The notes below the pieces were generated by a model, which did not search any database, had not been told where the DNA came from, and saw only the letters and a list, made by a program, of their open reading frames with translations. This document shows, piece by piece, positions 1 to 64,000 of a stretch of 64,000 bases of DNA. The stretch spans positions 2,184,693 to 2,248,692 of the forward strand of contig JAEVLN010000006.1 in the NCBI GenBank assembly GCA_018350325.1. Direction: 5' to 3'. The first letter of the stretch is position 1; the number at the start of each line of letters is the position of its first letter. Made by a program: the position numbers and the translations under genes. This stretch comes from Globodera rostochiensis (lineage: Eukaryota; Nematoda; Chromadorea; Rhabditida; Heteroderidae).

Positions 1-228
1 CGACGACGGGGGCCCAACCCTAGTTGTAAGGGGCTTTCTTATATTAAATTCCGAAACTGATCAAGGCACTAAGAATATTCTCCAAAATTAAAAAAAAATT
101 GCTAGGAAAATATTTATTTTTGGTTTGACGTAAAAGATTATGGGACGCGGGGGTTAAAACCGGCCTAACCGGGGACCTTCCGGTTTAAAAACGACCCGTA
201 AATAACCCTAATTATACATTTTGTACAG

Positions 229-761
229 AATTGCACCAAATTGGTCGTGAAATTATCAAGAAAATTGAACAAATGCTGCAAAACGGTGACGATTGGAATT
301 ATGCTTATTTAAATAATTCAAAAATGGACGAATGGAATCTTTTGGAATACGACCTTCGCAAATCGGGAAATAATCAGAAATGGGAGGAAATTGAACAATT
401 GCGCGATGAATGGAAGAATTCGTACAACAAATGGGTTTTCAATAAGGAAACAGAAAAGAAGCCCAATTTTGAACAAATGATGAAAAATTTGATCAAAATT
501 TTGCGGGACTTTATAATGCCACAAAATGTTCGTGAAATAGTCGAACAAATTGAACAAATGCTGCAAAATGAAGATTGGGATTTTGCTGATTATTTAAATC
601 ATTCAAAAATCGACGAATGGAATTTTTTAAAAAACGACCTTCACAAGCTGGGAAATGATCAGAAATGGGAGGAAATTGATCAATTGCGCGTTAAAATGAA
701 GGAAGCGTACAATGAAGAAGTGATGAAAAATTTGATTAAAGTTTTGGGAGATATTATTTGA
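229..761 (+). CDS. Terminal exon of two-repeat helical protein, copy A
   Basis: Open exon preceded by a clean acceptor (ttgtacag) at 221-228; it starts in phase with two bases completing a codon, so an upstream exon must exist, here outside the window. It encodes about 177 residues made of two tandem modules of about 85 residues. Each has the order (I/V)xREI(I/V)xxIEQMLQN, then a DEWN(L/F)Lxx(D)L core, a Q-K-W-E-E-I motif and a closing MKNLIK(I/V)L. The modules are charged and predicted helical; I recognise no family. Copies lie at 10228-10757 and, inverted, at 28798-29327. All three stay open. Copy A has one extra codon (G in NGDDW) compared with B. Function unknown. Confidence 0.7.
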
Positions 762-2430
762 AAGGTTGAGGCCTCACCTTTTGGCCAATGTAAATGGCTT
801 TTTAACTTCCTACATATTTCGGCTTTTCTATTGAATTCTTTAAATCGTCTCCTCAAAATACGATACACGATATACGATATTTACGATACACCAAAATACG
901 TTATACGAATTTTTTTTACAATACACGATATGGCTCTAAATTACTTACGATACACCAAAATACGTTATACTAATTTTTTTACGGTACACGATATGGCTCT
1001 AAATTACGATATTTACGATTACGATACGATGCACATCCCTGTTACATACCCGAGATGTTTATCGTATCGTATCGTAATCGTAAATATCGTAATTTAGAGC
1101 CATATCGTATCGTATCGTATCCTATTTTCGCTAAAAAGCACGCGTATCCTAATTTTTGACCTGAAAAAGTAAAATCACTTTTTCCGAGTTTCTCTGAACA
1201 TTTACGGTGGTGTAAATAATTCTAAAAATTTTTTGAATTTCCCGATTTTTAAAAATATTTTAAATGACAATGCACAAGTTTATTTCATTTTTTGGTTGAT
1301 CGAATAATTTTTGGTTGTAAATCTACAATAAATTGAGCTAAAATTCCCCCAGCAGAAGTAAAGCAGAATTATCAACAAAAAAATAATTTGGTGATAAGCT
1401 AATTGAAGTTGAAGACAATGGGCATGATATTTTGTGATATTTTGATTAATACATTTTTTTTTAAATTTCACAAAAATTTCCCCCATTACCAGTCCCCGAT
1501 TTTCCCGTTTCCCAATCCCGATTCAAAATGCTGGTCCGGATCCCGTTATGAATAAGTTTTTGAATTTTGAACACAGGTAGAAAAAAATCGTATCCTATCG
1601 TTTAAAAAAAAACGCACAACCCTTTTCATTTATTTTTATTTAATTCTCGCGCCTTCTGTTTTAGGCTTTTTTGCAATATGTTTCGCAAAAAGTATTCGTG
1701 CAAAGTCCGTTTCCAAATATAGGTAGCCTGCACGCTCCTACATTTATTATTTTCCATATTTAATAAAATCGTTATTCTCTTTTCTAAGTCTAATTTTATT
1801 TAATTCGTTTTCCATTTATCTATTTATTTTAAATCAACGGATTTTAATTTTGTCAACGATTTAAATTTTAAATTGTTCATTTTGAATGGGCGTCATGGAC
1901 TACTACAAAATGTCAAAGCCGCGGAAGCTGTTGCCATTTGATATCCCCGTTTAACAATTTATTATGAAACAATTCAATTAGGCATTCATTCAGTCCAAAT
2001 AATAAATGACAGAGTTTTTGATTAGTTTTTTTTAATTACATTACATTTTTGAGCAAAAAATGGGGCTGTCTTCTGTGTTCATATAATTGTGTCTAATGAC
2101 CTAATAAACAATGTGATTATTAATGGGTAAAAATAATTATGTTTAAATTCTTTTTATGTAATTAAGGAAGGTTTATACTATTGGAGCATTTAACCTCCGA
2201 CGGGCAATATCAACTCATAAAAGTTCATTGTGCCATTTGAAAGTTGAAATTTGTGTTTAAATTTCACTACGAAATGTTTTTGTTTAATTATTCGAATCCC
2301 TAATTCTGAATGCTCCTCAAAAAAGTGAAACATTTGAACAATTAATTCCATCATTTTTATTTGCTTTTATGTTCATAATGCTTTAAATGTGCGTCAAAAA
2401 GAATACCGTATACAAAATTCATACTGTAAA
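762..2430. other. Intergenic stretch with foldback repeat
   Basis: No supported exon. It holds the TACGATA foldback described separately at about 850-1125 and otherwise AT-rich unique DNA. The same stretch is present in the second left-arm copy (10758-12419). Only its right part (from about 1620) is found in the right arm, at 27091-27960, where the foldback is replaced by unrelated DNA. Confidence 0.6.
850..1125. repeat. TACGATA foldback element
   Basis: Degenerate repeats of ATACGATAT with ATATGGCTCTAAATTACG at about 990 answered by its reverse complement (CGTAATTTAGAGCCATAT) near 1087-1104, around a loop containing CACATCCCTG. The copy at about 10846-11121 is nearly identical; the inverted arm lacks it. 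The arms are about 40 nt and could form a stable hairpin. Confidence 0.7.
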
Positions 2431-3776
2431 ATGGCTACAAATTCGACTGCTATTGGTTTTGAGTCATTTCGAAATGAAGTGGGCTAAACTAAATTTAAAT
2501 TTATTTATAAATTATAAATTTTATAATTATTACCGCCCATTTTATTTAACAATTAATTATTTGTATAAAATTATTCATTTTAATTAACAAATTAACATTT
2601 TAAGGTTTACAACAAATTTGCTGAAGAGCGCCCGTCTTGGATTTTGGTTGTTTTTGCCTCAATTTACACATTTGTGGCGACTGTTGGAATTGTTATGAAT
2701 TTTTTGGTCTTTTTCGTCACAATTCGGACAAAGTTTGACCCAATAAAGCCGGCTTCACCCAGTAGTGATGCTCGAGAGTCTCGGTCTCAACTTGAAAATT
2801 GGGCTTTGGTTTTGAGTCTTGGGGACAAAACTGGGTCTCGAGTCCGAGCCTCGGTGTTAAGTAAGATCTCGAGCCTTGTCGTATTTAAACAATTCAAACA
2901 GTACAAATTGTGCCATTCCCCAGGGACTTGGACGGTTCGGCCAACAAATTGTTGGCACTTTATTCGCTCTTCGAGATGGTCCACCAATTTGGCCACTTTT
3001 TGTTCGTATATACCGTATTCTCGGGACATTATTTGATCAAATTTCCAATCGCTGTGCGAATTCTGTCGCCATCGTTCTTCGCTTTTGGTTGCACAACACT
3101 TTTGCTGTTTTTTACGAGCATTGACCGACTGCTTTATGTGCTATTCCCACTCCGGTGTGCCAATATTTTCATTTTTAAATATTTTAAAAAAATTTGTGCC
3201 ACATTTTGTCAGACCCAAATTCCGATTCTCTTAATTTAATTTGACCCAAATTCTTTTTAGGACGGCACAATATGACAATGCTATCATTTGCTGTGTCGTT
3301 TTGCCAATCGCCGGAATGTTTGGAGCGTTTTATGTGGGTTCATTGTATTTGAATGCTGGATCCCTCAACGATAAGCTAATCATTGGCACTTTGTCAGACG
3401 TTGGCTCATTTGTCTCAGTAATATTTTTATTTTTGCGTTTTATAGCATTGGCATTTTCTGTAAAATTCATTAAGATTCAATGTGACAATTGGATGCAATC
3501 AATTTTTTTTGAAATTGTAACCATTTTATTGCTTGCAACGATTGTAATTTATGCTCTTATTGCAATTTTGCTTTATTTAAAAAAGGGTAATTTGTCTTTA
3601 AACGGTTTTATTCACCAAAATTGAATTTAAAAATAATAATAAATTTTTAAATTTAATGTTTAGCTCCGTCCAATTCAAATTCAAACCAATTAAACATGCG
3701 CATATTCCGCTCGCTGTTCATCATCGTTTCCATGAACATCAGCGGCTATTTCGTCTTCGACTTTTTTATTGCCATA
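2431..3776 (+). pseudogene. srsx-type chemoreceptor, copy A, truncated
   Basis: Same exon structure as the intact receptor at 12420-14045: exons 2431-2478, 2605-2761, 2902-3154, 3261-3586 and the start of exon 4 at 3664. Exon lengths equal the intact copy (48, 157, 253, 326 nt) and phases fit. Exon 4 follows the family only to about 3776 (the FDFFIAI segment), then jumps to DNA that in the right arm lies about 0.6 kb further on. The last membrane segments, the NAPILY motif and the C-terminus are therefore missing. N-terminal Asn-Ser-Thr, TM1 and the IDRLLYVLFP motif are still present. A shortened protein might be made, but a working seven-helix receptor is not expected. Confidence 0.8.
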
Positions 3777-4003
3777 TCCAAAATCATGCCAATGCCAAAT
3801 TTGGCATCACGCCAATGCCAACACATTCTCTCGCATCCCCTCCACTCTCTTCGTTTATAAAGCTATTTGAAGGCTTGTCATCTTTGATGAAATGTTTCGA
3901 TACAAAGCCACATTTGAAGCAGCCATCGATTGAAAGCTTTTTTAATAATTTATGCCATTCTTTCATTTTATTAAGTTTACCTACTTATTTTTATTTTTTA
4001 GAA

Positions 4004-7000
4004 ATGATGAAACCCGCAAACTTTGTTACTTTTATTTTGATTTTTATAAATTTGGTTGGTTCGACAACACCCTACAAATGGGATTTGACCAACCGTGCCA
4101 ATAATGTCCAATTATTTGATCAATTTATTGATGGAATTGTCAAAAGTTATGATCAGGAAGGACGCAATGCTATCAATAAGCCAAAAAAATTGATTCTATT
4201 TTATATTACTTTTGTAAAAAATGTGTCAGAAGTTGCCGATGCTCGGGTGATCAACCCCAATCTAGGAAATGCTTACGCAAAATTGAAAGCCAAGCTTGGA
4301 TATTCGGACAAATTATTGGAGCAGCATATTGCCAATGAATTCAACAAAAATATTTTGGGCCATGAAAAGCCATTGCCCCCGGCAGTGGTGGACCAACTTT
4401 TGATGTTGTCAATCTCATTTGCCGTGCGGCTTTTCGTTTCTTTTAAGTCAGTGCTTTACGATTAAAAAAACCAATTAAATAAATAATTGTTTTTAGATTT
4501 CATTATTATGTATTTGATAAGGATCGCGAAAGCTTTGACAAATGGCAAATAGAAACTCTTTTGTCGGCGTATAAAATTTTGTCAACTAAAAGTGGCACCA
4601 ATTGGTATAAAGGCATTAGGGGGTGTGCTTTGTTCTGTTCTGATTTTCTGATTTATCAGAATTTAATGGTGATTTTGGGCACCAGAATTCTGATTTCTGG
4701 TTTCTGGTTTTTAAAAAGTCGACCAGAGCACATCCCTGGTGTGCACTGTTCTGTTTTAATTTTTGATTTTTCAAAATTTATGGTCGTTTGGACACTAGAA
4801 TTAATTGTATTTTTTAAATTTTTTTTAAGAAAAAAAAACAGAAATTAAACATTTGATTATTCAAATTTGGCATAAAACATATGACATTTTTCAATTCAAG
4901 CGCGGCAAGAACCGACGTATTTTGTTGATCAAAAATAAAATTTTTAGAAAATACGAAATTTTGCTCCAATTTTCTTAACAAATATCGTTATATCGTTCAA
5001 AAAAATTCCCGGCGGCGCTTAGTGTTAGATGTAATATTTAATACGATTTTTTTAAAATTTCTGTCAGAATTTTTCTGGTCGGTTTGAGCCATCAAATTCT
5101 GTTTTTTGATTTCTGGTTTTTAAAAGGGCGACCAGAGCGCATCCCTGATAGTCAGTCATTATTTTGACAACATTAATTGTTATCATTCAAATTAATTCGA
5201 AAATGCAATTTAAGGATATTTCCATTTAAAATCAAATGTTGATTTTTTGAATAATTTGTTATCATTTTGTTTTTTCAATTTCAAAATTCAAAATGCAATT
5301 TAAGGATATGCCCATTTAAAATTATTCAATGTCACGGTGATGAAAGTTTTAACGAATTGTCTTGGACTGAATTTACAAATCAAAACCTTACAGAACATAC
5401 AGCGGAACACGACCAATACATTCGTATGAATTATTATTTAAAAATTTCAAAAACAAAAATGTAAATCATTTTTTTCGTTAATTGCAGAAAATTTCAAATT
5501 CGTGCTGAAGCTCTCCGATTTTTCATTGACATCATTTGAGGTGTACAAATTGAGCGAAATTATTTTAATTGAGGCGGAGAGAATAATAGACGACAAAAGC
5601 AATAATAATGTTCAAGCATTTGAACAACAACCGCTAGCACTTTACACATTTGTGAAGCAGTACTTTGTTGAAAACATTGGGAAAAAAACGACGCCAGGTT
5701 AAAGCACAAAATTTCGAATTTTTGACTCAATTTTTAAAGATTTCAAATTTATTTTAAAACGAGAACAAGCTTTTTCATTAAATGTTTGAATTCCGGAAGA
5801 CCCTTTTGGTGAATTTTTAAATAAAAAAATATTTCCACAAAAATTGTGACCAAAAGGGTCCTCCCCTATGGTTTTGTCAACTCTGAGGAGCTATAACCTT
5901 CCTTCATAGTGGTTGATGTTAATCGGTTTGCCATTTATTGTTGAATAGTAAGTTAATGTTAAAACTATTTAAATTTAAAAAATGCCAATTAAACAGTGCC
6001 AAAGTCAATGGAGAAATTGGTTCACTGCGCATTGATAAATAGCTAGCAAAAAAGCATTATTTTTAAAAATTTTTATTTAATTTTTAAAGATTTGCAACAA
6101 ATTTGCAAAAAAAAAGTGATGCTTTTTTGAAAATAGGAAAATGAGGTTTTTATTAAGAAAATTCAAATTAACAAAAAGCATCAAAAAGTATTATTTTAAA
6201 ATTTTGGCATCAAAATTTTGAATTCCGGAAGACACTTTTGGTGAATTTTTTATAAAAAAATAACACAAATTTTGACGAAAAGTGTCTTTTTCTATAGTTT
6301 TGTCAATTTTGAAGAGCTATAATTTTCTTTATAGCGATTTCCAGCAAATTTTTTAGCTTGTCGAGATGAAGCGCGTTTAATGCCGTTTTAGAGTGCGTAT
6401 GAACTAAACTATATGCTTAATTCTTAATTTACGGGTGCCAATTATTTGATTCTTGAATTTTTGAACCAATTTTCTTAACAAAAATTGGTAATTTTTCGTA
6501 CTCCGCCGGTCGTACCAACACAATGGCTCACAAAACAATTAGTTAATTTAACGACATTATTGATGATAATTGGTTTTTGACATTTTTTTTTATTGATGAA
6601 TAAGTATTCAAGTTAATGTTAAAAATATTTTTAAATTTAAAAAATGCCAATTTAAACAGTGCCAAAGTCAATGGAGAAATTGGTTCACTGCGCATTGCTC
6701 AGTTTTGGGAGGGAATTGCTTTTTCGTGTAAGTTTAACCTATAAAGAATTCCGCAATTACTTTTTCGCTAAACGTGAGGATGAGTGCAAAGATGTTTATT
6801 CCACTGAGATTCTTGACAGTTTTATGGTATGTTAATTATATATCAATTAATTAATGTGAATTTTAAACAATTTGCCTGTATATAAATTTTAATCAACGTA
6901 AAGAAAATTAATTTGCATTTTTATATTTCTGTGAAAAAGGTTAAAAGCTTAAATATTCTAAGAAAGTGACCGGATTATATGCTTTTTGTAGAGCCCGGAA

Positions 7001-9745
7001 TTTAAAAATCCGGGCATGGCTTTTTGGCTTTTTCAAAATCCGAGTTTTTATATTAGTGCATATTTCGGCATTTTTGCTAATTTTAGTTTTTCGGAGAATA
7101 TAGGTATATGGTTCATATGGCCATGTTTCGGGCATATTGATCCGGTTTCTATTTATAATATATAATAAATAAATCATTTTTTGGGCACAATTTAGCTTGC
7201 ATTTTTCAATGAACCGCTAAGAAATTACCCAAGCGTCATTCAAATAAATGTCGATCAATGCAAAGGCGGGTGTTTTTTAATTGGTCTATTACATATTATA
7301 TTAATTTTGTTATTTTTTAATAAATATAATTACATATTGTATATTAAAAGTTTTATTTTAAATCATTGATATTACGCTAATTAAGGAGTGAGACAATTTG
7401 CGGAAACATTGCGTAAAATTGTTGTTGATGATAAGGATTATTCAAACAAAAATGGGCAACCGTTTGAATTAAACGAATCTCAATTTTTACTCCAAACTCT
7501 AGATAATATCTTGTACGATGACAAAAATGTTATTTTATTGAAACATTTAAAAGAAAATTTTAAAACAAAAAAAATATTTTCCGAAAAAACATTAAACGAA
7601 CTTTTGGCACTTTTGGATCAAATAATTGAGGAGTACAGTTGCACAAGCGCATGCAACTTTAAATGGGGTTCCTGGGAATTTAAAGAAAATATTACAAAAT
7701 TTGGTCAAACATTTTTTGAAGCGTTCAAAAAATATTCTGACAAAGTGAAATATGACGAAAATGTCCAAATAATGTCATTACCCCCAAAGTTGGCTGAACA
7801 CTTTCTGGAACGTCTTTTTACGCTAACAGAAAGGTGAGAAAATCATAGGCCGGGATCGGGACTGGTACTGAAGTGTCCAATTTTGGGACTGAATTTCCCC
7901 TTATTAAATCCCGGTTTTTTTTGCCCGGGATTTGCTTAATTTTCCCCCTTGTAAAATCCCGGGGTTTAAATTTTCTCAATCCCGACCCGGGTTTTCCCAA
8001 AAATCCCGGTCCCGGCCAACTCTATAATAAATTAAGAAATAAATTAATTTTAATTAATTGAAACAAAATATATTATGAATATTAAAAATTAAATATTTAA
8101 TTTCATTTTAACAAAAAAAAATGTTCAAGTAAATCGGCGTCAATATGTGAAATTGGCACGGAATTGGACTTTGTCCAAACAATGCAAAATGTGGCGTCAA
8201 CGGAGCAATTTGAGTTTATAAAGCGAAAAACATTTCCATTCAGAATTAATTCAAAATTTTTCAAATTTCTTTTTTCCTTGGCATTTCGTTTATCGTTACA
8301 AATTGAACAATCGGAGTTGGCGGCAAAATATTTGAAGGCATTTGGATTCGCTTTTGGGTGCCGAGGAAAGTTAGAGGATCATTTGGATAACCTTTTCGAA
8401 TTTAAAATAAACATTTCACATGAAATGGTTAAAATTAATATGCCAAATTGGAAGTTTCCCGATTATTTGCAAAAGGAAAATATAGAAAAGTTACGGCAGG
8501 AAGAAGTCCAAGGTGAGATTGATCAATGATCATTTATTGAAAGTTTAAAATTTATTTCATTAATTAATTATCAGGGCTACGATTTTTTGGATTGAAAAAT
8601 CTCAAAATAAGATCTTAAATAGGTGAGAAAAGAGTGCCAAAATAGGATCGATAAAATGTTTGTAAAAATAACAATAATTGCTTAAAAATTTGTTGAAAAT
8701 TAACAATTTAGTAGAGCTGCTACTTTTTGCAAGAAAAATTGCAAAAAGGCGCCTAAAAAACAAGAAATTCTATGAAGGATCCTGACAAAAAAAAATTCGA
8801 ATTTTATTTTATTTTTTATGAAATTTTTTTTTAAAAAAAAATGGTGATCAAGGCAAGAAAAATTCGAATATTATTTCATTCTTAAGAAATTTTTTGAAAA
8901 AAAGCGCGAAATAGGCACAAAAGTTCAAAAAAGTCGCCAAAAATAGGCTCAAAAAAATCCTCAAATACCCGAAATAGGATCGGCCCTATTTTAGAATCGA
9001 AACCCCCAAAATAGGTATTTTTAGGACCGAATAGGATCTTTTTTAACGAGCAAATTTTTGACTAAAAACAAAATATTTTTCGTGCATAATTGGCCCTATT
9101 GATCATTTATTGAAAGTTTAAATTTATTTAATTAATTAATTAATTATTTTACAGAAAATTTCCTTGTTATGCATATGCCCAACAGCACGCCAACAACATT
9201 CTACGAAATGTTGAAGGTGACGAAGAAACTTGGCGAATTGAAAAATCAACATCAAATTTGGCTGAATTCGTCGGATTCAAAATTTTTTTTTACAATTTTG
9301 CAATATTTAAAAGGCTTAGAAGAAAATGTTCAAAAAATAAAAATTAAAAAAAAACCTAATCAGGAATTTTGTGTTTTGGCACATTTTATTGAAGATTTAT
9401 TGGAGGAAATGGCGTCGGGCAACAAAATTCCAAAATTTGAATCAATTGAAATTGCAATTGGCCATTTTATTTTGGTGAAAGAGGAATTATGCAAAGAAAA
9501 ATCGTAAGTAAAATTCTTTTTAATACGAATTTTTGTTGCCATAATATTTTAGAATAGAAAAGGATCTCAAAAAATATTTTGGTGAAAATTTGGTAAACTT
9601 TGGCAAGGCCATAAACATCGACTTCAGTCCACACAACGGTTATATTAATCAAATTTTAACAAATTTCATCAAAAAATTGCAAAATGCAATTATTTGGGTT
9701 CTGATTAATTTTACTTGGTTTCATTATCTTTTACGCGTCCCATAA
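4004..9745 (+). CDS. Secreted multi-exon protein, ~806 aa, copy A
   Basis: Nine exons assembled by splice signals and phase: 4004-4446, 4497-4604, 5305-5423, 5488-5697, 6660-6830, 7389-7833, 8130-8512, 9155-9503, 9553-9745 (stop). Every junction keeps frame. The exon 5/6 junction is the least sure: the stronger-looking donor GTATGT at 6827 breaks frame and GTTAAT at 6831 keeps it. The start is the ATG pair at 4004/4007, directly after an acceptor ending at 4001, compatible with spliced-leader trans-splicing. The N-terminus (hydrophobic FVTFILIFINLV, then small residues) looks like a signal peptide. The rest is Lys/Glu/Phe-rich and apparently helical; a Cys pair (CTSAC) lies in exon 6. I recognise no domain. 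It sits between a receptor remnant and the repeat-domain exon; an inverted intact copy is at 30357-36786. Secretion is inferred; function unknown. Confidence 0.75.
4610..5190. repeat. Repeat-like DNA in intron 2 of secreted gene A
   Basis: Within the intron between exons ending 4604 and starting 5305. It contains repeated words such as GTTCTGTTTT, TTCTGATTTCTGG and AAAGTCGACCAGAGCACATCCCTG, and a second end at about 5130-5146 with CCAGAGCGCATCCCTG. The CATCCCTG termini recur across the window (1032, 4733, 5140, 22915, 28575), so this is probably one or two degenerate elements of the same type as those described below. Confidence 0.45.
5698..6659. other. Intron 4 of secreted gene A
   Basis: AT-rich intron of about 960 bp. 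Apart from the decayed exon-5 copy it contains a pair of similar segments (about 5785-5915 and 6220-6325) with the words TTCCGGAAGAC, TTTTGGTGAATTTTT and CAAAAGGGTC/CGAAAAGTGTC. Each pair is self-complementary and could fold into a hairpin. Confidence 0.5.
5943..6035 (+). pseudogene. Decayed duplicate of exon 5 of secreted gene A
   Basis: The block carrying the intron end (TTTAAATTTAAAAAATGCC, acceptor AAACAG) and the first about 36 nt of exon 5 (coding PKSMEKLVHCA) occurs here and again at 6597-6698, where it continues into the full exon 5. Here the exon copy runs into TTGATAAATAG and stops. It is a local duplication within one intron and is not found in the inverted copy. Confidence 0.7.
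8513..9154. repeat. Intron 7 with AATAGGATC-type degenerate repeat
   Basis: Intron between the exon ending 8512 and the exon starting 9155. About 8570-9110 holds many copies of AAATAGG and CCTATTTT (for example near 8640, 8940-9040), beginning with TCAGGGCTACG. The inverted copy has the same element at about 30985-31515. This is a degenerate simple-word element like the others, here with core CCTATTTTGG. Confidence 0.5.
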
Positions 9746-9850
9746 GTTATTACGCCCATGACTATTTCAGATAAAATAGAAAGATAATCATCCCATTTTG
9801 GCAACCAAAATTTGCAGTGGCCAAAATTTAAAAAAAATGACTGTTGAAAC

Positions 9851-10017
9851 TAGGGTTGGACCCCCGACTTTTTTGGTTGAAGTTTTCGTCCCACGACCCC
9901 GAATTTCTGATTTTTCGGAGTTTTTAGTGCAACCCCGAACCCCTCCCTACTTTTTGGTCGGGTTTTATGTCCTCGAACCCCGCAATTCTCAACCCCGACG
10001 ACGGGGGCCCAACCCTA
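9851..10017. mobile_element. Palindromic-word element, CCCCGA family
   Basis: Begins TAGGGTTGGACCCCCGA and ends GGGCCCAACCCTA, forming a terminal inverted repeat of about 12 bp. The interior is rich in ACCCCGA/GGGGTT words. Flanks GTTGAAAC and GTTGTAAG share 6 of 8 bases, a possible worn target duplication. Its right end is also the first bases of this window, so the element marks the joint of the 10-kb duplication. Confidence 0.65.
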
Positions 10018-10227
10018 GTTGTAAGGGGCTTTCTTATATTAAATTCCGAAACTGATCAAGGCACTAAGAATATTCTCCAAAATTTAAAAAAAAAATTGCT
10101 AGGAAAATATTTATTTTTGGTTTGACGTAAAAGATTATGGGACGCGGGGGTCAAAAAACCGGCCTAACCGGGGACCTTCCGGTTTAAAAACGGCCCGTAA
10201 ATAACCCTAATTATACATTTTGTACAG

Positions 10228-10757
10228 AATTGCACCAAATTGGTCGTGAAATTATCAAGAAAATTGAACAAATGCTGCAAAACGACGATTGGAATTATGC
10301 TTATTTAAATAATTCAAAAATGGACGAATGGAATCTTTTGGAATACGACCTTCGCAAAATGGGAAATGATCAGAAATGGGAGGAAATTGAACAATTTCGC
10401 AATGAATGGAAGAAAGCGTACAACAAATGGGTTTTCAATAAGGAAACAGAAAAGAAGCCCAATTTTGAACAAATGATGAAAAATTTGATCAAAATTTTGC
10501 GGGACTTTATAATGCCACAAAATGTTCGTGAAATAGTCGAACAAATTGAACAAATGCTGCAAAATGAAGATTGGGATTTTGCTGATTATTTAAATCATTC
10601 AAAAATCGACGAATGGAATTTTTTAAAAAACGACCTTCACAAGCTGGGAAATGATCAGAAATGGGAGGAAATTGATCAATTGCGCGTTAAAATGAAGGAA
10701 GCGTACAATGAAGAAGTGATGAAAAATTTGATTAAAGTTTTGGGAGATATTATTTGA
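10228..10757 (+). CDS. Terminal exon of two-repeat helical protein, copy B
   Basis: Acceptor tgtacag at 10221-10227; open to the TGA at 10755-10757. Same two 85-residue modules as copy A, with a few replacements (for example RKMGNDQ for RKSGNNQ). It lies about 480 bp downstream of the stop of secreted gene A. Its phase requires one leftover base from an upstream exon. A GT donor inside the last exon of the secreted gene (TTTG before GTGAAAAT, about 9582) would leave exactly one base and give an in-frame join. This exon may therefore be an alternative C-terminus of that gene, or the last exon of a separate small gene whose first exon I could not find. Confidence 0.7.
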
Positions 10758-10845
10758 AAGGTTGAGGCCTCACCTTTTGGCCAATGTAAATGGCTTTTTA
10801 ACTTCCTACATATTTCGGCTTTTCTATTGAATTCTTTAAATCGTC

Positions 10846-11121
10846 TCCTCAAAATACGATACACGATATACGATATTTACGATACACCAAAATACGTTAT
10901 ACGAATTTTTTTTACAATACACGATATGGCTCTAAATTACTTACGATACACTAAAATACGTTATACTAATTTTTTTACGGTACACGATATGGCTCTAAAT
11001 TACGATATTTACGATTACGATACGATGCACATCCCTGTTACATACCCGAGATGTTTATCGTATCGTATCGTAATCGTAAATATCGTAATTTAGAGCCATA
11101 TCATATCGTATCGTATCCTAT
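10846..11121. repeat. TACGATA foldback element, second copy
   Basis: Near-identical to 850-1125, with a few substitutions (for example TCATATCG for TCGTATCG near the right end). It was duplicated together with the 10-kb unit. Confidence 0.7.
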
Positions 11122-12419
11122 TTTCGCTAAAAAGCACGCGTATCGTAATTTTTGACCTGAAAAAGTAAAATCACTTTTTGCGAGTTTCTCTGAACATTTA
11201 CGGTGGTGTAAATAATTCTAAAAATTTTTTGAATTTCCCGATTTTTAAAAAATATTTTAAATGACAATGCACAAGTTTATTTCATTTTTTGGTTGATCGA
11301 ATAATTTTTGGTTGTAAATCTACAATAAATTGAGCTAAAATTCCCCCAGCAGAAGTAAAGCAGAATTATCAACAAACAAATAATTTGGTGATAAGCTAAT
11401 TGAAGTTGAAGACAATGGGCATGATATTTTGTGATATTTTGATTAATACATTTTTTTTTTAATTTGACAAAAATTTCCCCCATTAGCAGTCCCCGATTTT
11501 CCCGTTTCCCAATCCCGATTCAAAATGCTGGTCCGGATCCCGTTATGAATAAGTTTTTGAATTTTGAACACAGGTAGAAAAAAATCGTATCCTATCGTTT
11601 AAAACGCACAACCCTTTTCATTTATTTTTATTTAATTCTTGCGCCTTCTGTTTTAGGCTTTTTTGCAATATGTTTCGCAAAAAGTATTCGTGCAAAGTCC
11701 GTTTCCAAGTATAGGTAGCCTGCACGCTCCTAAATTTGTTATTTTCCATATTTAATAAAATCGTTATTCTCTTTTCTAAGTCTAATTTTATTTAATTCGT
11801 TTTCCATTTATCTATTTATTTTAAATCAACGGATTTTAATTTTGTCAACGATTTAAATTTTAAATTGTTCATCTTGAATCGGCGTCATGGACTACTACAA
11901 AATGTCAAAGCCGCGGAAGCTGTTGCCATTTGATATCCCCGTTTAACAATTTATTATGAAACAATTCAATTAGGCATTCATTCAGTCCAAATAATAAATG
12001 ACAGAGTTTTTGATTAGTTTTTAATTACATTACATTTTTGAGCAAAAAGTGGGGCTGTCTTCTGTGTTCATATAATTGTGTCTAATGACCTAATAAACAA
12101 TGTGATTATTAGTGGGTAAAAATAATTATGTTTAAATTCTTTTTATGTAATTAAGGAAGGTTTATACTATTGGAGCATTTAGCCTCCGACGGGCAATATC
12201 AAACTCATAAAAGTTCATTGTGCCATTTGAAAGTTGAATTTGTGTTTAAATTTCACTACGAAATGTTTTTGTTTAATTATTCGAATCCCTAATTCTGAAT
12301 GCTCCTCAAAAAAGTGAAACATTTGAACAACTAATTCCATCATTTTTATTTGCTTTTATGTTCATAATGCTTTAAATGTGCGTCAAAAAGAATACCGTAT
12401 ACAAAATTCATACTGTAAA

Positions 12420-14045
12420 ATGGCTACAAATTCGACTGCTATTGGTTTTGAGTCATTTCGAAATGAAGTGGGCTAAACTAAATTTAAATTTATTTATAAA
12501 TTATAAATTTTATAATTATTACCGCCCATTTTATTTAACAATTAATTATTTGTATAAAATTATTCATTTTAATTAACAAATTAACATTTTAAGGTTTACA
12601 ACAAATTTGCTGAAGAGCGCCCGTCTTGGATTTTGGTTGTTTTTGCCTCAATTTACACATTTGTGGCGACTGTTGGAATTGTTATGAATTTTTTGGTCTT
12701 TTTCGTCACAATTCGGACAAAGTTTGACCCAATAAAGCCGGCTTCACCCAGTAGTGATGCTCGAGAGTCTCGGTCTTGACTCGAAAAAACTTTCGGATTT
12801 TTTATGTTCAGTCTTGAGTCTCGGTCTCAACTTGAAAATTGGGCTTTGGTTTTGAGTCTTGGGGACAAAACTGGGTCTCGAGTCCGAGCCTCGGTGTTAA
12901 GTAAGATCTCGAGCCTTGTCGTATTTAAACAATTCAAGCAGTACAAATTGTGCCATTCCCCAGGGACTTGGACGGTTCGGCCAACAAATTGTTGGCACTT
13001 TATTCGCTCTTCGAGATGGTCCACCAATCTGGCCACTTTTTGTTCGTATATACCGTATTCTCGGGACATTATTTGATCAAATTTCCAATCGCTGTGCGAA
13101 TTCTGTCGCCATCGTTCTTCGCTTTTGGTTGCACAACACTTTTGCTGTTTTTTACGAGCATTGACCGACTGCTTTATGTGCTATTCCCACTCCGGTGTGC
13201 CAATATTTTCATTTTTAAATATTTTAAAAAAATTTGTGCCACATTTTGTCAGACCCAAATTCCGATTCTCTTAATTTAATTTTACCCAAATTCTTTTTAG
13301 GACGGCACAATATGACAATGCCATCATTTGCTGTGTCGTTTTGCCAATCGCCGGAATGTTTGGAGCGTTTTATGTGGGTTCATTGTATTTGAATGCTGGA
13401 TCCCTCAACGATAAGCTAATCATTGGCACTTTGTCAGACGTTGGCTCATTTGTCTCAGTAATATTTTTATTTTTGCGTTTTATAGCATTGGCATTTTCTG
13501 TAAAATTCATTAAGATTCAATGCGATAATTGGATGCAATCAATTTTTTTTGAAATTGTAACCATTTTATTGCTGGCAACGATTGTAATTTATGCGCTTAT
13601 CGCAATTTTGCTTTATTCCAATAAAGGTAATTTGTCTTTAAATGGTTAATTTTCATCAAATTTTTTTTTGAATGTAAAAATAATAATTTAGCTCCGTCCA
13701 ATACAAATTCGAACCAATTAAACATGCGCATATTCCGCTCGTTATTCATCATCGTTTCCGTGAACATCAGCGGATATTTCGTCTTCGACTTTTTTATTGC
13801 CATAATTTTGCCATACTTTGTGCTTTTGCCAATGGCATATTGGAAATGGAACCAAATTATTGGCATTGTTTTGAATGTGAGCGCCGCCTCCAATGCCCCT
13901 ATTCTTTATTTGACGAGGTTTTTACAGCATTTTTATTTATTTTTAATTATTTAATTTAATTAGTTCGGAATATCGGAAGGCTTTCCGCAAAGAATTGAAG
14001 CCGTTCATCAATATATTCAGCAGAAATTCTGTACAGCCACATTAA
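12420..14045 (+). CDS. Srsx-type serpentine chemoreceptor, intact
   Basis: Six exons, all in phase: 12420-12467, 12594-12750, 12942-13194, 13301-13626, 13692-13917, 13964-14045; 363 residues. The N-terminus MATNST has a glycosylation site, followed by TM1 (WILVVFASIYTFVATVG), TM2 in KLLALYSLFEMVHQ, TM3 ending FTSIDRLLYVLFPLR (the srsx DRL..FP signature), TM4 from CCVVLPIAGMFGAFYVG, TM5 and TM6 rich in F/L/I, and TM7 ending SAASNAPILYLTR then SEYRKAF, a typical srsx C-terminal motif. Family knowledge: nematode G-protein-coupled chemosensory receptors of the plasma membrane of sensory cilia; ligand unknown. Intron 2 contains a CTCGAG-type element. AATAAA follows at about 14076. This is the only intact one of four copies in the window. 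Confidence 0.85.
12751..12941. mobile_element. CTCGAG-type insertion forming receptor intron 2
   Basis: The intron starts GTAGTGATGCTCGAGAGTC and is full of GAGTCTCGG/CTCGAG words; AGTGATGC plus CTCGAG matches the end of the element at 36036-36170. The receptor A intron (2762-2901) is about 50 bp shorter, lacking one internal block; receptor C has the same element at 26635-26783. The splice donor overlaps the element end. Confidence 0.6.
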
Positions 14046-14373
14046 TATGTATTTATACGCCTATTTTATACATCCAATAAATATTTATTCGAGTCTTTAC
14101 GGGGCTCGATTTTGAGAAATTTCTCGGGATTTTTTTGGGTCTCGAGTCTCGTCTCGTCTCGTCTCGTTGTCAAGTGTCCGTTTCAAGGCGATGGCATTGG
14201 CATCAGGGCGGGCGATGCGCGACTCACTACTCAAAGCTCGGAACTAGGGTTGCTTCCCGACCCCTCGAAGGAGGAAAGGTTGGGGTTCGGGGTTGATCTA
14301 CATTCAATCATATTTTTGATCAATATTCTTAACAAAAGTGAATAATTTTTTGAAATAATTGCTCGTAGGCGCC

Positions 14374-14480
14374 ACCGGACCCATCCTGAAGTCGAATTTT
14401 GCCCAGCGCCTTGCTGGTCGGGATCGAACAGTACACCGGTGTGTTCAGCTCAGGCATGAACACGTCTGTCCGGAATCCGC
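14374..14480 (-). other. Coding-like GC-rich fragment
   Basis: On the minus strand this GC-richer island reads without stops as RTDVFMPELNTPVYC, then SIPTSKALGKIRLQDGSGG and AYEQLFQK. Composition and codon use look like a real exon, but there is no start, clear splice site or companion exon. It lies exactly between the end of the left arm and the ATATCCGG repeat. It may be a captured gene fragment. I do not recognise the protein. Confidence 0.4.
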
Positions 14481-14650
14481 AGATATATCCGGATATGGAT
14501 GGATACGGATATAAGATTTTCGGAACCGTCGCGGATACGGACAGATAACGGATATGAAAAAGCACATATCCGGATATATCCGCTGTATATACCGGATAAC
14601 GGATATGAATTTCACGGATAACAAACGGGCACGGATATATCCGTGATTTG
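14465..14650. repeat. ATATCCGGATAT palindromic repeat
   Basis: Dense degenerate copies of GGATATATCC, TCCGGATAT and CGGATACGG. A shorter run of the same word lies at 25157-25222, at the inner end of the right arm, so the same family marks both inner boundaries of the inverted array. Confidence 0.7.
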
Positions 14651-14689
14651 AAAATTTGTGTCCATGATCATGTCTGGTTCAGCCTATTC

Positions 14690-15420
14690 CTTTTACCTCT
14701 CTTCTGCCTGTTCCTGCACCAGACTGATCGGTGATCACTCACTCTCTCTAATCTTTGCAATGCCAGCGTGTTTTGTTGTTTTGTTCTCTCTCGCATTCGC
14801 TTTTTTCTCTTCTCTCCCCATTTTACTCAAACACTCGTCTGTGCCCAATTCTCTCTCTCTCTTTCTTCTCACGCTGGCCCCTTGCCTCCGGTGCTCTCTG
14901 TCTCTCTGCGCTTCTCTGATTTTATTGTGTATTTTGCAGGCCCTTTCCCATTCTCTGCCTTCTTTCGCACCCTCTTTCGTTCATTTTACCCCACTCTCTC
15001 TATCTCTCTCTCCCTCTCTCTCTCTCCATCTCTCTCCCTCTCTCTCCCTCTCTCTCCCTCCCTCTCTCTCTTTCTTTCTTTCTCTGTGTTTCTCTCCATT
15101 TTGCATGTTATTTTTGCTGCTGCTTGCTGTCTGCGCACGCCTTCGCCCCCCCCCCCCTCCCCCCGGGGGCACATCATCAGACAGCTGCTTGCCGCTCATG
15201 TGAGAGATTACTTCTTCTTTCACGCCCCCACTGTCCCCCCCCCCCAGCCTCTAAGAGTTCCCCTTTTCATTGCCCCCACATTTTCCGTCGTGGAAGGACG
15301 ACTCCGAATTGAGAGGAGTTTAGGGGGGGGGGGGGGGGGGATGATTTTGTTGCTGATCAGTGATTTTTTTTGGGGGGGGGGGTTGGCCATTTTTCCGCGA
15401 TTTACGTTTGTTTAGCCAAT
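14690..15420. repeat. CT-rich and G-run low-complexity DNA
   Basis: A CTCTCT/CCCTCTCT microsatellite is densest at 14985-15090, followed by runs of C (15150, 15237) and G (15325-15340, 15372-15382). Open frames here are products of the repeat. G runs could form quadruplexes; this could equally be transposon or promoter low-complexity DNA. No gene supported. Confidence 0.75.
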
Positions 15421-16524
15421 CCAAAAATAACATTTTTTTTTACTCTTCTAACAAACATGTAGCTTGTTTGACCATGCTCTTAAAATTTAACTAAATTATC
15501 TACTTATGAAATCCAAAAAATTAAAATTTTTATTTTCAAACAAAAAAATTTTTGAAAAGTTTTGGCCATTTTAAGTACCCAACATGTTTGTTTCTTTCAT
15601 TTCAACAAATTTTATACAAAACTAAAAGATAAGAAAAAAATTTTTTCTTCTATTTTTTTCATTTTATTCGCCCAACAATTTTCGCCACTTTGGTGCGATG
15701 AACCAAAGAATAATGCAGTGAATCCGGTTTGAAATTTAAAAAAAAACTTTAATTTACATTTTGGCGATTTGCCAGACGTCCGTCGGTCGCAGTGCCCTTT
15801 TTTTCACCTAATAAAATATTATTTAATGGATTTTTAGAGCCAAAAATATTTGGCAACAATTTTTTCAATCAATTTTTCATGACCTTTCTTGCCTATTTTA
15901 TTATATTCCCCATTTTATTATAATCACTTTTTTTGTTTACAAATTTATTACTACTATTCACTTTTGGGCCATTTTTGTGGGTGACGTCATACATTTTTGA
16001 ACATATTTGCTGAACACATTGCTTAAATTTCACAACATTAATTATTATCATTTTTTTGGCTCCATTTTTCAGGGTAAAATTATTATCTGTTTTCCCCTTC
16101 CGTAAATACACCAAATTGATCACTTTTTTGATCACATCATCATCGACAACAATTATATAAAATTATTTGGCTTTATTTTTCAGGGTAAAATTATTAACTG
16201 TTTTCCCCTTCCGTGAAATACACAAATTGATCACTTTTTTGATCACATCATCATCGACAACAAGTATATAAATAAAATTATTTGGCTTTATTTTTCAGGG
16301 TAAAATTTACACAAATTGATCACTTTTTTGATCACATCATCATCGACAACAATTAGTATATAATAATTACACATACCCATCAATCCTCAAAAACATTTGT
16401 GGAAGCGTTCAGTTGCAGCAAGTGTGCTTGCTGTGCTGTCTGACTGCACTTCGGCCCGAATTTTTGGATCGATTTTTTGAACACTTTTCACTCATTCAAA
16501 TCAATTCAACGGACGGACGGGACA
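15421..16524. other. Upstream region of SLC17 gene with minisatellite
   Basis: AT-rich; no exon seen before 16525. At about 16050-16355 a unit of roughly 110 bp (TTTTTCAGGGTAAAATT, CCCCTTCCGT, TTGATCACTTTTTTGATCAC, ATCATCATCGACAAC) occurs nearly three times, the last copy with an internal deletion. The final stretch 16400-16524 is GC-richer and may be the 5' untranslated leader of the transporter. Confidence 0.6.
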
Positions 16525-19500
16525 ATGACGGCGGGAAAGTGTAAGAGAACAAAAAAATGTGTTTAAACTTTAAATTATCGCCCGGGGGGGAAGGCATTTG
16601 AATTATTTTATTGTCCATTATTTTTGCTGAGTTTTTGTCTCCAATCTGCTGATTAAAGTGTCGTCTACATTCGCCCCCAAAAATTGGTAATCTCCCTCCC
16701 CAAATCGGACAATTTAATCGCGCGCATGTGACACCAACTTTTTATCATCAATTTTTTTTTGATCAAAATTTTCATATTAAATTTATTTATAGGGGGGAAA
16801 GCTTTAAAATTTCAAAAATCTTAATTTGTTCACCACCATTAATTTTGTTGCTCTTGGGTGCCGATGACCTCAAAAAAATTCGGAAGGAATTCCAAGGCCT
16901 CAAAATTTTTCGAAATCGGACTTCTCCGACCACAAAAATTTCTTAAATCGGACTTTCGACCATCCCTGGGTATGTATGTTAACGATTTTTCATGATTTTT
17001 TCCAAAAAATTAACTTTTCTTATCACCGGAGGGGAGTATTAACTAACACACACCCAATCAAACCCTCCCCCCCCCCCATTCACTCGTGCCAGCCGATTGG
17101 CGACAGCCGCGTCCAAAATAATGTTATCATAAACACATAAATCTTCCACAATTTTGCCGGTCGTTTTTTTCATTGCAATTTGCCCCCCCCCTCCCCCCAC
17201 AGTTGCTTTACGTTACGTTTTCCTCGGCCAAAGGGCCCCCAATAAGCCGCTTTTTTGTGTGCCATTTCCATTTTTCTGCCCTCGCCATCGCTCCCCCCCC
17301 CGCAAAAGATTATATATTTATATTTATGTACCAATCTTACATATAAATTCATATTAGTTGTATTAGTATGTATGTGACGGAATGCCAATTTGTTGGCACA
17401 ATGCCAAACCGTTGGCGGCGTTCTGTTTGTTGCCAGCCAGTTTGTTGACACACGAGCGCAAGGTAAAGCAAGGCAGAGAGAGAGAAGTCGAAGAAGTGTC
17501 AGGAGAAGACAGACAGGCAGAAGCTTAAAGCTGCTGGCTGGCTGGCGCTCTGTTCAAACAGCAAAGACTGTTTTGGGGTCAGACTGAGGACGACGAGCGG
17601 GGTGAACGAACGAACGAACGAACGGACGGACGGACGGGTGCAGCTGCTGCTGATGAATAAGAAAAAAGAGGGGAGCAGCAGCAGCACATTATTCACATTG
17701 TGTACATATTATACCCCTCCGGGGGGGCGGGGGCCGGGGCGGGGGGGGGGGGCTGAATGTGTGTGGGCGCGGACGACGCCGGCGGGGCGGGGGCGGGGGC
17801 GGCGGGGGGTGCATTTGTGGTACACACATTCCGTCTCGTCTGGCGGCGGGGATTTGTTGTGTAATAAAAATGATGCTATGCAATGCAATGGAATGGGAAA
17901 TGGCGGGGACCGGAATGTGCTAAATGGGGACACGGAAGTGTGTGGAACAGCGGGGCTTATGTTAGCACATTAAAAAACCCCAACAATTTCCGGAATTTTT
18001 TATTGCTTCTGTTGAGCCCGGGGGGTTTTGGGGGAAAAATTGCCTTATTTTTTGTGTCTCCGTTTGCCGGGGTTTTTTTAAATGGTTGCTTTTGCGATAA
18101 AACCCCTAGGTTAAACGCGCTCGGGAAAAAGTTTTTTAAACTTTGAAAATCAAAAAATTTTCGACGTTTTGTCCACCACTGGGGGGGGGGGGGGGCAAGA
18201 ATTACATTTAAAAATTTAAATAGTAAAAGTCAAAATGTTTGCTTTTGCGATAAAACCCCTAGGTTAGACCAGTTCGGGAAAAAACTAAATGTTTTTTTTA
18301 AACTTTGAAAAGCAAAAAATTTTCGACGTTTTGTCCAACACTGGGGGGGGGCAAGAATTACACATAAAATTTAAATAGTAAAAGTCAATATACCTACTGT
18401 TGTATAGGTATGTGAATTAATTCTCTCCCAATCCGAGTGTTGCTGGTGCATTTGTATTTTTTGTTGTTTGGAGTATTGACATTTTGGTTAAAATTTTTAA
18501 AAATTAAATACTGTATACGTAAATTAATTCTTTCTCAATCAAAGTGTAAAAATTAAATTAATTCTCTCTCAATCCAACTTGTAAAAATATCTAAAATAAA
18601 ATGTTTTGGCATTTTGTTTGGCATTGTTTTGCCCGCCAAAATTAACAAGATTTTGTCGTTTAGCGCTGCTCCTCTCCAAACGGTTCAGTTTGGCACTGAT
18701 CTGCTTCGCGGGTTGCGCACTTTGCTATGCTCTCCGCTCCAACTTGTCGTTTGCCATCGTTTGCATGGTCAAGGAGACGGAGTCGGACGGCGCGACGGGT
18801 GGACGTACAAAACACGGGTGCGGGCATGGACCACAACGAGCAGTAGCTGAACAACAACAACAACAACACCAACTCAACAAAACAGGCATGATCAGCAGGT
18901 TCAGGAGGCAAAGCAACGGATCGGTAAGAAAATGTTTGAATTAGAGAGACTTTTTAGTAATGTGTATAAATCAATATTTTGGCGTTCATGCGCCATTTCA
19001 ATGTGTCGACATTTTGTCTTAAAAAAAATTAGAGTTGGACGGGATCGGGATCCCGACCGGGATCAGTCGGGATTATCCCGGTTTTTGTAATCCCGATTCC
19101 GGTTTTTGGAAAATCGAAATCCCGATCCCGGTCTGACCGGGATGAGGCAATAGAAGATGATGACTATGAGGAAGATATTTTCGAATAATAAAAAACATTT
19201 TGTTTCAACATTGACCAATACAAAAAAAAATTTCCCCCATTGTTAATCCCGATCCCGGCTTTCACGATCCCGGTCAATCCCGGTCCCGATTTTCCCAAAA
19301 ATCCCGATCCCGTCCAACTCTAATAAAAATGTAATAGTAATTTGTAAAAATCAATTTGGCGTTCATGCGCCATTTCAATGTGTCGACATTTTGTCCAGGA
19401 AATTCCTTAAATAAAAATGTAATAAAATTCGAAAATATATATTTCTAATAATCAAAAAATGTTTACAAAAAAAAAATCATCTTTTTGTTTTTGTGGTTGG

Positions 19501-22500
19501 CCTAAAATTAAAATGCCAAACAAAAAAAAAATTTTCGGTTTAAAGTAGCTGGAGGATGAGTGATGATATTGTGTGTTATAAAGCGTACTGTAATTTTGAT
19601 AGATTTTCGATGCTCCTCAACACGCTGCTCATGCGCAATCCATTCCAGCTCCTCTAAGCCCTGGCGAATTTGACTGGTCCAAGCAAGTGCGAGGCCAAGT
19701 GCTTGGGTTAGTTACATATGCGATCATGACTGATCGGAGTTTTTTAATGGTCAAATTGGGACTGATCACACTCTACCAACAGATTTTGATTAATAAAACC
19801 CTACTGGTCCTGAGTCTTGCCAAAATCCGCTTTATCTCTTCCTGATCAGTGCATGTTGTGCACCAGGAATTATTGACCAGGAAGTATCGGAATTCCGATT
19901 TTCCAATTTCCGACGTTTTTGGGGTCGGAATTTCGATTTCCGAAAATTTTGAGGCCCCAGGAAATCCGATTTCCGAAAGGGTCCAAATTTTGATTTTAAA
20001 AAAATTTGGGTTTTCTTCCGATTGCCGACATTTTTCAGGTCGGAATTCCGATTTTCTTAAATTTGAGGCCTCGGAATTCCGATTTCCGACATTTATGAGG
20101 TCGGAATTGCTAAATTTTAAAGCCTCGGAATTACGATTTTCGAAATTTATTAGGTCGGAATTGCGATTTCCTTAAAATTTTGAGGCCTCGGAATTACGAT
20201 TTCCGAAATTTTTTGAGGTCGTCGTCGGGGCCTAACCATTGTTCTGTGCATCATTATTAAATTTACTTATACAATTTGTCACAAAACTCATTTGATCAAA
20301 TTTTTAGCGCATTTTTCTTCGGCTATTTGGCCTCCCAAATGCTGGGCGGCTTGTTGGCTGCACGGATTGGTGCCAAATCGGTGATTCTTTGCTCAATGTT
20401 AGCCGCTTCATTGCTTTCACTGCTATCGCCCGGTGCCGCCCGCTTTCACGTCTCATTGTTCATTCTGCTGAGGGCATTGCTCGGATTTTCCCAAGTTTGA
20501 TACATTCCATAAATCGAACAATTTGCTTCTTCTTCTGCTGATGATCAGAGCTTCCTTGAGCAGTCTCAATAACTCTGGTCTTGATCAAAAAGTTGGAAAC
20601 CGCTTTTTTGTATTTGATCAATGCTTGAATTCAATTCAAAGCCATATTTTAAGCATCAAAACCAATCCGATCAGTGAAGCGGTCCCATAGCTAAGCTTGA
20701 TCAATGCTTGAATTCAATTCAATTCCAAATTTTAAGCATCAAAACCAATCCGATCAGTGAAGCGGTCCCATAGCTAAGCTCAATAAACGAGCACATGATC
20801 GATCGATCATCGATGATCAGCAGTTTTTAATCAAAATATTTGTGAGAGCGTCGATAATTTGGGCACCAAATTGTTTACAGGGTGTTATGTTCCCTGCAAT
20901 GCATTGCCTCTGGTCAAACTGGGCACCTCCGCTTGAAAGAGGTCAGGCGAAACGATCACCTACTGATCAAACAGGAGCATTCTCGGATTTATTAGGCGCC
21001 AAATTGATCAATACTGATTAGGCCCCAATAAAATTGATTGGTTGACCAAACATCATTATTGATCAAATAAAGCATTCTCGGATTTATTAGGCGCCAAATT
21101 GATCAATACTGATCAGGCCCAAATAAAATCGATTGTCAAGACGTTCCCATCGTCTTGATTTAAACTAGGGTACCGCCGGGAGGGGGGGGGGACGGGGAAA
21201 ACCGGGGATCCCCGGCCATTCTCATCCCCGTCCTCGTTCCCCGGTTTGCCCATCCCCGAAAATGGGGGTTGTCCGTCCTCGGTATCCCCGTCCCCGGTTT
21301 GACCCCCCCCCCCCGGCGGCGACCTTAATTTAAACTTTCCATGCAGGTTTGCTCACCGGTGTCAGCTATGCGGGTGCGCAGATTGGCAATGTGCTGGTGA
21401 TGCCGTTGTCGGGCATTCTTTGTCGGCACGGTTTTGACGGCGGTTGGCCGTCCATCTTTTACATGCTCAGCGCTGCCGGACTGTGCTGGTCATTGTTGTG
21501 GGCACTGACTGTGGCAAATTCGCCCCAACGGCACTCGTCCATCGGTGCCGACGAGCGACAGTTCATCATGGAAAGCCTTGGCCAACGAAAGGTGGGAGAC
21601 TATGGCGACATGCATAATGAAAATAAGAAAAAAAAATTATTTGCCCTATATATGCTGCGAGGACGATCGACATTCTCGTCGAGATTCTCGATCGAAATCA
21701 CGATCGACCAAATTTTAACGAGATCTTCGAGATTTATCGAGACGAATTTTACCGAGATCTTCGAGATTTTTTGATCGAGATTCTCGATCAAAATCTTGAT
21801 CGGCCCTCAAGTCCTTGCTTTAATTTTAGTCCCAAATATGAAATTTGTGAAGCTAACCCAGGCTTTTTAATTGAGCAGGATAGTGACGACGAATCCATCC
21901 GTGCATCTCGACCGATCCCGATTGGTGCCATTCTTCGCTCAAAAGCTGTATGGGCCATACTGATTGGCCACTTTGCCGGCGATTGGGGCGCTTACATGAT
22001 GGCTTTGGGTGAAAATTTTTGTAAAAAACAGAATTATTAAATATATTGTATGAATATTTTTAGGTTAAATTGTATTTTAACTTTGTTGACAGATCGCAAA
22101 ATGATTTTTATTATTCAATTTCAAATGTTGGCATTTTAAGGTTTGCCGTCTTTTTTGAACGATGTTCTTGGACTGCAAATGACTTCAGTGTGTTTATTCT
22201 ATTCAATACTTACTTCATTAAAAACATTTTAATTAATATAATTAAATTTATTTTTGAAAAATAATTTTCATTATTCAAAACGCACACAAACTTAACCCTC
22301 TTTATTGACGCTTAAAAATATGTATTTCAGATGGGTTTTGCCTCCGCAATACCTTATGTTGCCTATTTTGCGGTCATCAATCTCGGCGGTCACGTGAGTA
22401 TTTTTTATTTAAATTACAAAATTCAAATTTCGAAATATTTTAATTGAACTTTTTAAAAAAATCCGGGGGAGACCGGGACGAGCCTTGTAACAAGGGATGG

Positions 22501-24011
22501 ATTTTCACGCAAAACCTCTCAAAGTTTACGGAGTCCGAACTGTCGAATCTTTTTGAGACCATTATTCTGACCGGGATCAAATCAGGGTTTGATATCTTAG
22601 AAATTTGACTTTTCAAATTTTTTTTGACCTTTTTCGCCCTCCTAAACCCCGAAAATTTTGATCTAATATTTCAAAATGAAAAAATTTTGAAGCGAATTTA
22701 GCACTCTCCCAAACGAAGTTGGGGCAAAACTCTTTGGTTTTGGACCAATTTTCTTAAAAAATTCCTTGAAAATTTTTTTCTCATGGCGCCTATCGGCACC
22801 GCTGATCCTTTCCCCTCGCATGTGCCGGGATAAATTTCGGAATTTTCTCAAAAAAATCTGGAATCTGGCTTACCGTAGCCAACAATGTTCAAAAATCCGG
22901 CATTCGGAATCCAATTACATCCCTGGACCAATTTGATGTTTTTGCTTTAAATCCTAAAATTTTTTTCCTGGATATTGGCAAATGTCGGGAGATAAGCGCT
23001 CCCGGAAAGTGCCGACGCTTTAAATTCAAAATTCTAGCTGGCCGACTCGTTGTTGCAACGGCAGCTGCTCACAACGCTGAACTGTCGTCGGTTGGCCATG
23101 GCATTGGCACTCAGTGGTCAGGCATTCTTCCTGCTTTTGATCAGCTTTTGTCCATGCGGCTACGACAAGTTGGTGATCGCACTGCTCACACTTTCCATCG
23201 GCATCTCCGGCTTTCAGGCACTGTGCCAAATTTGAATTTTCAAATTTGCATTTTTTGGGCGCAGACCAATTCAATGCCCACGGTTCAGTGCCGCACACTC
23301 AGCAATTGAAAGTTTATAACTTTTTTTAAACTCAACCAAATCAAACAAACAAGATGCCATTCGAATTTGAAAGCTCTAAATGAAAAGAATCATTTAAAAA
23401 AAAGCCAATTTGTTTATTCGTTTTAAAAAGTTTAAAGTGGTAAATCACCCAAAGCTGGCACTGAACTGACTGAAGTGGGCACTGAACTGATGTGTACCGT
23501 TCTTTTTTATATTACAAGCAATCTGCCAAAATTTTTTTTTTACTAATTCAAATTTTCCCGCCTTTACAGTACTCTGGCTTTGTGATCAACTATCTGGACA
23601 TTGCACCCGAACTGGCCGGCTTTCTGCTGGGCCTTGGCAACACCGTCTCGTGTTTGGCAGGCTTTGTTGGGCCTATGCTCATGGGCTGGCTAACGCCAAC
23701 CGTAACTGCTTTAGAAATGAAGCAGAAGCTGTTTTTTTTGTCCCCAGGGCTCCAAGACAGAATGGCTGACCGTGTTCGGCATCACTGAACTGATATTGGT
23801 GTTTGGTGCCGTGGCATTTTCGGTGTTGGCCAGTGCGGACGTGCAACCGTGGGCTGCCGCAAAACGACAACAGTCGAATGATGAGGACGACGAAGAAGAG
23901 GGCGGGAGGACAAGGAGCCCGGAGGAGCAGTGCATGAAGAAGCATCCGGACGAGCTGATCAGGAAGCATCCGATGGCAGAAGAATTGTTATTGTTGGACA
24001 ATGATCATTGA
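16525..24011 (+). CDS. SLC17-family anion transporter (sialin/VGLUT type), 562 aa
   Basis: Twelve exons, all phase-consistent: 16525-16540, 18664-18923, 19603-19706, 20308-20494, 20881-20941, 21347-21591, 21879-22008, 22141-22187, 22331-22393, 23038-23217, 23570-23701, 23748-24011. Family marks in order: YALRSNLSFAIVCMV (TM1), a long Gln-rich first loop, DWSKQVRGQVLGAFFFGY, GGLLAARIGAK, FPAMHCLWSNWAPPLERG (the SLC17 W.NWAPP.ER motif), SYAGAQIGN, LPSFLNDVLG, YSGFVINYLDIAPELAG and FLLGLGNTVS. The C-terminal tail is acidic. Family role: proton- or sodium-coupled organic or inorganic anion transport in vesicle, lysosome or plasma membrane; the substrate cannot be read here. The donor at 23218 is GC, not GT. 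It is the only gene in the spacer of the giant inverted array. The first exon is tiny and intron 1 about 2.1 kb. Confidence 0.9.
16541..18663. other. Intron 1 of SLC17 gene
   Basis: Contains homopolymer C and G runs (17060-17080, 17182-17200, 17715-17750), an AACG/GACG microsatellite at about 17600-17640 and a tandem duplication at 18083-18390 (CTTTTGCGATAAAACCCC, then TTTTCGACGTTTTGTCCA, then a G run). Long frames in this stretch follow the low-complexity composition and are not credible exons. Confidence 0.65.
19030..19322. mobile_element. Palindromic-word element, GGGATCCCG family
   Basis: Ends TAGAGTTGGACGGGATCGGG and CCCGATCCCGTCCAACTCTA form an inverted repeat of about 20 bp. The interior is repeated GGGATCCCG/ATCCCGGT. 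Flanks AAAAAAAT and ATAAAAAT differ at one of eight bases (likely target duplication). It lies in intron 2 of the transporter. Confidence 0.8.
19865..20225. repeat. CGGAATTCCGATTT degenerate repeat
   Basis: About ten degenerate units of GAGGTCGGAATTCCGATTTCC in intron 3 of the transporter, ending TCGTCGGGGCCTAACCATTG. The core is self-complementary, like the other element families. Confidence 0.65.
20611..21135. repeat. Tandem duplications rich in TGATCA
   Basis: Two local tandem duplications in introns 4 and 5 of the transporter: a unit of about 85 bp (CTTGATCAATGCTTGAATTC ... CGGTCCCATAGCTAAG) at 20617-20779, and a unit of about 78 bp (GCATTCTCGGATTTATTAGG, GATCAATACTGAT) at about 20971-21135. 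TGATCA and near matches are very frequent. Confidence 0.7.
21166..21327. mobile_element. Palindromic-word element, CCGGGGATCCCCGG family
   Basis: Begins TAGGGTACCGCCGGGAGG and ends CCGGCGGCGACCTTA; the inside is GGGGATCCCCGG/ACCGGGG words with G and C runs. It is flanked by an exact 8-bp duplication ATTTAAAC (21158-21165 and 21328-21335). It lies in intron 5 of the transporter. The tandem copies at about 29740-30225 share the word and the AACTAGGGTA start. Confidence 0.85.
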
Positions 24012-24239
24012 TCAGAATTTGCAGGGAAAATGTGTAAAAAAAATTGATTCGGGCACAAAGCAACACACACTGCTGGGTTGTCCATTTTTTAAAACTTAAT
24101 TACCCAAATTCATTTTTAATTTTAAAAAACAAATTTATTTGCACATACCTACATATATTTGTAATTTTATTGAATAAAAAATTCTATATTTTTACAATTA
24201 AACATTTCAGACGACAACAATTATTAAAACTTTGTATTA
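24012..24239. other. Transporter 3' flank
   Basis: Downstream of the TGA at 24009-24011. AT-rich, with AATAAA at about 24172, a plausible cleavage signal. No other feature. Confidence 0.5.
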
Positions 24240-25160
24240 TTCAAGGCTTCCAAACATCAAATTCTGGTTCATGCTGACCTTCCAGAACTCCAATTTCTGG
24301 GTTATCTGTCTTTCCGGAACCCCAATCTTTGGTTTATCTGGCTTTCCAGAACACCAAATTCTGGTTTATCTGGCTTTCCAGAACACCAAATTCTGGTTTA
24401 TCTGGCTTTCAGAACTCCAAATTATGGTTTATCTGGCTTTCCAGAACTCCAAATTATGGTTTATCTGGCTTTCCAGAACCCCAATCTTTGGTTTATCTGG
24501 CTTTCCAGAACAATTCTGGTTCATGCTAACTTTCCAGAACACCAAATTCTGGTTTTCCAAATTCCGGTTTATCTGGCTTTCCAGAACACCAAATTCTGGT
24601 TTATCTAGCTAGAACTCCAAATTATGGTTTATCTGGCTTTCCAGAACGCCAAATTATGGTTTATCTGGCTTTCCAGAACACCAAATTCTGGTTTATCTAG
24701 CTTTCCAGAACACCAAATTCTGGTTTATCTGGCTTTACAGAACTCCAAATTATGGTTTATCTGGCTTTCCAGAACCCCAAACTTTGGTTTATTTGGCTTT
24801 CCAGAACAATTCTGGTTCATGCTAACTTTCCAGAACACCAAATTCTGGTTTATCTAGCTAGAACTCCAAATTATGGTTTATCTGGCTTTCCAGAACTCCA
24901 AATTATGGTTTATCTGGCTTTCCAGAACACCAAATTCTGGTTTATCTAGCTTTCCAGAACTCCAAATTATGGTTTATCTGGCTTTCCAGAACTCCAAATT
25001 ATGGTTTATCTGGCTTTCCAGAACACCAAATTCAGGTTTATCTGGCTTTCCAGAACACCAAATTCTGGTTTATCTGGCTTTCCAGAACCCCAAACTTTGG
25101 TTTATCTGGCTTTCCAGAACACCAAATTCTGGTTTATCTGGCTTTCCAGAACACCAAATA
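24240..25160. repeat. 32-bp minisatellite, about 28 units
   Basis: Unit CTTTCCAGAACACCAAATTC plus TGGTTTATCTGG, with three sub-variants (ACACCAAATTC, ACTCCAAATTA, ACCCCAAACTTTG) in a mixed higher-order pattern. CCAGA...TCTGG within each unit is a short dyad. Long frames follow the repeat in all phases and are not genes. It runs straight into the ATATCCGG words at 25157 and then the right arm. Confidence 0.9.
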
Positions 25161-25391
25161 TCCGCGGATATCCGCGTATATACAGCGGATATATCCGGAT
25201 ACGTGGTTATTCATATCCGGATTTTTGTTAAGAATTGAACAAAAACAATGTTGCCAAGGCTTGAAACGGACACTTGACAACGAGACGAGACTCGAGACCC
25301 AAAAAAATCCCGAGAAATTTCTCAAAATCGAGCCCCGTAAAGACTCGAATAAATATTTATTGGATGTATAAAATAGGCGTATAAATACATA

Positions 25392-27090
25392 TTAATGGGG
25401 CTGTACAGAATTTCTGCTGAATATATTGATGAACGGCTTCAATTCTTTGCGGAAAGCCTTCCGATATTCCGAACTAATTAAATTAAACGAATTAAAAAAT
25501 AAATAAAAATGCTGTAAAAACCTCGTCAAATAAAGAATAGGGGCATTGGAGGCGGCGCTCACATTCAAAACAATGCCAATAATTTGGTTCCATTTCCAAT
25601 ATGCCATTGGCAAAAGCACAAAGTATGGCAAAATTATGGCAATAAAAAAGTCAAAGACGAAATAGCCGCTGATGTTCACGGAAACGATGATGAACAGCGA
25701 GCGGAATATGCGCATGTTTAATTGGTTTGAATTTGAATTGGACGGAGCTGAGCATTAAATTTAAAAATTTATTATTATTTTTAAATTCAATTTTGGTGAA
25801 TAAAACCGCAAATTACCCTTTTTGAAATGAAGCAAAATTGCAATAAGAGCATAAATTACGATGGTTGCCAACAATATAATGGTTACAATTTCATATAATA
25901 GATGCATCCAATTTTTGCTTTGGGTCTTAAACAATTTTATAGAAAATGCCAATGCCATAAAACGCAAAATAATAAAAACATTACAAAGGCAATTGTGCCA
26001 AGGTCTGTAAGGTCTGTCAGTGAGCCAATGATTAGCTTATCGTTGAGGGATCCAGAATTCAAATACAATGCACCCACATAAAACGCTCCAAACAGTCCGG
26101 CGATTGGCAAAACGACACAGCAAATGACGGCATTTTCATATTGTGCCGCCCTAAAAAGAATAAAACACGCCATTTTTAAATTTTGATTGCCCACGAAAAA
26201 TTTGGACGTACCCGGCCCCGATATGGCCAACCCCGACCCTGACTTTCCCGCCCCCGACGGGTCGGAGAGGAACCATATGTGGCACCAATAATCGGGCTAT
26301 GGGGCAGTTTGTGGTTCGGTAACCATCGTGGACGGCATCAAAGCCCTCATTAATCATTTAAAAATGAAAATATTGGCACACCGGAGTGGGAATAGCACAT
26401 AAAGCAGTCGGTCAATGCTCGTAAAAAACAGCAAAAGTGTTGTGCAACCAAAAGCGAAGAATGATGGCGACAGAATTCGCACAGCGATTGGAAATTCGAT
26501 CAAATAATGTCCCGAGAATACGGTATATACGAACAAAAAGTGGCCAGATTGGTGGACCATCTCGAAGAGCGAATAAAGTGCCAACAATTTGTTGGCCGAA
26601 CCGTCCAACTCCCTGGGGAATGGCATAATTTGTACTGCTTGAATTGTTAAAATACGATCTCGAGACCATACTTGACCCCGAGACTCGGACTCAAGACCCA
26701 GTTTTGTCCCCAAGACTCAAGACTAAACTTAAAAAATCCGAAAGTTTTTTCGAGTCAAGACCGAGACTCTCGAGCATCACTACTGGGTGAAGCCGGCTTT
26801 ATTGGGTCAAACTTTGTCCGAATTGTGACGAAAACGACCAAAAAATTCATAACAATTCCAACAGACGCCACAAATGTGTAAATTGAGGCGAAAACAACCA
26901 AAGTCCAAGACGGGCGCTCTTCAGCAAATTTGTTGTAAACCTTAAAATGTTAATTTGTAATTAAAATAAAAAGTATTAGACAATTAATTTATTTAAAAAT
27001 AAATTTAAAGAAATATTAAAATTGAAATTTAGTTTAGCCCACTTCATTTCGAATTGACTCAAAATCAATAGCAGTCGAATTTGTAGCCAT
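25392..27090 (-). pseudogene. srsx-type chemoreceptor, copy C, frameshifted
   Basis: All six exons are present on the minus strand: 27043-27090, 26784-26940, 26382-26634, 25817-26150, 25522-25747, 25392-25473. Five have the same lengths as the intact receptor (48, 157, 253, 226, 82 nt). Exon 4 here is 334 nt instead of 326, not a multiple of three, and the frame breaks near 25965 (FLLF then CVLWHW; the proper RFMALAFS continues in the next frame). TM5 onward is therefore lost. The intron before it has gained a CCCCGA/CCCCGGCC-rich insert at about 26205-26270. A recent pseudogene is likely. Confidence 0.8.
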
Positions 27091-28605
27091 TTTACAGTAT
27101 AAATTTTGTATACGGTATTCTTTTTGACGCAAATTTTAAAACATTATGAAATAAAAGCAAAAATGATGGAATTAATTGTTCAAATGTTTCGAACCGTTAA
27201 ATCAATTTAAACATTTAGAATTAGGAATTCAAATAATTAAACAAAACATTTCCTAGTGAAATTTAAACACAAATTTCAACTTTCTAATGGCATTACGGGC
27301 TTTTAGGAGTCCGTCGAAGGCTTAAAATGCTCCAATAGTATAAACCCAACCTTAATTACAATAAAAAGAATTTTAACATAATTATGTTTTACCCACCTGT
27401 TCCATTTGACAGCCGTACAACATTTTAATAATCATATTATATTCAATTAGACATTCATTAACAAAGTGTTCATTAGGTCATTATATAATCACAAATGTGC
27501 AATAATATGAACACAGACAGCCCCACAATTTGTTGCTCAAAAATGTAATGTAATTAAAAACTAATCAAAAACTCTGTCATTTATTATTTGGACTGAATGA
27601 ATGCCTAATTGAATTTGTTGCATAATAAATTGTTTAAACTGGGCTGCCAAATGGCAACAGGTTCCGTGGCTTTGACATTTTGTAGTAGTCCATGACGCCG
27701 ATTCAAGATGAACAATTTAAAATTTAAATCGTTGACAAAATTAAAATCCGTTGATTTAAAATAAATAGACAAATGGAACTCGAATTAAATCAAATTAGAC
27801 TAAGAAAAGAGAATAACGATTTTATTAAATATGCAAAATAATAAATGTAGGAGCGTGCAGGCTACCTATACTTGGAAACGGACTTTGCACGAATACTTTT
27901 TGCGAAACATATTGCAAAAAAGCCTAAAACAGAAGGCGCGAGAATTAAATAAAAATTATTTTATTTAATTAATCCTAGCTAATATGCCAAATTTGGAATG
28001 CGATCTTTAAAAAGTTTAATAAGGTTAAAATTTAAACTTTTAACTCAAACAAAAATTCTTGGGATTTGCATTTTTTCGGGCTAAAATTATCAATTTTATT
28101 AAACCTAATCATTTTTTGTGCTTTAACATTTTTACGCAACTAAAGTATCATCACAATTAAACATAAAAAGCAATTTTTATACTTTGTAATTAAAATTTAA
28201 TATCATAACTCAGACACCAATTTTTTTGGTTGCCAACCATGAAAATATTGCTTATTCGTGCCAAAATGAATTGAAGACAACAATAATTTGCTGAAAGGGC
28301 CCCGTTTGAGTTTTGAATTCAGATTTCTTTCAACAATAATTTTTTTGCCCATTAATTCCATCAGAAACTTTTTGAAAGGTTTGAATTGCCATATTCGAGA
28401 ATCAACAAAATTATACAGACAACATTAAAATTGAAATGGCATCCTAAATTTTGAATTTTGTGGGATTTTAATTTCCTTCAGGTCTAATTTAATTTAGGTA
28501 AACTTGAAGGACTCAAATGAAAAGTGTTGTGTGTTTTATCGGGTTTTGAGTCTCGGTAATTTTTAGGTCTCGAGCATCCCTGATGGGGGGTATGTAACTA
28601 GTTAG
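27091..28605. other. Right-arm intergenic DNA, partly unique
   Basis: 27091-27960 matches the left arm (2430 back to about 1620, and 12419 back to about 11620). 27960-28500 has no left-arm counterpart and replaces the TACGATA foldback region. 28540-28590 carries GAGTCTCGG/CTCGAG words ending GCATCCCTG, the remnant of a CTCGAG-type element. No exon seen. Confidence 0.6.
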
Positions 28606-28669
28606 TAGAGCCCGGTCGAGACGAGAATCTCGTCTCGAGATCTCGCTCGAAGCTCAAGTCCGGGCTCTA
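28606..28669. mobile_element. 64-bp CTCGAG hairpin element
   Basis: Begins TAGAGCCCGG and ends CCGGGCTCTA, with CGAGACGAGAATCTCGTCTCG inside (split here as CGAGACGAGAAT and CTCGTCTCG). It is nearly a single perfect hairpin and is the shortest member of the family. GTAACTAGT occurs on both sides (with three extra bases on the left), a possible target duplication. Confidence 0.7.
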
Positions 28670-28797
28670 GTAACTAGTGTAGATATTTGTAATGGAAAAT
28701 ATTTTTTTTAAAGAATTCATCATAAAAAGCCGAAATATGTAGGATGTTAAAAAGCAATTTACATTCACCAAAAGGTCTGTGGGCTTAACCACCCTTT

Positions 28798-29327
28798 TCA
28801 AATAATATCTTTCAAAATTTTAATCAAATTTTTCATCACTTCTTCATTGTACACTTTCAATTCAACGCGCAATTGATCAATTTCCTCCCATTTCTGATCA
28901 TTCCCCGATTTGCGAAGGTCATTTTGTAAAAAATTCCATTCGTCGATTTTTGAATGATTTAAATAATAAGCATAATTCCAATAATCTTCATTTTGCAGTA
29001 TTTGTTCAATTTGTTCGACTATTTCACGAACATTTTGTGGCATTATAAAGTCCCGCAAAATTTTGATCAAATTTTTCATCATTTGTTCAAAATTGGGCTT
29101 CTTTTCTGTTTCCTTATTGAAAACCCATTTGTTGTACGAATTCTTCCATTCATTGCGAAATTGTTCAATTTCCTCCCATTTCTGATTATTCCCCGATTTG
29201 CGAAGGTCGTATTCCAAAAGATTCCATTCGTCCATTTTTGAATTATTTAAATAAGCATAATTCCAATCGTCGTTTTGCAGCATTTGTTCAATTTTCTTGA
29301 TAATTTCACGACCAATTTGGTGCAATT
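28798..29327 (-). CDS. Terminal exon of two-repeat helical protein, copy C
   Basis: Inverted copy of 10228-10757: acceptor (gtccag) just above 29327, open to the stop at 28798-28800. The second module is the more diverged one (YWNYAYYLNHS; RVELKVYNEE lacks one residue), yet length changes are whole codons, so frame is kept. It lies about 1 kb downstream of the stop of secreted gene C, as copy B does after gene A. An upstream exon is needed for the start; not found. Confidence 0.7.
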
Positions 29328-29369
29328 CTGGACAAAATGTAGAATTGGGTTACTATTCACTAGAACCCG

Positions 29370-29650
29370 GAATTTTGAAAAAACCTGGATCTGGATTTTG
29401 GAAATGATCTGGATCTGGATTTTGGAAATGATCTGGATTTGGATTTGGAAATGATCTGGATCTAGATTTTGGAAATGATCTGGATCTGGATTTTGGAAAT
29501 GATCTGGATCTGGATTTTGGAAATGATCTGGATTTGGATTTTGGAAATGATCTGGATCTGGATTTTGGAAATGATCTGGATTTGGATTTGGAAATGATCT
29601 GGATCTGGATTTACCTGGATTAAAAACGAGGTTTTCTGGATATCCAGATC
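29370..29650. repeat. 24-bp GATCTGGATTTTGGAAAT minisatellite
   Basis: About ten units of GATCTGGATCTGGATTTTGG plus AAAT, with 18-bp variants. It starts after CTAGAACCCGGAATTTTG and ends GATATCCAGATCCAGAGTG, so the ends are partly complementary. It replaces left-arm sequence between the secreted gene and the repeat-domain exon. Confidence 0.8.
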
Positions 29651-29734
29651 CAGAGTGCCCGACGAAAATACCTGGAGGGAACGGGGGACGGGGATGAGAA
29701 TGGCCGGGCTATATGTACCTATCTTGTTAAAATA

Positions 29735-30225
29735 CATTTTAACTAGGGTAGAAGCCGGGGGGGAATCCCCGGTCAAACCGGGGACGGGGATACCGGGGAT
29801 CCCCGTTTTTGGGGATGGGCAAAGCGGGGAACGGGGACGGGGATGAGAATGGCCGGGCTATACATATCTTGTTAAAATACATTTTAACTAGGGTAGAAGC
29901 TGGGGGGGGGGGGGGGGGATCCACGGTCAAACCGAGGACGGGGATACCGGAGACGGACAAACCGGGGATCCCTTTTTTGGGGATGGGCAAACCGGGAAAC
30001 GGGGACGGGGATGAGAAGGGCCGGGCTATATATAATCATGTTAAAATACATTTTAACTAGGGTAGAAGCTGGGGGGGGGGGGATCCCCGGTCAAACCGAG
30101 GACGGGGATACCGGGGACGGACAAACCGGGGATCCCCGTTTTTGGGGATGGGCAAACCGGGGAACGGGGATGAAAAGGGCCGGGGATCCCCGGTTTCGCC
30201 GTCCCCGTCCCCATGGCTTTCTTAC
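29735..30225. repeat. Triplicated CCGGGGATCCCCGG-family element
   Basis: Three head-to-tail units of about 160 bp, each starting AACTAGGGTAGAAGC plus a G run, then GGGGATCCCCGGTCAAACCG-type words and ending in GGCCGGGCTATA ... TTAAAATACATTTT. It is the same family as 21166-21327. Confidence 0.75.
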
Positions 30226-30356
30226 CCTAATTATAACTGTTAATCGCATAATGGAAATCCGGGGGATGGGAATTTGCTGAACAAAAATTTTCTAATGCGA
30301 TCGCGATATGCCCAAAAAATGCGATAAATATTTTAAAATCCAGCAACAAAATGGGA

Positions 30357-33300
30357 TCATCTTTTATTATAATAATTAACCAGAACCCAAATAATTGCAT
30401 TTTGGAATTTTTTGATGAAATTTGTTAAAAAAATTATTCGATTAATATAACCGTTGTGTGGACTGAAGTCGATGTTTATGGCCTTGCCAAAGTTTACCAA
30501 ATTTTCACCAAAATATTTTCTGAGATTCTTTTCTATTCTAAAATATTATAAGCAACAAAAATTCGTATTAAACGAATTTTACTTACGATTTTTCTTTGCA
30601 TAATTCCTCTTTCACCAAAATAAAATGGCCAATTGCAATTTCAATTGATTCATATTTTGGAATTTTGTTGCCCGACGCCATTTCCTCCAATAAATCTTCA
30701 ACAAAATGTGCCAAAACACAAAATTCATTATTAGGTTTTTTTTTAATTTTTATTTTTTCAACATTTTCTTCTAATCCTTTTAAATTATATAAAATTGTAA
30801 AAAAAATTTGTGAATCCGACGAATTCAGCCAAATTTGAGGTTGATTTTTCAATTCGCCAAGTTTCTTCGTCACCTTCAACATTTCGTAGAATGTTGTTGG
30901 CGTGTTGTTGGACATATGCATAACAAGGAAGTTTTCTATAAAATAATTAACTAATTAATAAAATAAATTTAAACTTTCAATAAATGATCAATAGGGCCAA
31001 ATATGCACGAAAAATATTTTGTTTTTAGTCAAATTTGCTCGTTAAAAAAGATCCTATTCGGTCCTAAAAATACCTATTTTGGGATTTTCGATCCTAAAAT
31101 AGGGCCAATCCTATTTCGGGTATTTGAGGATTTTTTTGAGCCTATTTTGGCGACATTTTTGAACTTTTGTGCCTATTTTGCGCTTTTTCAAAAAATTTCT
31201 TAAGAAAAATGAAATAAAATTCGAAATTCTCTTGCCTTGATCACCATTTTTTTTGAAAAATTTTTATAAAAATAAAATAAAATTCAAATTTTTTTTTGTC
31301 AGAATCCTTCATAGAATTTCTTGTTTTTTAGGCGCTTTTTTGCAATTTTTTTTTTGCAAAAAGTAGCAGCTCTACTGATTGGTAATTTTCATATGTAAGA
31401 AACAAATTTTTAAGCTATCATTGTTATTTTTACAATTTTGATCCTATTTTGGCACTTTTTCTCACCTATTTAAAATCTATTTTGAGATTTTTCGATCCAA
31501 AAAATATTAGTCCTGATAATTAATTAATGAAATAAATTTAAACTTTCGATAAATGATCATTGATCAATATCACCTTGGACTTCTTCCTGCCTTAACTTTT
31601 CTATATTTTCCTTTTGCAAATAATCGGGAAACTTCCAATTTGGCATATTAATTTTAACCATTTCGTGTGAAATGTTTATTTTAAATTCGAAAAGGCTATC
31701 CAAATAATCCTTTACCTTTCCTCGGCACCCAAAAGCGAATCCAAATGCCTTTAAATATTTTGCCGCCAACTCCGATTGTTCAATTTGTAACGATAAACGA
31801 AATGCCAAAGAAAAAAGAAATTTGAAAAATTTCGCATTAATTCTGAGTGGAAATGTTTTTCGCTTTATAAACTTAAGTTGCTCCGTTGACGCGACATTTT
31901 GCATTGTTTGGACAAAGTCCAATTCCGTGCCAATTTCACATATTGACGCCGATTTACTTGAAAATTTTTTTTGTTAAAGTAAATTAAATATTAATTTTAA
32001 AGCATTCTCATTTAAAAAGATCTACTGCACAACTGATATGCATGTCTACAAAAGACTGCACAAACTAACCCCTTAATAAATTTAATTTATATTTTGTTGT
32101 TTCAATTAATAAAAATTAATTTAATTTCTTAATTTGTTATAGAGTTGGCCGGAACCGGGATTTTTGTGAAAACCCGGGATCGGGATTGAGAAAATTAAAA
32201 CCCCGGGATTTTATAAGGGGGAAATTCAGTCCCAAAATTGGACAAAGTCCAATTCCGTGCCAATTTCACATATTGACGCCGATTTACTTGAACATTTTTT
32301 TTGTTAAAATGAAATTAAATATTTAATTTTTAATATTCATAATATATTTTGTTTCAATTAATAAAAATTAATTTCTTTCTTAATTTGTTATAGAGTTGGC
32401 CGGAACCGGGATTTTTGTGAAAACCCGGGATCGGGATTGAGAAAATTAAAACCCCGGGATTTTATAAGGGGGAAATTCAGTCCCAAAATTGGACACTTCA
32501 GTACCAGTCCCGATCCCGGCCTATGATTTTCTCACCTTTCTGTTAGCGTATAAAGACGTTCCAGAAAGTGTTCAGCCAATTTTAGAGGGAATTCCATTAT
32601 TTGGACATTTTCGTCATATTTAACTTTGTCAGAATATTTTTTGAACGTTTCAAAAAATTTTTGACCAAATTTTGTAATATTTTCTTTTAATTTCCAGGAA
32701 CCCCATTTAAAGTTGCATGCGCTTGTGCAACTGTACTCCTCAATTATTTGATCCAAAAGTGCCAAAAGTTCGTTTAATGTTTTTTCGGAAAATATTTTTT
32801 TTGTTTTAAAATTTTTTTTTAAATGATTCAATATTTTAACCTTTTTGTCATCGTACAAGATATTTTTTAGAGTTTGAAGTAAAAATTGAAATTCGTTTAA
32901 TTCAAACAGTTGTTCATTTTTGTTTGAATAATCCTTATTATCAACGACAATTTTGCGCAATGCTTCTGCAAATTGTCTCACTCCTTAATTAGTTTAGTTA
33001 TAAAATAAAAGTTTTAATATAAAATATTTTATTATATTTATTAAAAAATAACAAAAAAAATTAATATAATAATAAACCAATAAAAACACCCGCCTTTGCA
33101 TTGATCGACATTTCTTTGAATGACGCTTGGGTAATTTCTTAGCGGTTCATTGAAAAATGCAAGCTAAATTGAGCCCAAAAAGTGATATATTATTTATTAT
33201 TAAATAGAAACCGGATCAATATGCCCGAAAAAAGGCCATATGAACATAAAACTAAAATTAATAAAATGCCGAAATAGAATTCGCATTTTGAAAAAGCCGT

Positions 33301-36300
33301 GCCCGGGTTTTTAGTTGCATTTTTTCATGCTTTTCGTTAGAGACCGGGCTTGAGCTTCGAGCGAGATCTCGAGTCGAGATTCTCGAAAAAATCTCAGTCT
33401 CGAAAAATCTCGTGAAGCTCATTTTTAGTCGAGCGAGATCTCGAGGTCGAGATTCTCGAAAAATTTCGGGTCTCGAAAAACCTCGAGCCGGAACAGTCGA
33501 GATTCGAGATTTTTGATCAAAATTGAAATTTTTTCAAAATTCACCAAACTCCACCAAATTTTGGTAAAGGTAAGAAGGGAGTACTAGAAGCATGTCTGCA
33601 GAATTTGGTCACGAAATATAACAGCTGTGTCCAAGGTTTTAAATTAAATGTGTTTGACCATAGGCTGTCTGCCGGTAAGAAAATTGTTATTTAAAAGAAA
33701 TTGTTCAAAAATATAAGTTTTTGAGAATTTTTAGTCACTTTTGAGTGGGGGAGGGGGGGGGGTCGGCGGTGCCGATAGGCGCGGCCGAGAAAATTTGAAT
33801 TTTCGACTAATTTGTTAAGGGATTTGCAACCAAAATTTTAAAAATGCGGTAATTTTTTGAAGCTTTTTAGGAGTAAGAGAGGTCCAGTAAGGCAAAATTT
33901 TACAAAAATTGGCAATCTTTGTTTAAAAAAGCAGTGTTGTTCATGAAAAATGTTTGGGCTCGAGATCGAGAATCTCGTGCTTCCTTCGAGCGAGATCTCG
34001 AGTCGAGATTCTCGAAAAAATCTCGGTCTTGAAAAATCTCGTGAAGCTCATTTTTAGTCGAGCGAGATCTCGAGTCGAGATTCTCGAAAAAATCTCGGTC
34101 TCGAAAAATCTCGTGAAGCTCATTTTTAGTCGAGCGAGATCTCGAGTCGAGATTCTCGAAAAAATCTCGGTCTCGAAAAATCTCGTGAAGCTCATTTTTA
34201 GTCGAGCGAGATCTCGAGGTCGAGATTTTTCGAGAATCTCGTCGAGATTTTTCGAGATCCTCGAGACGAGATCTCGTCTCGACCGGTCTCTACTTTTCGT
34301 TGCCTACAAATTTCAAAAATATGCTTCAAAACCCAAACATTTGTCCAAAAAAAGTTAAACCAACACGAAAAGGCCATTTTGGCCCAAATTCTTCAAGGCT
34401 TATGAGCATACAAAATATGCAAAAGCATATAATTCGGTCATTTTCTTAGAATATTTAAACTTTTAACAGAAATAGTAAAAAAATGCAAATTAATATTCTT
34501 TACTTTGATTAATTTTTATATACTAGGTAATTGTTTAAAATTTACATTAATTAATTGATATATAATTAACATACCATAAAACTGTCAAGAATCTCACTAT
34601 CAGTGGAATAAACATCTTTGCACTCATTCTCACGTTTAGCGAAAAAGTAATTGAGGAATTCTTTATAGGCGAACCTTGTACGATACAATGCCCTCCCAAA
34701 ACTGAGCAATGCGCAGTGAACCAATTTCTCCATTGACTTTAGCACTGTTTTAATTGGCATTTTTTAAATTTAAAAATAGTTTTAACATTAACTTAAAGAA
34801 TATTTTATTCATCAATAAAAAAAATGTTAGTCCGATTATCATCAACATTGCCGTTAAAATGTTTTGGTACGACGGTTTCGTGCGAAAAATGTTAATTTGA
34901 ATTTTCTTAATAAAAAAACCTCCTTTTCCATTTTTTTAATGCAATAAGCATTATATTTTTTGTTGCAAATTTGTTGCAAATCTTTAAAAATTGAGTTCAA
35001 CCTGGCGTTTTTTTCCCAATGATTTCAACAAAGTACTGCTTCACAAATGTGTAAAGTGCTGGCGGTTGTTGTTCAAATGCTTGAACATTATTATTGCTTT
35101 TGTCGTCTATTATTCTCTCCGCCTCAATTAAAATAATTTCGCTCATTTTGTACACCTCAAATGATGTCAATGAAAAATCGGAGAGCTTCAGCACGAATTT
35201 GAAATTTTCTGCAATTAACGAAAAAAATGATTTACATTTTTGTTTTTTGAAATTTTTAAATAATAATTCATACGAATGTATTGGTCGTGTTCCGCTGTAT
35301 GTTCTGTAAGGTTTTGATTTGTAAATTCAGTCCAAGACAATTCGTTAAAACTTTCATCACCGTGACATTGAATAATTTTAAATGGGCATATCCTTAAATT
35401 GCATTTTGAATTTTGAAATTGAAAAAACAAAATGATAACAATTAAAGTTGTCAAAATAATGACTGACTATCAGGATAGACACCTTTTTAAAACCAGAAAT
35501 CAAAAAAACAGAATTTTGAAGCTCAAACCGACCAGAAAAATTCTGACAGAAATTTTAAAAAAAACCGAATTAAATATTACATCTAACACAAATGATTACA
35601 AATCAAAAAGCTAATGTAAAAACTTTTACAAATGGGAGAAGTCCGGCGGTGCCAATATTTTTTTTTCTTCTTAAAAAATTTTGAAAAATAGTATTCTAGT
35701 GTCCAAAACGACCAGAAATTTTGATAAATCAAGAATTAGAACAACACCCCCTGAAGACTATATACATTAGAGACCGGACTTGAGTTTCGAGCGAGATGTC
35801 GAGACGAGATTCTCGAAAAATCTCGCCGCCGGAACAGTCGAGATTATTTTATACGCCGACAAAAGAGTTTCTATTTGCCTTACAAATCGAGTCAAGCCAA
35901 AAAATTTAATAACTAAAGATCGTAATAAGATAGGTATCAGAAAATAAATTGAAAAAATTCCGTATTTATTCCGTATTTTTAGCTACGGAATTTCACGGAA
36001 TCCGGAACGGAAGACATCCCCGATACATACATACTGTGATGCATGAGAGTCTCGTTCTCGAGTCTTGGGGTCAAGTCTCGGTCTCGAGTCTCGGGGTCAA
36101 GTTTCGGTCTCGAGTCTCGGGGTCAAGTATCGGTCTCGAGTCTCGGTAAATTTTGGGTCTCGTGCATCACTATTACATACCAATTGGTGTCACATTTAGT
36201 CGACAAAATTTTATACGCCGACAAAAGAGTTTCTATATGCCTTTTGTCAAAGCTTTCGCGTTCCTTATGATATACATAATAATGAAATCTAAAAAAAAAG

Positions 36301-36786
36301 TATTTACAATAATTTAATTTATTTTTAATCGAAAAGCACTGACTTAAAAGAAACGAAAAGCCGCACGGCAAATGAGATGGACAACATCAAAAGTTGGTCC
36401 ACCACTGCCCGGGGCAATGGCTTTTCATGGCGCAAAATATTTTTGTTGAATTCATTGGCAATATGCTGCTCCAATAATTTGTCCGAATATCCAAACTTGG
36501 CTTTCAATTTTGCGTAAGCATTTCCTAGATTGGGGTTGATCACCCGAGCATCGGCAACTTCTGACACATGTTTTACAAAAGCAATATAAAATAGAATCAA
36601 TTTTTTTGGCTCATTGATACGATTACGTCCTTCCTGGTCATAACTTTTGACAATTCCATCAATAAATTGATCAAATAATTGGACATTATTGGCACGGTTG
36701 GTCAAATCCCATTTGTAGGGTGTTGTCGAATCAACCAAATTTATAAAAATCAAAATAAAAGTAACAAAGTTTGCGGGTTCCATCAT
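30357..36786 (-). CDS. Secreted multi-exon protein, ~802 aa, copy C (inverted)
   Basis: Minus-strand exons: 36344-36786, 36181-36288, 35274-35392, 35002-35208, 34571-34744, 32536-32980, 31574-31956, 30587-30935, 30357-30537. Total 2409 nt, in frame throughout. Compared with copy A, exon 4 is one codon shorter, exon 5 one codon longer and exon 9 four codons shorter; all other exons are equal in length. The N-terminus MMEPANFVTFILIFINLV is a likely signal peptide, and the start follows an acceptor closely. Amino-acid changes are scattered and no stop has arisen, which argues that both copies are maintained. Intron 2 carries a CTCGAG element (36036-36170) and intron 5 a 955-bp element. No recognised domain; function unknown. 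A secreted host-interaction protein is possible but unsupported by sequence alone. Confidence 0.75.
31911..32525. repeat. Tandem duplication of exon-7 start plus GGGATCC-type element
   Basis: About 328 bp is repeated: the first 45-50 nt of exon 7 of secreted gene C, its acceptor, the adjoining intron and an element starting TAGAGTTGGCCGGAACC (32143 and 32394). The second exon fragment (32239-32290) is fused directly to the element end (CAGTCCCAAAATTGGACA). The left arm has a single element at 7848-8026. Confidence 0.7.
33338..34292. mobile_element. 955-bp CTCGAGA-family element with 8-bp target duplication
   Basis: Starts TAGAGACCGGGCTTGAG and ends GAGACCGGTCTCTA-like (CGACCGGTCTCTA): terminal inverted repeat TAGAGACCGG. 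An exact target duplication CTTTTCGT lies at 33330-33337 and 34293-34300. Inside, four 67-bp units (GTCGAGCGAGATCTCGAG, GAGATTCTCGAAAAAATCTC, GTGAAGCTCATTTTTA) flank a non-repetitive middle (33530-33950). No transposase frame, so non-autonomous. It lies in intron 5 of secreted gene C; the exact insertion is absent from copy A. Confidence 0.9.
36036..36170. mobile_element. CTCGAG-family element, GTGATGCA termini
   Basis: Starts GTGATGCATGAGAGTCTCG and ends GGTCTCGTGCATCAC; inside are four copies of GGTCTCGAGTCTCGGGGTCA-type words. It lies in intron 2 of secreted gene C and is absent at that site in copy A. Same family as the receptor intron-2 insertions. Confidence 0.75.
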
Positions 36787-37363
36787 TTTCTAAAAAATAA
36801 AAATATGTAGGTAAACTTAATAAAATGAAAGAATGGCATAAATTATTGAAGAAGCTTTCAATTGATGGCTGCTTCAAATGTGGCTTTGTATCGAAACATT
36901 TCATCAAAGATGACAAGCCTTCGAAATAGCTTTATAAACGAAGAGAGTGGAGGGGATGCGAGAGAATGTGTTGGCATTGGCGTGATGCCAAATTTGGCAT
37001 TGGCATGATTTTGGAGCCTTAAATTCACATAATGAAATAGTGAGCCCCAACAATTTCGGGTGGGGAGAGGAGGGGGGGGGGCTGAGATTTTGGGCCAAGG
37101 CACGCTCGCCTCCGGCGCGCAATGCCCCCCCCCCGCCGCCCGCACGCGTGGTAAATTGTAATTTATAAATAAACCTTCAAAAAATTATTCAATTTTGTTA
37201 AGAATATTGATTAAAAACAAATTGCCAAGACTTGAAACAGACACTTGACAACGAGACGAGACTCGAGACCCAAAAAAAAACCCGAGAAATTTCTCAAAGT
37301 CGAGCCCCGTAAAGACTCGAATAAATATTTATTGGATGTATAAAATAGGCGTATAAATACATA

Positions 37364-37824
37364 TTAATGTGGCTGTATTGAATTTCTGCTGAATATATTG
37401 ATGAACGGCTTCAATTCTTTGCGGAAAGCCTTCCGATATTCCGAACTAAATTAAATTAAACGAATTAAAAAATAAATAAAAATGCTGTAAAAACCTCGTC
37501 AAATAAAGAATCGGGGCATTGGAGGCGGCGCTCACATTCAAAACAATGCCAATAATTTGGTTCCATTTCCAATATGCCATTGGCAAAAGCACAAAGTATG
37601 GCAAAATTATGGCAATAAAAAAGTCAAAGACGAAATAGCCGCTGATGTTCATGGAAACGATGATGAACAGCGAGCGAAATATGCGCATGTTGAATTGGTT
37701 TGAATTTGAATTGGACGGAGCTAAACCTTAAATTTAATTATTATTATTTTTAAATTCAATTTTGATGAATAATTAACCGTTTAAGACAAATTACCTTTTT
37801 TGAAATAAAGCAAAATTGCAATAC
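37364..37824 (-). pseudogene. srsx-type chemoreceptor, copy D, 3' fragment
   Basis: Minus strand: a remnant of exon 4 of the receptor model (37795 to about 37824), then the exon coding MRIFRSLFIIVSMNISGYFV at 37495-37720 (226 nt) and the last exon 37364-37445 (82 nt), both of family length and open, with NAPILYLTR and the final EYRKAF region. Everything upstream is missing; homology stops at about 37824. It precedes secreted gene C just as receptor A precedes secreted gene A. Confidence 0.8.
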
Positions 37825-37829
37825 CAAAC

Positions 37830-37968
37830 ATGTATCAAGCATGTTATTTTGAGTCTATGTTATTAAATGAAGAGGAAGGAATACAAACGATAAAAACAAA
37901 TATTGGAAGCATTGAAGAAATGGAACGCGATCGGGAAACCGAGTACGACGACAATTTGGCATTATTCG
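37830..37968 (+). CDS. Orphan first exon, 46 codons
   Basis: ATG at 37830 opens a stop-free stretch: MYQACYFESMLLNEEEG, then IQTIKTNIGSIEEMERDRE and TEYDDNLALF, ending at a good donor (TTCG before GTATAC at 37969). Codon use is coding-like and acidic. It begins within a few bases of the breakpoint where receptor D is cut, so the rearrangement may have removed its upstream part or put it there. No following exon could be assigned and I do not recognise the protein. It may be a fragment. Confidence 0.4.
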
Positions 37969-38477
37969 GTATACACTCTTTTATAATAATGTGTTTATGT
38001 TGCTAAACAATTAATTTACATTTGAAATATAATCAATCAATCACGTGCCGAACATTAGTTTAGAAATTTGTAGACGATTTTAAAAATTGGTTGCTTTATC
38101 TTTTCTCAAATAAACTTGTAGCCCAATGACTGCGATCGCCTGCTGATTTTGTTAAGAAAGTTAAATTTTCACAAAAATTGGCAATCTTTGGTTAAGGAAA
38201 TTGAAGCAAAAATTCAGGAAGATGTGATGAATTTATTTCAAAAATTCTTGTTTTAGCTCGCATTTTAATTATATTTAAAAATTATTAAAATATTTTTATT
38301 ATTAGGGGAAGAAAATTATGTGAGTAGAGGAAAAAGAATAAATAAATGTTTGTACTCAAGCGGACTCGAACCCGCCACAAACATTTGATTTTCCGGAAGA
38401 AAAACCAATAAGACACCGAGTTCCTTGGTAAGTCTCTTGTAAAAAAGATTGAAATTGTCGCTCGATGATGCCATCAT

Positions 38478-38625
38478 TAGGGGTGTAAATTTAGTCCCGG
38501 TTGGTTCCGGTCCCGGCGGGACCAAAAAACTTGGACCGGGACTTTCAGTTTTCAAAAAGTCCGTCCCGACCGGGACCGGGACCTGAAAAAACCGGGAAAT
38601 CCCGTCCCGGTCCCGTCCAACCCTA
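38478..38625. mobile_element. Palindromic-word element, GGGACCGGTCCC family
   Basis: Starts TAGGGGTGTAAATTTAGTCC and ends CCCGTCCCGGTCCCGTCCAA plus CCCTA. The interior repeats GGTCCCGGCGGGACC and GACCGGGACC, highly self-complementary. The ends are only partly complementary (TAGGG/CCCTA) and no target duplication is visible. Confidence 0.65.
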
Positions 38626-39762
38626 CTTTTTAGTAATCGGCAAAAACGTACCCCAGACTCAAATGGGCAGACTCAACTGGCCCATTACCAAACGGCGAGG
38701 GCAGAAGTCGTTGTAAGAAATAAATGTATTTAAAAACTAAGCACAAATATCGATTTGTTTTATCCTTACTGGTCCATCGCCCATAAAAAGTGGGATTTGA
38801 CCCCGTTTACTCACATTTGCTGTTTCCGCTAAACAGTAGATGACATGGTGCCGAGCCGCCTCCCCCCCCCCCCTCTTCCCCCTCCCATTGACACCTGAGT
38901 CCCACCCATAGGAGGGGTCCGGTGGTGCTGATGAACGCCAATCACTCTTTCGATATAACTTCATTCTTATAACAAAATGCAAACATTTTTGATACTTTCA
39001 TTGTCTCCGCCGATTTTTTGCGGGGGGTTTTGCGCATTAGTCCTCGGAATATTTTATTTTGGGATGGGGTCCGGGAAAACATTGAATATTTAAATCAGGG
39101 ACCTAGAAAAAAATGTTTGGTGGGGGGAATGGTTGGCATCTGATAGTGAAGCGACGGCGCTCAGATGGAGTTCTCGTCTAAGCGCCCAGTTAGGAATGCG
39201 CTACCGTCAAATTTGGCAAAATGAAGCCGAAAAGAATTCGGCTTGTGGAGAGAATAAAAAGTAAATAAAAATGCCTTTATTAGGATCCCCCCGCCGAGAG
39301 AAGAGTCCGGTGGACCGATAGGGTCGCGTGTTGATGCGTATATTCATTCGATTGAATCAAATTTAAATTAATTGAATGGTTCTAAAAATTAACTATTTTT
39401 ATGTAATAATTAAGAATTTGATTTTTCTACCTGAAAATTTTCAAAAAGTGTAAATGCTGCATATAAAGGAAGAATAAGTATTAATTAAAAGAAACGATTA
39501 TCACCTGAGATGTTTGAACCTTAGACGAAATAGAAAACGGTTTAACCAATCAGCTTAAAATTGTTTATAAATTTAAATTATTATATTTCGGCACATCTTT
39601 AGCTATCAGTGTAATAAAAATCTTAAAATTGTTTTTGAATTAAAGATTAACATATTTCGGCACATCTTTAGCTATGAGTGTAAAATAAAAATAAATGATT
39701 ACGGCACTATAATTTACATCATTTAATGCTGCTTAAATTTTGTTGTAGAATTTTGACGTAAA

Positions 39763-40880
39763 ATGCTTCTCAATTGGGCTTCTGGCATTGATTACTACAC
39801 AATTCTTTGTGCCGTGGTTTCAGGAATTTCGGCCTTTGTGGCAAGCTTGATCGCGCTTGGGGAGGTCGCCGGGCGTTACAAATACGCGCTTTTGTTGCCC
39901 AACACCGCCGTCGCCATTTCTTTTGGATTGGCATCGAATTTTCTTTACAAATTTGGCGGGGGTTTGTCTCTTTAAATGATCACAAATTTTTGGGGTTGCA
40001 TTTTTTTCAGGCTTTGATCGCCCCGACACCAAAATGGCTTTCGGAGTCTATGGGGCAACGGCGTTCACCGCTTTTTTACTATTGCCCGTGCTCAAAACCA
40101 AAAAGACCAAGGCGGTAAGTCAGGGGTGTAATCAGAAGAAAATTAAAGGGGAGAGATAAAATACGAGAATTCTTTGAAGCTTTTTGTTGAATGGGAGGTC
40201 CGGTGATGGGAAATTGAATTTCAAAAAGATTTGTTAAGAATTTTCTTTTTTGTAAAATTTCATTGGGTGAGCCCCCCCCCCTCCCCGACTACGCCCCCTG
40301 CGGGGAGTGTTTTCGATCACTCACAAATTTGCCAAATTAATGCTTTAAGATAACGGCAAACGCTGCTGTTCTTGCCGGCCTATCGGTCGTCACCACCGCC
40401 GCTTTCTTCAACATCGACGACACTTCCGCCTATTTGACGTGAGTTTCAAAAGCAAACAATTTAAAATAACATAAAATTTGTTCATTCCTTCCTTTCAGCA
40501 TTCCTTTCACTGTTTGGGCCATTCTCTGTGCAGTGTTTTCCCGGTTCCGGTTCCGGTGCCGGTTCCAACGGTTCCGGGAACCGGTTCCGGAACCGGAACC
40601 GCGGAACCGCAAAAAATTCGGAACCGATTTTGGAACCGGTTCCCGGAACCGCCAAAATCCGGAACCGGTTTGGAACCGGAACCGCGAAAATCCGGAACCG
40701 CTTCGGAACCGGAACCGTGGAACCGTAAAGAGCTTGGAACCGCTTCGGAACCGGAACCGTGGAACCGTTAGAAAAAATGAAACCGGGAAAACACTGTCTC
40801 TGTGCTGCGATTCCTCTCAAAGTCGAAGCAATCACTCCCGGAATGACAATGTGAGAACCATATGGGGGACCATTTATTAG
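39763..40880 (+). CDS. Small multi-membrane protein with element-interrupted last exon
   Basis: Exons 39763-39961, 40011-40114, 40350-40438 and 40499 onward, all in phase. The protein has about four hydrophobic segments (YTILCAVVSGISAFVASLIA; LLLPNTAVAISFGLASNFL; MAFGVYGATAFTAFLLLPV; ITANAAVLAGLSVVTTAAFF; then IPFTVWAILCA). A 266-bp element (40531-40796) sits in the last exon. Read through it, the frame stays open to 40880, giving about 257 residues with an Arg/Pro/Asn-rich tail. Without the element and one target copy the exon would end at a TGA at 40852-40854, for about 157 residues. Size and the last two segments recall TspO/MBR-like proteins, but the WxPP signature is absent, so I leave the family open. 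Confidence 0.7.
40531..40796. mobile_element. hAT-like element, GGAACCGGTTCC family, in coding exon
   Basis: Starts CAGTGTTTTCCCGGTTCCGG and ends AACCGGGAAAACACTG: terminal inverted repeat CAGTGTTTTCCCGG, beginning CAGTG as many hAT elements do. An exact 8-bp target duplication TCTCTGTG lies at 40523-40530 and 40797-40804. The interior is made of GGAACCGGTTCC words in degenerate tandem. It carries no stop in the host frame. Confidence 0.92.
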
Positions 40881-41339
40881 AAAATGGTTAATGAAAAACT
40901 GCACGCCGACAAAAATGCCCGGTAGTGGGGAAAATAAAATTTCGATCAAGAATTTTGTGCGGTAAGCCTTTAAACCGGTTTAAGTAGCTTTAAATCTGCA
41001 AAAAGGACTTTAAATCACCCAAAATCGCTTTATAGATTTTCTCAGCATCCAAAAAGAATTTAAGCCTTTGTAATATTTAAATCGGTTATTGAACCAGGTT
41101 CAGAAAGTTCAATTTCTAAAATAGTGCATTAACAAATTCATAGTTGTTGTCAGCCATATAAACATAATTAGTAATAGATTTCGGCCTACATACCTTTTGT
41201 GATCACGGTGTTGTGATCACGAGTTTTTTTTTTCTCTCCCGTGATCACGGTCACTCATTTTTTTAAATCACGTTCAGCCCTGCTTTCGACGGCCTCAAGA
41301 TTTTTATGATTTCCTTTGTATTGTAATTTGAATTTTCAG
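40881..41339. other. Gap with GTGATCACGG repeat
   Basis: No exon. 41195-41285 contains repeated GTGATCACGG (a palindrome) followed by CAGCCCTG, a further palindromic-word element. The first exon expected for the following F-box-like gene was not found here. Confidence 0.55.
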
Positions 41340-42884
41340 TTCCGTTTCCAATGACGTTTTGTTCAATGCCTTTGCATTCTGTAGGCCTTTTATGCTCGGA
41401 TTAAACGTTGCGCTGGCCAGTGACCGATTTAACCTTTTGGTGCAAAGCACATACAAAACGAAGCAAATGTCGTTGGGTCAATTGTTTATTCGTCGCGCAA
41501 TTGATAGAAATGGTGCCGAAATTGTCAAGACTGATGATGGTGACGAGCGTCGGTTGCGAATTCCGCAAGAGCCGCTTCCTGGCAATGTGACCGGTTTCGA
41601 ACGGCTTGTAATAAGGTCATTGGCATAATAATGTCTGAAAGCTATTATCCATTATTCCGGTAGAGTGTCCGGACATTGGCACATTGGACATTTCGCACAC
41701 TAGTAAAAAAATGGACGTTTCGCATCCTGGGGAGGGGGGGGGGGGGAAGGACGTTTCACACATAAATTTCATCAATAAAAGCTTGCAAAGTATTTTAGAT
41801 AGATGAATAAATTTGAAATTAAGCCAATGTTGAATAATTTGGCTAAAATTGCACTCAAAATTTCAAAATTAGCAAAAGAAACTCAAAAAACACAATGCCA
41901 ACCCATTTTGCCCAACTTTGGTGGTTCATAACTTTCTTCATAGAGACTCCCGGCGCAAACTTTTTGAGAATTCTTACTCAGCTCGACGATAGGAATCGAT
42001 TGGTCGTATTTTTAATTCGAATCTAAATCATTCAATGGGCGAGCGATGTGCGAAATTTCCAGTGTGCCAAATGTCCTTTTTCCTCACAGTGTGCGAAACG
42101 TCGTTTTTTTCACTAGTGTGCGATATGTCCAATGTGCGAAATGTCAGTGTGCCAAATGTCCGATAGCCTTTCGGTAGCCTTTTAGACTTTTAAGGTACGT
42201 TGACCGAGATGTGATCGCCTTTCTTCAACGCATCCGCCGACTTTTTGACTCCAATGAAGTCCATCTTTACATGGAAATAGACAACGACCAAAACCGGAGT
42301 TGGCAAATCATTTGGCACCGGATTTGGCCGTTGATCAACGACAACATTTGTGGCATTTCATTGCGTTCCACCGAACTCGACCGTTTGCGCCGTTTCTCTC
42401 CGACCATTCTTGGCGATTGCACAAAACTCCGATGGATCGAAACATTTGGTCGTTTGCCCGAATTCCCGGCCGATGACAGTGCTGGTGCTTCATCTTCCCA
42501 AGCATTGGCCAAGTGGTTGCACACACCCCGGGGGGATGGGCGTCCGAAGGTGTTGGAATGCGGATTTTGTTTCTCAACAGAAATGGAAGGAATTAAAAAT
42601 GTGATTTTTAGATTGACATTTCTGCTTTAATTCCTTTATTCCATTTTAGGAATTTTTGGCATCGGTCGTTGCTGTCAGTTATATAATTGTTTTGTCATTG
42701 TTTTCCTGCTAACATTGCGTCATTCGAACAGCAGAACAATTTGACGCGCGAGCGATTGTCGTTGCTGTCGTTGCAACACGTTGATGAAAACAAATGGATG
42801 TTGATTCGTTGCCCAATTTGGCAGGAGGGCACAGACAAATGGGCTAAGTGGGAAAGGGAGGCGGCTAAGTGGAATTGCTATTAG
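41340..42884 (+). pseudogene. F-box-like protein gene, decayed plus-strand copy
   Basis: Three exons parallel the intact copy at 47677-50702: 41340-41615 ([21 protein letters not shown] ... split motif; [13 protein letters not shown]), 42195-42600 (same 406-nt length as the intact copy; [40 protein letters not shown]) and 42650 to 42884. No exon matching the [14 protein letters not shown] start was found upstream. In the last exon the frame shifts at about 42690-42705 (a stop follows in the original frame), and a TAG at 42882 falls before the usual QWN...FKD tail. These defects indicate a pseudogene. Family knowledge: F-box-like proteins amplified in cyst nematodes, presumed substrate adaptors of SCF ubiquitin ligases; a role in parasitism is unproven. 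Confidence 0.75.
41664..42172. mobile_element. Foldback element in F-box pseudogene intron
   Basis: The left end GTGTCCGGACATTGGCACAT plus TGGACATTTCGCACACTAGT is answered on the right by ACTAGTGTGCGATATGTCCA, ATGTGCGAAATGTC and TGTGCCAAATGTCCG. The word TGCGAAATGTCC repeats at both ends around an AT-rich middle of about 380 bp. Confidence 0.7.
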
Positions 42885-43649
42885 CAGTGGAATCAGATCA
42901 CGATTAATTTCAAAGACACGGACATCGACGACGAACGAGTAAGGATAAAATGGCGTGTGTAAAATGTCCTCTCTCCCCTAACCGATTGATTATTCTCACA
43001 CAGCCCGTGGTATGTTGTTTTGGCCCGATTTTTGGGACTGACTTTATGAATGAGCAAGCGCGAGCATCAGGACAAACGGAATTGAACAAAAATTCTAACA
43101 TGAATAAACACCCCCCCCCCCCCCTGTTCACCGATCTCTACTCGCCACGTCACAAACAAATATTTTATTTACTTTTCTGAACATTTTTTGCACAAATGAA
43201 AATACGGTTTTTAAATGATTTTTTGGATTTCTCCATCACCGTGTTCCGTTCTCGGTTGTTGTTTCTACAGTACTTTCGGATAAATTTCCTTGATTTCATT
43301 TAATTGACGGAAAATATTTGCTATTACAATAGTTTGCTCATAAACTATTGTCAAAATAGGCAAGGTGAATTTGCTTTTAAAAAGCCATAACATTTTTTTC
43401 AATTCGAGTGCCTCATTTTTGTCAATAATCTTGAGACAACTTAGAGGTATATTCTTCTATAATGAGAAGCAGCACAAATGATTGCTCCTCAAAACATACA
43501 ATTTGCAGAAAGGTTTTTCCCAATGCCAATTTTTTGATTTTCAAGATTTTTTCGAGAATCTCGTCTCGCTCCAAAGAAGCTCGAGTCTTCGGTCGGTATA
43601 CCGAATCGGTAATACCGAAAAAAAAACCGCTTTTAAGCCTCGCAAAATT
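42885..43649. other. Downstream of F-box pseudogene
   Basis: The worn family tail (QWNQITINFKD) continues after the TAG to about 42950, followed by non-coding DNA with a C run at 43108. No further feature supported. Confidence 0.5.
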
Positions 43650-45935
43650 TATTTGATGGGGAGGCTTTTTGAGAATTGAATCTTTTTTTTTGGCACAGTT
43701 TTGATGAGCGCGGCGCAGCTTTAGAAACAAATTTGTCTTTTTGACATAAATTTAGGGTTGTGAAGATGTGAAAAATGCTGTGAAAAGTGAAGAAGATGGT
43801 CGGTCGGTCACTGAATTCAAGTGGCCCTTTGTGTGTGGGGGCGCGGGATGTTCAGCTTTAATTCAAAATTGCCGCCACCTGTGGGTTGGCGAAATGTTTA
43901 ATCTTCAGTTTTCAAACAAAAATTTTGAGGAGAAATTCGGGGTCAAAAATTTGAAAGGCTGGACGCGCGCGCGCACGTGCATTGGAAACGGAAATCGCTT
44001 TTTAAAATGTGTGAAAAATTGAGATTTATGGACAAAATTTGGTGTTAAAAATAGGCAAATTTTTAAATTCAAAAAAACTGTTATGTGTCTGGGGAGGTTT
44101 TTATGCAGCAAAATTGCGGCGACGATAATGATGATAGTCACAGACAGCAGCATCAATCAGCAAAAGTAAATTTGATTTGTTTCTCGTCTGCTTCTGCTGC
44201 TGCTGCTGCTGCTGTTGCTGCTTCATCTTGTTGCGAACGCCAGCAAAAAAATTCAATGCACAAGCAAATTAAATTTGTGTTGGTGTTCGTTCATGCAAAT
44301 AATTTAGGGCTAACAAGAAATTAAAAATTTCATTTTTAACAAATAAATAATTCAAAAATATGTATTTTGATTGCACAAGCAAATGTGTTATTCGTTCATG
44401 CAAATAATTTAGGGCTAACAAAAAATATAAAAAAATTTCATTTTTAAACAAATTTTTCTAAAATTTTAGACGACCCCCATTAAAACAATGCAAATATTTT
44501 TGAATTAAAATGCGAGCAAAATGAATTTTTTGAAAAATTTCTTAACAAAGATGCTGATTTTTGTGAATATTGCGTAAATTTGAGCTAGAGTTTAGATTAA
44601 AAAAATTGGACTATCCAAAATTTTAAAATTGCGGATTGCCCGCAATCAAAAAATCCGATTGCGTGCAGCCCTGATGACCCGGATGTTTGATCTGGATTTT
44701 TGGAGATGACAGGAGACTTGATTTTTACTGGACCAAAATTCAGGTCCAAGAAAAATCTAGGCGCCTAGATCCAGGACCAGAACGGGGTTTAAAAACACAA
44801 TCTTCAAAACCCAAATCCGAAAATATTCAGGTATTCGAACTTGAACCCGAACCCGAACGCTTTTGAGGTAGTAGTATAGTTTTTAATAAGATTTTTCGGT
44901 TATGAGTAGGGCTACGATTTATATGGAAATCCATATTTTTTTAGCAGCGTATAAATGCCAGAAATAGTGTTTTTAGCTTTGGTTGAAGCTTCTCCATTTT
45001 ATAATCCATATTTTCCATATTTTGCGATTTTTATCCATATTCCATATTTTTATCCATATTTCGCCATTTTTAAAAAAAATTCCTCAACAAAAATGCAATA
45101 AAAACGAAAAATACACCCCTAAGGATCGAGTTTTTCAAAATTTTCAACTTATGGTTTTAGATTTTTTAAAATAAACTTTTAAAAAATTGTTGTTCAAGTT
45201 CAGGTTATAGAATTCGTCGAAATGGAAGTCAGATTTGTACTCTTGTACCACCTCTAATAATCCTCCATCCTCTGAGTAGGTTGAAAAATAATCCCCCATG
45301 GGGGATTGCAAGAGTATATACGGTAGGTATTCAGGCGCGTAGCCAAAAAAAAATTCGGGAGGGGGAATTGAGCCATCTGAGCGCTGGCAGAGTCTCCCCT
45401 ATGGTTTTGTGATTTCGAAAATCCTATTCTTAGGTGGTAAATGTAAAGTTCCTCCGCCCCAAATATCAGGGGTCGAACAAAAAAAAAAGATTTAGGGGTC
45501 CGAAAAAAGGGCATTTTACAAAATGTACAATTTAAACAAAAATTCTTCAAAAAGCTCCAGAAATCTCAAATAAAGGACAAAAAAAAAAGGACGCGCACCT
45601 CAAATAAAGTAGCAATCTTTAAAAAAAAAGGACATTTCAAATTTTAAAGATTGGAATACCCCAAAAAAGGACAAAATCTTTAAAAAAAGGACAGATACGA
45701 CCTCTGCTAAATATTCAATTCCAATTGCTTTACACGTAACCAACCAATTGGGCTCTGCGGAATGAAGAAAATGCGGGAGGGGGAGGGGGGAGGGGGGGGG
45801 GGGGGGGAAGGCGGCAACGTTCAAAAAGCAAATCGCCAAAGCGCAACATTAGCTTCAATTTTCGCCAATCAAATAAAAAAAAATTCAAATTTTGATCGGC
45901 GAATGGCAAGGAATAAATTACACAATTTTTTGAGT
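43650..45935 (+). repeat. Inverted duplicate block X, plus copy
   Basis: Segments at 43660-44180, 44240-44440 and 45754-45930 recur in reverse order and strand at 53800-55840. Shared landmarks are TTGCGGCGACGATAATGATG, the CAGCAGCATCAATCAGC/GCTGCTGCT run, GCGCGCGCAC before TTGGAAACGG, and GAAGAAGATGGTCGGTCGG. Both copies contain a short open frame MQQNCGDDNDDSHRQQHQS, without other gene signs. In the plus copy, unrelated degenerate repeats (TATTTTTATCCATAT at about 45000; AAAGGACA at 45570-45700) lie between the segments. Confidence 0.65.
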
Positions 45936-47427
45936 GAGAACAGGTGTCATTTTACAAGAATTTTTAATTATATTTTTTTATTTTTCAACTATCAATTTTA
46001 TTTACATATTTATTTTTTGCTTAAATTGCATGAATTTAAAAAAATAAATCTCAATTTAAAAATTTTAGAAAAAATCTAAATTGAAGTAGCCCGGGTTTGG
46101 CCCTGCCATAACTTTGTATATTTCCATCTAAACATTTATAAATAACGGAATTTTGTGGTTTAAAAAAGCAACAATTTTCAATGATTCAGTCCATTTTCGC
46201 GATTTGAATTTCCCTCCAAATCAATTCTTCTTTCTCTTTTTAGGCTCACTCGGACCTTCATTTGCGTCAAGCAGTCTGAAAATAGAAGGAAATGGGGGGC
46301 GTGCGTGAAATCCCTGGGGGGGGGGAAGAATGTTAATGACGGACAGACCTCAACTCGTTACCCTTATTAAGCTATGCTATAGGACAATCCCTTAAAAAGT
46401 TATGGCCAGAAAAAGCTTTTTTGTCCACAATTGGCCATAGTTTTTTTTGAGAATTGTCCAATCGCTTAGCTTTTGCTTGCTAATAGCCTTCTCCTTTTTC
46501 AAGGTGCTGATCACGAGTCTGACAATATTTTAAAATCTGAAAACATCTAAGATTTTGAAAATCTATGATTTGTTATTATTATTTTTACCATTAATCACCC
46601 AAAACCGATGTATAGGTTTTCTTAGGTGCTGAAAACGATGGAACAAGCAAAATTTTAGCGGGCTCGACCTTTAAACCGGTTTTTGAACCAACTCTAATTT
46701 TGAAAAACCATAAGGGGACCTTTTTGGTCAAAAGTTCGTTAGGCTTAGGCCTAAGCCACCCTGAGATGAACCCCTAAGCTCTGGACGGCTTAGGTCCGGA
46801 ATTTAAAATATTTCGTTGTAAGAGATACATACTTTTTCGGGTCAAAAAAATCTTGGCACTGAAACATCGCATTTATAATGGGCTCTGAACCGTGGGCACT
46901 GAACCGATCGCCGCCGTGAAAAGGGGGGCAATACTAAAGAATGGGGATCCCTAATTCATACTTTGTTATTTGAGCTAAAAATTTATATCCGGGGGGTTTC
47001 AGGGGTGCTGATTGATCACGAATCTGACCTTATATTTTGTCTAAGAATTATCATCAATTATTAGATTTTGGTAATAGACCTTATTTTCAAAAAAAAAATC
47101 TTTTTTTTTTTTTTTGCAAAAACAAACAATCAAACGAATTAATTTGGCTTTTTAGATATCACGAATTCTACGCATCAGAAAACCCCGGAAAAATTTTCAA
47201 TTTTCCAACGACTGTATAAAATGTTTTTATTTTTTGAGAAAAAATTAGTCATCCCCATTCTTAAGGATTGCCAGGGGGGAACGAGTTAGCCGGGAGCGAG
47301 TTGGGGTTTTACCGTAATGACTTAGGGCCGAAGCCGAACTTCGTGTTTGGGCAAAGTTTATGGCATTATGTTTTTTTAAAACACAAAAGATTCAAAAATT
47401 TATTTATGTAGCAAAGGAAAAAAAAAC
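45936..47427. other. Repeat-rich gap
   Basis: No exon recognised. It includes GGCTTAGGCCTAAGCC-type palindromes at 46735-46795, homopolymer runs at 46315 and 47085-47115, and a hairpin-like stretch near 46380-46480. Nothing else supported. Confidence 0.5.
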
Positions 47428-47435
47428 CCTATGGG

Positions 47436-47636
47436 CAGAGTTGGTCGGGACCGGGATTTTTGGGAAAAACCGGGACCGGGATTTTTGGCAAAAACCGGGA
47501 CCGGGATTGACCGGGACCGTGAAAGCCGGGATCGGGACCAGCATGTTGAACCGGGAACGGGATTTCGCCTTTTGAAAAACCGGGACTCAAAAAACCGGGA
47601 ATTTCCCGACCGGGATCCCGGTCCTGACCAACTCTA
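47436..47636. mobile_element. Palindromic-word element, GGGACCGGGATT family
   Basis: Terminal inverted repeat CAGAGTTGGTC / GACCAACTCTA and an exact 8-bp target duplication CCTATGGG (47428-47435 and 47637-47644). The interior is repeated ACCGGGATTTTTGG and CGGGACCG words. It lies immediately beyond the 3' end of the intact F-box gene. Confidence 0.9.
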
Positions 47637-47676
47637 CCTATGGGAAGAGAAAATTTGCCCTTCTCATTTCGCCCCA

Positions 47677-50600
47677 TTACCTGTCGTTGAAGTGAATCGC
47701 CATGCAATTCCACGAATTCCATTCAAGCGCCGCCTTTTCCCAATTGGCCCATTTCGCTTCGTCGCGCTCAATTGGACAACGAACCAACAGCCAATTGTTT
47801 TTGTAAAAGTGCCGAAACACCAATTGCTCGCCCGTCAAATTGTTTTTCAGTTCGAATGGCACAATGTCAGCAGAAGAAAAATGCCAAAAATTGATGATAA
47901 AATTAAGCGAAACAACTGCAGTGACAAAAGCCTAAAATGCAATAAAGTATTAAAAATCGGAAAATGCATGTAAAATTCTAAATTACATTTTTGAGTCCTT
48001 CCAACGCTCGCAAACAACAAACGCATCCCAACACTTTTGGACGTCCATCCCCGCGGGGCGTGTGCAACCATTTGGCCAAAGCTTGGCCAGAAGAAGCGCC
48101 GGCACTGTCATCGGCCGGGAACTCGGGAGAAAGATACTCGGAAGTGATCGCTCGAAGTTTTGGGCAATCGCCGAGAACGGTGGGCGAGATTCGGCGCAAA
48201 CGGTCGAGAGTGGCGGAAGACAAATCATCAAAGGCGCAAATTTTGTCATTGATCAAAGGCCAAATTTGGTGACAAATGATTTCCCAGCTGCGCTTTTGGT
48301 TGTCAGCTGTTCTAATAGAAAGATTGATGCCTTTGAAGTCGAAAAGTTGGCCAATTCTTTGGAAAAATTCGATGACACTTTGGTCGATGTACCTAAAAGT
48401 TTACTACAGGAAAATCTAATAATTCAAATAAGGGTTGGACGGGACTGTCGGGATTTTTGGAAAAATCGGGAAACGGGACTAGTTTTGCTAAATAATTAAT
48501 AGGCGAAAAAGTGCCAAAACCCCAAAATAGTTTTTTTAAGTTACGAATAGTGACGTTAAAACGAAAAATTTTCAACTAAAAAACATGTTTATCGTGCATA
48601 ACTCGTCAAAACGAAGCTGCAGAAAAAATAGTAAATAACTAAAAATCCCCACCCTAATTATAAGGGCATTATTTTAAAGGAATTTTTAAAAACCGGGACC
48701 AAAATTTCAGTACCAAAATTGAAAAAATAGACCCTTTCAGTACTGGTCCCGGTCCCGTCCAACCCTAATTTAAATGCTTAGAAATGACCATATTTGAAGG
48801 TTTTTGAAGCCAATCACTTTGCCTGGCGGCGCTTTTTGCGGAATTGGCAGCCGACGCTCCAATTTATAGCCCCAGTGAAAGGTTTTGACAATTTCGGCGC
48901 CATTTCCGTCAGTTGCACGACGAATTTCCAAAAAACCCAACGACCATTCGTTCAATTTGAAATGCGCGTCCACCAAAAAGTCAAATCGATCGCTGATCAA
49001 TGCAACTTTCAGTCCGAGCACAAAAGGGTCACAGAATTTGAAAACTTCGAACAGAACGTCGTTGCAAATGAAACTGAAAATTCGGGGAGGATGAAATGAG
49101 ATGAATATGGGTGCCGCAAATTTGAGTTGGTCGGGATCGGGATTGCTGGTAAAAACCGGGAGCGGGATCGCGAAAGGCAGGATCGGGACCAGCATGTTGA
49201 ACCGGGACTGGGATTTTGACTTTTCAAAAACCGGGATCGGGATTAGGTAACCGGGATTGAAAATGGGAAAGTAATTGTCAATGGTAAATAAATTTTTCTT
49301 TTTACTAAAAATATCTTCCTCGTTGCCTTCATATACAATTCCCGTGAGGGCGGAGGGATTCCCCTGAGCCCGTAGAACAGGGGTCCAGGGCCTATAGGTC
49401 AAAATTCAAAATTTTCTCGGCGGCGCCTATCGGCACCGCCGACCCACGCGCGCCCCCAAAAAAAACAAAATTCGCAAAAAAATTTGCATATTGAAAATCG
49501 ACAAAATTTCCTAAATTTTTAGAAATTTCAACAATGTTAAAAAAAATTTCAAAAAATGTACTGAAAATTGAACTTTTTTAGCACAAAATTGCTTGGATTT
49601 TCGTTAATTTTGCCGATTATCGATTTTCAAAAATACAATTTTACTTTTTTGAAGTTTTTTAGGAATGGGAATGACATTTTGGACATTTTTTAAGCAGAAA
49701 ATTCAAAAAAGAATGGGAAAAAGGTGACCGATCGTTTGGGCAGTGGATCCTTTGGCAGTGACTTTTTTTGCAAAAATTAATTAATCAGTCAATTAACTTT
49801 TAAATATTTTTTTGTATAAAAAAACTTTTAGTTGGTTTATTATTTTTTAAATTCTAAGATATGAATAGTAGTGACTCAGAGGAAAGCTTTATTGAAGGTG
49901 AAGTCGTTTCTGAATCAGAAGAAGGAGAGTTTCATTCCGATCAGGAGGAGAATCCAATGGAGGCACCCCATCAATCAATTTAAAGTTCTTTGAGGTAATT
50001 TCAAAAAAAGGCAAAAGCCTTCTAACTCGAGAAGGCTTCGATTATCAGTTTGAAGCGGACAGCAAAGTTGAAGACAACATACAGTATTGGAAATGTGCAA
50101 AAGTTAATTAATTAAAGTATTATAACTTATTTTTTATTAAAGAGGGTTGCTGGTTCACATTGTCCCGGACGCATCCATGTAATTGGCCAATGGCACAATC
50201 GGGGCGATAATAGATATAAGCTCGGACGAATTGTGAACGCAAATCATAGGCACCGCGCCGATTTAGAGAGAAAGCATTAATTTTCCCTTATAACTTACAA
50301 ACAACTTGTACTCAAAAAATTAATTTTTTAAATTATATTTCACTGCCCAAAGGATCACTGCCCAATCGATCCACTGCCCAAAGGATCCACTGCCCAAAGG
50401 ATAGGGAACCGGGAAAAATGCTTGAAAATTAACAAATTTGGCCAACTGTCTAGAGATTATTCAAAATTTAACAAAAATTCTTCAAAAAGCTCCAAAAATC
50501 TCAAATAAAGGACAAAAAAGGGCTTGTATCCCAAATAAAGTACAAATCTTTAAAAAAAGGACATTTAAAATTTAAATGATTGGGATACCCCAAAAAAAGA

Positions 50601-50702
50601 CAAATCTTTAAAAAAAAGAACAGATACGACCTCTGCCGTAGAATAAGGCAAAACTCACATTTCTTTCAATTGTTTCTCCACTTTCTTCGGATTGTCCGAC
50701 AT
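47677..50702 (-). CDS. F-box-like protein, cyst-nematode family, intact, 329 aa
   Basis: Minus-strand exons 50659-50702, 48789-49073, 47987-48392, 47677-47931; 990 nt, all phases consistent. The start [14 protein letters not shown] is followed by [18 protein letters not shown] (F-box-like helix region), [46 protein letters not shown], then [64 protein letters not shown] and the C-terminal [13 protein letters not shown] ... [15 protein letters not shown] signature. I recognise this set from cyst-nematode proteins annotated as F-box. Likely role: adaptor of an SCF ubiquitin ligase (inference). A possible extra donor (GACAG before GTAATGG at about 47680) could extend the tail. Introns 1 and 2 are filled with mobile elements. 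The plus-strand sister at 41340-42884 is decayed. Confidence 0.8.
48430..48767. mobile_element. Palindromic-word element in F-box intron 2
   Basis: The ends AAGGGTTGGACGGGACTG and CCGGTCCCGTCCAACCCTA are complementary; flanks ATTCAAAT and ATTTAAAT differ at one of eight bases. The interior is less repetitive and AT-rich between GGGAC-rich ends. It makes up most of intron 2 of the intact F-box gene. Confidence 0.8.
49120..49260. mobile_element. GGGATCGGGATT element in F-box intron 1
   Basis: Starts GAGTTGGTCGGGATCGGGAT and repeats ACCGGGAGCGGGATC, GGGACCAGCATGTTGAACCG. The latter segment is shared with 47436-47636, so the two are close relatives. The right end is unclear. Confidence 0.6.
49730..50402. 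mobile_element. Inverted-repeat element carrying FLYWCH remnant
   Basis: The left end TTTGGGCAGTGGATCCTTTG is answered on the right by tandem CCACTGCCCAAAGGATC words (50342-50400). Between them lies a coding-like, unique stretch with a FLYWCH finger (49861-50280). It is nested in intron 1 of the intact F-box gene, in the opposite orientation to that gene. Confidence 0.65.
49861..50280 (+). pseudogene. FLYWCH zinc-finger gene remnant
   Basis: ATG at 49861 opens an acidic stretch ([20 protein letters not shown]) that meets a TAA at 49981. In the next frame, from about 49980, it continues [20 protein letters not shown] then DYQFEADSK and QYWKCAK, to a donor at 50103. After a 40-nt intron (acceptor ending 50142) it reads [13 protein letters not shown] ... 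[13 protein letters not shown] and a TAA at 50278-50280. F-x(2-3)-KGK..L...G...Y, YWKC, a second Cys and HRH make a FLYWCH-type finger. Family knowledge: DNA-binding finger found in transcription factors and alongside Mutator-type transposases. The frame offset near 49980 suggests a one- or two-base indel, so probably a pseudogene; a missed splice is possible. Confidence 0.65.
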
Positions 50703-53700
50703 TTTTTGTTGTTGCAAATCCAAATAATTTTTTGTTCCAATGAGCTAAAAACTAAAGATTAAGGCACTTATGCAAATGAGTAGGGCGGCAAAAAATATGC
50801 GCATAAATTTGTCCATTCAATATTTTTCCCCAAATCACGAAAAAGTCAATTTTTAGGGGTGCATTTTTTGAAAATTTTAAATCATTTTTTTGGGGTTATT
50901 TTTTGAAAATGTTGAAAAAGTCGATCTTTAGGGGTCTATTTTTCATTTTTATTGCATTTTTGTTGAGGGATTTTTGAAACTATCGACATATGGATAAAAA
51001 TGGCGAAAATGCCAAAATATGCACATAAATCGTGAATTGAATTTTTGATGGAATTTGCTTAAAAAATTGGTCAAAAACTTATGGGCGAAGTGTCTGTGAG
51101 GGCAGCAGACACAAAATCGATAATTTCGTCTGACGAGGCAGAAAAGCGAAACAATTTGCCATTTTATACAGGACTGAATCGTTCAATTGGGAGCAAATGA
51201 CAATTTGTGCCGATTTTGATTTGGAAATACATAATGCCAAATCAAATTTAAAAAATCCTTAATTTAATATCGCTGACCTACGAAACACCGAAGCCACGAA
51301 ACACCGACTAACAAATACCTAAGCCAAAAACGACGAAATTCCGAAAAAAAATAAAATTTTTAAAAGTCGATAAAGAGTTTTTAGGCGTATACAAGGGCGT
51401 AGAATCCGAATCTGACCCCCATTTCGACCAATTCGAACCCCGGACCCGGAGAACAAATTTTCGAAAATTTAAAAAATTTTTAAAATCAATTTTGGGGCTC
51501 AAAATCATTTTTAAAAAGCATGAATTCGGGTCCGGGATTCAGAATTGGGCGAAATGGAGGTCAGATTCGGATTCTACGGGCCAGAAATCCCTTAGAAAAA
51601 CTATTTTAAATTTTCGTAAATTTTGTTGTGATTCTAATTGTTAGGGTTCCACAGCATTCGTTGTGCGTTACTGCGGCCAACAATTTTTTTTTGTCAAGCT
51701 TTGAAAGCCTAGGCAGCAGAAGACGGCACATTTGTCAACTTTTTTCCCTTTTGTTCGTAGCTGCAAGCGCAAGAAACATTCTTGGATTTGATGAATTCCT
51801 CTGTTTTTTCGAAAATCCCTATTTCGCCGTTTTTGCGTTTTTAGACCCTATTTTGGCACTTTTGCCCAAAATTTCTTAAGAAAAATGCAACAATTTAGAC
51901 ACTTTTGCTCAAAATTTCTTTATGCAACAATTTAGGCATTTTTCCGAAAATTTCTTAAGAAAAATGCAATAAAAACGAAAAATATCCCATAAAAGTCAAA
52001 ATTTTTTTCAAACTAAAAATGTACCACTAAAAAATGTCTTTTTCTTGGACCAAAAATCCACCCCCAAAGATCGACATTTTCCCTAAAAATTTTTTATTTG
52101 ATATTTTTTGTAAGAGTTTCAAAAACGAAACGGAATTTTTATAAATCTTTGCCAAAAAATGGCCGAAATTGTCCAAATATTTCTAAAAACTAGTGCAAAA
52201 ATCGCATTGTTATTGATTTTTCTGAAAAAATCACTTTTTATTTGATATAATATGTATCAGGGATGGGAACCGCTACCGCAACCGCGCGGTAATTACTAGG
52301 GACCGGATTTTTAGGGTTTTACATTTTTTTTTGCGGATAGGGTTTGATGAGAGTAGCCCAGAAATAGCATTCATTTCAAAATTTAGCGACTTTTTAAATC
52401 CCAAATCCCTATTTCGCGCCGTTTTTGCGTTTTTAATCCCTATTTTGGCACTTTTTCCCGAAAGTTTAAGAAAAAAAAAATGCAATTTTTAGGCATTTTT
52501 CCGAAAATTTCTTAAGAAAAATACAATAAAAACGAAAAATATCCCATAAAAGTCAAAATTTTTTTCAAACTAAAAATGCACCCCTAAAAAATAACTTTTT
52601 CTTGGACCAACAATGTGTCCCTAAAGATCTGTATTTTCCAAAAAAATTTACTTTTGATTATTTCTTATAAAGTTTCAAAAACATGTGAAAAATATTAATT
52701 TACAATTTTGAAGGTTTTTACGCATAAATTGACTGGATTTGGTTAGTTTTAGTACATTTTTTAGTCCCTATTTTGCCACTTTTTGAGGTTTTAGTCCCTA
52801 TTATATGCGCTTATTTCACGTTTTTTAGTCCCTAAAAATCCGCTCTCTATTAATATCTGTTGGAAAACGTAACGTTTTTCCCTATAATTTTGTGGGTTTC
52901 ACCAATACCTTGGCTAAGTGGTTAAGCTGTGTCGCAATTTTATTGCTCGAGCGGTTCTACTCCCCGAGTGGAAAGTCATTGTATTTTTTTAATTTAATAA
53001 TTAGTCTTTTTATTGATTCTTAGTCGGAAAACAAAAACATCTCTCAAAACCCCATATAAAACGGCGATTTTTTTTTTGCAAATTCAATAAACCCCAAAAA
53101 TATATTCCAAAAAAAATTGAGGGTTATCGAGGTCGCTGAATATGACATCAGATTTAATCATCTAATCTACCTATTCAACATCTATAAAATGGCTTTTTCT
53201 TTGACCAAAAATCACTTTCCAAGACCTACATTTTCCCTAAAAATTTTTTTAGTTGATATTTTTTATAAAATTTTCAAAAACATCGAAAAATAGTACATTT
53301 TCTATTGAGAGAAACATTAATAAAAAGTGAAGGTTTTTACGCAAAATTTGACTGGATTTGGTCAGTTTTTCACATTTTTAATCAATATTTTGGCACTTTT
53401 TGGGGTTTTGGTCAAAACGAACAATTGGGCAAAAGTGCCTAAATAGGGTCTAAAAACGCAAAAACGGCGAAATAGGGATTTATTCTCAAAAAAGCCGAAA
53501 TAGGGATTTTCAGGGACTAAAAAGTGCTCTAATTCAAAAATTTTTCGAAATGAATGCTATTTCTGGGTTTCTTCATCAAACCCTGTTAGCAAAAAAAAAA
53601 AATAGGTTAAACCCTAAAAATCCGCTCTCTAATCATTACATATATGTGCTTAATATTTGAAAAGGTGAATCTAAAAGTTAGTTTTTAATCTATAAAATTA

Positions 53701-53799
53701 ACGCAAACTGCGCTATTTTTCGAGAATTGCAAAATTAGGGATTTTGTCCGCTTTTGGCTTAATAGGGATTTTGACCGTTAGGGATTTTGTCCTGACACG
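50703..53799. repeat. Dispersed degenerate-repeat region
   Basis: No exon recognised. 51340-51600 (AATTCGGGTCCGGGATTCAG, CGAATCTGACC words, ending near ACGAAACACCGA) recurs at 60030-60300. 51790-52080, 52297-52853 and 53200-53640 are made of CCTATTTTGGCACTTTT, TTTCTTAAGAAAAATGCAAT and AAAAATCCGCTCTC words. The last of these is the end of a family whose other end reads AGGGACCGGATTTTTAGGG. A stretch at 52910-52975 (CTTGGCTAAGTGGTTAAGC) resembles a tRNA D-arm but does not fold as a tRNA. Confidence 0.55.
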
Positions 53800-55840
53800 A
53801 AAAAAATTGTGTAATTTATTCCTTGCCATTCGCCGACCGAAATTTGAATTTTTTTTATTTGATTGGCGAAAATTGGAGCGAATGTTGCGCTTTGGCGATT
53901 TTTTAGGCTTTTTGAACGTTGCCGCCTTTCCCCCGCCCGCATTTTCTTCATTTCTCAGAGACCAATTGGTTGGTTACGTGTAAAGCGATTGGAATTGAAT
54001 ATTTGGGGGGGGGGGGATCTTTAAGATTTAAAATGTCCTTTTTTTAAAGATTCGTCCTTTATTTAGGCTACCCGTCCTTTTTTGTCCTTTATTTGAGATT
54101 TTGAAGAATTTTCGTTTAAATTCGAATAATTTTTTTTAAGATTTAAAATGTCCTTTTTTAAAGATTCGTCCTTTATTTAGGCTACCCGTCCTTTTTTGTC
54201 CTTTATTTGATTTTGAAGAATTTCATGGAATAATTTTTTTTAACCAGATTCTAAAATTTTGGAGCAATTTTTCTTAACAAAATTGACTTAAAAATTCAAA
54301 ATTTCCTCGCCTGTTTTCATCCGAAAAACCACTTGCGAAAACCCCGAAAAAAAGTCCGCAATTTCAATCAAATCCGCAACAGCGTGCAGCTTTGCTGACC
54401 CGGGTCCCAAGGAAATTCCAATATGAACGGGCTCTAATTACAACAAATGTTCTCTTTGAATACGCACATTTTATTTACTTCGCAATTCTTCAACCCTTTT
54501 TTGAAACGGGGTATCAAAAAATATACACCTATTTTTGAATTATTCATTTGTTAAAAATGAAATTTTTAATTCCCTAAATTAAACGAACAACACATTTATT
54601 TGCTTGTACCTATTTTGAATTATTTATTTGTTAAAAATGAAATGTTTTAATTTGTTGTTAGCCTTAAATTAAACGAACAACACATTTATTTGCTTGTACC
54701 TATTTTGAATTATTTATTTGTTAAAAATGAAATTTTTAATTTGTTGTTAGCCCTAAATTGTTTGCATGAACGAACAACAACATACATTTATTTTTGCTTG
54801 ATTGTGCATTGAATTTGGATTTTGCTGGCGTTCGCAACAAGATGAAGCAGCAGCAGCAGCAGACGAGAAACAAATCAAATTTACTTTTGCTGATTGATGC
54901 TGCTGTCTGTGACTATCATCATTATCGTCGCCGCAATTTTGCTGCATAAAAACCTCCCCAGACACATAACATAATGTAGAAAAAAGCAACAAAAACTCGT
55001 TCCCCCCTCAAGACATTGGGGGGGGGGGGATTTTGTTTATGCGGATTTTTTGTTTAACTATGCACCCATTATATGTATTGCAGTTTTGATATTTGCGTCC
55101 ATATAGTAATAAAGCTTTTGGGGTTTTTTTGGATTTAAAAATTTGCCTATTTTTAACACCAAATTATTGCCCATAAATCTGAATTTTTCAAATTGACCCT
55201 CTGCTGGTCTTCTCGTCCTGCCTTTTCCCCAACGTCCTGTCCCATAATAAAGCTCTTGGGTTTTTTTGAATTTAAAAATTTGCCTATTTTTAGCCCCAAA
55301 TTTTTGTCCATAAATCGCAATTTTTCACATTTTAAACACGCGCGCGCGCGCGCGCGCGTCCATCCTTTCAAATTTTTGACCGAATTTCTCCTCAAAAATT
55401 TTTGTTTTGAAAACTGAAGATGAAACATTTCGCCAACCCACAGGTGGGCGGGAATTTGAATTAAAGTCCTGAACATACCGCGCCCCCACACAAAGGGCCA
55501 CTTGAATCAGTGACCGACCGACCATCTTCTTCACTTTTCACAGCATTTTGCACATCTTCACAACCCTAAATTTATGTCAAAAAGACAAATTTGTTTCTAA
55601 AGCTGCGCCGCGCTCATCAAAACTGTGCCAAAAAAAAAGATCCAATTCTCAAAAAGCCTCTCCATAAAATAAATGTTGTGAGGCTTAAAACCCTTAAAAT
55701 TATTTTTAAAAATTTTGAGATTTTTGAGTGTCAATGAAACGTGCCTATGTCAAAAAGACAAATTGTTTCTAAAGCTGCGCGCTCATCAAAACTGTGCCAA
55801 AAAAAGATTCAATTCTCAAAAAGCCTCTCCATAAAATAAA
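53800..55840 (-). repeat. Inverted duplicate block X, minus copy
   Basis: Reverse counterpart of 43650-45935. It includes (TTTATTTG)-bearing duplicates at 54520-54760, a CG dinucleotide run at 55338-55360 (GC only in part in the plus copy) and a tandem duplication of about 180 bp (55560-55740 and 55745-55918). The second unit ends with the first codons of the acyltransferase gene, so the gene start is itself partly duplicated (TCAATGAAACGTGCC at about 55731). Confidence 0.65.
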
Positions 55841-55904
55841 TTTTGCGAGGCTTAAAACCCATTTATTAAATTATTAAAAAAAATTTTCAGATTTTTGAGT
55901 GCCA

Positions 55905-58900
55905 ATGAAACGTGCCGACATTCAAGGCCTTCGAACTGTGGCCATTTTTGGTGTCATTATCTACCACATTTGGCCCACACATTTTCCTAGCGGCTTTCTT
56001 GGCGTCGACATGTCAGTTTAAATTAATTATTTGCTGATTGTAATTTTGAAAAATTTATATTAAATCAAATTTAAATGAATTTTAAAAATTTTATTTGACC
56101 GCCAATTCGGTCGCCAAATTGTTCTATAAACTGACATACCAATCAAATTGTGCATGAATTTATTAATAGGTAGAGATGAGATTTTTAGGGACTAAAAACC
56201 CCCAAAATAGGGACTAAAAACCCCCAAAATAGGGACTAAAAACCCCCAAAAATAGGGACTAAAAACCCCCAAAATAGGGACTAAAAACCCCCAAAATAGG
56301 GACTAAAAACCCCCAAAATAGGGACTAAAAACCCCCAAAAATAGGGACTAAAAACCCCCAAAAATAGGGACTAAAAACCCCCAAAATAGGGACTAAAAAC
56401 CCCCAAAATAGGGACTAAAAACCCCCCAAAATAGGGACTAAAAACCCCCAAAATAGGGACTAAAAACCCCCAAAATAGGGACTAAAAACCCCCCAAAATA
56501 GGGACTAAAAACCCCAAAAAGTGGCAAAATAGTAATAAAAAAAATGTACTAAAACTGGCATTCAGTCAATTTATGCGTAAAACCTTCAAAATTTGTCAAT
56601 CTTTATTAATTTTTCTCATACAATTGTAAATTTAATATTTTTCACATGTGGAAAATTTTACAAAAAAATAACCTTTTCAGAAAATATCGATCTCTGGGGG
56701 AATGCATTTTTGGTCCAAGAAAAATGTTTTGATTTTAAAGGGGTACATTTTTCTTTTTTTTTGCATTAACTTAAGAAATTTTCGAAAAAATGCCTAAGAA
56801 ATTGCATTTTTCTTATGAAATTTTTGGGAAAAGTACCAAAATATGGACTAAAAACGCGAAGTGGCAGACGTCAGATTTTGAATTTGGCACGTTCAAATTT
56901 TGTTGGGCTAATAATTTGTTTAAATTTTTAAATTTTATTTTTTTTTCAGATTTTTTGTCATTTCTGGACATCTAATGGCCGGATGTCTTACAAAACTTTT
57001 CGGAAATTGCGCGCTCAAACCGAACAAAGCAGCCCTGAACAAATTGGCCCAATTTTACACACGTCGCATTAAGCGTATTGTGCCAATTTATGTTGCCATC
57101 ATTTATGGCACTTTGAGGTAAATGAAAATTTAATAAAATTAAAACAAACAAAAAAAATGTTTTTGAAGTGTTTCCCGGACAATAATGCTCGACTCGGACT
57201 TCCAGAAGGCACGCGTGGACATGTACTGGGCATTGGCATTCATCTCAAATATGCAGTCCGTGTTCGAAAACAACGATTATTTCACGGAGGTAAAAATAAA
57301 AAATTTTGTTTTCGCTCAATTTAAATATTATTTTTTGATTATTAATTAAATTTAAATATATGTACAATTTTTAGATTTTATTAAAATGCTTTAATATTAA
57401 ATCAATTAAGTTGAAGTATCTTTTCGTAATATTAGCAATTTGATTTTGTTTTTAATACAATTTTAATTATGTTGGAGGTAAAAATAAAAAATTTTGTTTA
57501 ATACAGTTTAATTTATGTTTCTTAAATTAATTATTTCATTTAATTATTTTCTTTTGGCAAATTTTAAAATTTATTTTTTGGATCGAATCTTTTGGATCGC
57601 ATTTTTGAAGTTTCTTGTAAGCCAAAAAATTTAATGAATCCTGAAATTAATGTTTCAAGAATTAATACACTGTATAGATAGGTACCCTAAACCCGGGACT
57701 GAAAAGTGCCAATGTCGTAGTGGCGCTGAAAAGGCCGCGTGCCATTTGAGCACAAGCACCTGAAAAGTGTGTACATATAAATATTTTTTGCCAAAACTCG
57801 CACAAACAAAATAATTTCATACCGTAGCAATGGCACAATTGTGATTGACAACCGTAAGATACCGTACTCATTTGCCCCAAGGTGTTCTCCTACCGTCCCT
57901 TTCTGCACTGTTGGTCGATGGGCGTCGAAATGCACTTCTACCTGCTGGTGCCGTTGGTCATGTTTGTCCTGCTCTCACTGCGTGGTGCGCAGCGACGCTT
58001 GCTGCGCTTCGGCTTCTGCTCTACCGTACTCATTTGCTCGGTTACGGTGCAGCAACTGCTCGCTACCGTACTGCCGGCACTGTCGTTTGGTTTCGTCTTT
58101 TGCCGGCTATGGCAATTTTTTGCCGGGATTTTGGTGCATTTTTTGAACGTCGATGAGCAGGATGAAGCGGACAGCGGTGCTCAAGCGGCCGCCCCGACTG
58201 GTTGGCCATATGTCCTGGGACAAAATGACAAAGGTTACAAAAAGGGAATAGATTTTGGACACCTTGACAGGTCAGGGGCGTAGCCAGGAAAAATTTTCGG
58301 GGGGGGGGGGGGGGGGGGGGGGGGGAAAACTCGATTCTTAGGGGTGTATTTTTTCCTTTTTATTGCATTTTTGTTAAGCAATTTTTCCGAAATCATTCAT
58401 TGTACTTGGCATAGTCAGGCCCATTTTTTTAAATTTAATTTACCAAAGTTTTCAAAAATGAGGCTAGCTGCCTCCGAGTTTTGGCATTTTGACTTTTGTG
58501 CCAACATTTGAATTTCTCCAATTTATGCCCTATCAATCATTCATTGTACACGTTTAGCATGTGCTCAGGCCCATCTTTTTAATATAATTTACCTACGTTT
58601 TCATATTTGGCAGAAATTGCAATTTCTGGCAACGCGACGACGGCACTTTCGGCACAAATCAAAGCCAACGCGGTGGTGCCGTGTTCGACCTCACCGCCTC
58701 CGCTGCCCGCCTCGTCCACTGCCTCGCTTATGATCACATCGCCCACATCGTCATCTTCAGCTTGTCAACAAGAAACTGAAGCTAATAAAAGTCCGTTGAT
58801 TATTATGCTAACAATGATTAGCAGGCTAATAATTAGGGTCCGGATTTTCATGTTTTAACATTTTTTTTTGAGAATAGGGAATCATGAGAGAAGCCCAGAA

Positions 58901-61900
58901 ATAGCATTCATTTCAAAAAATTTTCAAATTAGGGCGACTTTTTAGTCAATATAAATCCATATTTTGGCTTTTTTGAGAATAAATCCATATTTCGCCATTT
59001 TTCCCATAATAAATCCATATTTTGGCTTTTTTGGACAAAAATTCAACAAAAATTCGGAGTTTTTGTAAAAATTCCTTAAGAAAAATGCAATAAAAACGAA
59101 AATGTAGCCTTAAAAATCAAAAATTTTTCAAACCAAAAATGCACCCATATGCATCATCAAAGATTGAAATTTTTTTCTTTAAAATTTTTTATATGTGAAA
59201 AATATTATATATTTACAACTGTAAGAAGAAATTAAATCCGGACCAAACTAATAATCAAATCAATTTTTCAAACAGACAATTTGGCGCGCTTCCTTTGGCA
59301 TACTGCCATTGTTCACATGCTGCTGTTGTTGTTGCTTTGCGTGCTGTTCATCCCATTTCATGTTCCCGCCTCTGTTGTGCCCTTCCAGACCAGTTTGGTG
59401 GTCATTTTGTCCGCTGCACTGATCCATGTTCAGCACCAGCCCGGCATGGCATGGCCATCGTCCCCGTTGCTCTCCAATTTCCTTGCAGTACAGCTTGGCG
59501 ACCTCTCCTACGTCTGGTTAGTGCAATTTTTTGATTTGTAAATATTCACTGATTTATGTATTATAATTTTCGCTAATTTTAAATCTAAAAAAGATTTTAA
59601 ACGCTAAATTTTTAATATTTTAATTTTCCTGAAAAATCCAATTTTCAGGTACTTGGTGAGCTCAAATTCAAATTTTGCCGATGCCATGCATCATCAACAA
59701 ATTTCAAACTCTGAAGGTACACTGGCCTACCATTGTGTTCATCAAATATTTCTTCACCGTTGATCAATTTTCCCTCAAAAGTTTGGCGAAATGTCCAATT
59801 TTTGAATTTGAATTTGAATTTTTCGCATTTTTTTCGATGGCCTCTTCACGCTTCTGCTCACTTTGATGTTGGCACTGCTTCTGGACCGCATTTTGGACGC
59901 ACACATTCGTCGATTGCCCAATTTCTGTTCGGTTCTGTTGCTGATCGGACTCCTCTACACATTCTGCTTTTTCCTCGTCCTGCCCACTTATTATTCGGGA
60001 CAAATTGAGGTAAAAATTCAAACATTTTTCAAAAAATCAATTTTGGCCTCAAAATCGTTCTCAAAAAGCATGAATTCGGGTCCGGGATTCAGAATTGGGC
60101 AAAATGAATGTCAAATTCGTATTCTATGGCCCAGAAAACCCCTAAAAAGACTATTTTGATTTTTTGAAAAAAAGTTCGAATCCGGGTCCGGGATTCGAAA
60201 TTGGTCGGAATAAAGGTCAGATTCGGATTCTACGCCGTTGTATATCCCTAACTTTTTTTTCGACATTTCGTGGCTTCGACGTTTTGTGGCTTCGAAATTA
60301 TGTTGGCGCGCCTCATATTAACATTCAAAATTAAAATTAAAATGCCAAAGATTTAATCATTTAAAAAACAATTAAACCAAAATAAAAATGAACTACTTTA
60401 ACCGACATACCTACCTAATATTTTAAAATCATGTATAAATATAAAAAGGTAACCATTAATCTAAAAGTATGCCAATTAAACAGTAACAAAAACATAATCA
60501 TTTTTATTAAAAACCCCTTAGGCGTTTAAATTCAAAAAATCTTAGCCAATTTTTGCAATTATATTATTTTTCCGAATTAATGTTTTAAATTTGCCGAAGG
60601 CGTTGAAATAAATTTTTGGCGTTAAAATTCAAAAAATTAAGTACTTAGCCGACGACATTTTTGCATTATGTTTTTTCCGAATTAAATGTTTTAATTAATT
60701 GCCTAAGGCATTAAAATATATTTTGAAAATTTTTTTTAATTGCTTGCTTTTTCAGAGAATTGCTACCGAAAAAGACAACGATGGATCGTTGGGGCAACGA
60801 GCTGTAACGCTGGACACCAATTTCACCAAGATGATCATCAACGAATTGCAGGTGCGCGAGCAGAATGCCACAAATTGTTGGCATAATGCCAATTTTGAAA
60901 AATGCTTACACAGAACACAGAGAGTCGCAAACGGCTGGTCAGCACACTGTCACTGTACGAGAAGATCAAGATGAACGAGCTGTTGCAAGGGGCCACATTT
61001 GAGGTAAAGAATCCGCAAAAAATTCCCCAATATTCAACTTAATCAAGAAGTGATCAAATGATTTGATCAATTTGACCCATTCTATATTTTGCAAGCAAAA
61101 ATAAAAATTGAAAATTATTCACTTAATTATTTAAAATTTAAATATAAATTAGAATTTTTCCATTTTTCTGTCAAAAATTCTTGTGATTTATAATTAACCG
61201 ATTAATTTAAATTCCTCTTAAGAAAATCAGAATTTTAAATTTATTAATCCTTTTTAATTTATAAAAAAAAGACAATTTCCACTTTTCAAGATTTTATCCC
61301 AATTTATATTTGAAGTAAAGCGGGCGCGGGCTGGAACTCAGACTGAAATGCCCGGGTTTGGGACAGGAATTCATTTTCTCTTAATGATCCCGGGGTGTTT
61401 TTTTCAAAATTTACAAATAATTGTTTTATAGTCAATTAGTCCCGGTTTTTTTAGCCGGATTTGAGTCATTTTCTCAAACTTCCGGCTTACTAATCCCGAT
61501 CAGGGCTCTTTATTTGCCCTATTTTTATGGCAAATGCCATAATTTTGGAAATTTGCCATATTTCCACACCTGCCATAATTTTGCCATATTTTAGAACTTT
61601 GTGAAAAATACTCATTTTTAAGGGAAACATGAGAATGCCCGAAAATAGTGCTCCTTGATTCGTACAATTTTTTTTTTCAAAATTCTTTAAGAAAGTTGCC
61701 ATAAAATGCCATATTTTTGGCCCCTCGGTGCCATAAAAATGTAATATTTGGAGCCGTTTGCCATATTTTGTTGGGGATGTTGAGAGCCCTGATCCCGATC
61801 CCGAGTTTAAAATTCCGAGTTTTCCATAAAAATCCGGATCCCGACTCAACTCTCTAATTTGAGGATCGCTATAAAATGTTGCCGGGCGAAGAACGGACAG

Positions 61901-63603
61901 AACAATGGACACAACATTTGAGGGCATTGCTGGTGAATGAACGGAATAAAACGCCACAAAATCTGTTAAAGTTTGTCATCGAACGACAAATTAAGGTGTT
62001 TTGGAGTTTAATTATGTTTTTAGCAATTAATTTAACTTTGAAACTTTTTATTTAAAAATATGAAATACTTATTTTCATGAATTTGAAAATTAAGAATTTA
62101 TGTTGGGGAAAGGAGGTAACATTTCAATAAATGTTGATGAAAAGAATTTTTTTATATTCGACACACAACGCCAATGTTGTTTTTTCTAAGGAAGTTTGAT
62201 TGGCGTTCTGTTTAAAACGTGTACAAATAAATTCATGGCTATCGGTCCCGGAGCCTTCCATTTGGGCACAAGGATTCGGATTCTACGCCACCTGAATACC
62301 CATAGAAACACTTTTTTATCGACTTTGAAAAAAGAAAATTATTTTTTCAAAACAGGGAGCCCGCAAACCAATTTCGTAATGTATTATTTAAAAAAAAATC
62401 CGGAATTAGTGCCCAAATGACCCGGTGCCCTAAAGATTCGGTGCCCAAATGACTCGTGCCCAAATGACTTGTGCCCAAATGACATGGCGCCATCGGTCCG
62501 AATCCCACTCTGAGTGCCGATTCAGTCCCGTACTGAAGCTAAGATTAAGCCTAGCTTGGCCTAAGCCACCCTGGATTGGGGTTTGTTAGGCTTAAGCCTA
62601 AGCCTAAGCTTAAGCTTAGACCTAGCCTAAGACGTGCAGAGGATTCGAGACACTTTTGGGTTAGGCTTAGGCTTAGCCTAAGACGTCAGGAGATTCGGGA
62701 AGTTTTGGCTTGAGTGGGCGTTCGGACCGGAAGCGAAATTCATCACAAAACTTTTGCAAACTTTTAGGGTACTGGGAATGGCACCGTTCTTCTCGTTGGC
62801 AACAGTCATGCTGATGTCATTTCGCGTGAATTGGAAGAGGAAATGAACGGCCAGTACAATAAACTGCAAATGTTCACAATGCCGGGTACATAAATATTTA
62901 AATAATGCCAAAAATGCAATTTTTTATTTTGATTTTTTTGGAACTCCGAGTGCCTAAGAAAGGGTTCTTCTTATTTTGATATTTGGGACCCGAACTTTGG
63001 GGTCATTGTGTTCAAAATTTTCCAGAAATATTTGTACAAATACTAAATTTAAAAAATTGGTTATTGATTCGTTCTTTATGCAAGACGCTGTCTAAATCTT
63101 TTTGAGAATTTTAAACTCGATTTTTAGAACAATTTTTTGAAATTTTTTACAAAAAATGAAAGCCCCTAAAGAATGGATTCATTTAAAAAAGGTCATTTTT
63201 GAAAATTTTTACATTGAAAGCCTAAGCCTAAAGAATGTATTCATTTAAAAGGTCATTTGAAAATTTTTACAAAAATGAAAGTCCCTAAAGAATGGATTCA
63301 TTTTAAAAAAAGTCAATAAATCAATGTCGAAGCTAAAACATTATTTAGGTTTAGTTTTTTAAGAAAATGCCAAAAAGTGCCTAAATAATCTAAAACCCTA
63401 CCCATATGACATGTGGAACAAACCAACAACAACAAAAAACAGTTAAATGCTCTTGGTTCATCAACAGGTTGCATGCCGATTAGCATGCCGGAACATTTTA
63501 TCACTTTTGACCCGGGCCACATTATTCCATGCCCGTTCTACACTCGGACTGTGAAAAAAATTGTTGAGCAGGCCAAGCCGGATGTGCTCTTCTTGGTGTT
63601 CCG
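55905..63603 (+). CDS. Acyltransferase-3 / SGNH (oac-like) membrane protein, partial
   Basis: Exons, all in phase: 55905-56011, 56950-57117, 57169-57289, 57882-58233, 58614-58790, 59276-59516, 59649-59655, 59717-59780, 59837-60009, 60756-60851, 60914-61003, 61864-61995, 62768-62885, 63468-63603; 660 residues so far, continuing past the window. The N-terminus ADIQGLRTVAIFGVIIYHIW plus SGFLGVDIFFVISGHLMAG is the OafA/acyltransferase-3 signature with the catalytic-type His; FYTRRIKRIVPIY and HCWSMGVEMHFYLLVPLV follow, then hydrophobic segments and LGDLSYVWYLVHWP. The C-terminal part has VLLVGNSHADV, the SGNH nucleophile block. Likely role: transfer of acyl groups to an extracellular or lumenal substrate (family inference). 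The acceptor before 59837 reads CG instead of AG. The start lies shortly after an acceptor at 55890. Confidence 0.88.
56188..56515. repeat. 22-bp minisatellite, about 15 units
   Basis: GGGACTAAAAACCCCCAAAA plus TA in near-perfect tandem, in intron 1 of the acyltransferase gene. The word is the same as the end of the element family at 52297-52853 (TTTTTAGTCCCTAAAAATCC), so the array probably arose by expansion inside one such element. Confidence 0.92.
57290..57881. other. Intron 3 of acyltransferase gene
   Basis: AT-rich, with a short tandem duplication around GGAGGTAAAAATAAAAAATT (57285 and 57475). That duplication copies the exon-3 donor, so a decoy donor lies about 190 bp inside the intron. 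The 3' part is GC-richer, without a supported exon. Confidence 0.5.
58835..59248. mobile_element. AT-rich element in acyltransferase intron 5
   Basis: Starts AGGGTCCGGATTTTCATG and ends AAATCCGGACCAAAC; flanks TAATAATT (58827-58834) and TAATAATC (59249-59256) match at seven of eight bases. The inside has AAATCCATATTTTGGC and CTTAAGAAAAATGCAATAAA words shared with 51830-52560. Confidence 0.75.
60030..60300. repeat. TTCGGGTCCGGGATTC dispersed repeat
   Basis: Second copy of the 51340-51600 repeat, here in intron 9 of the acyltransferase gene: AGCATGAATTCGGGTCCGGG, GTCAGATTCGGATTCTACG and CGTGGCTTCGA words. Copies are in opposite order relative to their flanking words. Confidence 0.6.
61320..61860. 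mobile_element. Composite element in acyltransferase intron 11
   Basis: CCCGGGTTTGGGAC and GATCCCGGGG words at the left, CCCGATCCCGAGT ... CGGATCCCGACTCAACTCTCTA at the right, enclosing repeats of TGCCATATTTT/AAAATATGGCA with CCTGAT ends (61500-61790). It looks like one element inserted in another. It ends only a few bases before the exon at 61864. Confidence 0.55.
62400..62700. repeat. GTGCCCAAATGAC and GCCTAAGC repeats
   Basis: Four units of GTGCCCAAATGACTC-type words (62410-62490), then palindromic GGCTTAAGCCTAAGCCTAAG and TTAGGCTTAGGCTTAGCC (62580-62690). TTAGGC is the nematode telomere word, but here it is mixed with its complement in hairpin form rather than in a head-to-tail array. 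Confidence 0.6.
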
Positions 63604-64000
63604 GTCAGTGCCACATTAATTTTAGCCTAAATTTGGCATTATGAGAGGAGGATGGTCCCCCCTCCCCCATCTCATCACTTCCCAACTTATCACCAATCAA
63701 GATCGGGCACTAACTTGCTTCAACCTTAACCAATTCACAAACAATTAGAGCCAATCAAAAGATCTCGAAGAGTTGAAGCTAACATTAAGTTAAAGCTTTG
63801 AGATTGGACAAATTTCAAAAAAGTTATGGCCTTAACACTTGAGAAAGTTTAAAAATTTCGATTTTTATAGGTTTTGTGGCCAAAGTTAGTGCCCGATCTT
63901 GATTGGTGATGAGTTGGCTTGGTGATGAGATGGGTTGACCCCGAGTAGGATTTCTAAATTAAAATTTTTAAAGATTTAATTTTAAATAGTTTTTTCGCGG
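63604..64000. other. Intron at window end
   Basis: Donor GTCAGTG at 63604; no acceptor or further exon is identified before the window ends, so the C-terminal DxxH part of the SGNH domain lies outside. The foldback at 63660-63945 occupies most of it. Confidence 0.7.
63660..63945. repeat. Foldback in last visible intron
   Basis: The left arm CCATCTCATCACTTCCCAAC, TTATCACCAATCAAGATCGG and GCACTAAC is answered by GTTAGTGCCCGATCTTGATT, GGTGATGAGTTGG and GGTGATGAGATGG; arms about 55 nt, spacer about 160 nt. It lies within the intron after 63603. Confidence 0.75.

Follow-up and report, generated by a model that had tools for sequence, protein, structure and literature searches.

The short elements in the window (by which we mean the whole 64,000-nucleotide stretch analysed) are very probably non-autonomous members of several hAT families, and the word repeated within them is in all likelihood a subterminal repeat (STR), most likely bound by the BED finger of each family's own transposase. 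The initial annotation had described elements on one plan in which only the internal word differs between families. The elements are real, but F and G carry no word array. That the word differs by family while the plan is constant is true more widely than was stated, as 12 transposase-bearing elements from about 11 lineages have mostly different words. The features found, with their terminal inverted repeats (TIRs) and target-site duplications (TSDs), are as follows.

19030..19322, + strand: element E, non-autonomous hAT, word CGGGAT/ATCCCG, TIR TAGAGTTGGACGGGATCGGGAT, TSD AAAAAAAT/ATAAAAAT (7/8)
21158..21165, + strand: left TSD of element A, ATTTAAAC, right copy at 21328-21335
21166..21327, + strand: element A, non-autonomous hAT, word CGGGGAT, parent L059
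29744..30229, + strand: A-word element with internal 164-bp tandem repetition, TSD ATTTTAAC/ATTATAAC (7/8)
33330..33337, + strand: left TSD of element B, CTTTTCGT, right copy at 34293-34300
33338..34292, - strand: element B, non-autonomous hAT, word CGAGAT/ATCTCG, with a 72-bp repeated block
36035..36172, + strand: element H, GAGTCTCGGTCTC array, right end TAGTGATGCACGAGAC, TSD ATACATAC/TTACATAC (7/8)
40523..40530, + strand: left TSD of element C, TCTCTGTG, right copy at 40797-40804
40531..40796, + strand: element C, non-autonomous hAT, word GAACCG/CGGTTC, 16-bp perfect TIR CAGTGTTTTCCCGGTT, parent L091
47436..47636, + strand: element D, non-autonomous hAT, word CGGGAC/CGGGAT, TSD CCTATGGG, parent C56:1040578-1043528
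48430..48767, + strand: element F, hAT-like, D-like TIR (TAGGGTTGGACGGGAC), no word array, TSD ATTCAAAT/ATTTAAAT (7/8)
58834..59247, + strand: element G, hAT-like, TAGGGTCCGGATTT end, no word array, exact TSD CTAATAAT

The A-word element at 29744-30229 and element H, with its GAGTCTCG word, were absent from the initial annotation.

Autonomous relatives with matching ends had been proposed as something to look for, and transposase-bearing parents were found for four words. Both ends of elements A, B, C, D and E are matched by L059, L038 (the parent of B, in reverse orientation), L091 and C56:1040578-1043528, the last serving both D and E. The ends of element E match this D/E parent at its positions 1-116 (78%) and 2875-2951 (92%), and E retains 15 codons and a stop, ending at 19188, that resemble the parent's C-terminus. 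Elements A to E are internally deleted derivatives (MITE- or Ds-like) of these coding parents. Having retained their ends but not the coding interior, such short copies resemble pure word arrays. Elements F and G had no match among the 12 parents (E 1e-6), and element H, whose start was set 2-3 bases further in for this search, the palindrome test and the in-window paralogue comparison, gave a partial match among the 12 tested. The TIR of H is identical to that of L015 733-938, and the TIR of G resembles L024 2110-2774.

The hAT dimerisation domain PF05699 was found in elements sharing ends and word with A, B and D/E; in L091, the parent of C, it falls below Pfam's cut-off (E 0.002). An N-terminal BED zinc finger was found for the A and D/E lineages, the D/E parent itself containing both BED and dimer-domain matches. 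The BED exon of L091 is finger-like without a Pfam match, and one further exon scanned in the B lineage gave no BED match. Against PDB, the C-terminal exon of L038 matches Hermes transposase chains (E 5e-7) and the D/E BED matches ZBED2 (2djr; E 1e-4). Among the matches listed, the genome has 100 PF05699 matches and 45 BED fingers.

In all 12 transposase-bearing elements the word array adjoins the TIRs at both ends. The top end hexamers, which were chosen from the ends, occur 330 times in 7,200 bp of ends versus twice in 11,849 bp of interior. Across families the array keeps its position beside the TIR, most families use the unit in both orientations, and the unit usually contains a CG (the L045 word, CCTGGA, has none). 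Each family's word is very probably an STR with a unit of about 6 bp, usually containing CG, within the terminal ~300 bp beside the TIR. The N-terminal BED finger of the family's transposase most likely binds this word and so allows the multimeric transposase to recognise and pair both ends, in which case transposition would use the word. Across families, whole-BED similarity was not associated with word similarity (Mantel r 0.10, p 0.29, n 10), and L078 and L087 nearly share a word (0.80) though their fingers are dissimilar (0.29). Comparing just the six DNA-contacting positions of Hermes gave a weak signal (r 0.33, p 0.02, n 11) in what was the second of two tests and is confounded by descent.

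CACTA transposons have a 3-bp TSD and a transposase of another superfamily, whereas the elements here have 8-bp TSDs and hAT domains. CACTA ends are similar in that, next to the TIR, they carry subterminal repeats in direct and inverted orientation at close spacing (PMC8978399, in the text available). Closer is maize Ac/Ds, with an 8-bp TSD, a short TIR, internally deleted Ds copies and a hexameric, CG-containing STR, AAACGG, bound by the Ac transposase within the terminal ~200 bp (PMC3260210, available text). Ac/Ds has one word per family, whereas the several families living together in this genome mostly differ in their words; the arrays here are also denser, filling short elements, and show array-wide word shifts between close relatives. 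Besides the C-terminal match in PDB, the likeness to the housefly hAT Hermes extends to STRs able to form a quasi-palindrome bound by BED domains; the Hermes STR is AAGT/AAGC, works best in an AT-rich setting and occurs 17 and 14 times at the ends (PMC10368747, available portion), in contrast to the mostly CG-containing units in dense, often tandem arrays found here. The fish hAT Tgf2 has STRs at its ends (17 and 18 copies), with a zinc finger contributing to binding (PMC4890040), and the domesticated yeast hAT Kat1 has the end STRs TGAAT and AATTCA (PMC4763223); these words differ from ours, and the accessible parts of both papers describe no series of shifted words. Elements of the hAT superfamily are widespread in plant-parasitic nematodes according to PMC11118728, where the word 'subterminal' is absent from the text available.

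The hAT elements and STRs are of an already known kind; the new part is the concerted turnover of the word. Turnover had been anticipated in the initial annotation on the supposition that the word need only remain self-complementary. The turnover was seen, as concerted one-letter shifts, but self-complementarity is not the constraint. It seems that the word shifts by one letter in most array copies together while the overall plan is unchanged. Between L037 and L034, whose interiors are 93.8% identical, position 6 of CGGTA[N] has changed at 22 of 30 aligned sites, as opposed to 9/185 changes in the core and 21/137 in the spacer, and 21 of the 22 differences are the CGGTAT/CGGTAA exchange, at both ends. 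Alignment-free counts at position 6 are T32/A4/C1 in L037 and A38/T12/C1 in L034. The related L100, with a slightly different terminal repeat (right TIR TAGTGCTCGGCACGATACGATATT), has CGATAT 30 times in its ends, and the array word of L101 is CGGTAAA. No such word shifts are described in the titles and abstract openings listed from the open-access literature searched, which does not establish their absence from print.

The BED exons of L100 and L101 share 59% and 57% identity with the L034 exon, and the Hermes contact positions, read by eye, differ among L034, L100 and L101 (GNTAGV, GSTSGY and ASTSGA). A CGGTAT-class copy retaining the BED exon was not found, so the finger of that class is not readable; none of 10 protein matches falls at a CGGTAT-like place, and one of them, at C56:2505556, adjoins a 77% match (C56:2505779) that is the CGGTAA element of L040.

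The unit core diverges less than the spacer: pooled over 12 comparisons the counts are 55/1020 and 117/1115, the core being lower in 10 and higher in 2, a difference that the aligner may have helped. The pooled count leaves out two L037/L036 pairwise comparisons because pairwise global alignment misaligned their arrays; under the union definition these two showed no significant difference between core and spacer (26% versus 25%; 20% versus 27%). In the TAGAGTTGG family, position 6 is a mixture of C, T and some A in D-type copies and nearly all T in E-type copies. This split looks like a second shift and serves as support only; an E-type parent was not found.

It is genuinely puzzling how a transposase and dozens of binding sites could switch specificity in step, since a single altered site gains little by itself. 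We consider it possible, at somewhat less than an even chance, that CGATAT, CGGTAT, CGGTAA and CGGTAAA are the preserved steps of a walk of the recognition word within one TIR family, with finger and array changing together. Such joint change would account for single-letter changes that run through most of an array, at both ends and in both orientations, and leave the terminal TIR bases and the CG nearly fixed, and word shifts would then track changes in finger specificity. If true, this would be a natural specificity series splitting one hAT lineage into families unable to mobilise one another. Close relatives one letter apart, together with many words and their BED fingers in one genome, make both a finger-to-word code and its turnover testable.

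A rather unlikely alternative is molecular drive without function, in which the arrays grew by slippage that began at the TIR's inner end and gene conversion keeps the copies alike, so that the word could shift while the transposase stayed as it was. Tandem blocks of the kind expected do exist (a 72-bp unit in element B, a 25-bp unit in element D), and the word is not tracked by whole-BED similarity. Near-identical blocks are also common to both ends of the L034 group, and the 22 changed sites are therefore not 22 independent events. However, L037 and the L034 group have their sites in co-linear order, and within one short block adjacent units of opposite orientation mostly follow the same rule of change, which block-to-block conversion alone does not produce. 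The restriction of the arrays to the ends, with almost none inside, in all 12 transposase-bearing elements and the mostly distinct words carried by distinct transposases also argue against drive.

The idea that self-complementarity itself is the constraint, such that any self-complementary word suffices, was the initial annotation's own and now appears very unlikely; cruciform formation or binding by a symmetric dimer would be examples of such a constraint. One palindromic word does not serve as a shared plan: 48430-48767 and 58834-59247 have no array, and palindromes are in excess only for some words. With excess over dinucleotide shuffles defined as at most 9 of 300 shuffles reaching the count, 10-bp palindromes were in excess in 5 of 20 sequence sets (elements B and C; parents C, A and L071), which favours the idea, as does the cooperative binding of a quasi-palindromic STR pair by two BED domains in Hermes (PMC10368747, portion available). 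The corresponding numbers were 4 of 20 for 6-bp palindromes (B, F, H and parent C) and 3 of 20 for 8-bp palindromes (B and parents C and A). No 10-bp excess was found in the other 15 sets, including D, E, the D/E parent and L034, and palindrome excess as a common rule was rejected. With a k-mer-matched null (order-3 Markov), a 10-bp excess was left in parent A alone (1 of 20 sets), the null giving as many palindromes in the other 19. One orientation, moreover, dominates in some families (0 versus 21 in L071; 10 versus 0 at the D/E left end). The palindromes arise at junctions of a roughly hexameric, usually CG-containing unit with its reverse complement, and are not a rule; the reading from self-complementarity is already weakened.

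The proposal of hAT-type transposition is well supported by an excess of 8-bp TSDs, by transposase-bearing parents sharing ends and words and by empty sites. Scans of the window recovered the exact 8-bp TSDs claimed at 21166-21327 (where the match needed a gapped TIR), 33338-34292, 40531-40796 and 47436-47636. Of three further sites said to match at 7 of 8 bases, 19030-19322 and 48430-48767 do so, but 58835-59248 is better than claimed: with its ends moved by one base it has an exact 8/8 TSD, so that five window elements have exact 8-bp TSDs. The short TIRs have ends of the types CAGTG, CAGAG, TAGAG, TAGGG and TAGTG, although two of the TIR scans required a similar end motif (CAGNG/TAGNG-like). 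This end class is typical of the hAT superfamily.

The excess of 8-bp duplications expected genome-wide was seen in a set of 101 loci, where TIRs with exact duplications gave 47 distinct matches at 8 bp, versus 21 at 6 bp, 9 at 7 bp, 7 at 9 bp and 3 at 10 bp. Scans of the window alone are noisy, and the strong TSD evidence is these genomic counts. An ungapped exact 8-bp scan of the window gave six matches, four of them at 33338, 40531, 47436 and 58834; the other two, AT-rich (5461 and 55150), we judged to be chance. The gapped exact scan, which used an end-motif filter, gave five matches at 8 bp (21166, 33338, 40531, 47436 and the AT-rich 30429), six at 7 bp, one at 9 bp and none at 10 bp, the six 7-bp matches looking either AT-rich or like repeat detections of a single end pair. 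When one mismatch was permitted, the gapped scan gave 17, of which 19030, 29744 and 48430 were accepted because of their TIRs, so that support for the 7/8 sites comes from the TIRs more than from the TSD.

One window element has empty sites. The empty site of element F is spanned at 17 genomic places, and all six paralogues read are without the insert, the closest, L094, having a single ATTTAAAT. The satellite units around the L064 element likewise occur without that element, with two of eight target bases differing. For seven other window elements (the query for H being cut 2 bases off) no match crossed the junction with more than roughly 10 bases on each side among the 40 of 93 candidates scored. 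The in-window paralogues, an inverted duplicate block at 28.8-36.8 kb versus 3.6-10.8 kb, offered no clean empty site for B or H.

Chance flanking repeats in low-complexity DNA of an AT-rich genome have next to no probability as an explanation, since the noise in the window (exact gapped matches no more numerous at 8 bp than at 7 bp; three AT-rich matches at 5461, 55150 and 30429) is set against the genomic 8-bp counts, empty sites and transposase parents, which refute chance for the families with parents and leave the case weakest for G, with TIR and exact TSD only.

A 22-bp satellite at 56186-56520, which we take to be the source of the ATTTTTAGTCCC word in the initial annotation, comes after a hAT-like left end, for which a search by motif as far as 58500 revealed no matching right end. 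Five queries with odd GC-rich 'palindromic' repeats gave 820, 187, 277, 2,770 and 312 first-look candidates (unconfirmed copies, 40 of each scored), and many such repeats in this genome may be the end arrays of hAT elements.

The hAT-like elements of the window (G000:C56:2184693-2248692, in a 92.6-Mb assembly of 80 contigs) are real hAT elements, as the initial annotation had recognized. A profile search of the genome listed at least 100 matches to PF05699 and 45 to zf-BED. Four window words (A, B, C and D/E) could be traced to complete-ended elements with hAT coding sequence, the transposase-bearing parents, the word being the short unit repeated beside the terminal inverted repeat (TIR). Both ends of window elements A to E match the respective parent.

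Window elements and parents (TSD, target-site duplication; L-numbers, other loci of the same assembly)
19030-19322: element E
21166-21327: element A
29744-30229: A-word element, additional to the initial annotation, found in a gapped scan
33338-34292: element B
36035-36172: element H, additional to the initial annotation
40531-40796: element C
47436-47636: element D
48430-48767: element F
58834-59247: element G
L059 462-2076: parent of A, TSD GTTTAATT
L038 611-1999: parent of B
L091 65-1925: parent of C, TSD GTTACAAA, dimer domain under Pfam's cut-off
C56:1040578-1043528: parent of D/E, 2,951 bp, TSD CTTTTTAC, with BED (1043019-1043147) and dimer (1041018-1041176) matches inside

In element E, a remnant of 15 codons with its stop resembles the C-terminus of the D/E parent, and the element is therefore an internal-deletion derivative. 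Element H matches part of L071, and elements F and G had no match among the 12 parents compared. The C-terminal exon of L038 matches Hermes chains (E 5e-7). Elsewhere, five hAT dimerisation-domain matches with equal scores, an internal TGA and ~2.7 kb spacing (G000:C11:100852-112057) have the look of a hAT-derived unit repeated in tandem.

Our window scans confirmed all four exact 8-bp duplications reported initially, and the third of three sites described as matching at 7 of 8 bases proved exact (CTAATAAT) after a one-base shift of the element to 58834-59247. GC-rich TIRs set the accepted sites apart. Alone, the window does not settle the question of chance, because its exact gapped-scan matches at 8 bp (five) do not exceed those at 7 bp (six; one and none at 9 and 10 bp). 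The same scan of the first 60 loci gave 33 rows at 8 bp versus 11, 5, 2 and 1 at 6, 7, 9 and 10 bp, and the next 32 gave 15 (two of them inside one array) versus 10, 4, 5 and 2. An 8-bp excess is present over the 101 loci taken together, with 47 distinct matches versus 21, 9, 7 and 3; a count over 99 loci without three within-array rows gives 42 at 8 bp. This peak is meaningful because chance matching is commoner at shorter lengths. The 101 loci (30 similar to element D, the window among them, 30 with a hAT dimerisation domain, 30 with a BED finger and 11 chosen stretches) are no random sample, and the comparison of TSD lengths is a test of these families. The scanned loci also include an element at L013 2601-2893 with identical 24-bp TIRs (TAATACATTACGAAATTGGGTAAT), flanks TTTTTAAA and ends unlike those of hAT families.

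We searched the genome for empty sites with the joined flanks of eight window elements, scoring the best 40 of 93 candidates, and such paralogous sites were found for one of them. Among 49 matches listed, the junction of element F was spanned at 17 or more places (72-88% identity), and the insert was absent from all six inspected. The closest of these, L094, carries one ATTTAAAT, and element F itself is flanked by ATTCAAAT and ATTTAAAT. Among the matches listed from those best 40 candidates, none spanned the junction of another window element. At L064, a family A element lies inside a ~108-bp satellite array, five other units of which align through the insertion site at 93-95% identity; the target there differs at 2 of 8 TSD bases.

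Word counts in 12 elements with transposase sequence, from about 11 lineages, place the word at the ends, defined as the terminal 300 bp per side. The top hexamers, which were chosen on the ends, occur 330 times in 7,200 bp of ends versus twice in 11,849 bp of interior. The top hexamer contains CG in 10 of 12 elements, and CG is found in at least four of the top eight hexamers in 11 of 12, versus 17.4% of window hexamers; L045 (CCTGGA) is a clear exception. Most elements use both orientations, with strong bias in L071 (0 versus 21) and at the left end of D/E (10 versus 0). The unit is a short word for which palindromic form is not required, and palindromes centred on CCGG, TCGA or GATC arise at junctions of the unit with its reverse complement. 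The initial proposal that the word must be self-complementary was not borne out as a common rule. With the criterion that no more than 9 of 300 dinucleotide shuffles match the observed count, 10-bp palindromes were in excess in 5 of 20 sets, 6-bp palindromes in 4 and 8-bp palindromes in 3. Against an order-3 Markov null, the 10-bp count was in excess in one set of the 20. Self-complementarity is a by-product in most families, and the word is most likely each family's subterminal repeat (STR).

What remains unusual is that, under a plan that stays constant, the word is diverse and turns over in concert, a stronger form of the variation first described. L037 shares its TIR with the group L034, L036, L040, L041 and L055; interiors, where kept, are 93.6-94.7% identical and arrays 83-87%. 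In the L037-L034 alignment of the unit CGGTA[N], position 6 differs at 22 of 30 sites, versus 9 of 185 in the core and 21 of 137 in the spacer. Read along the unit, 21 of these 22 differences are one T-to-A exchange, seen at either end and in either orientation, and the other falls at an overlapping double site; the change events number fewer than 22 because blocks recur within arrays. Position 6 differed at 22 of 29 sites in three of the remaining comparisons and at 18 of 24 in the fourth, none of them independent of the first. Alignment-free counts at position 6 are T32/A4/C1 for L037 and A38/T12/C1 for L034, where CGGTAT persists in 12 of 51 units. L100 (TSD TTGAGCGC) has a slightly different TIR (TAGTGCTCGGCACGATACGATATT versus TAGTGTTCGGCACGGTACGGTATT) and carries, in its two ends, CGATAT 30 times and CGGTA twice, and the one end seen of the L101 array has CGGTAAA 15 times within 240 bp. 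Position 6 of CGGGA[N] in the D/E family is mixed in six D-type and almost all T in six E-type elements, a split that appears similar to the L037-L034 shift.

Beyond the anatomy and descent observed here, binding of the word and mobility would follow by analogy. The multimeric Hermes transposase binds short STRs through its BED fingers, two STRs being bound as a quasi-palindrome (PMC10368747), and in Ac the AAACGG repeats to which the transposase binds lie within the terminal ~200 bp (PMC3260210). By the same logic, each family's transposase would bind its own word through its BED finger, and short, almost array-only copies may retain what the enzyme needs. This reading falls short of full certainty because the Hermes authors report no dramatic loss of transposition after mutation of putative inner BED sites (PMC10368747). 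A Mantel comparison of whole-BED with word similarity showed no association (r 0.10, p 0.29, n 10); six positions equivalent to Hermes DNA contacts (63-67 and 70, anchored on the zinc-binding His) gave r 0.33 (p 0.02, n 11), as the second of two tests and with non-independent relatives. Similar fingers accompany similar words in D/E with L067 and in L071 with L068, and L078 and L087 have a common word and unlike fingers. In the TAGTG family, the residues at these six positions, read by eye, are ASTSGA (L034), GSTSGY (L101) and GNTAGV (L100), three fingers for three words, and the BED exons of L100 and L101 are 57-59% identical to that of L034. These comparisons are only suggestive of a finger that follows the word.

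The window also holds a duplicated gene block (231-10757 and 28798-36786) with close-copy ORFs at 231-761 (plus), 10230-10757 (plus) and 28798-29325 (minus) and the pairs 7388/32532, 8164/31557 and 3656/36325. Four members scanned (231-761, 3656-4465, 7388-7837 and 8164-8529) had no Pfam match at E 0.001. For the single-exon ORF 36325-36786 (minus), the database search yielded one relative at E <0.001, a protein of Globodera pallida with 79% identity across 27% of the query, which makes a cyst nematode or a near relative the likely source of the window. At 56172-56520, a 22-bp satellite (TAGGGACTAAAAACCCCCAAAA) immediately follows a hAT-like left end (TAGAGATGAGATTTTTAGGGACTA) that resembles the left end of L062 2438-3020; no right end turned up in a motif search as far as 58500. 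At 24248-25159, a 32-bp satellite in 28.5 copies can be read in part as open frames of FWFIWLSRTPNSGLSGFPE-like repeats.
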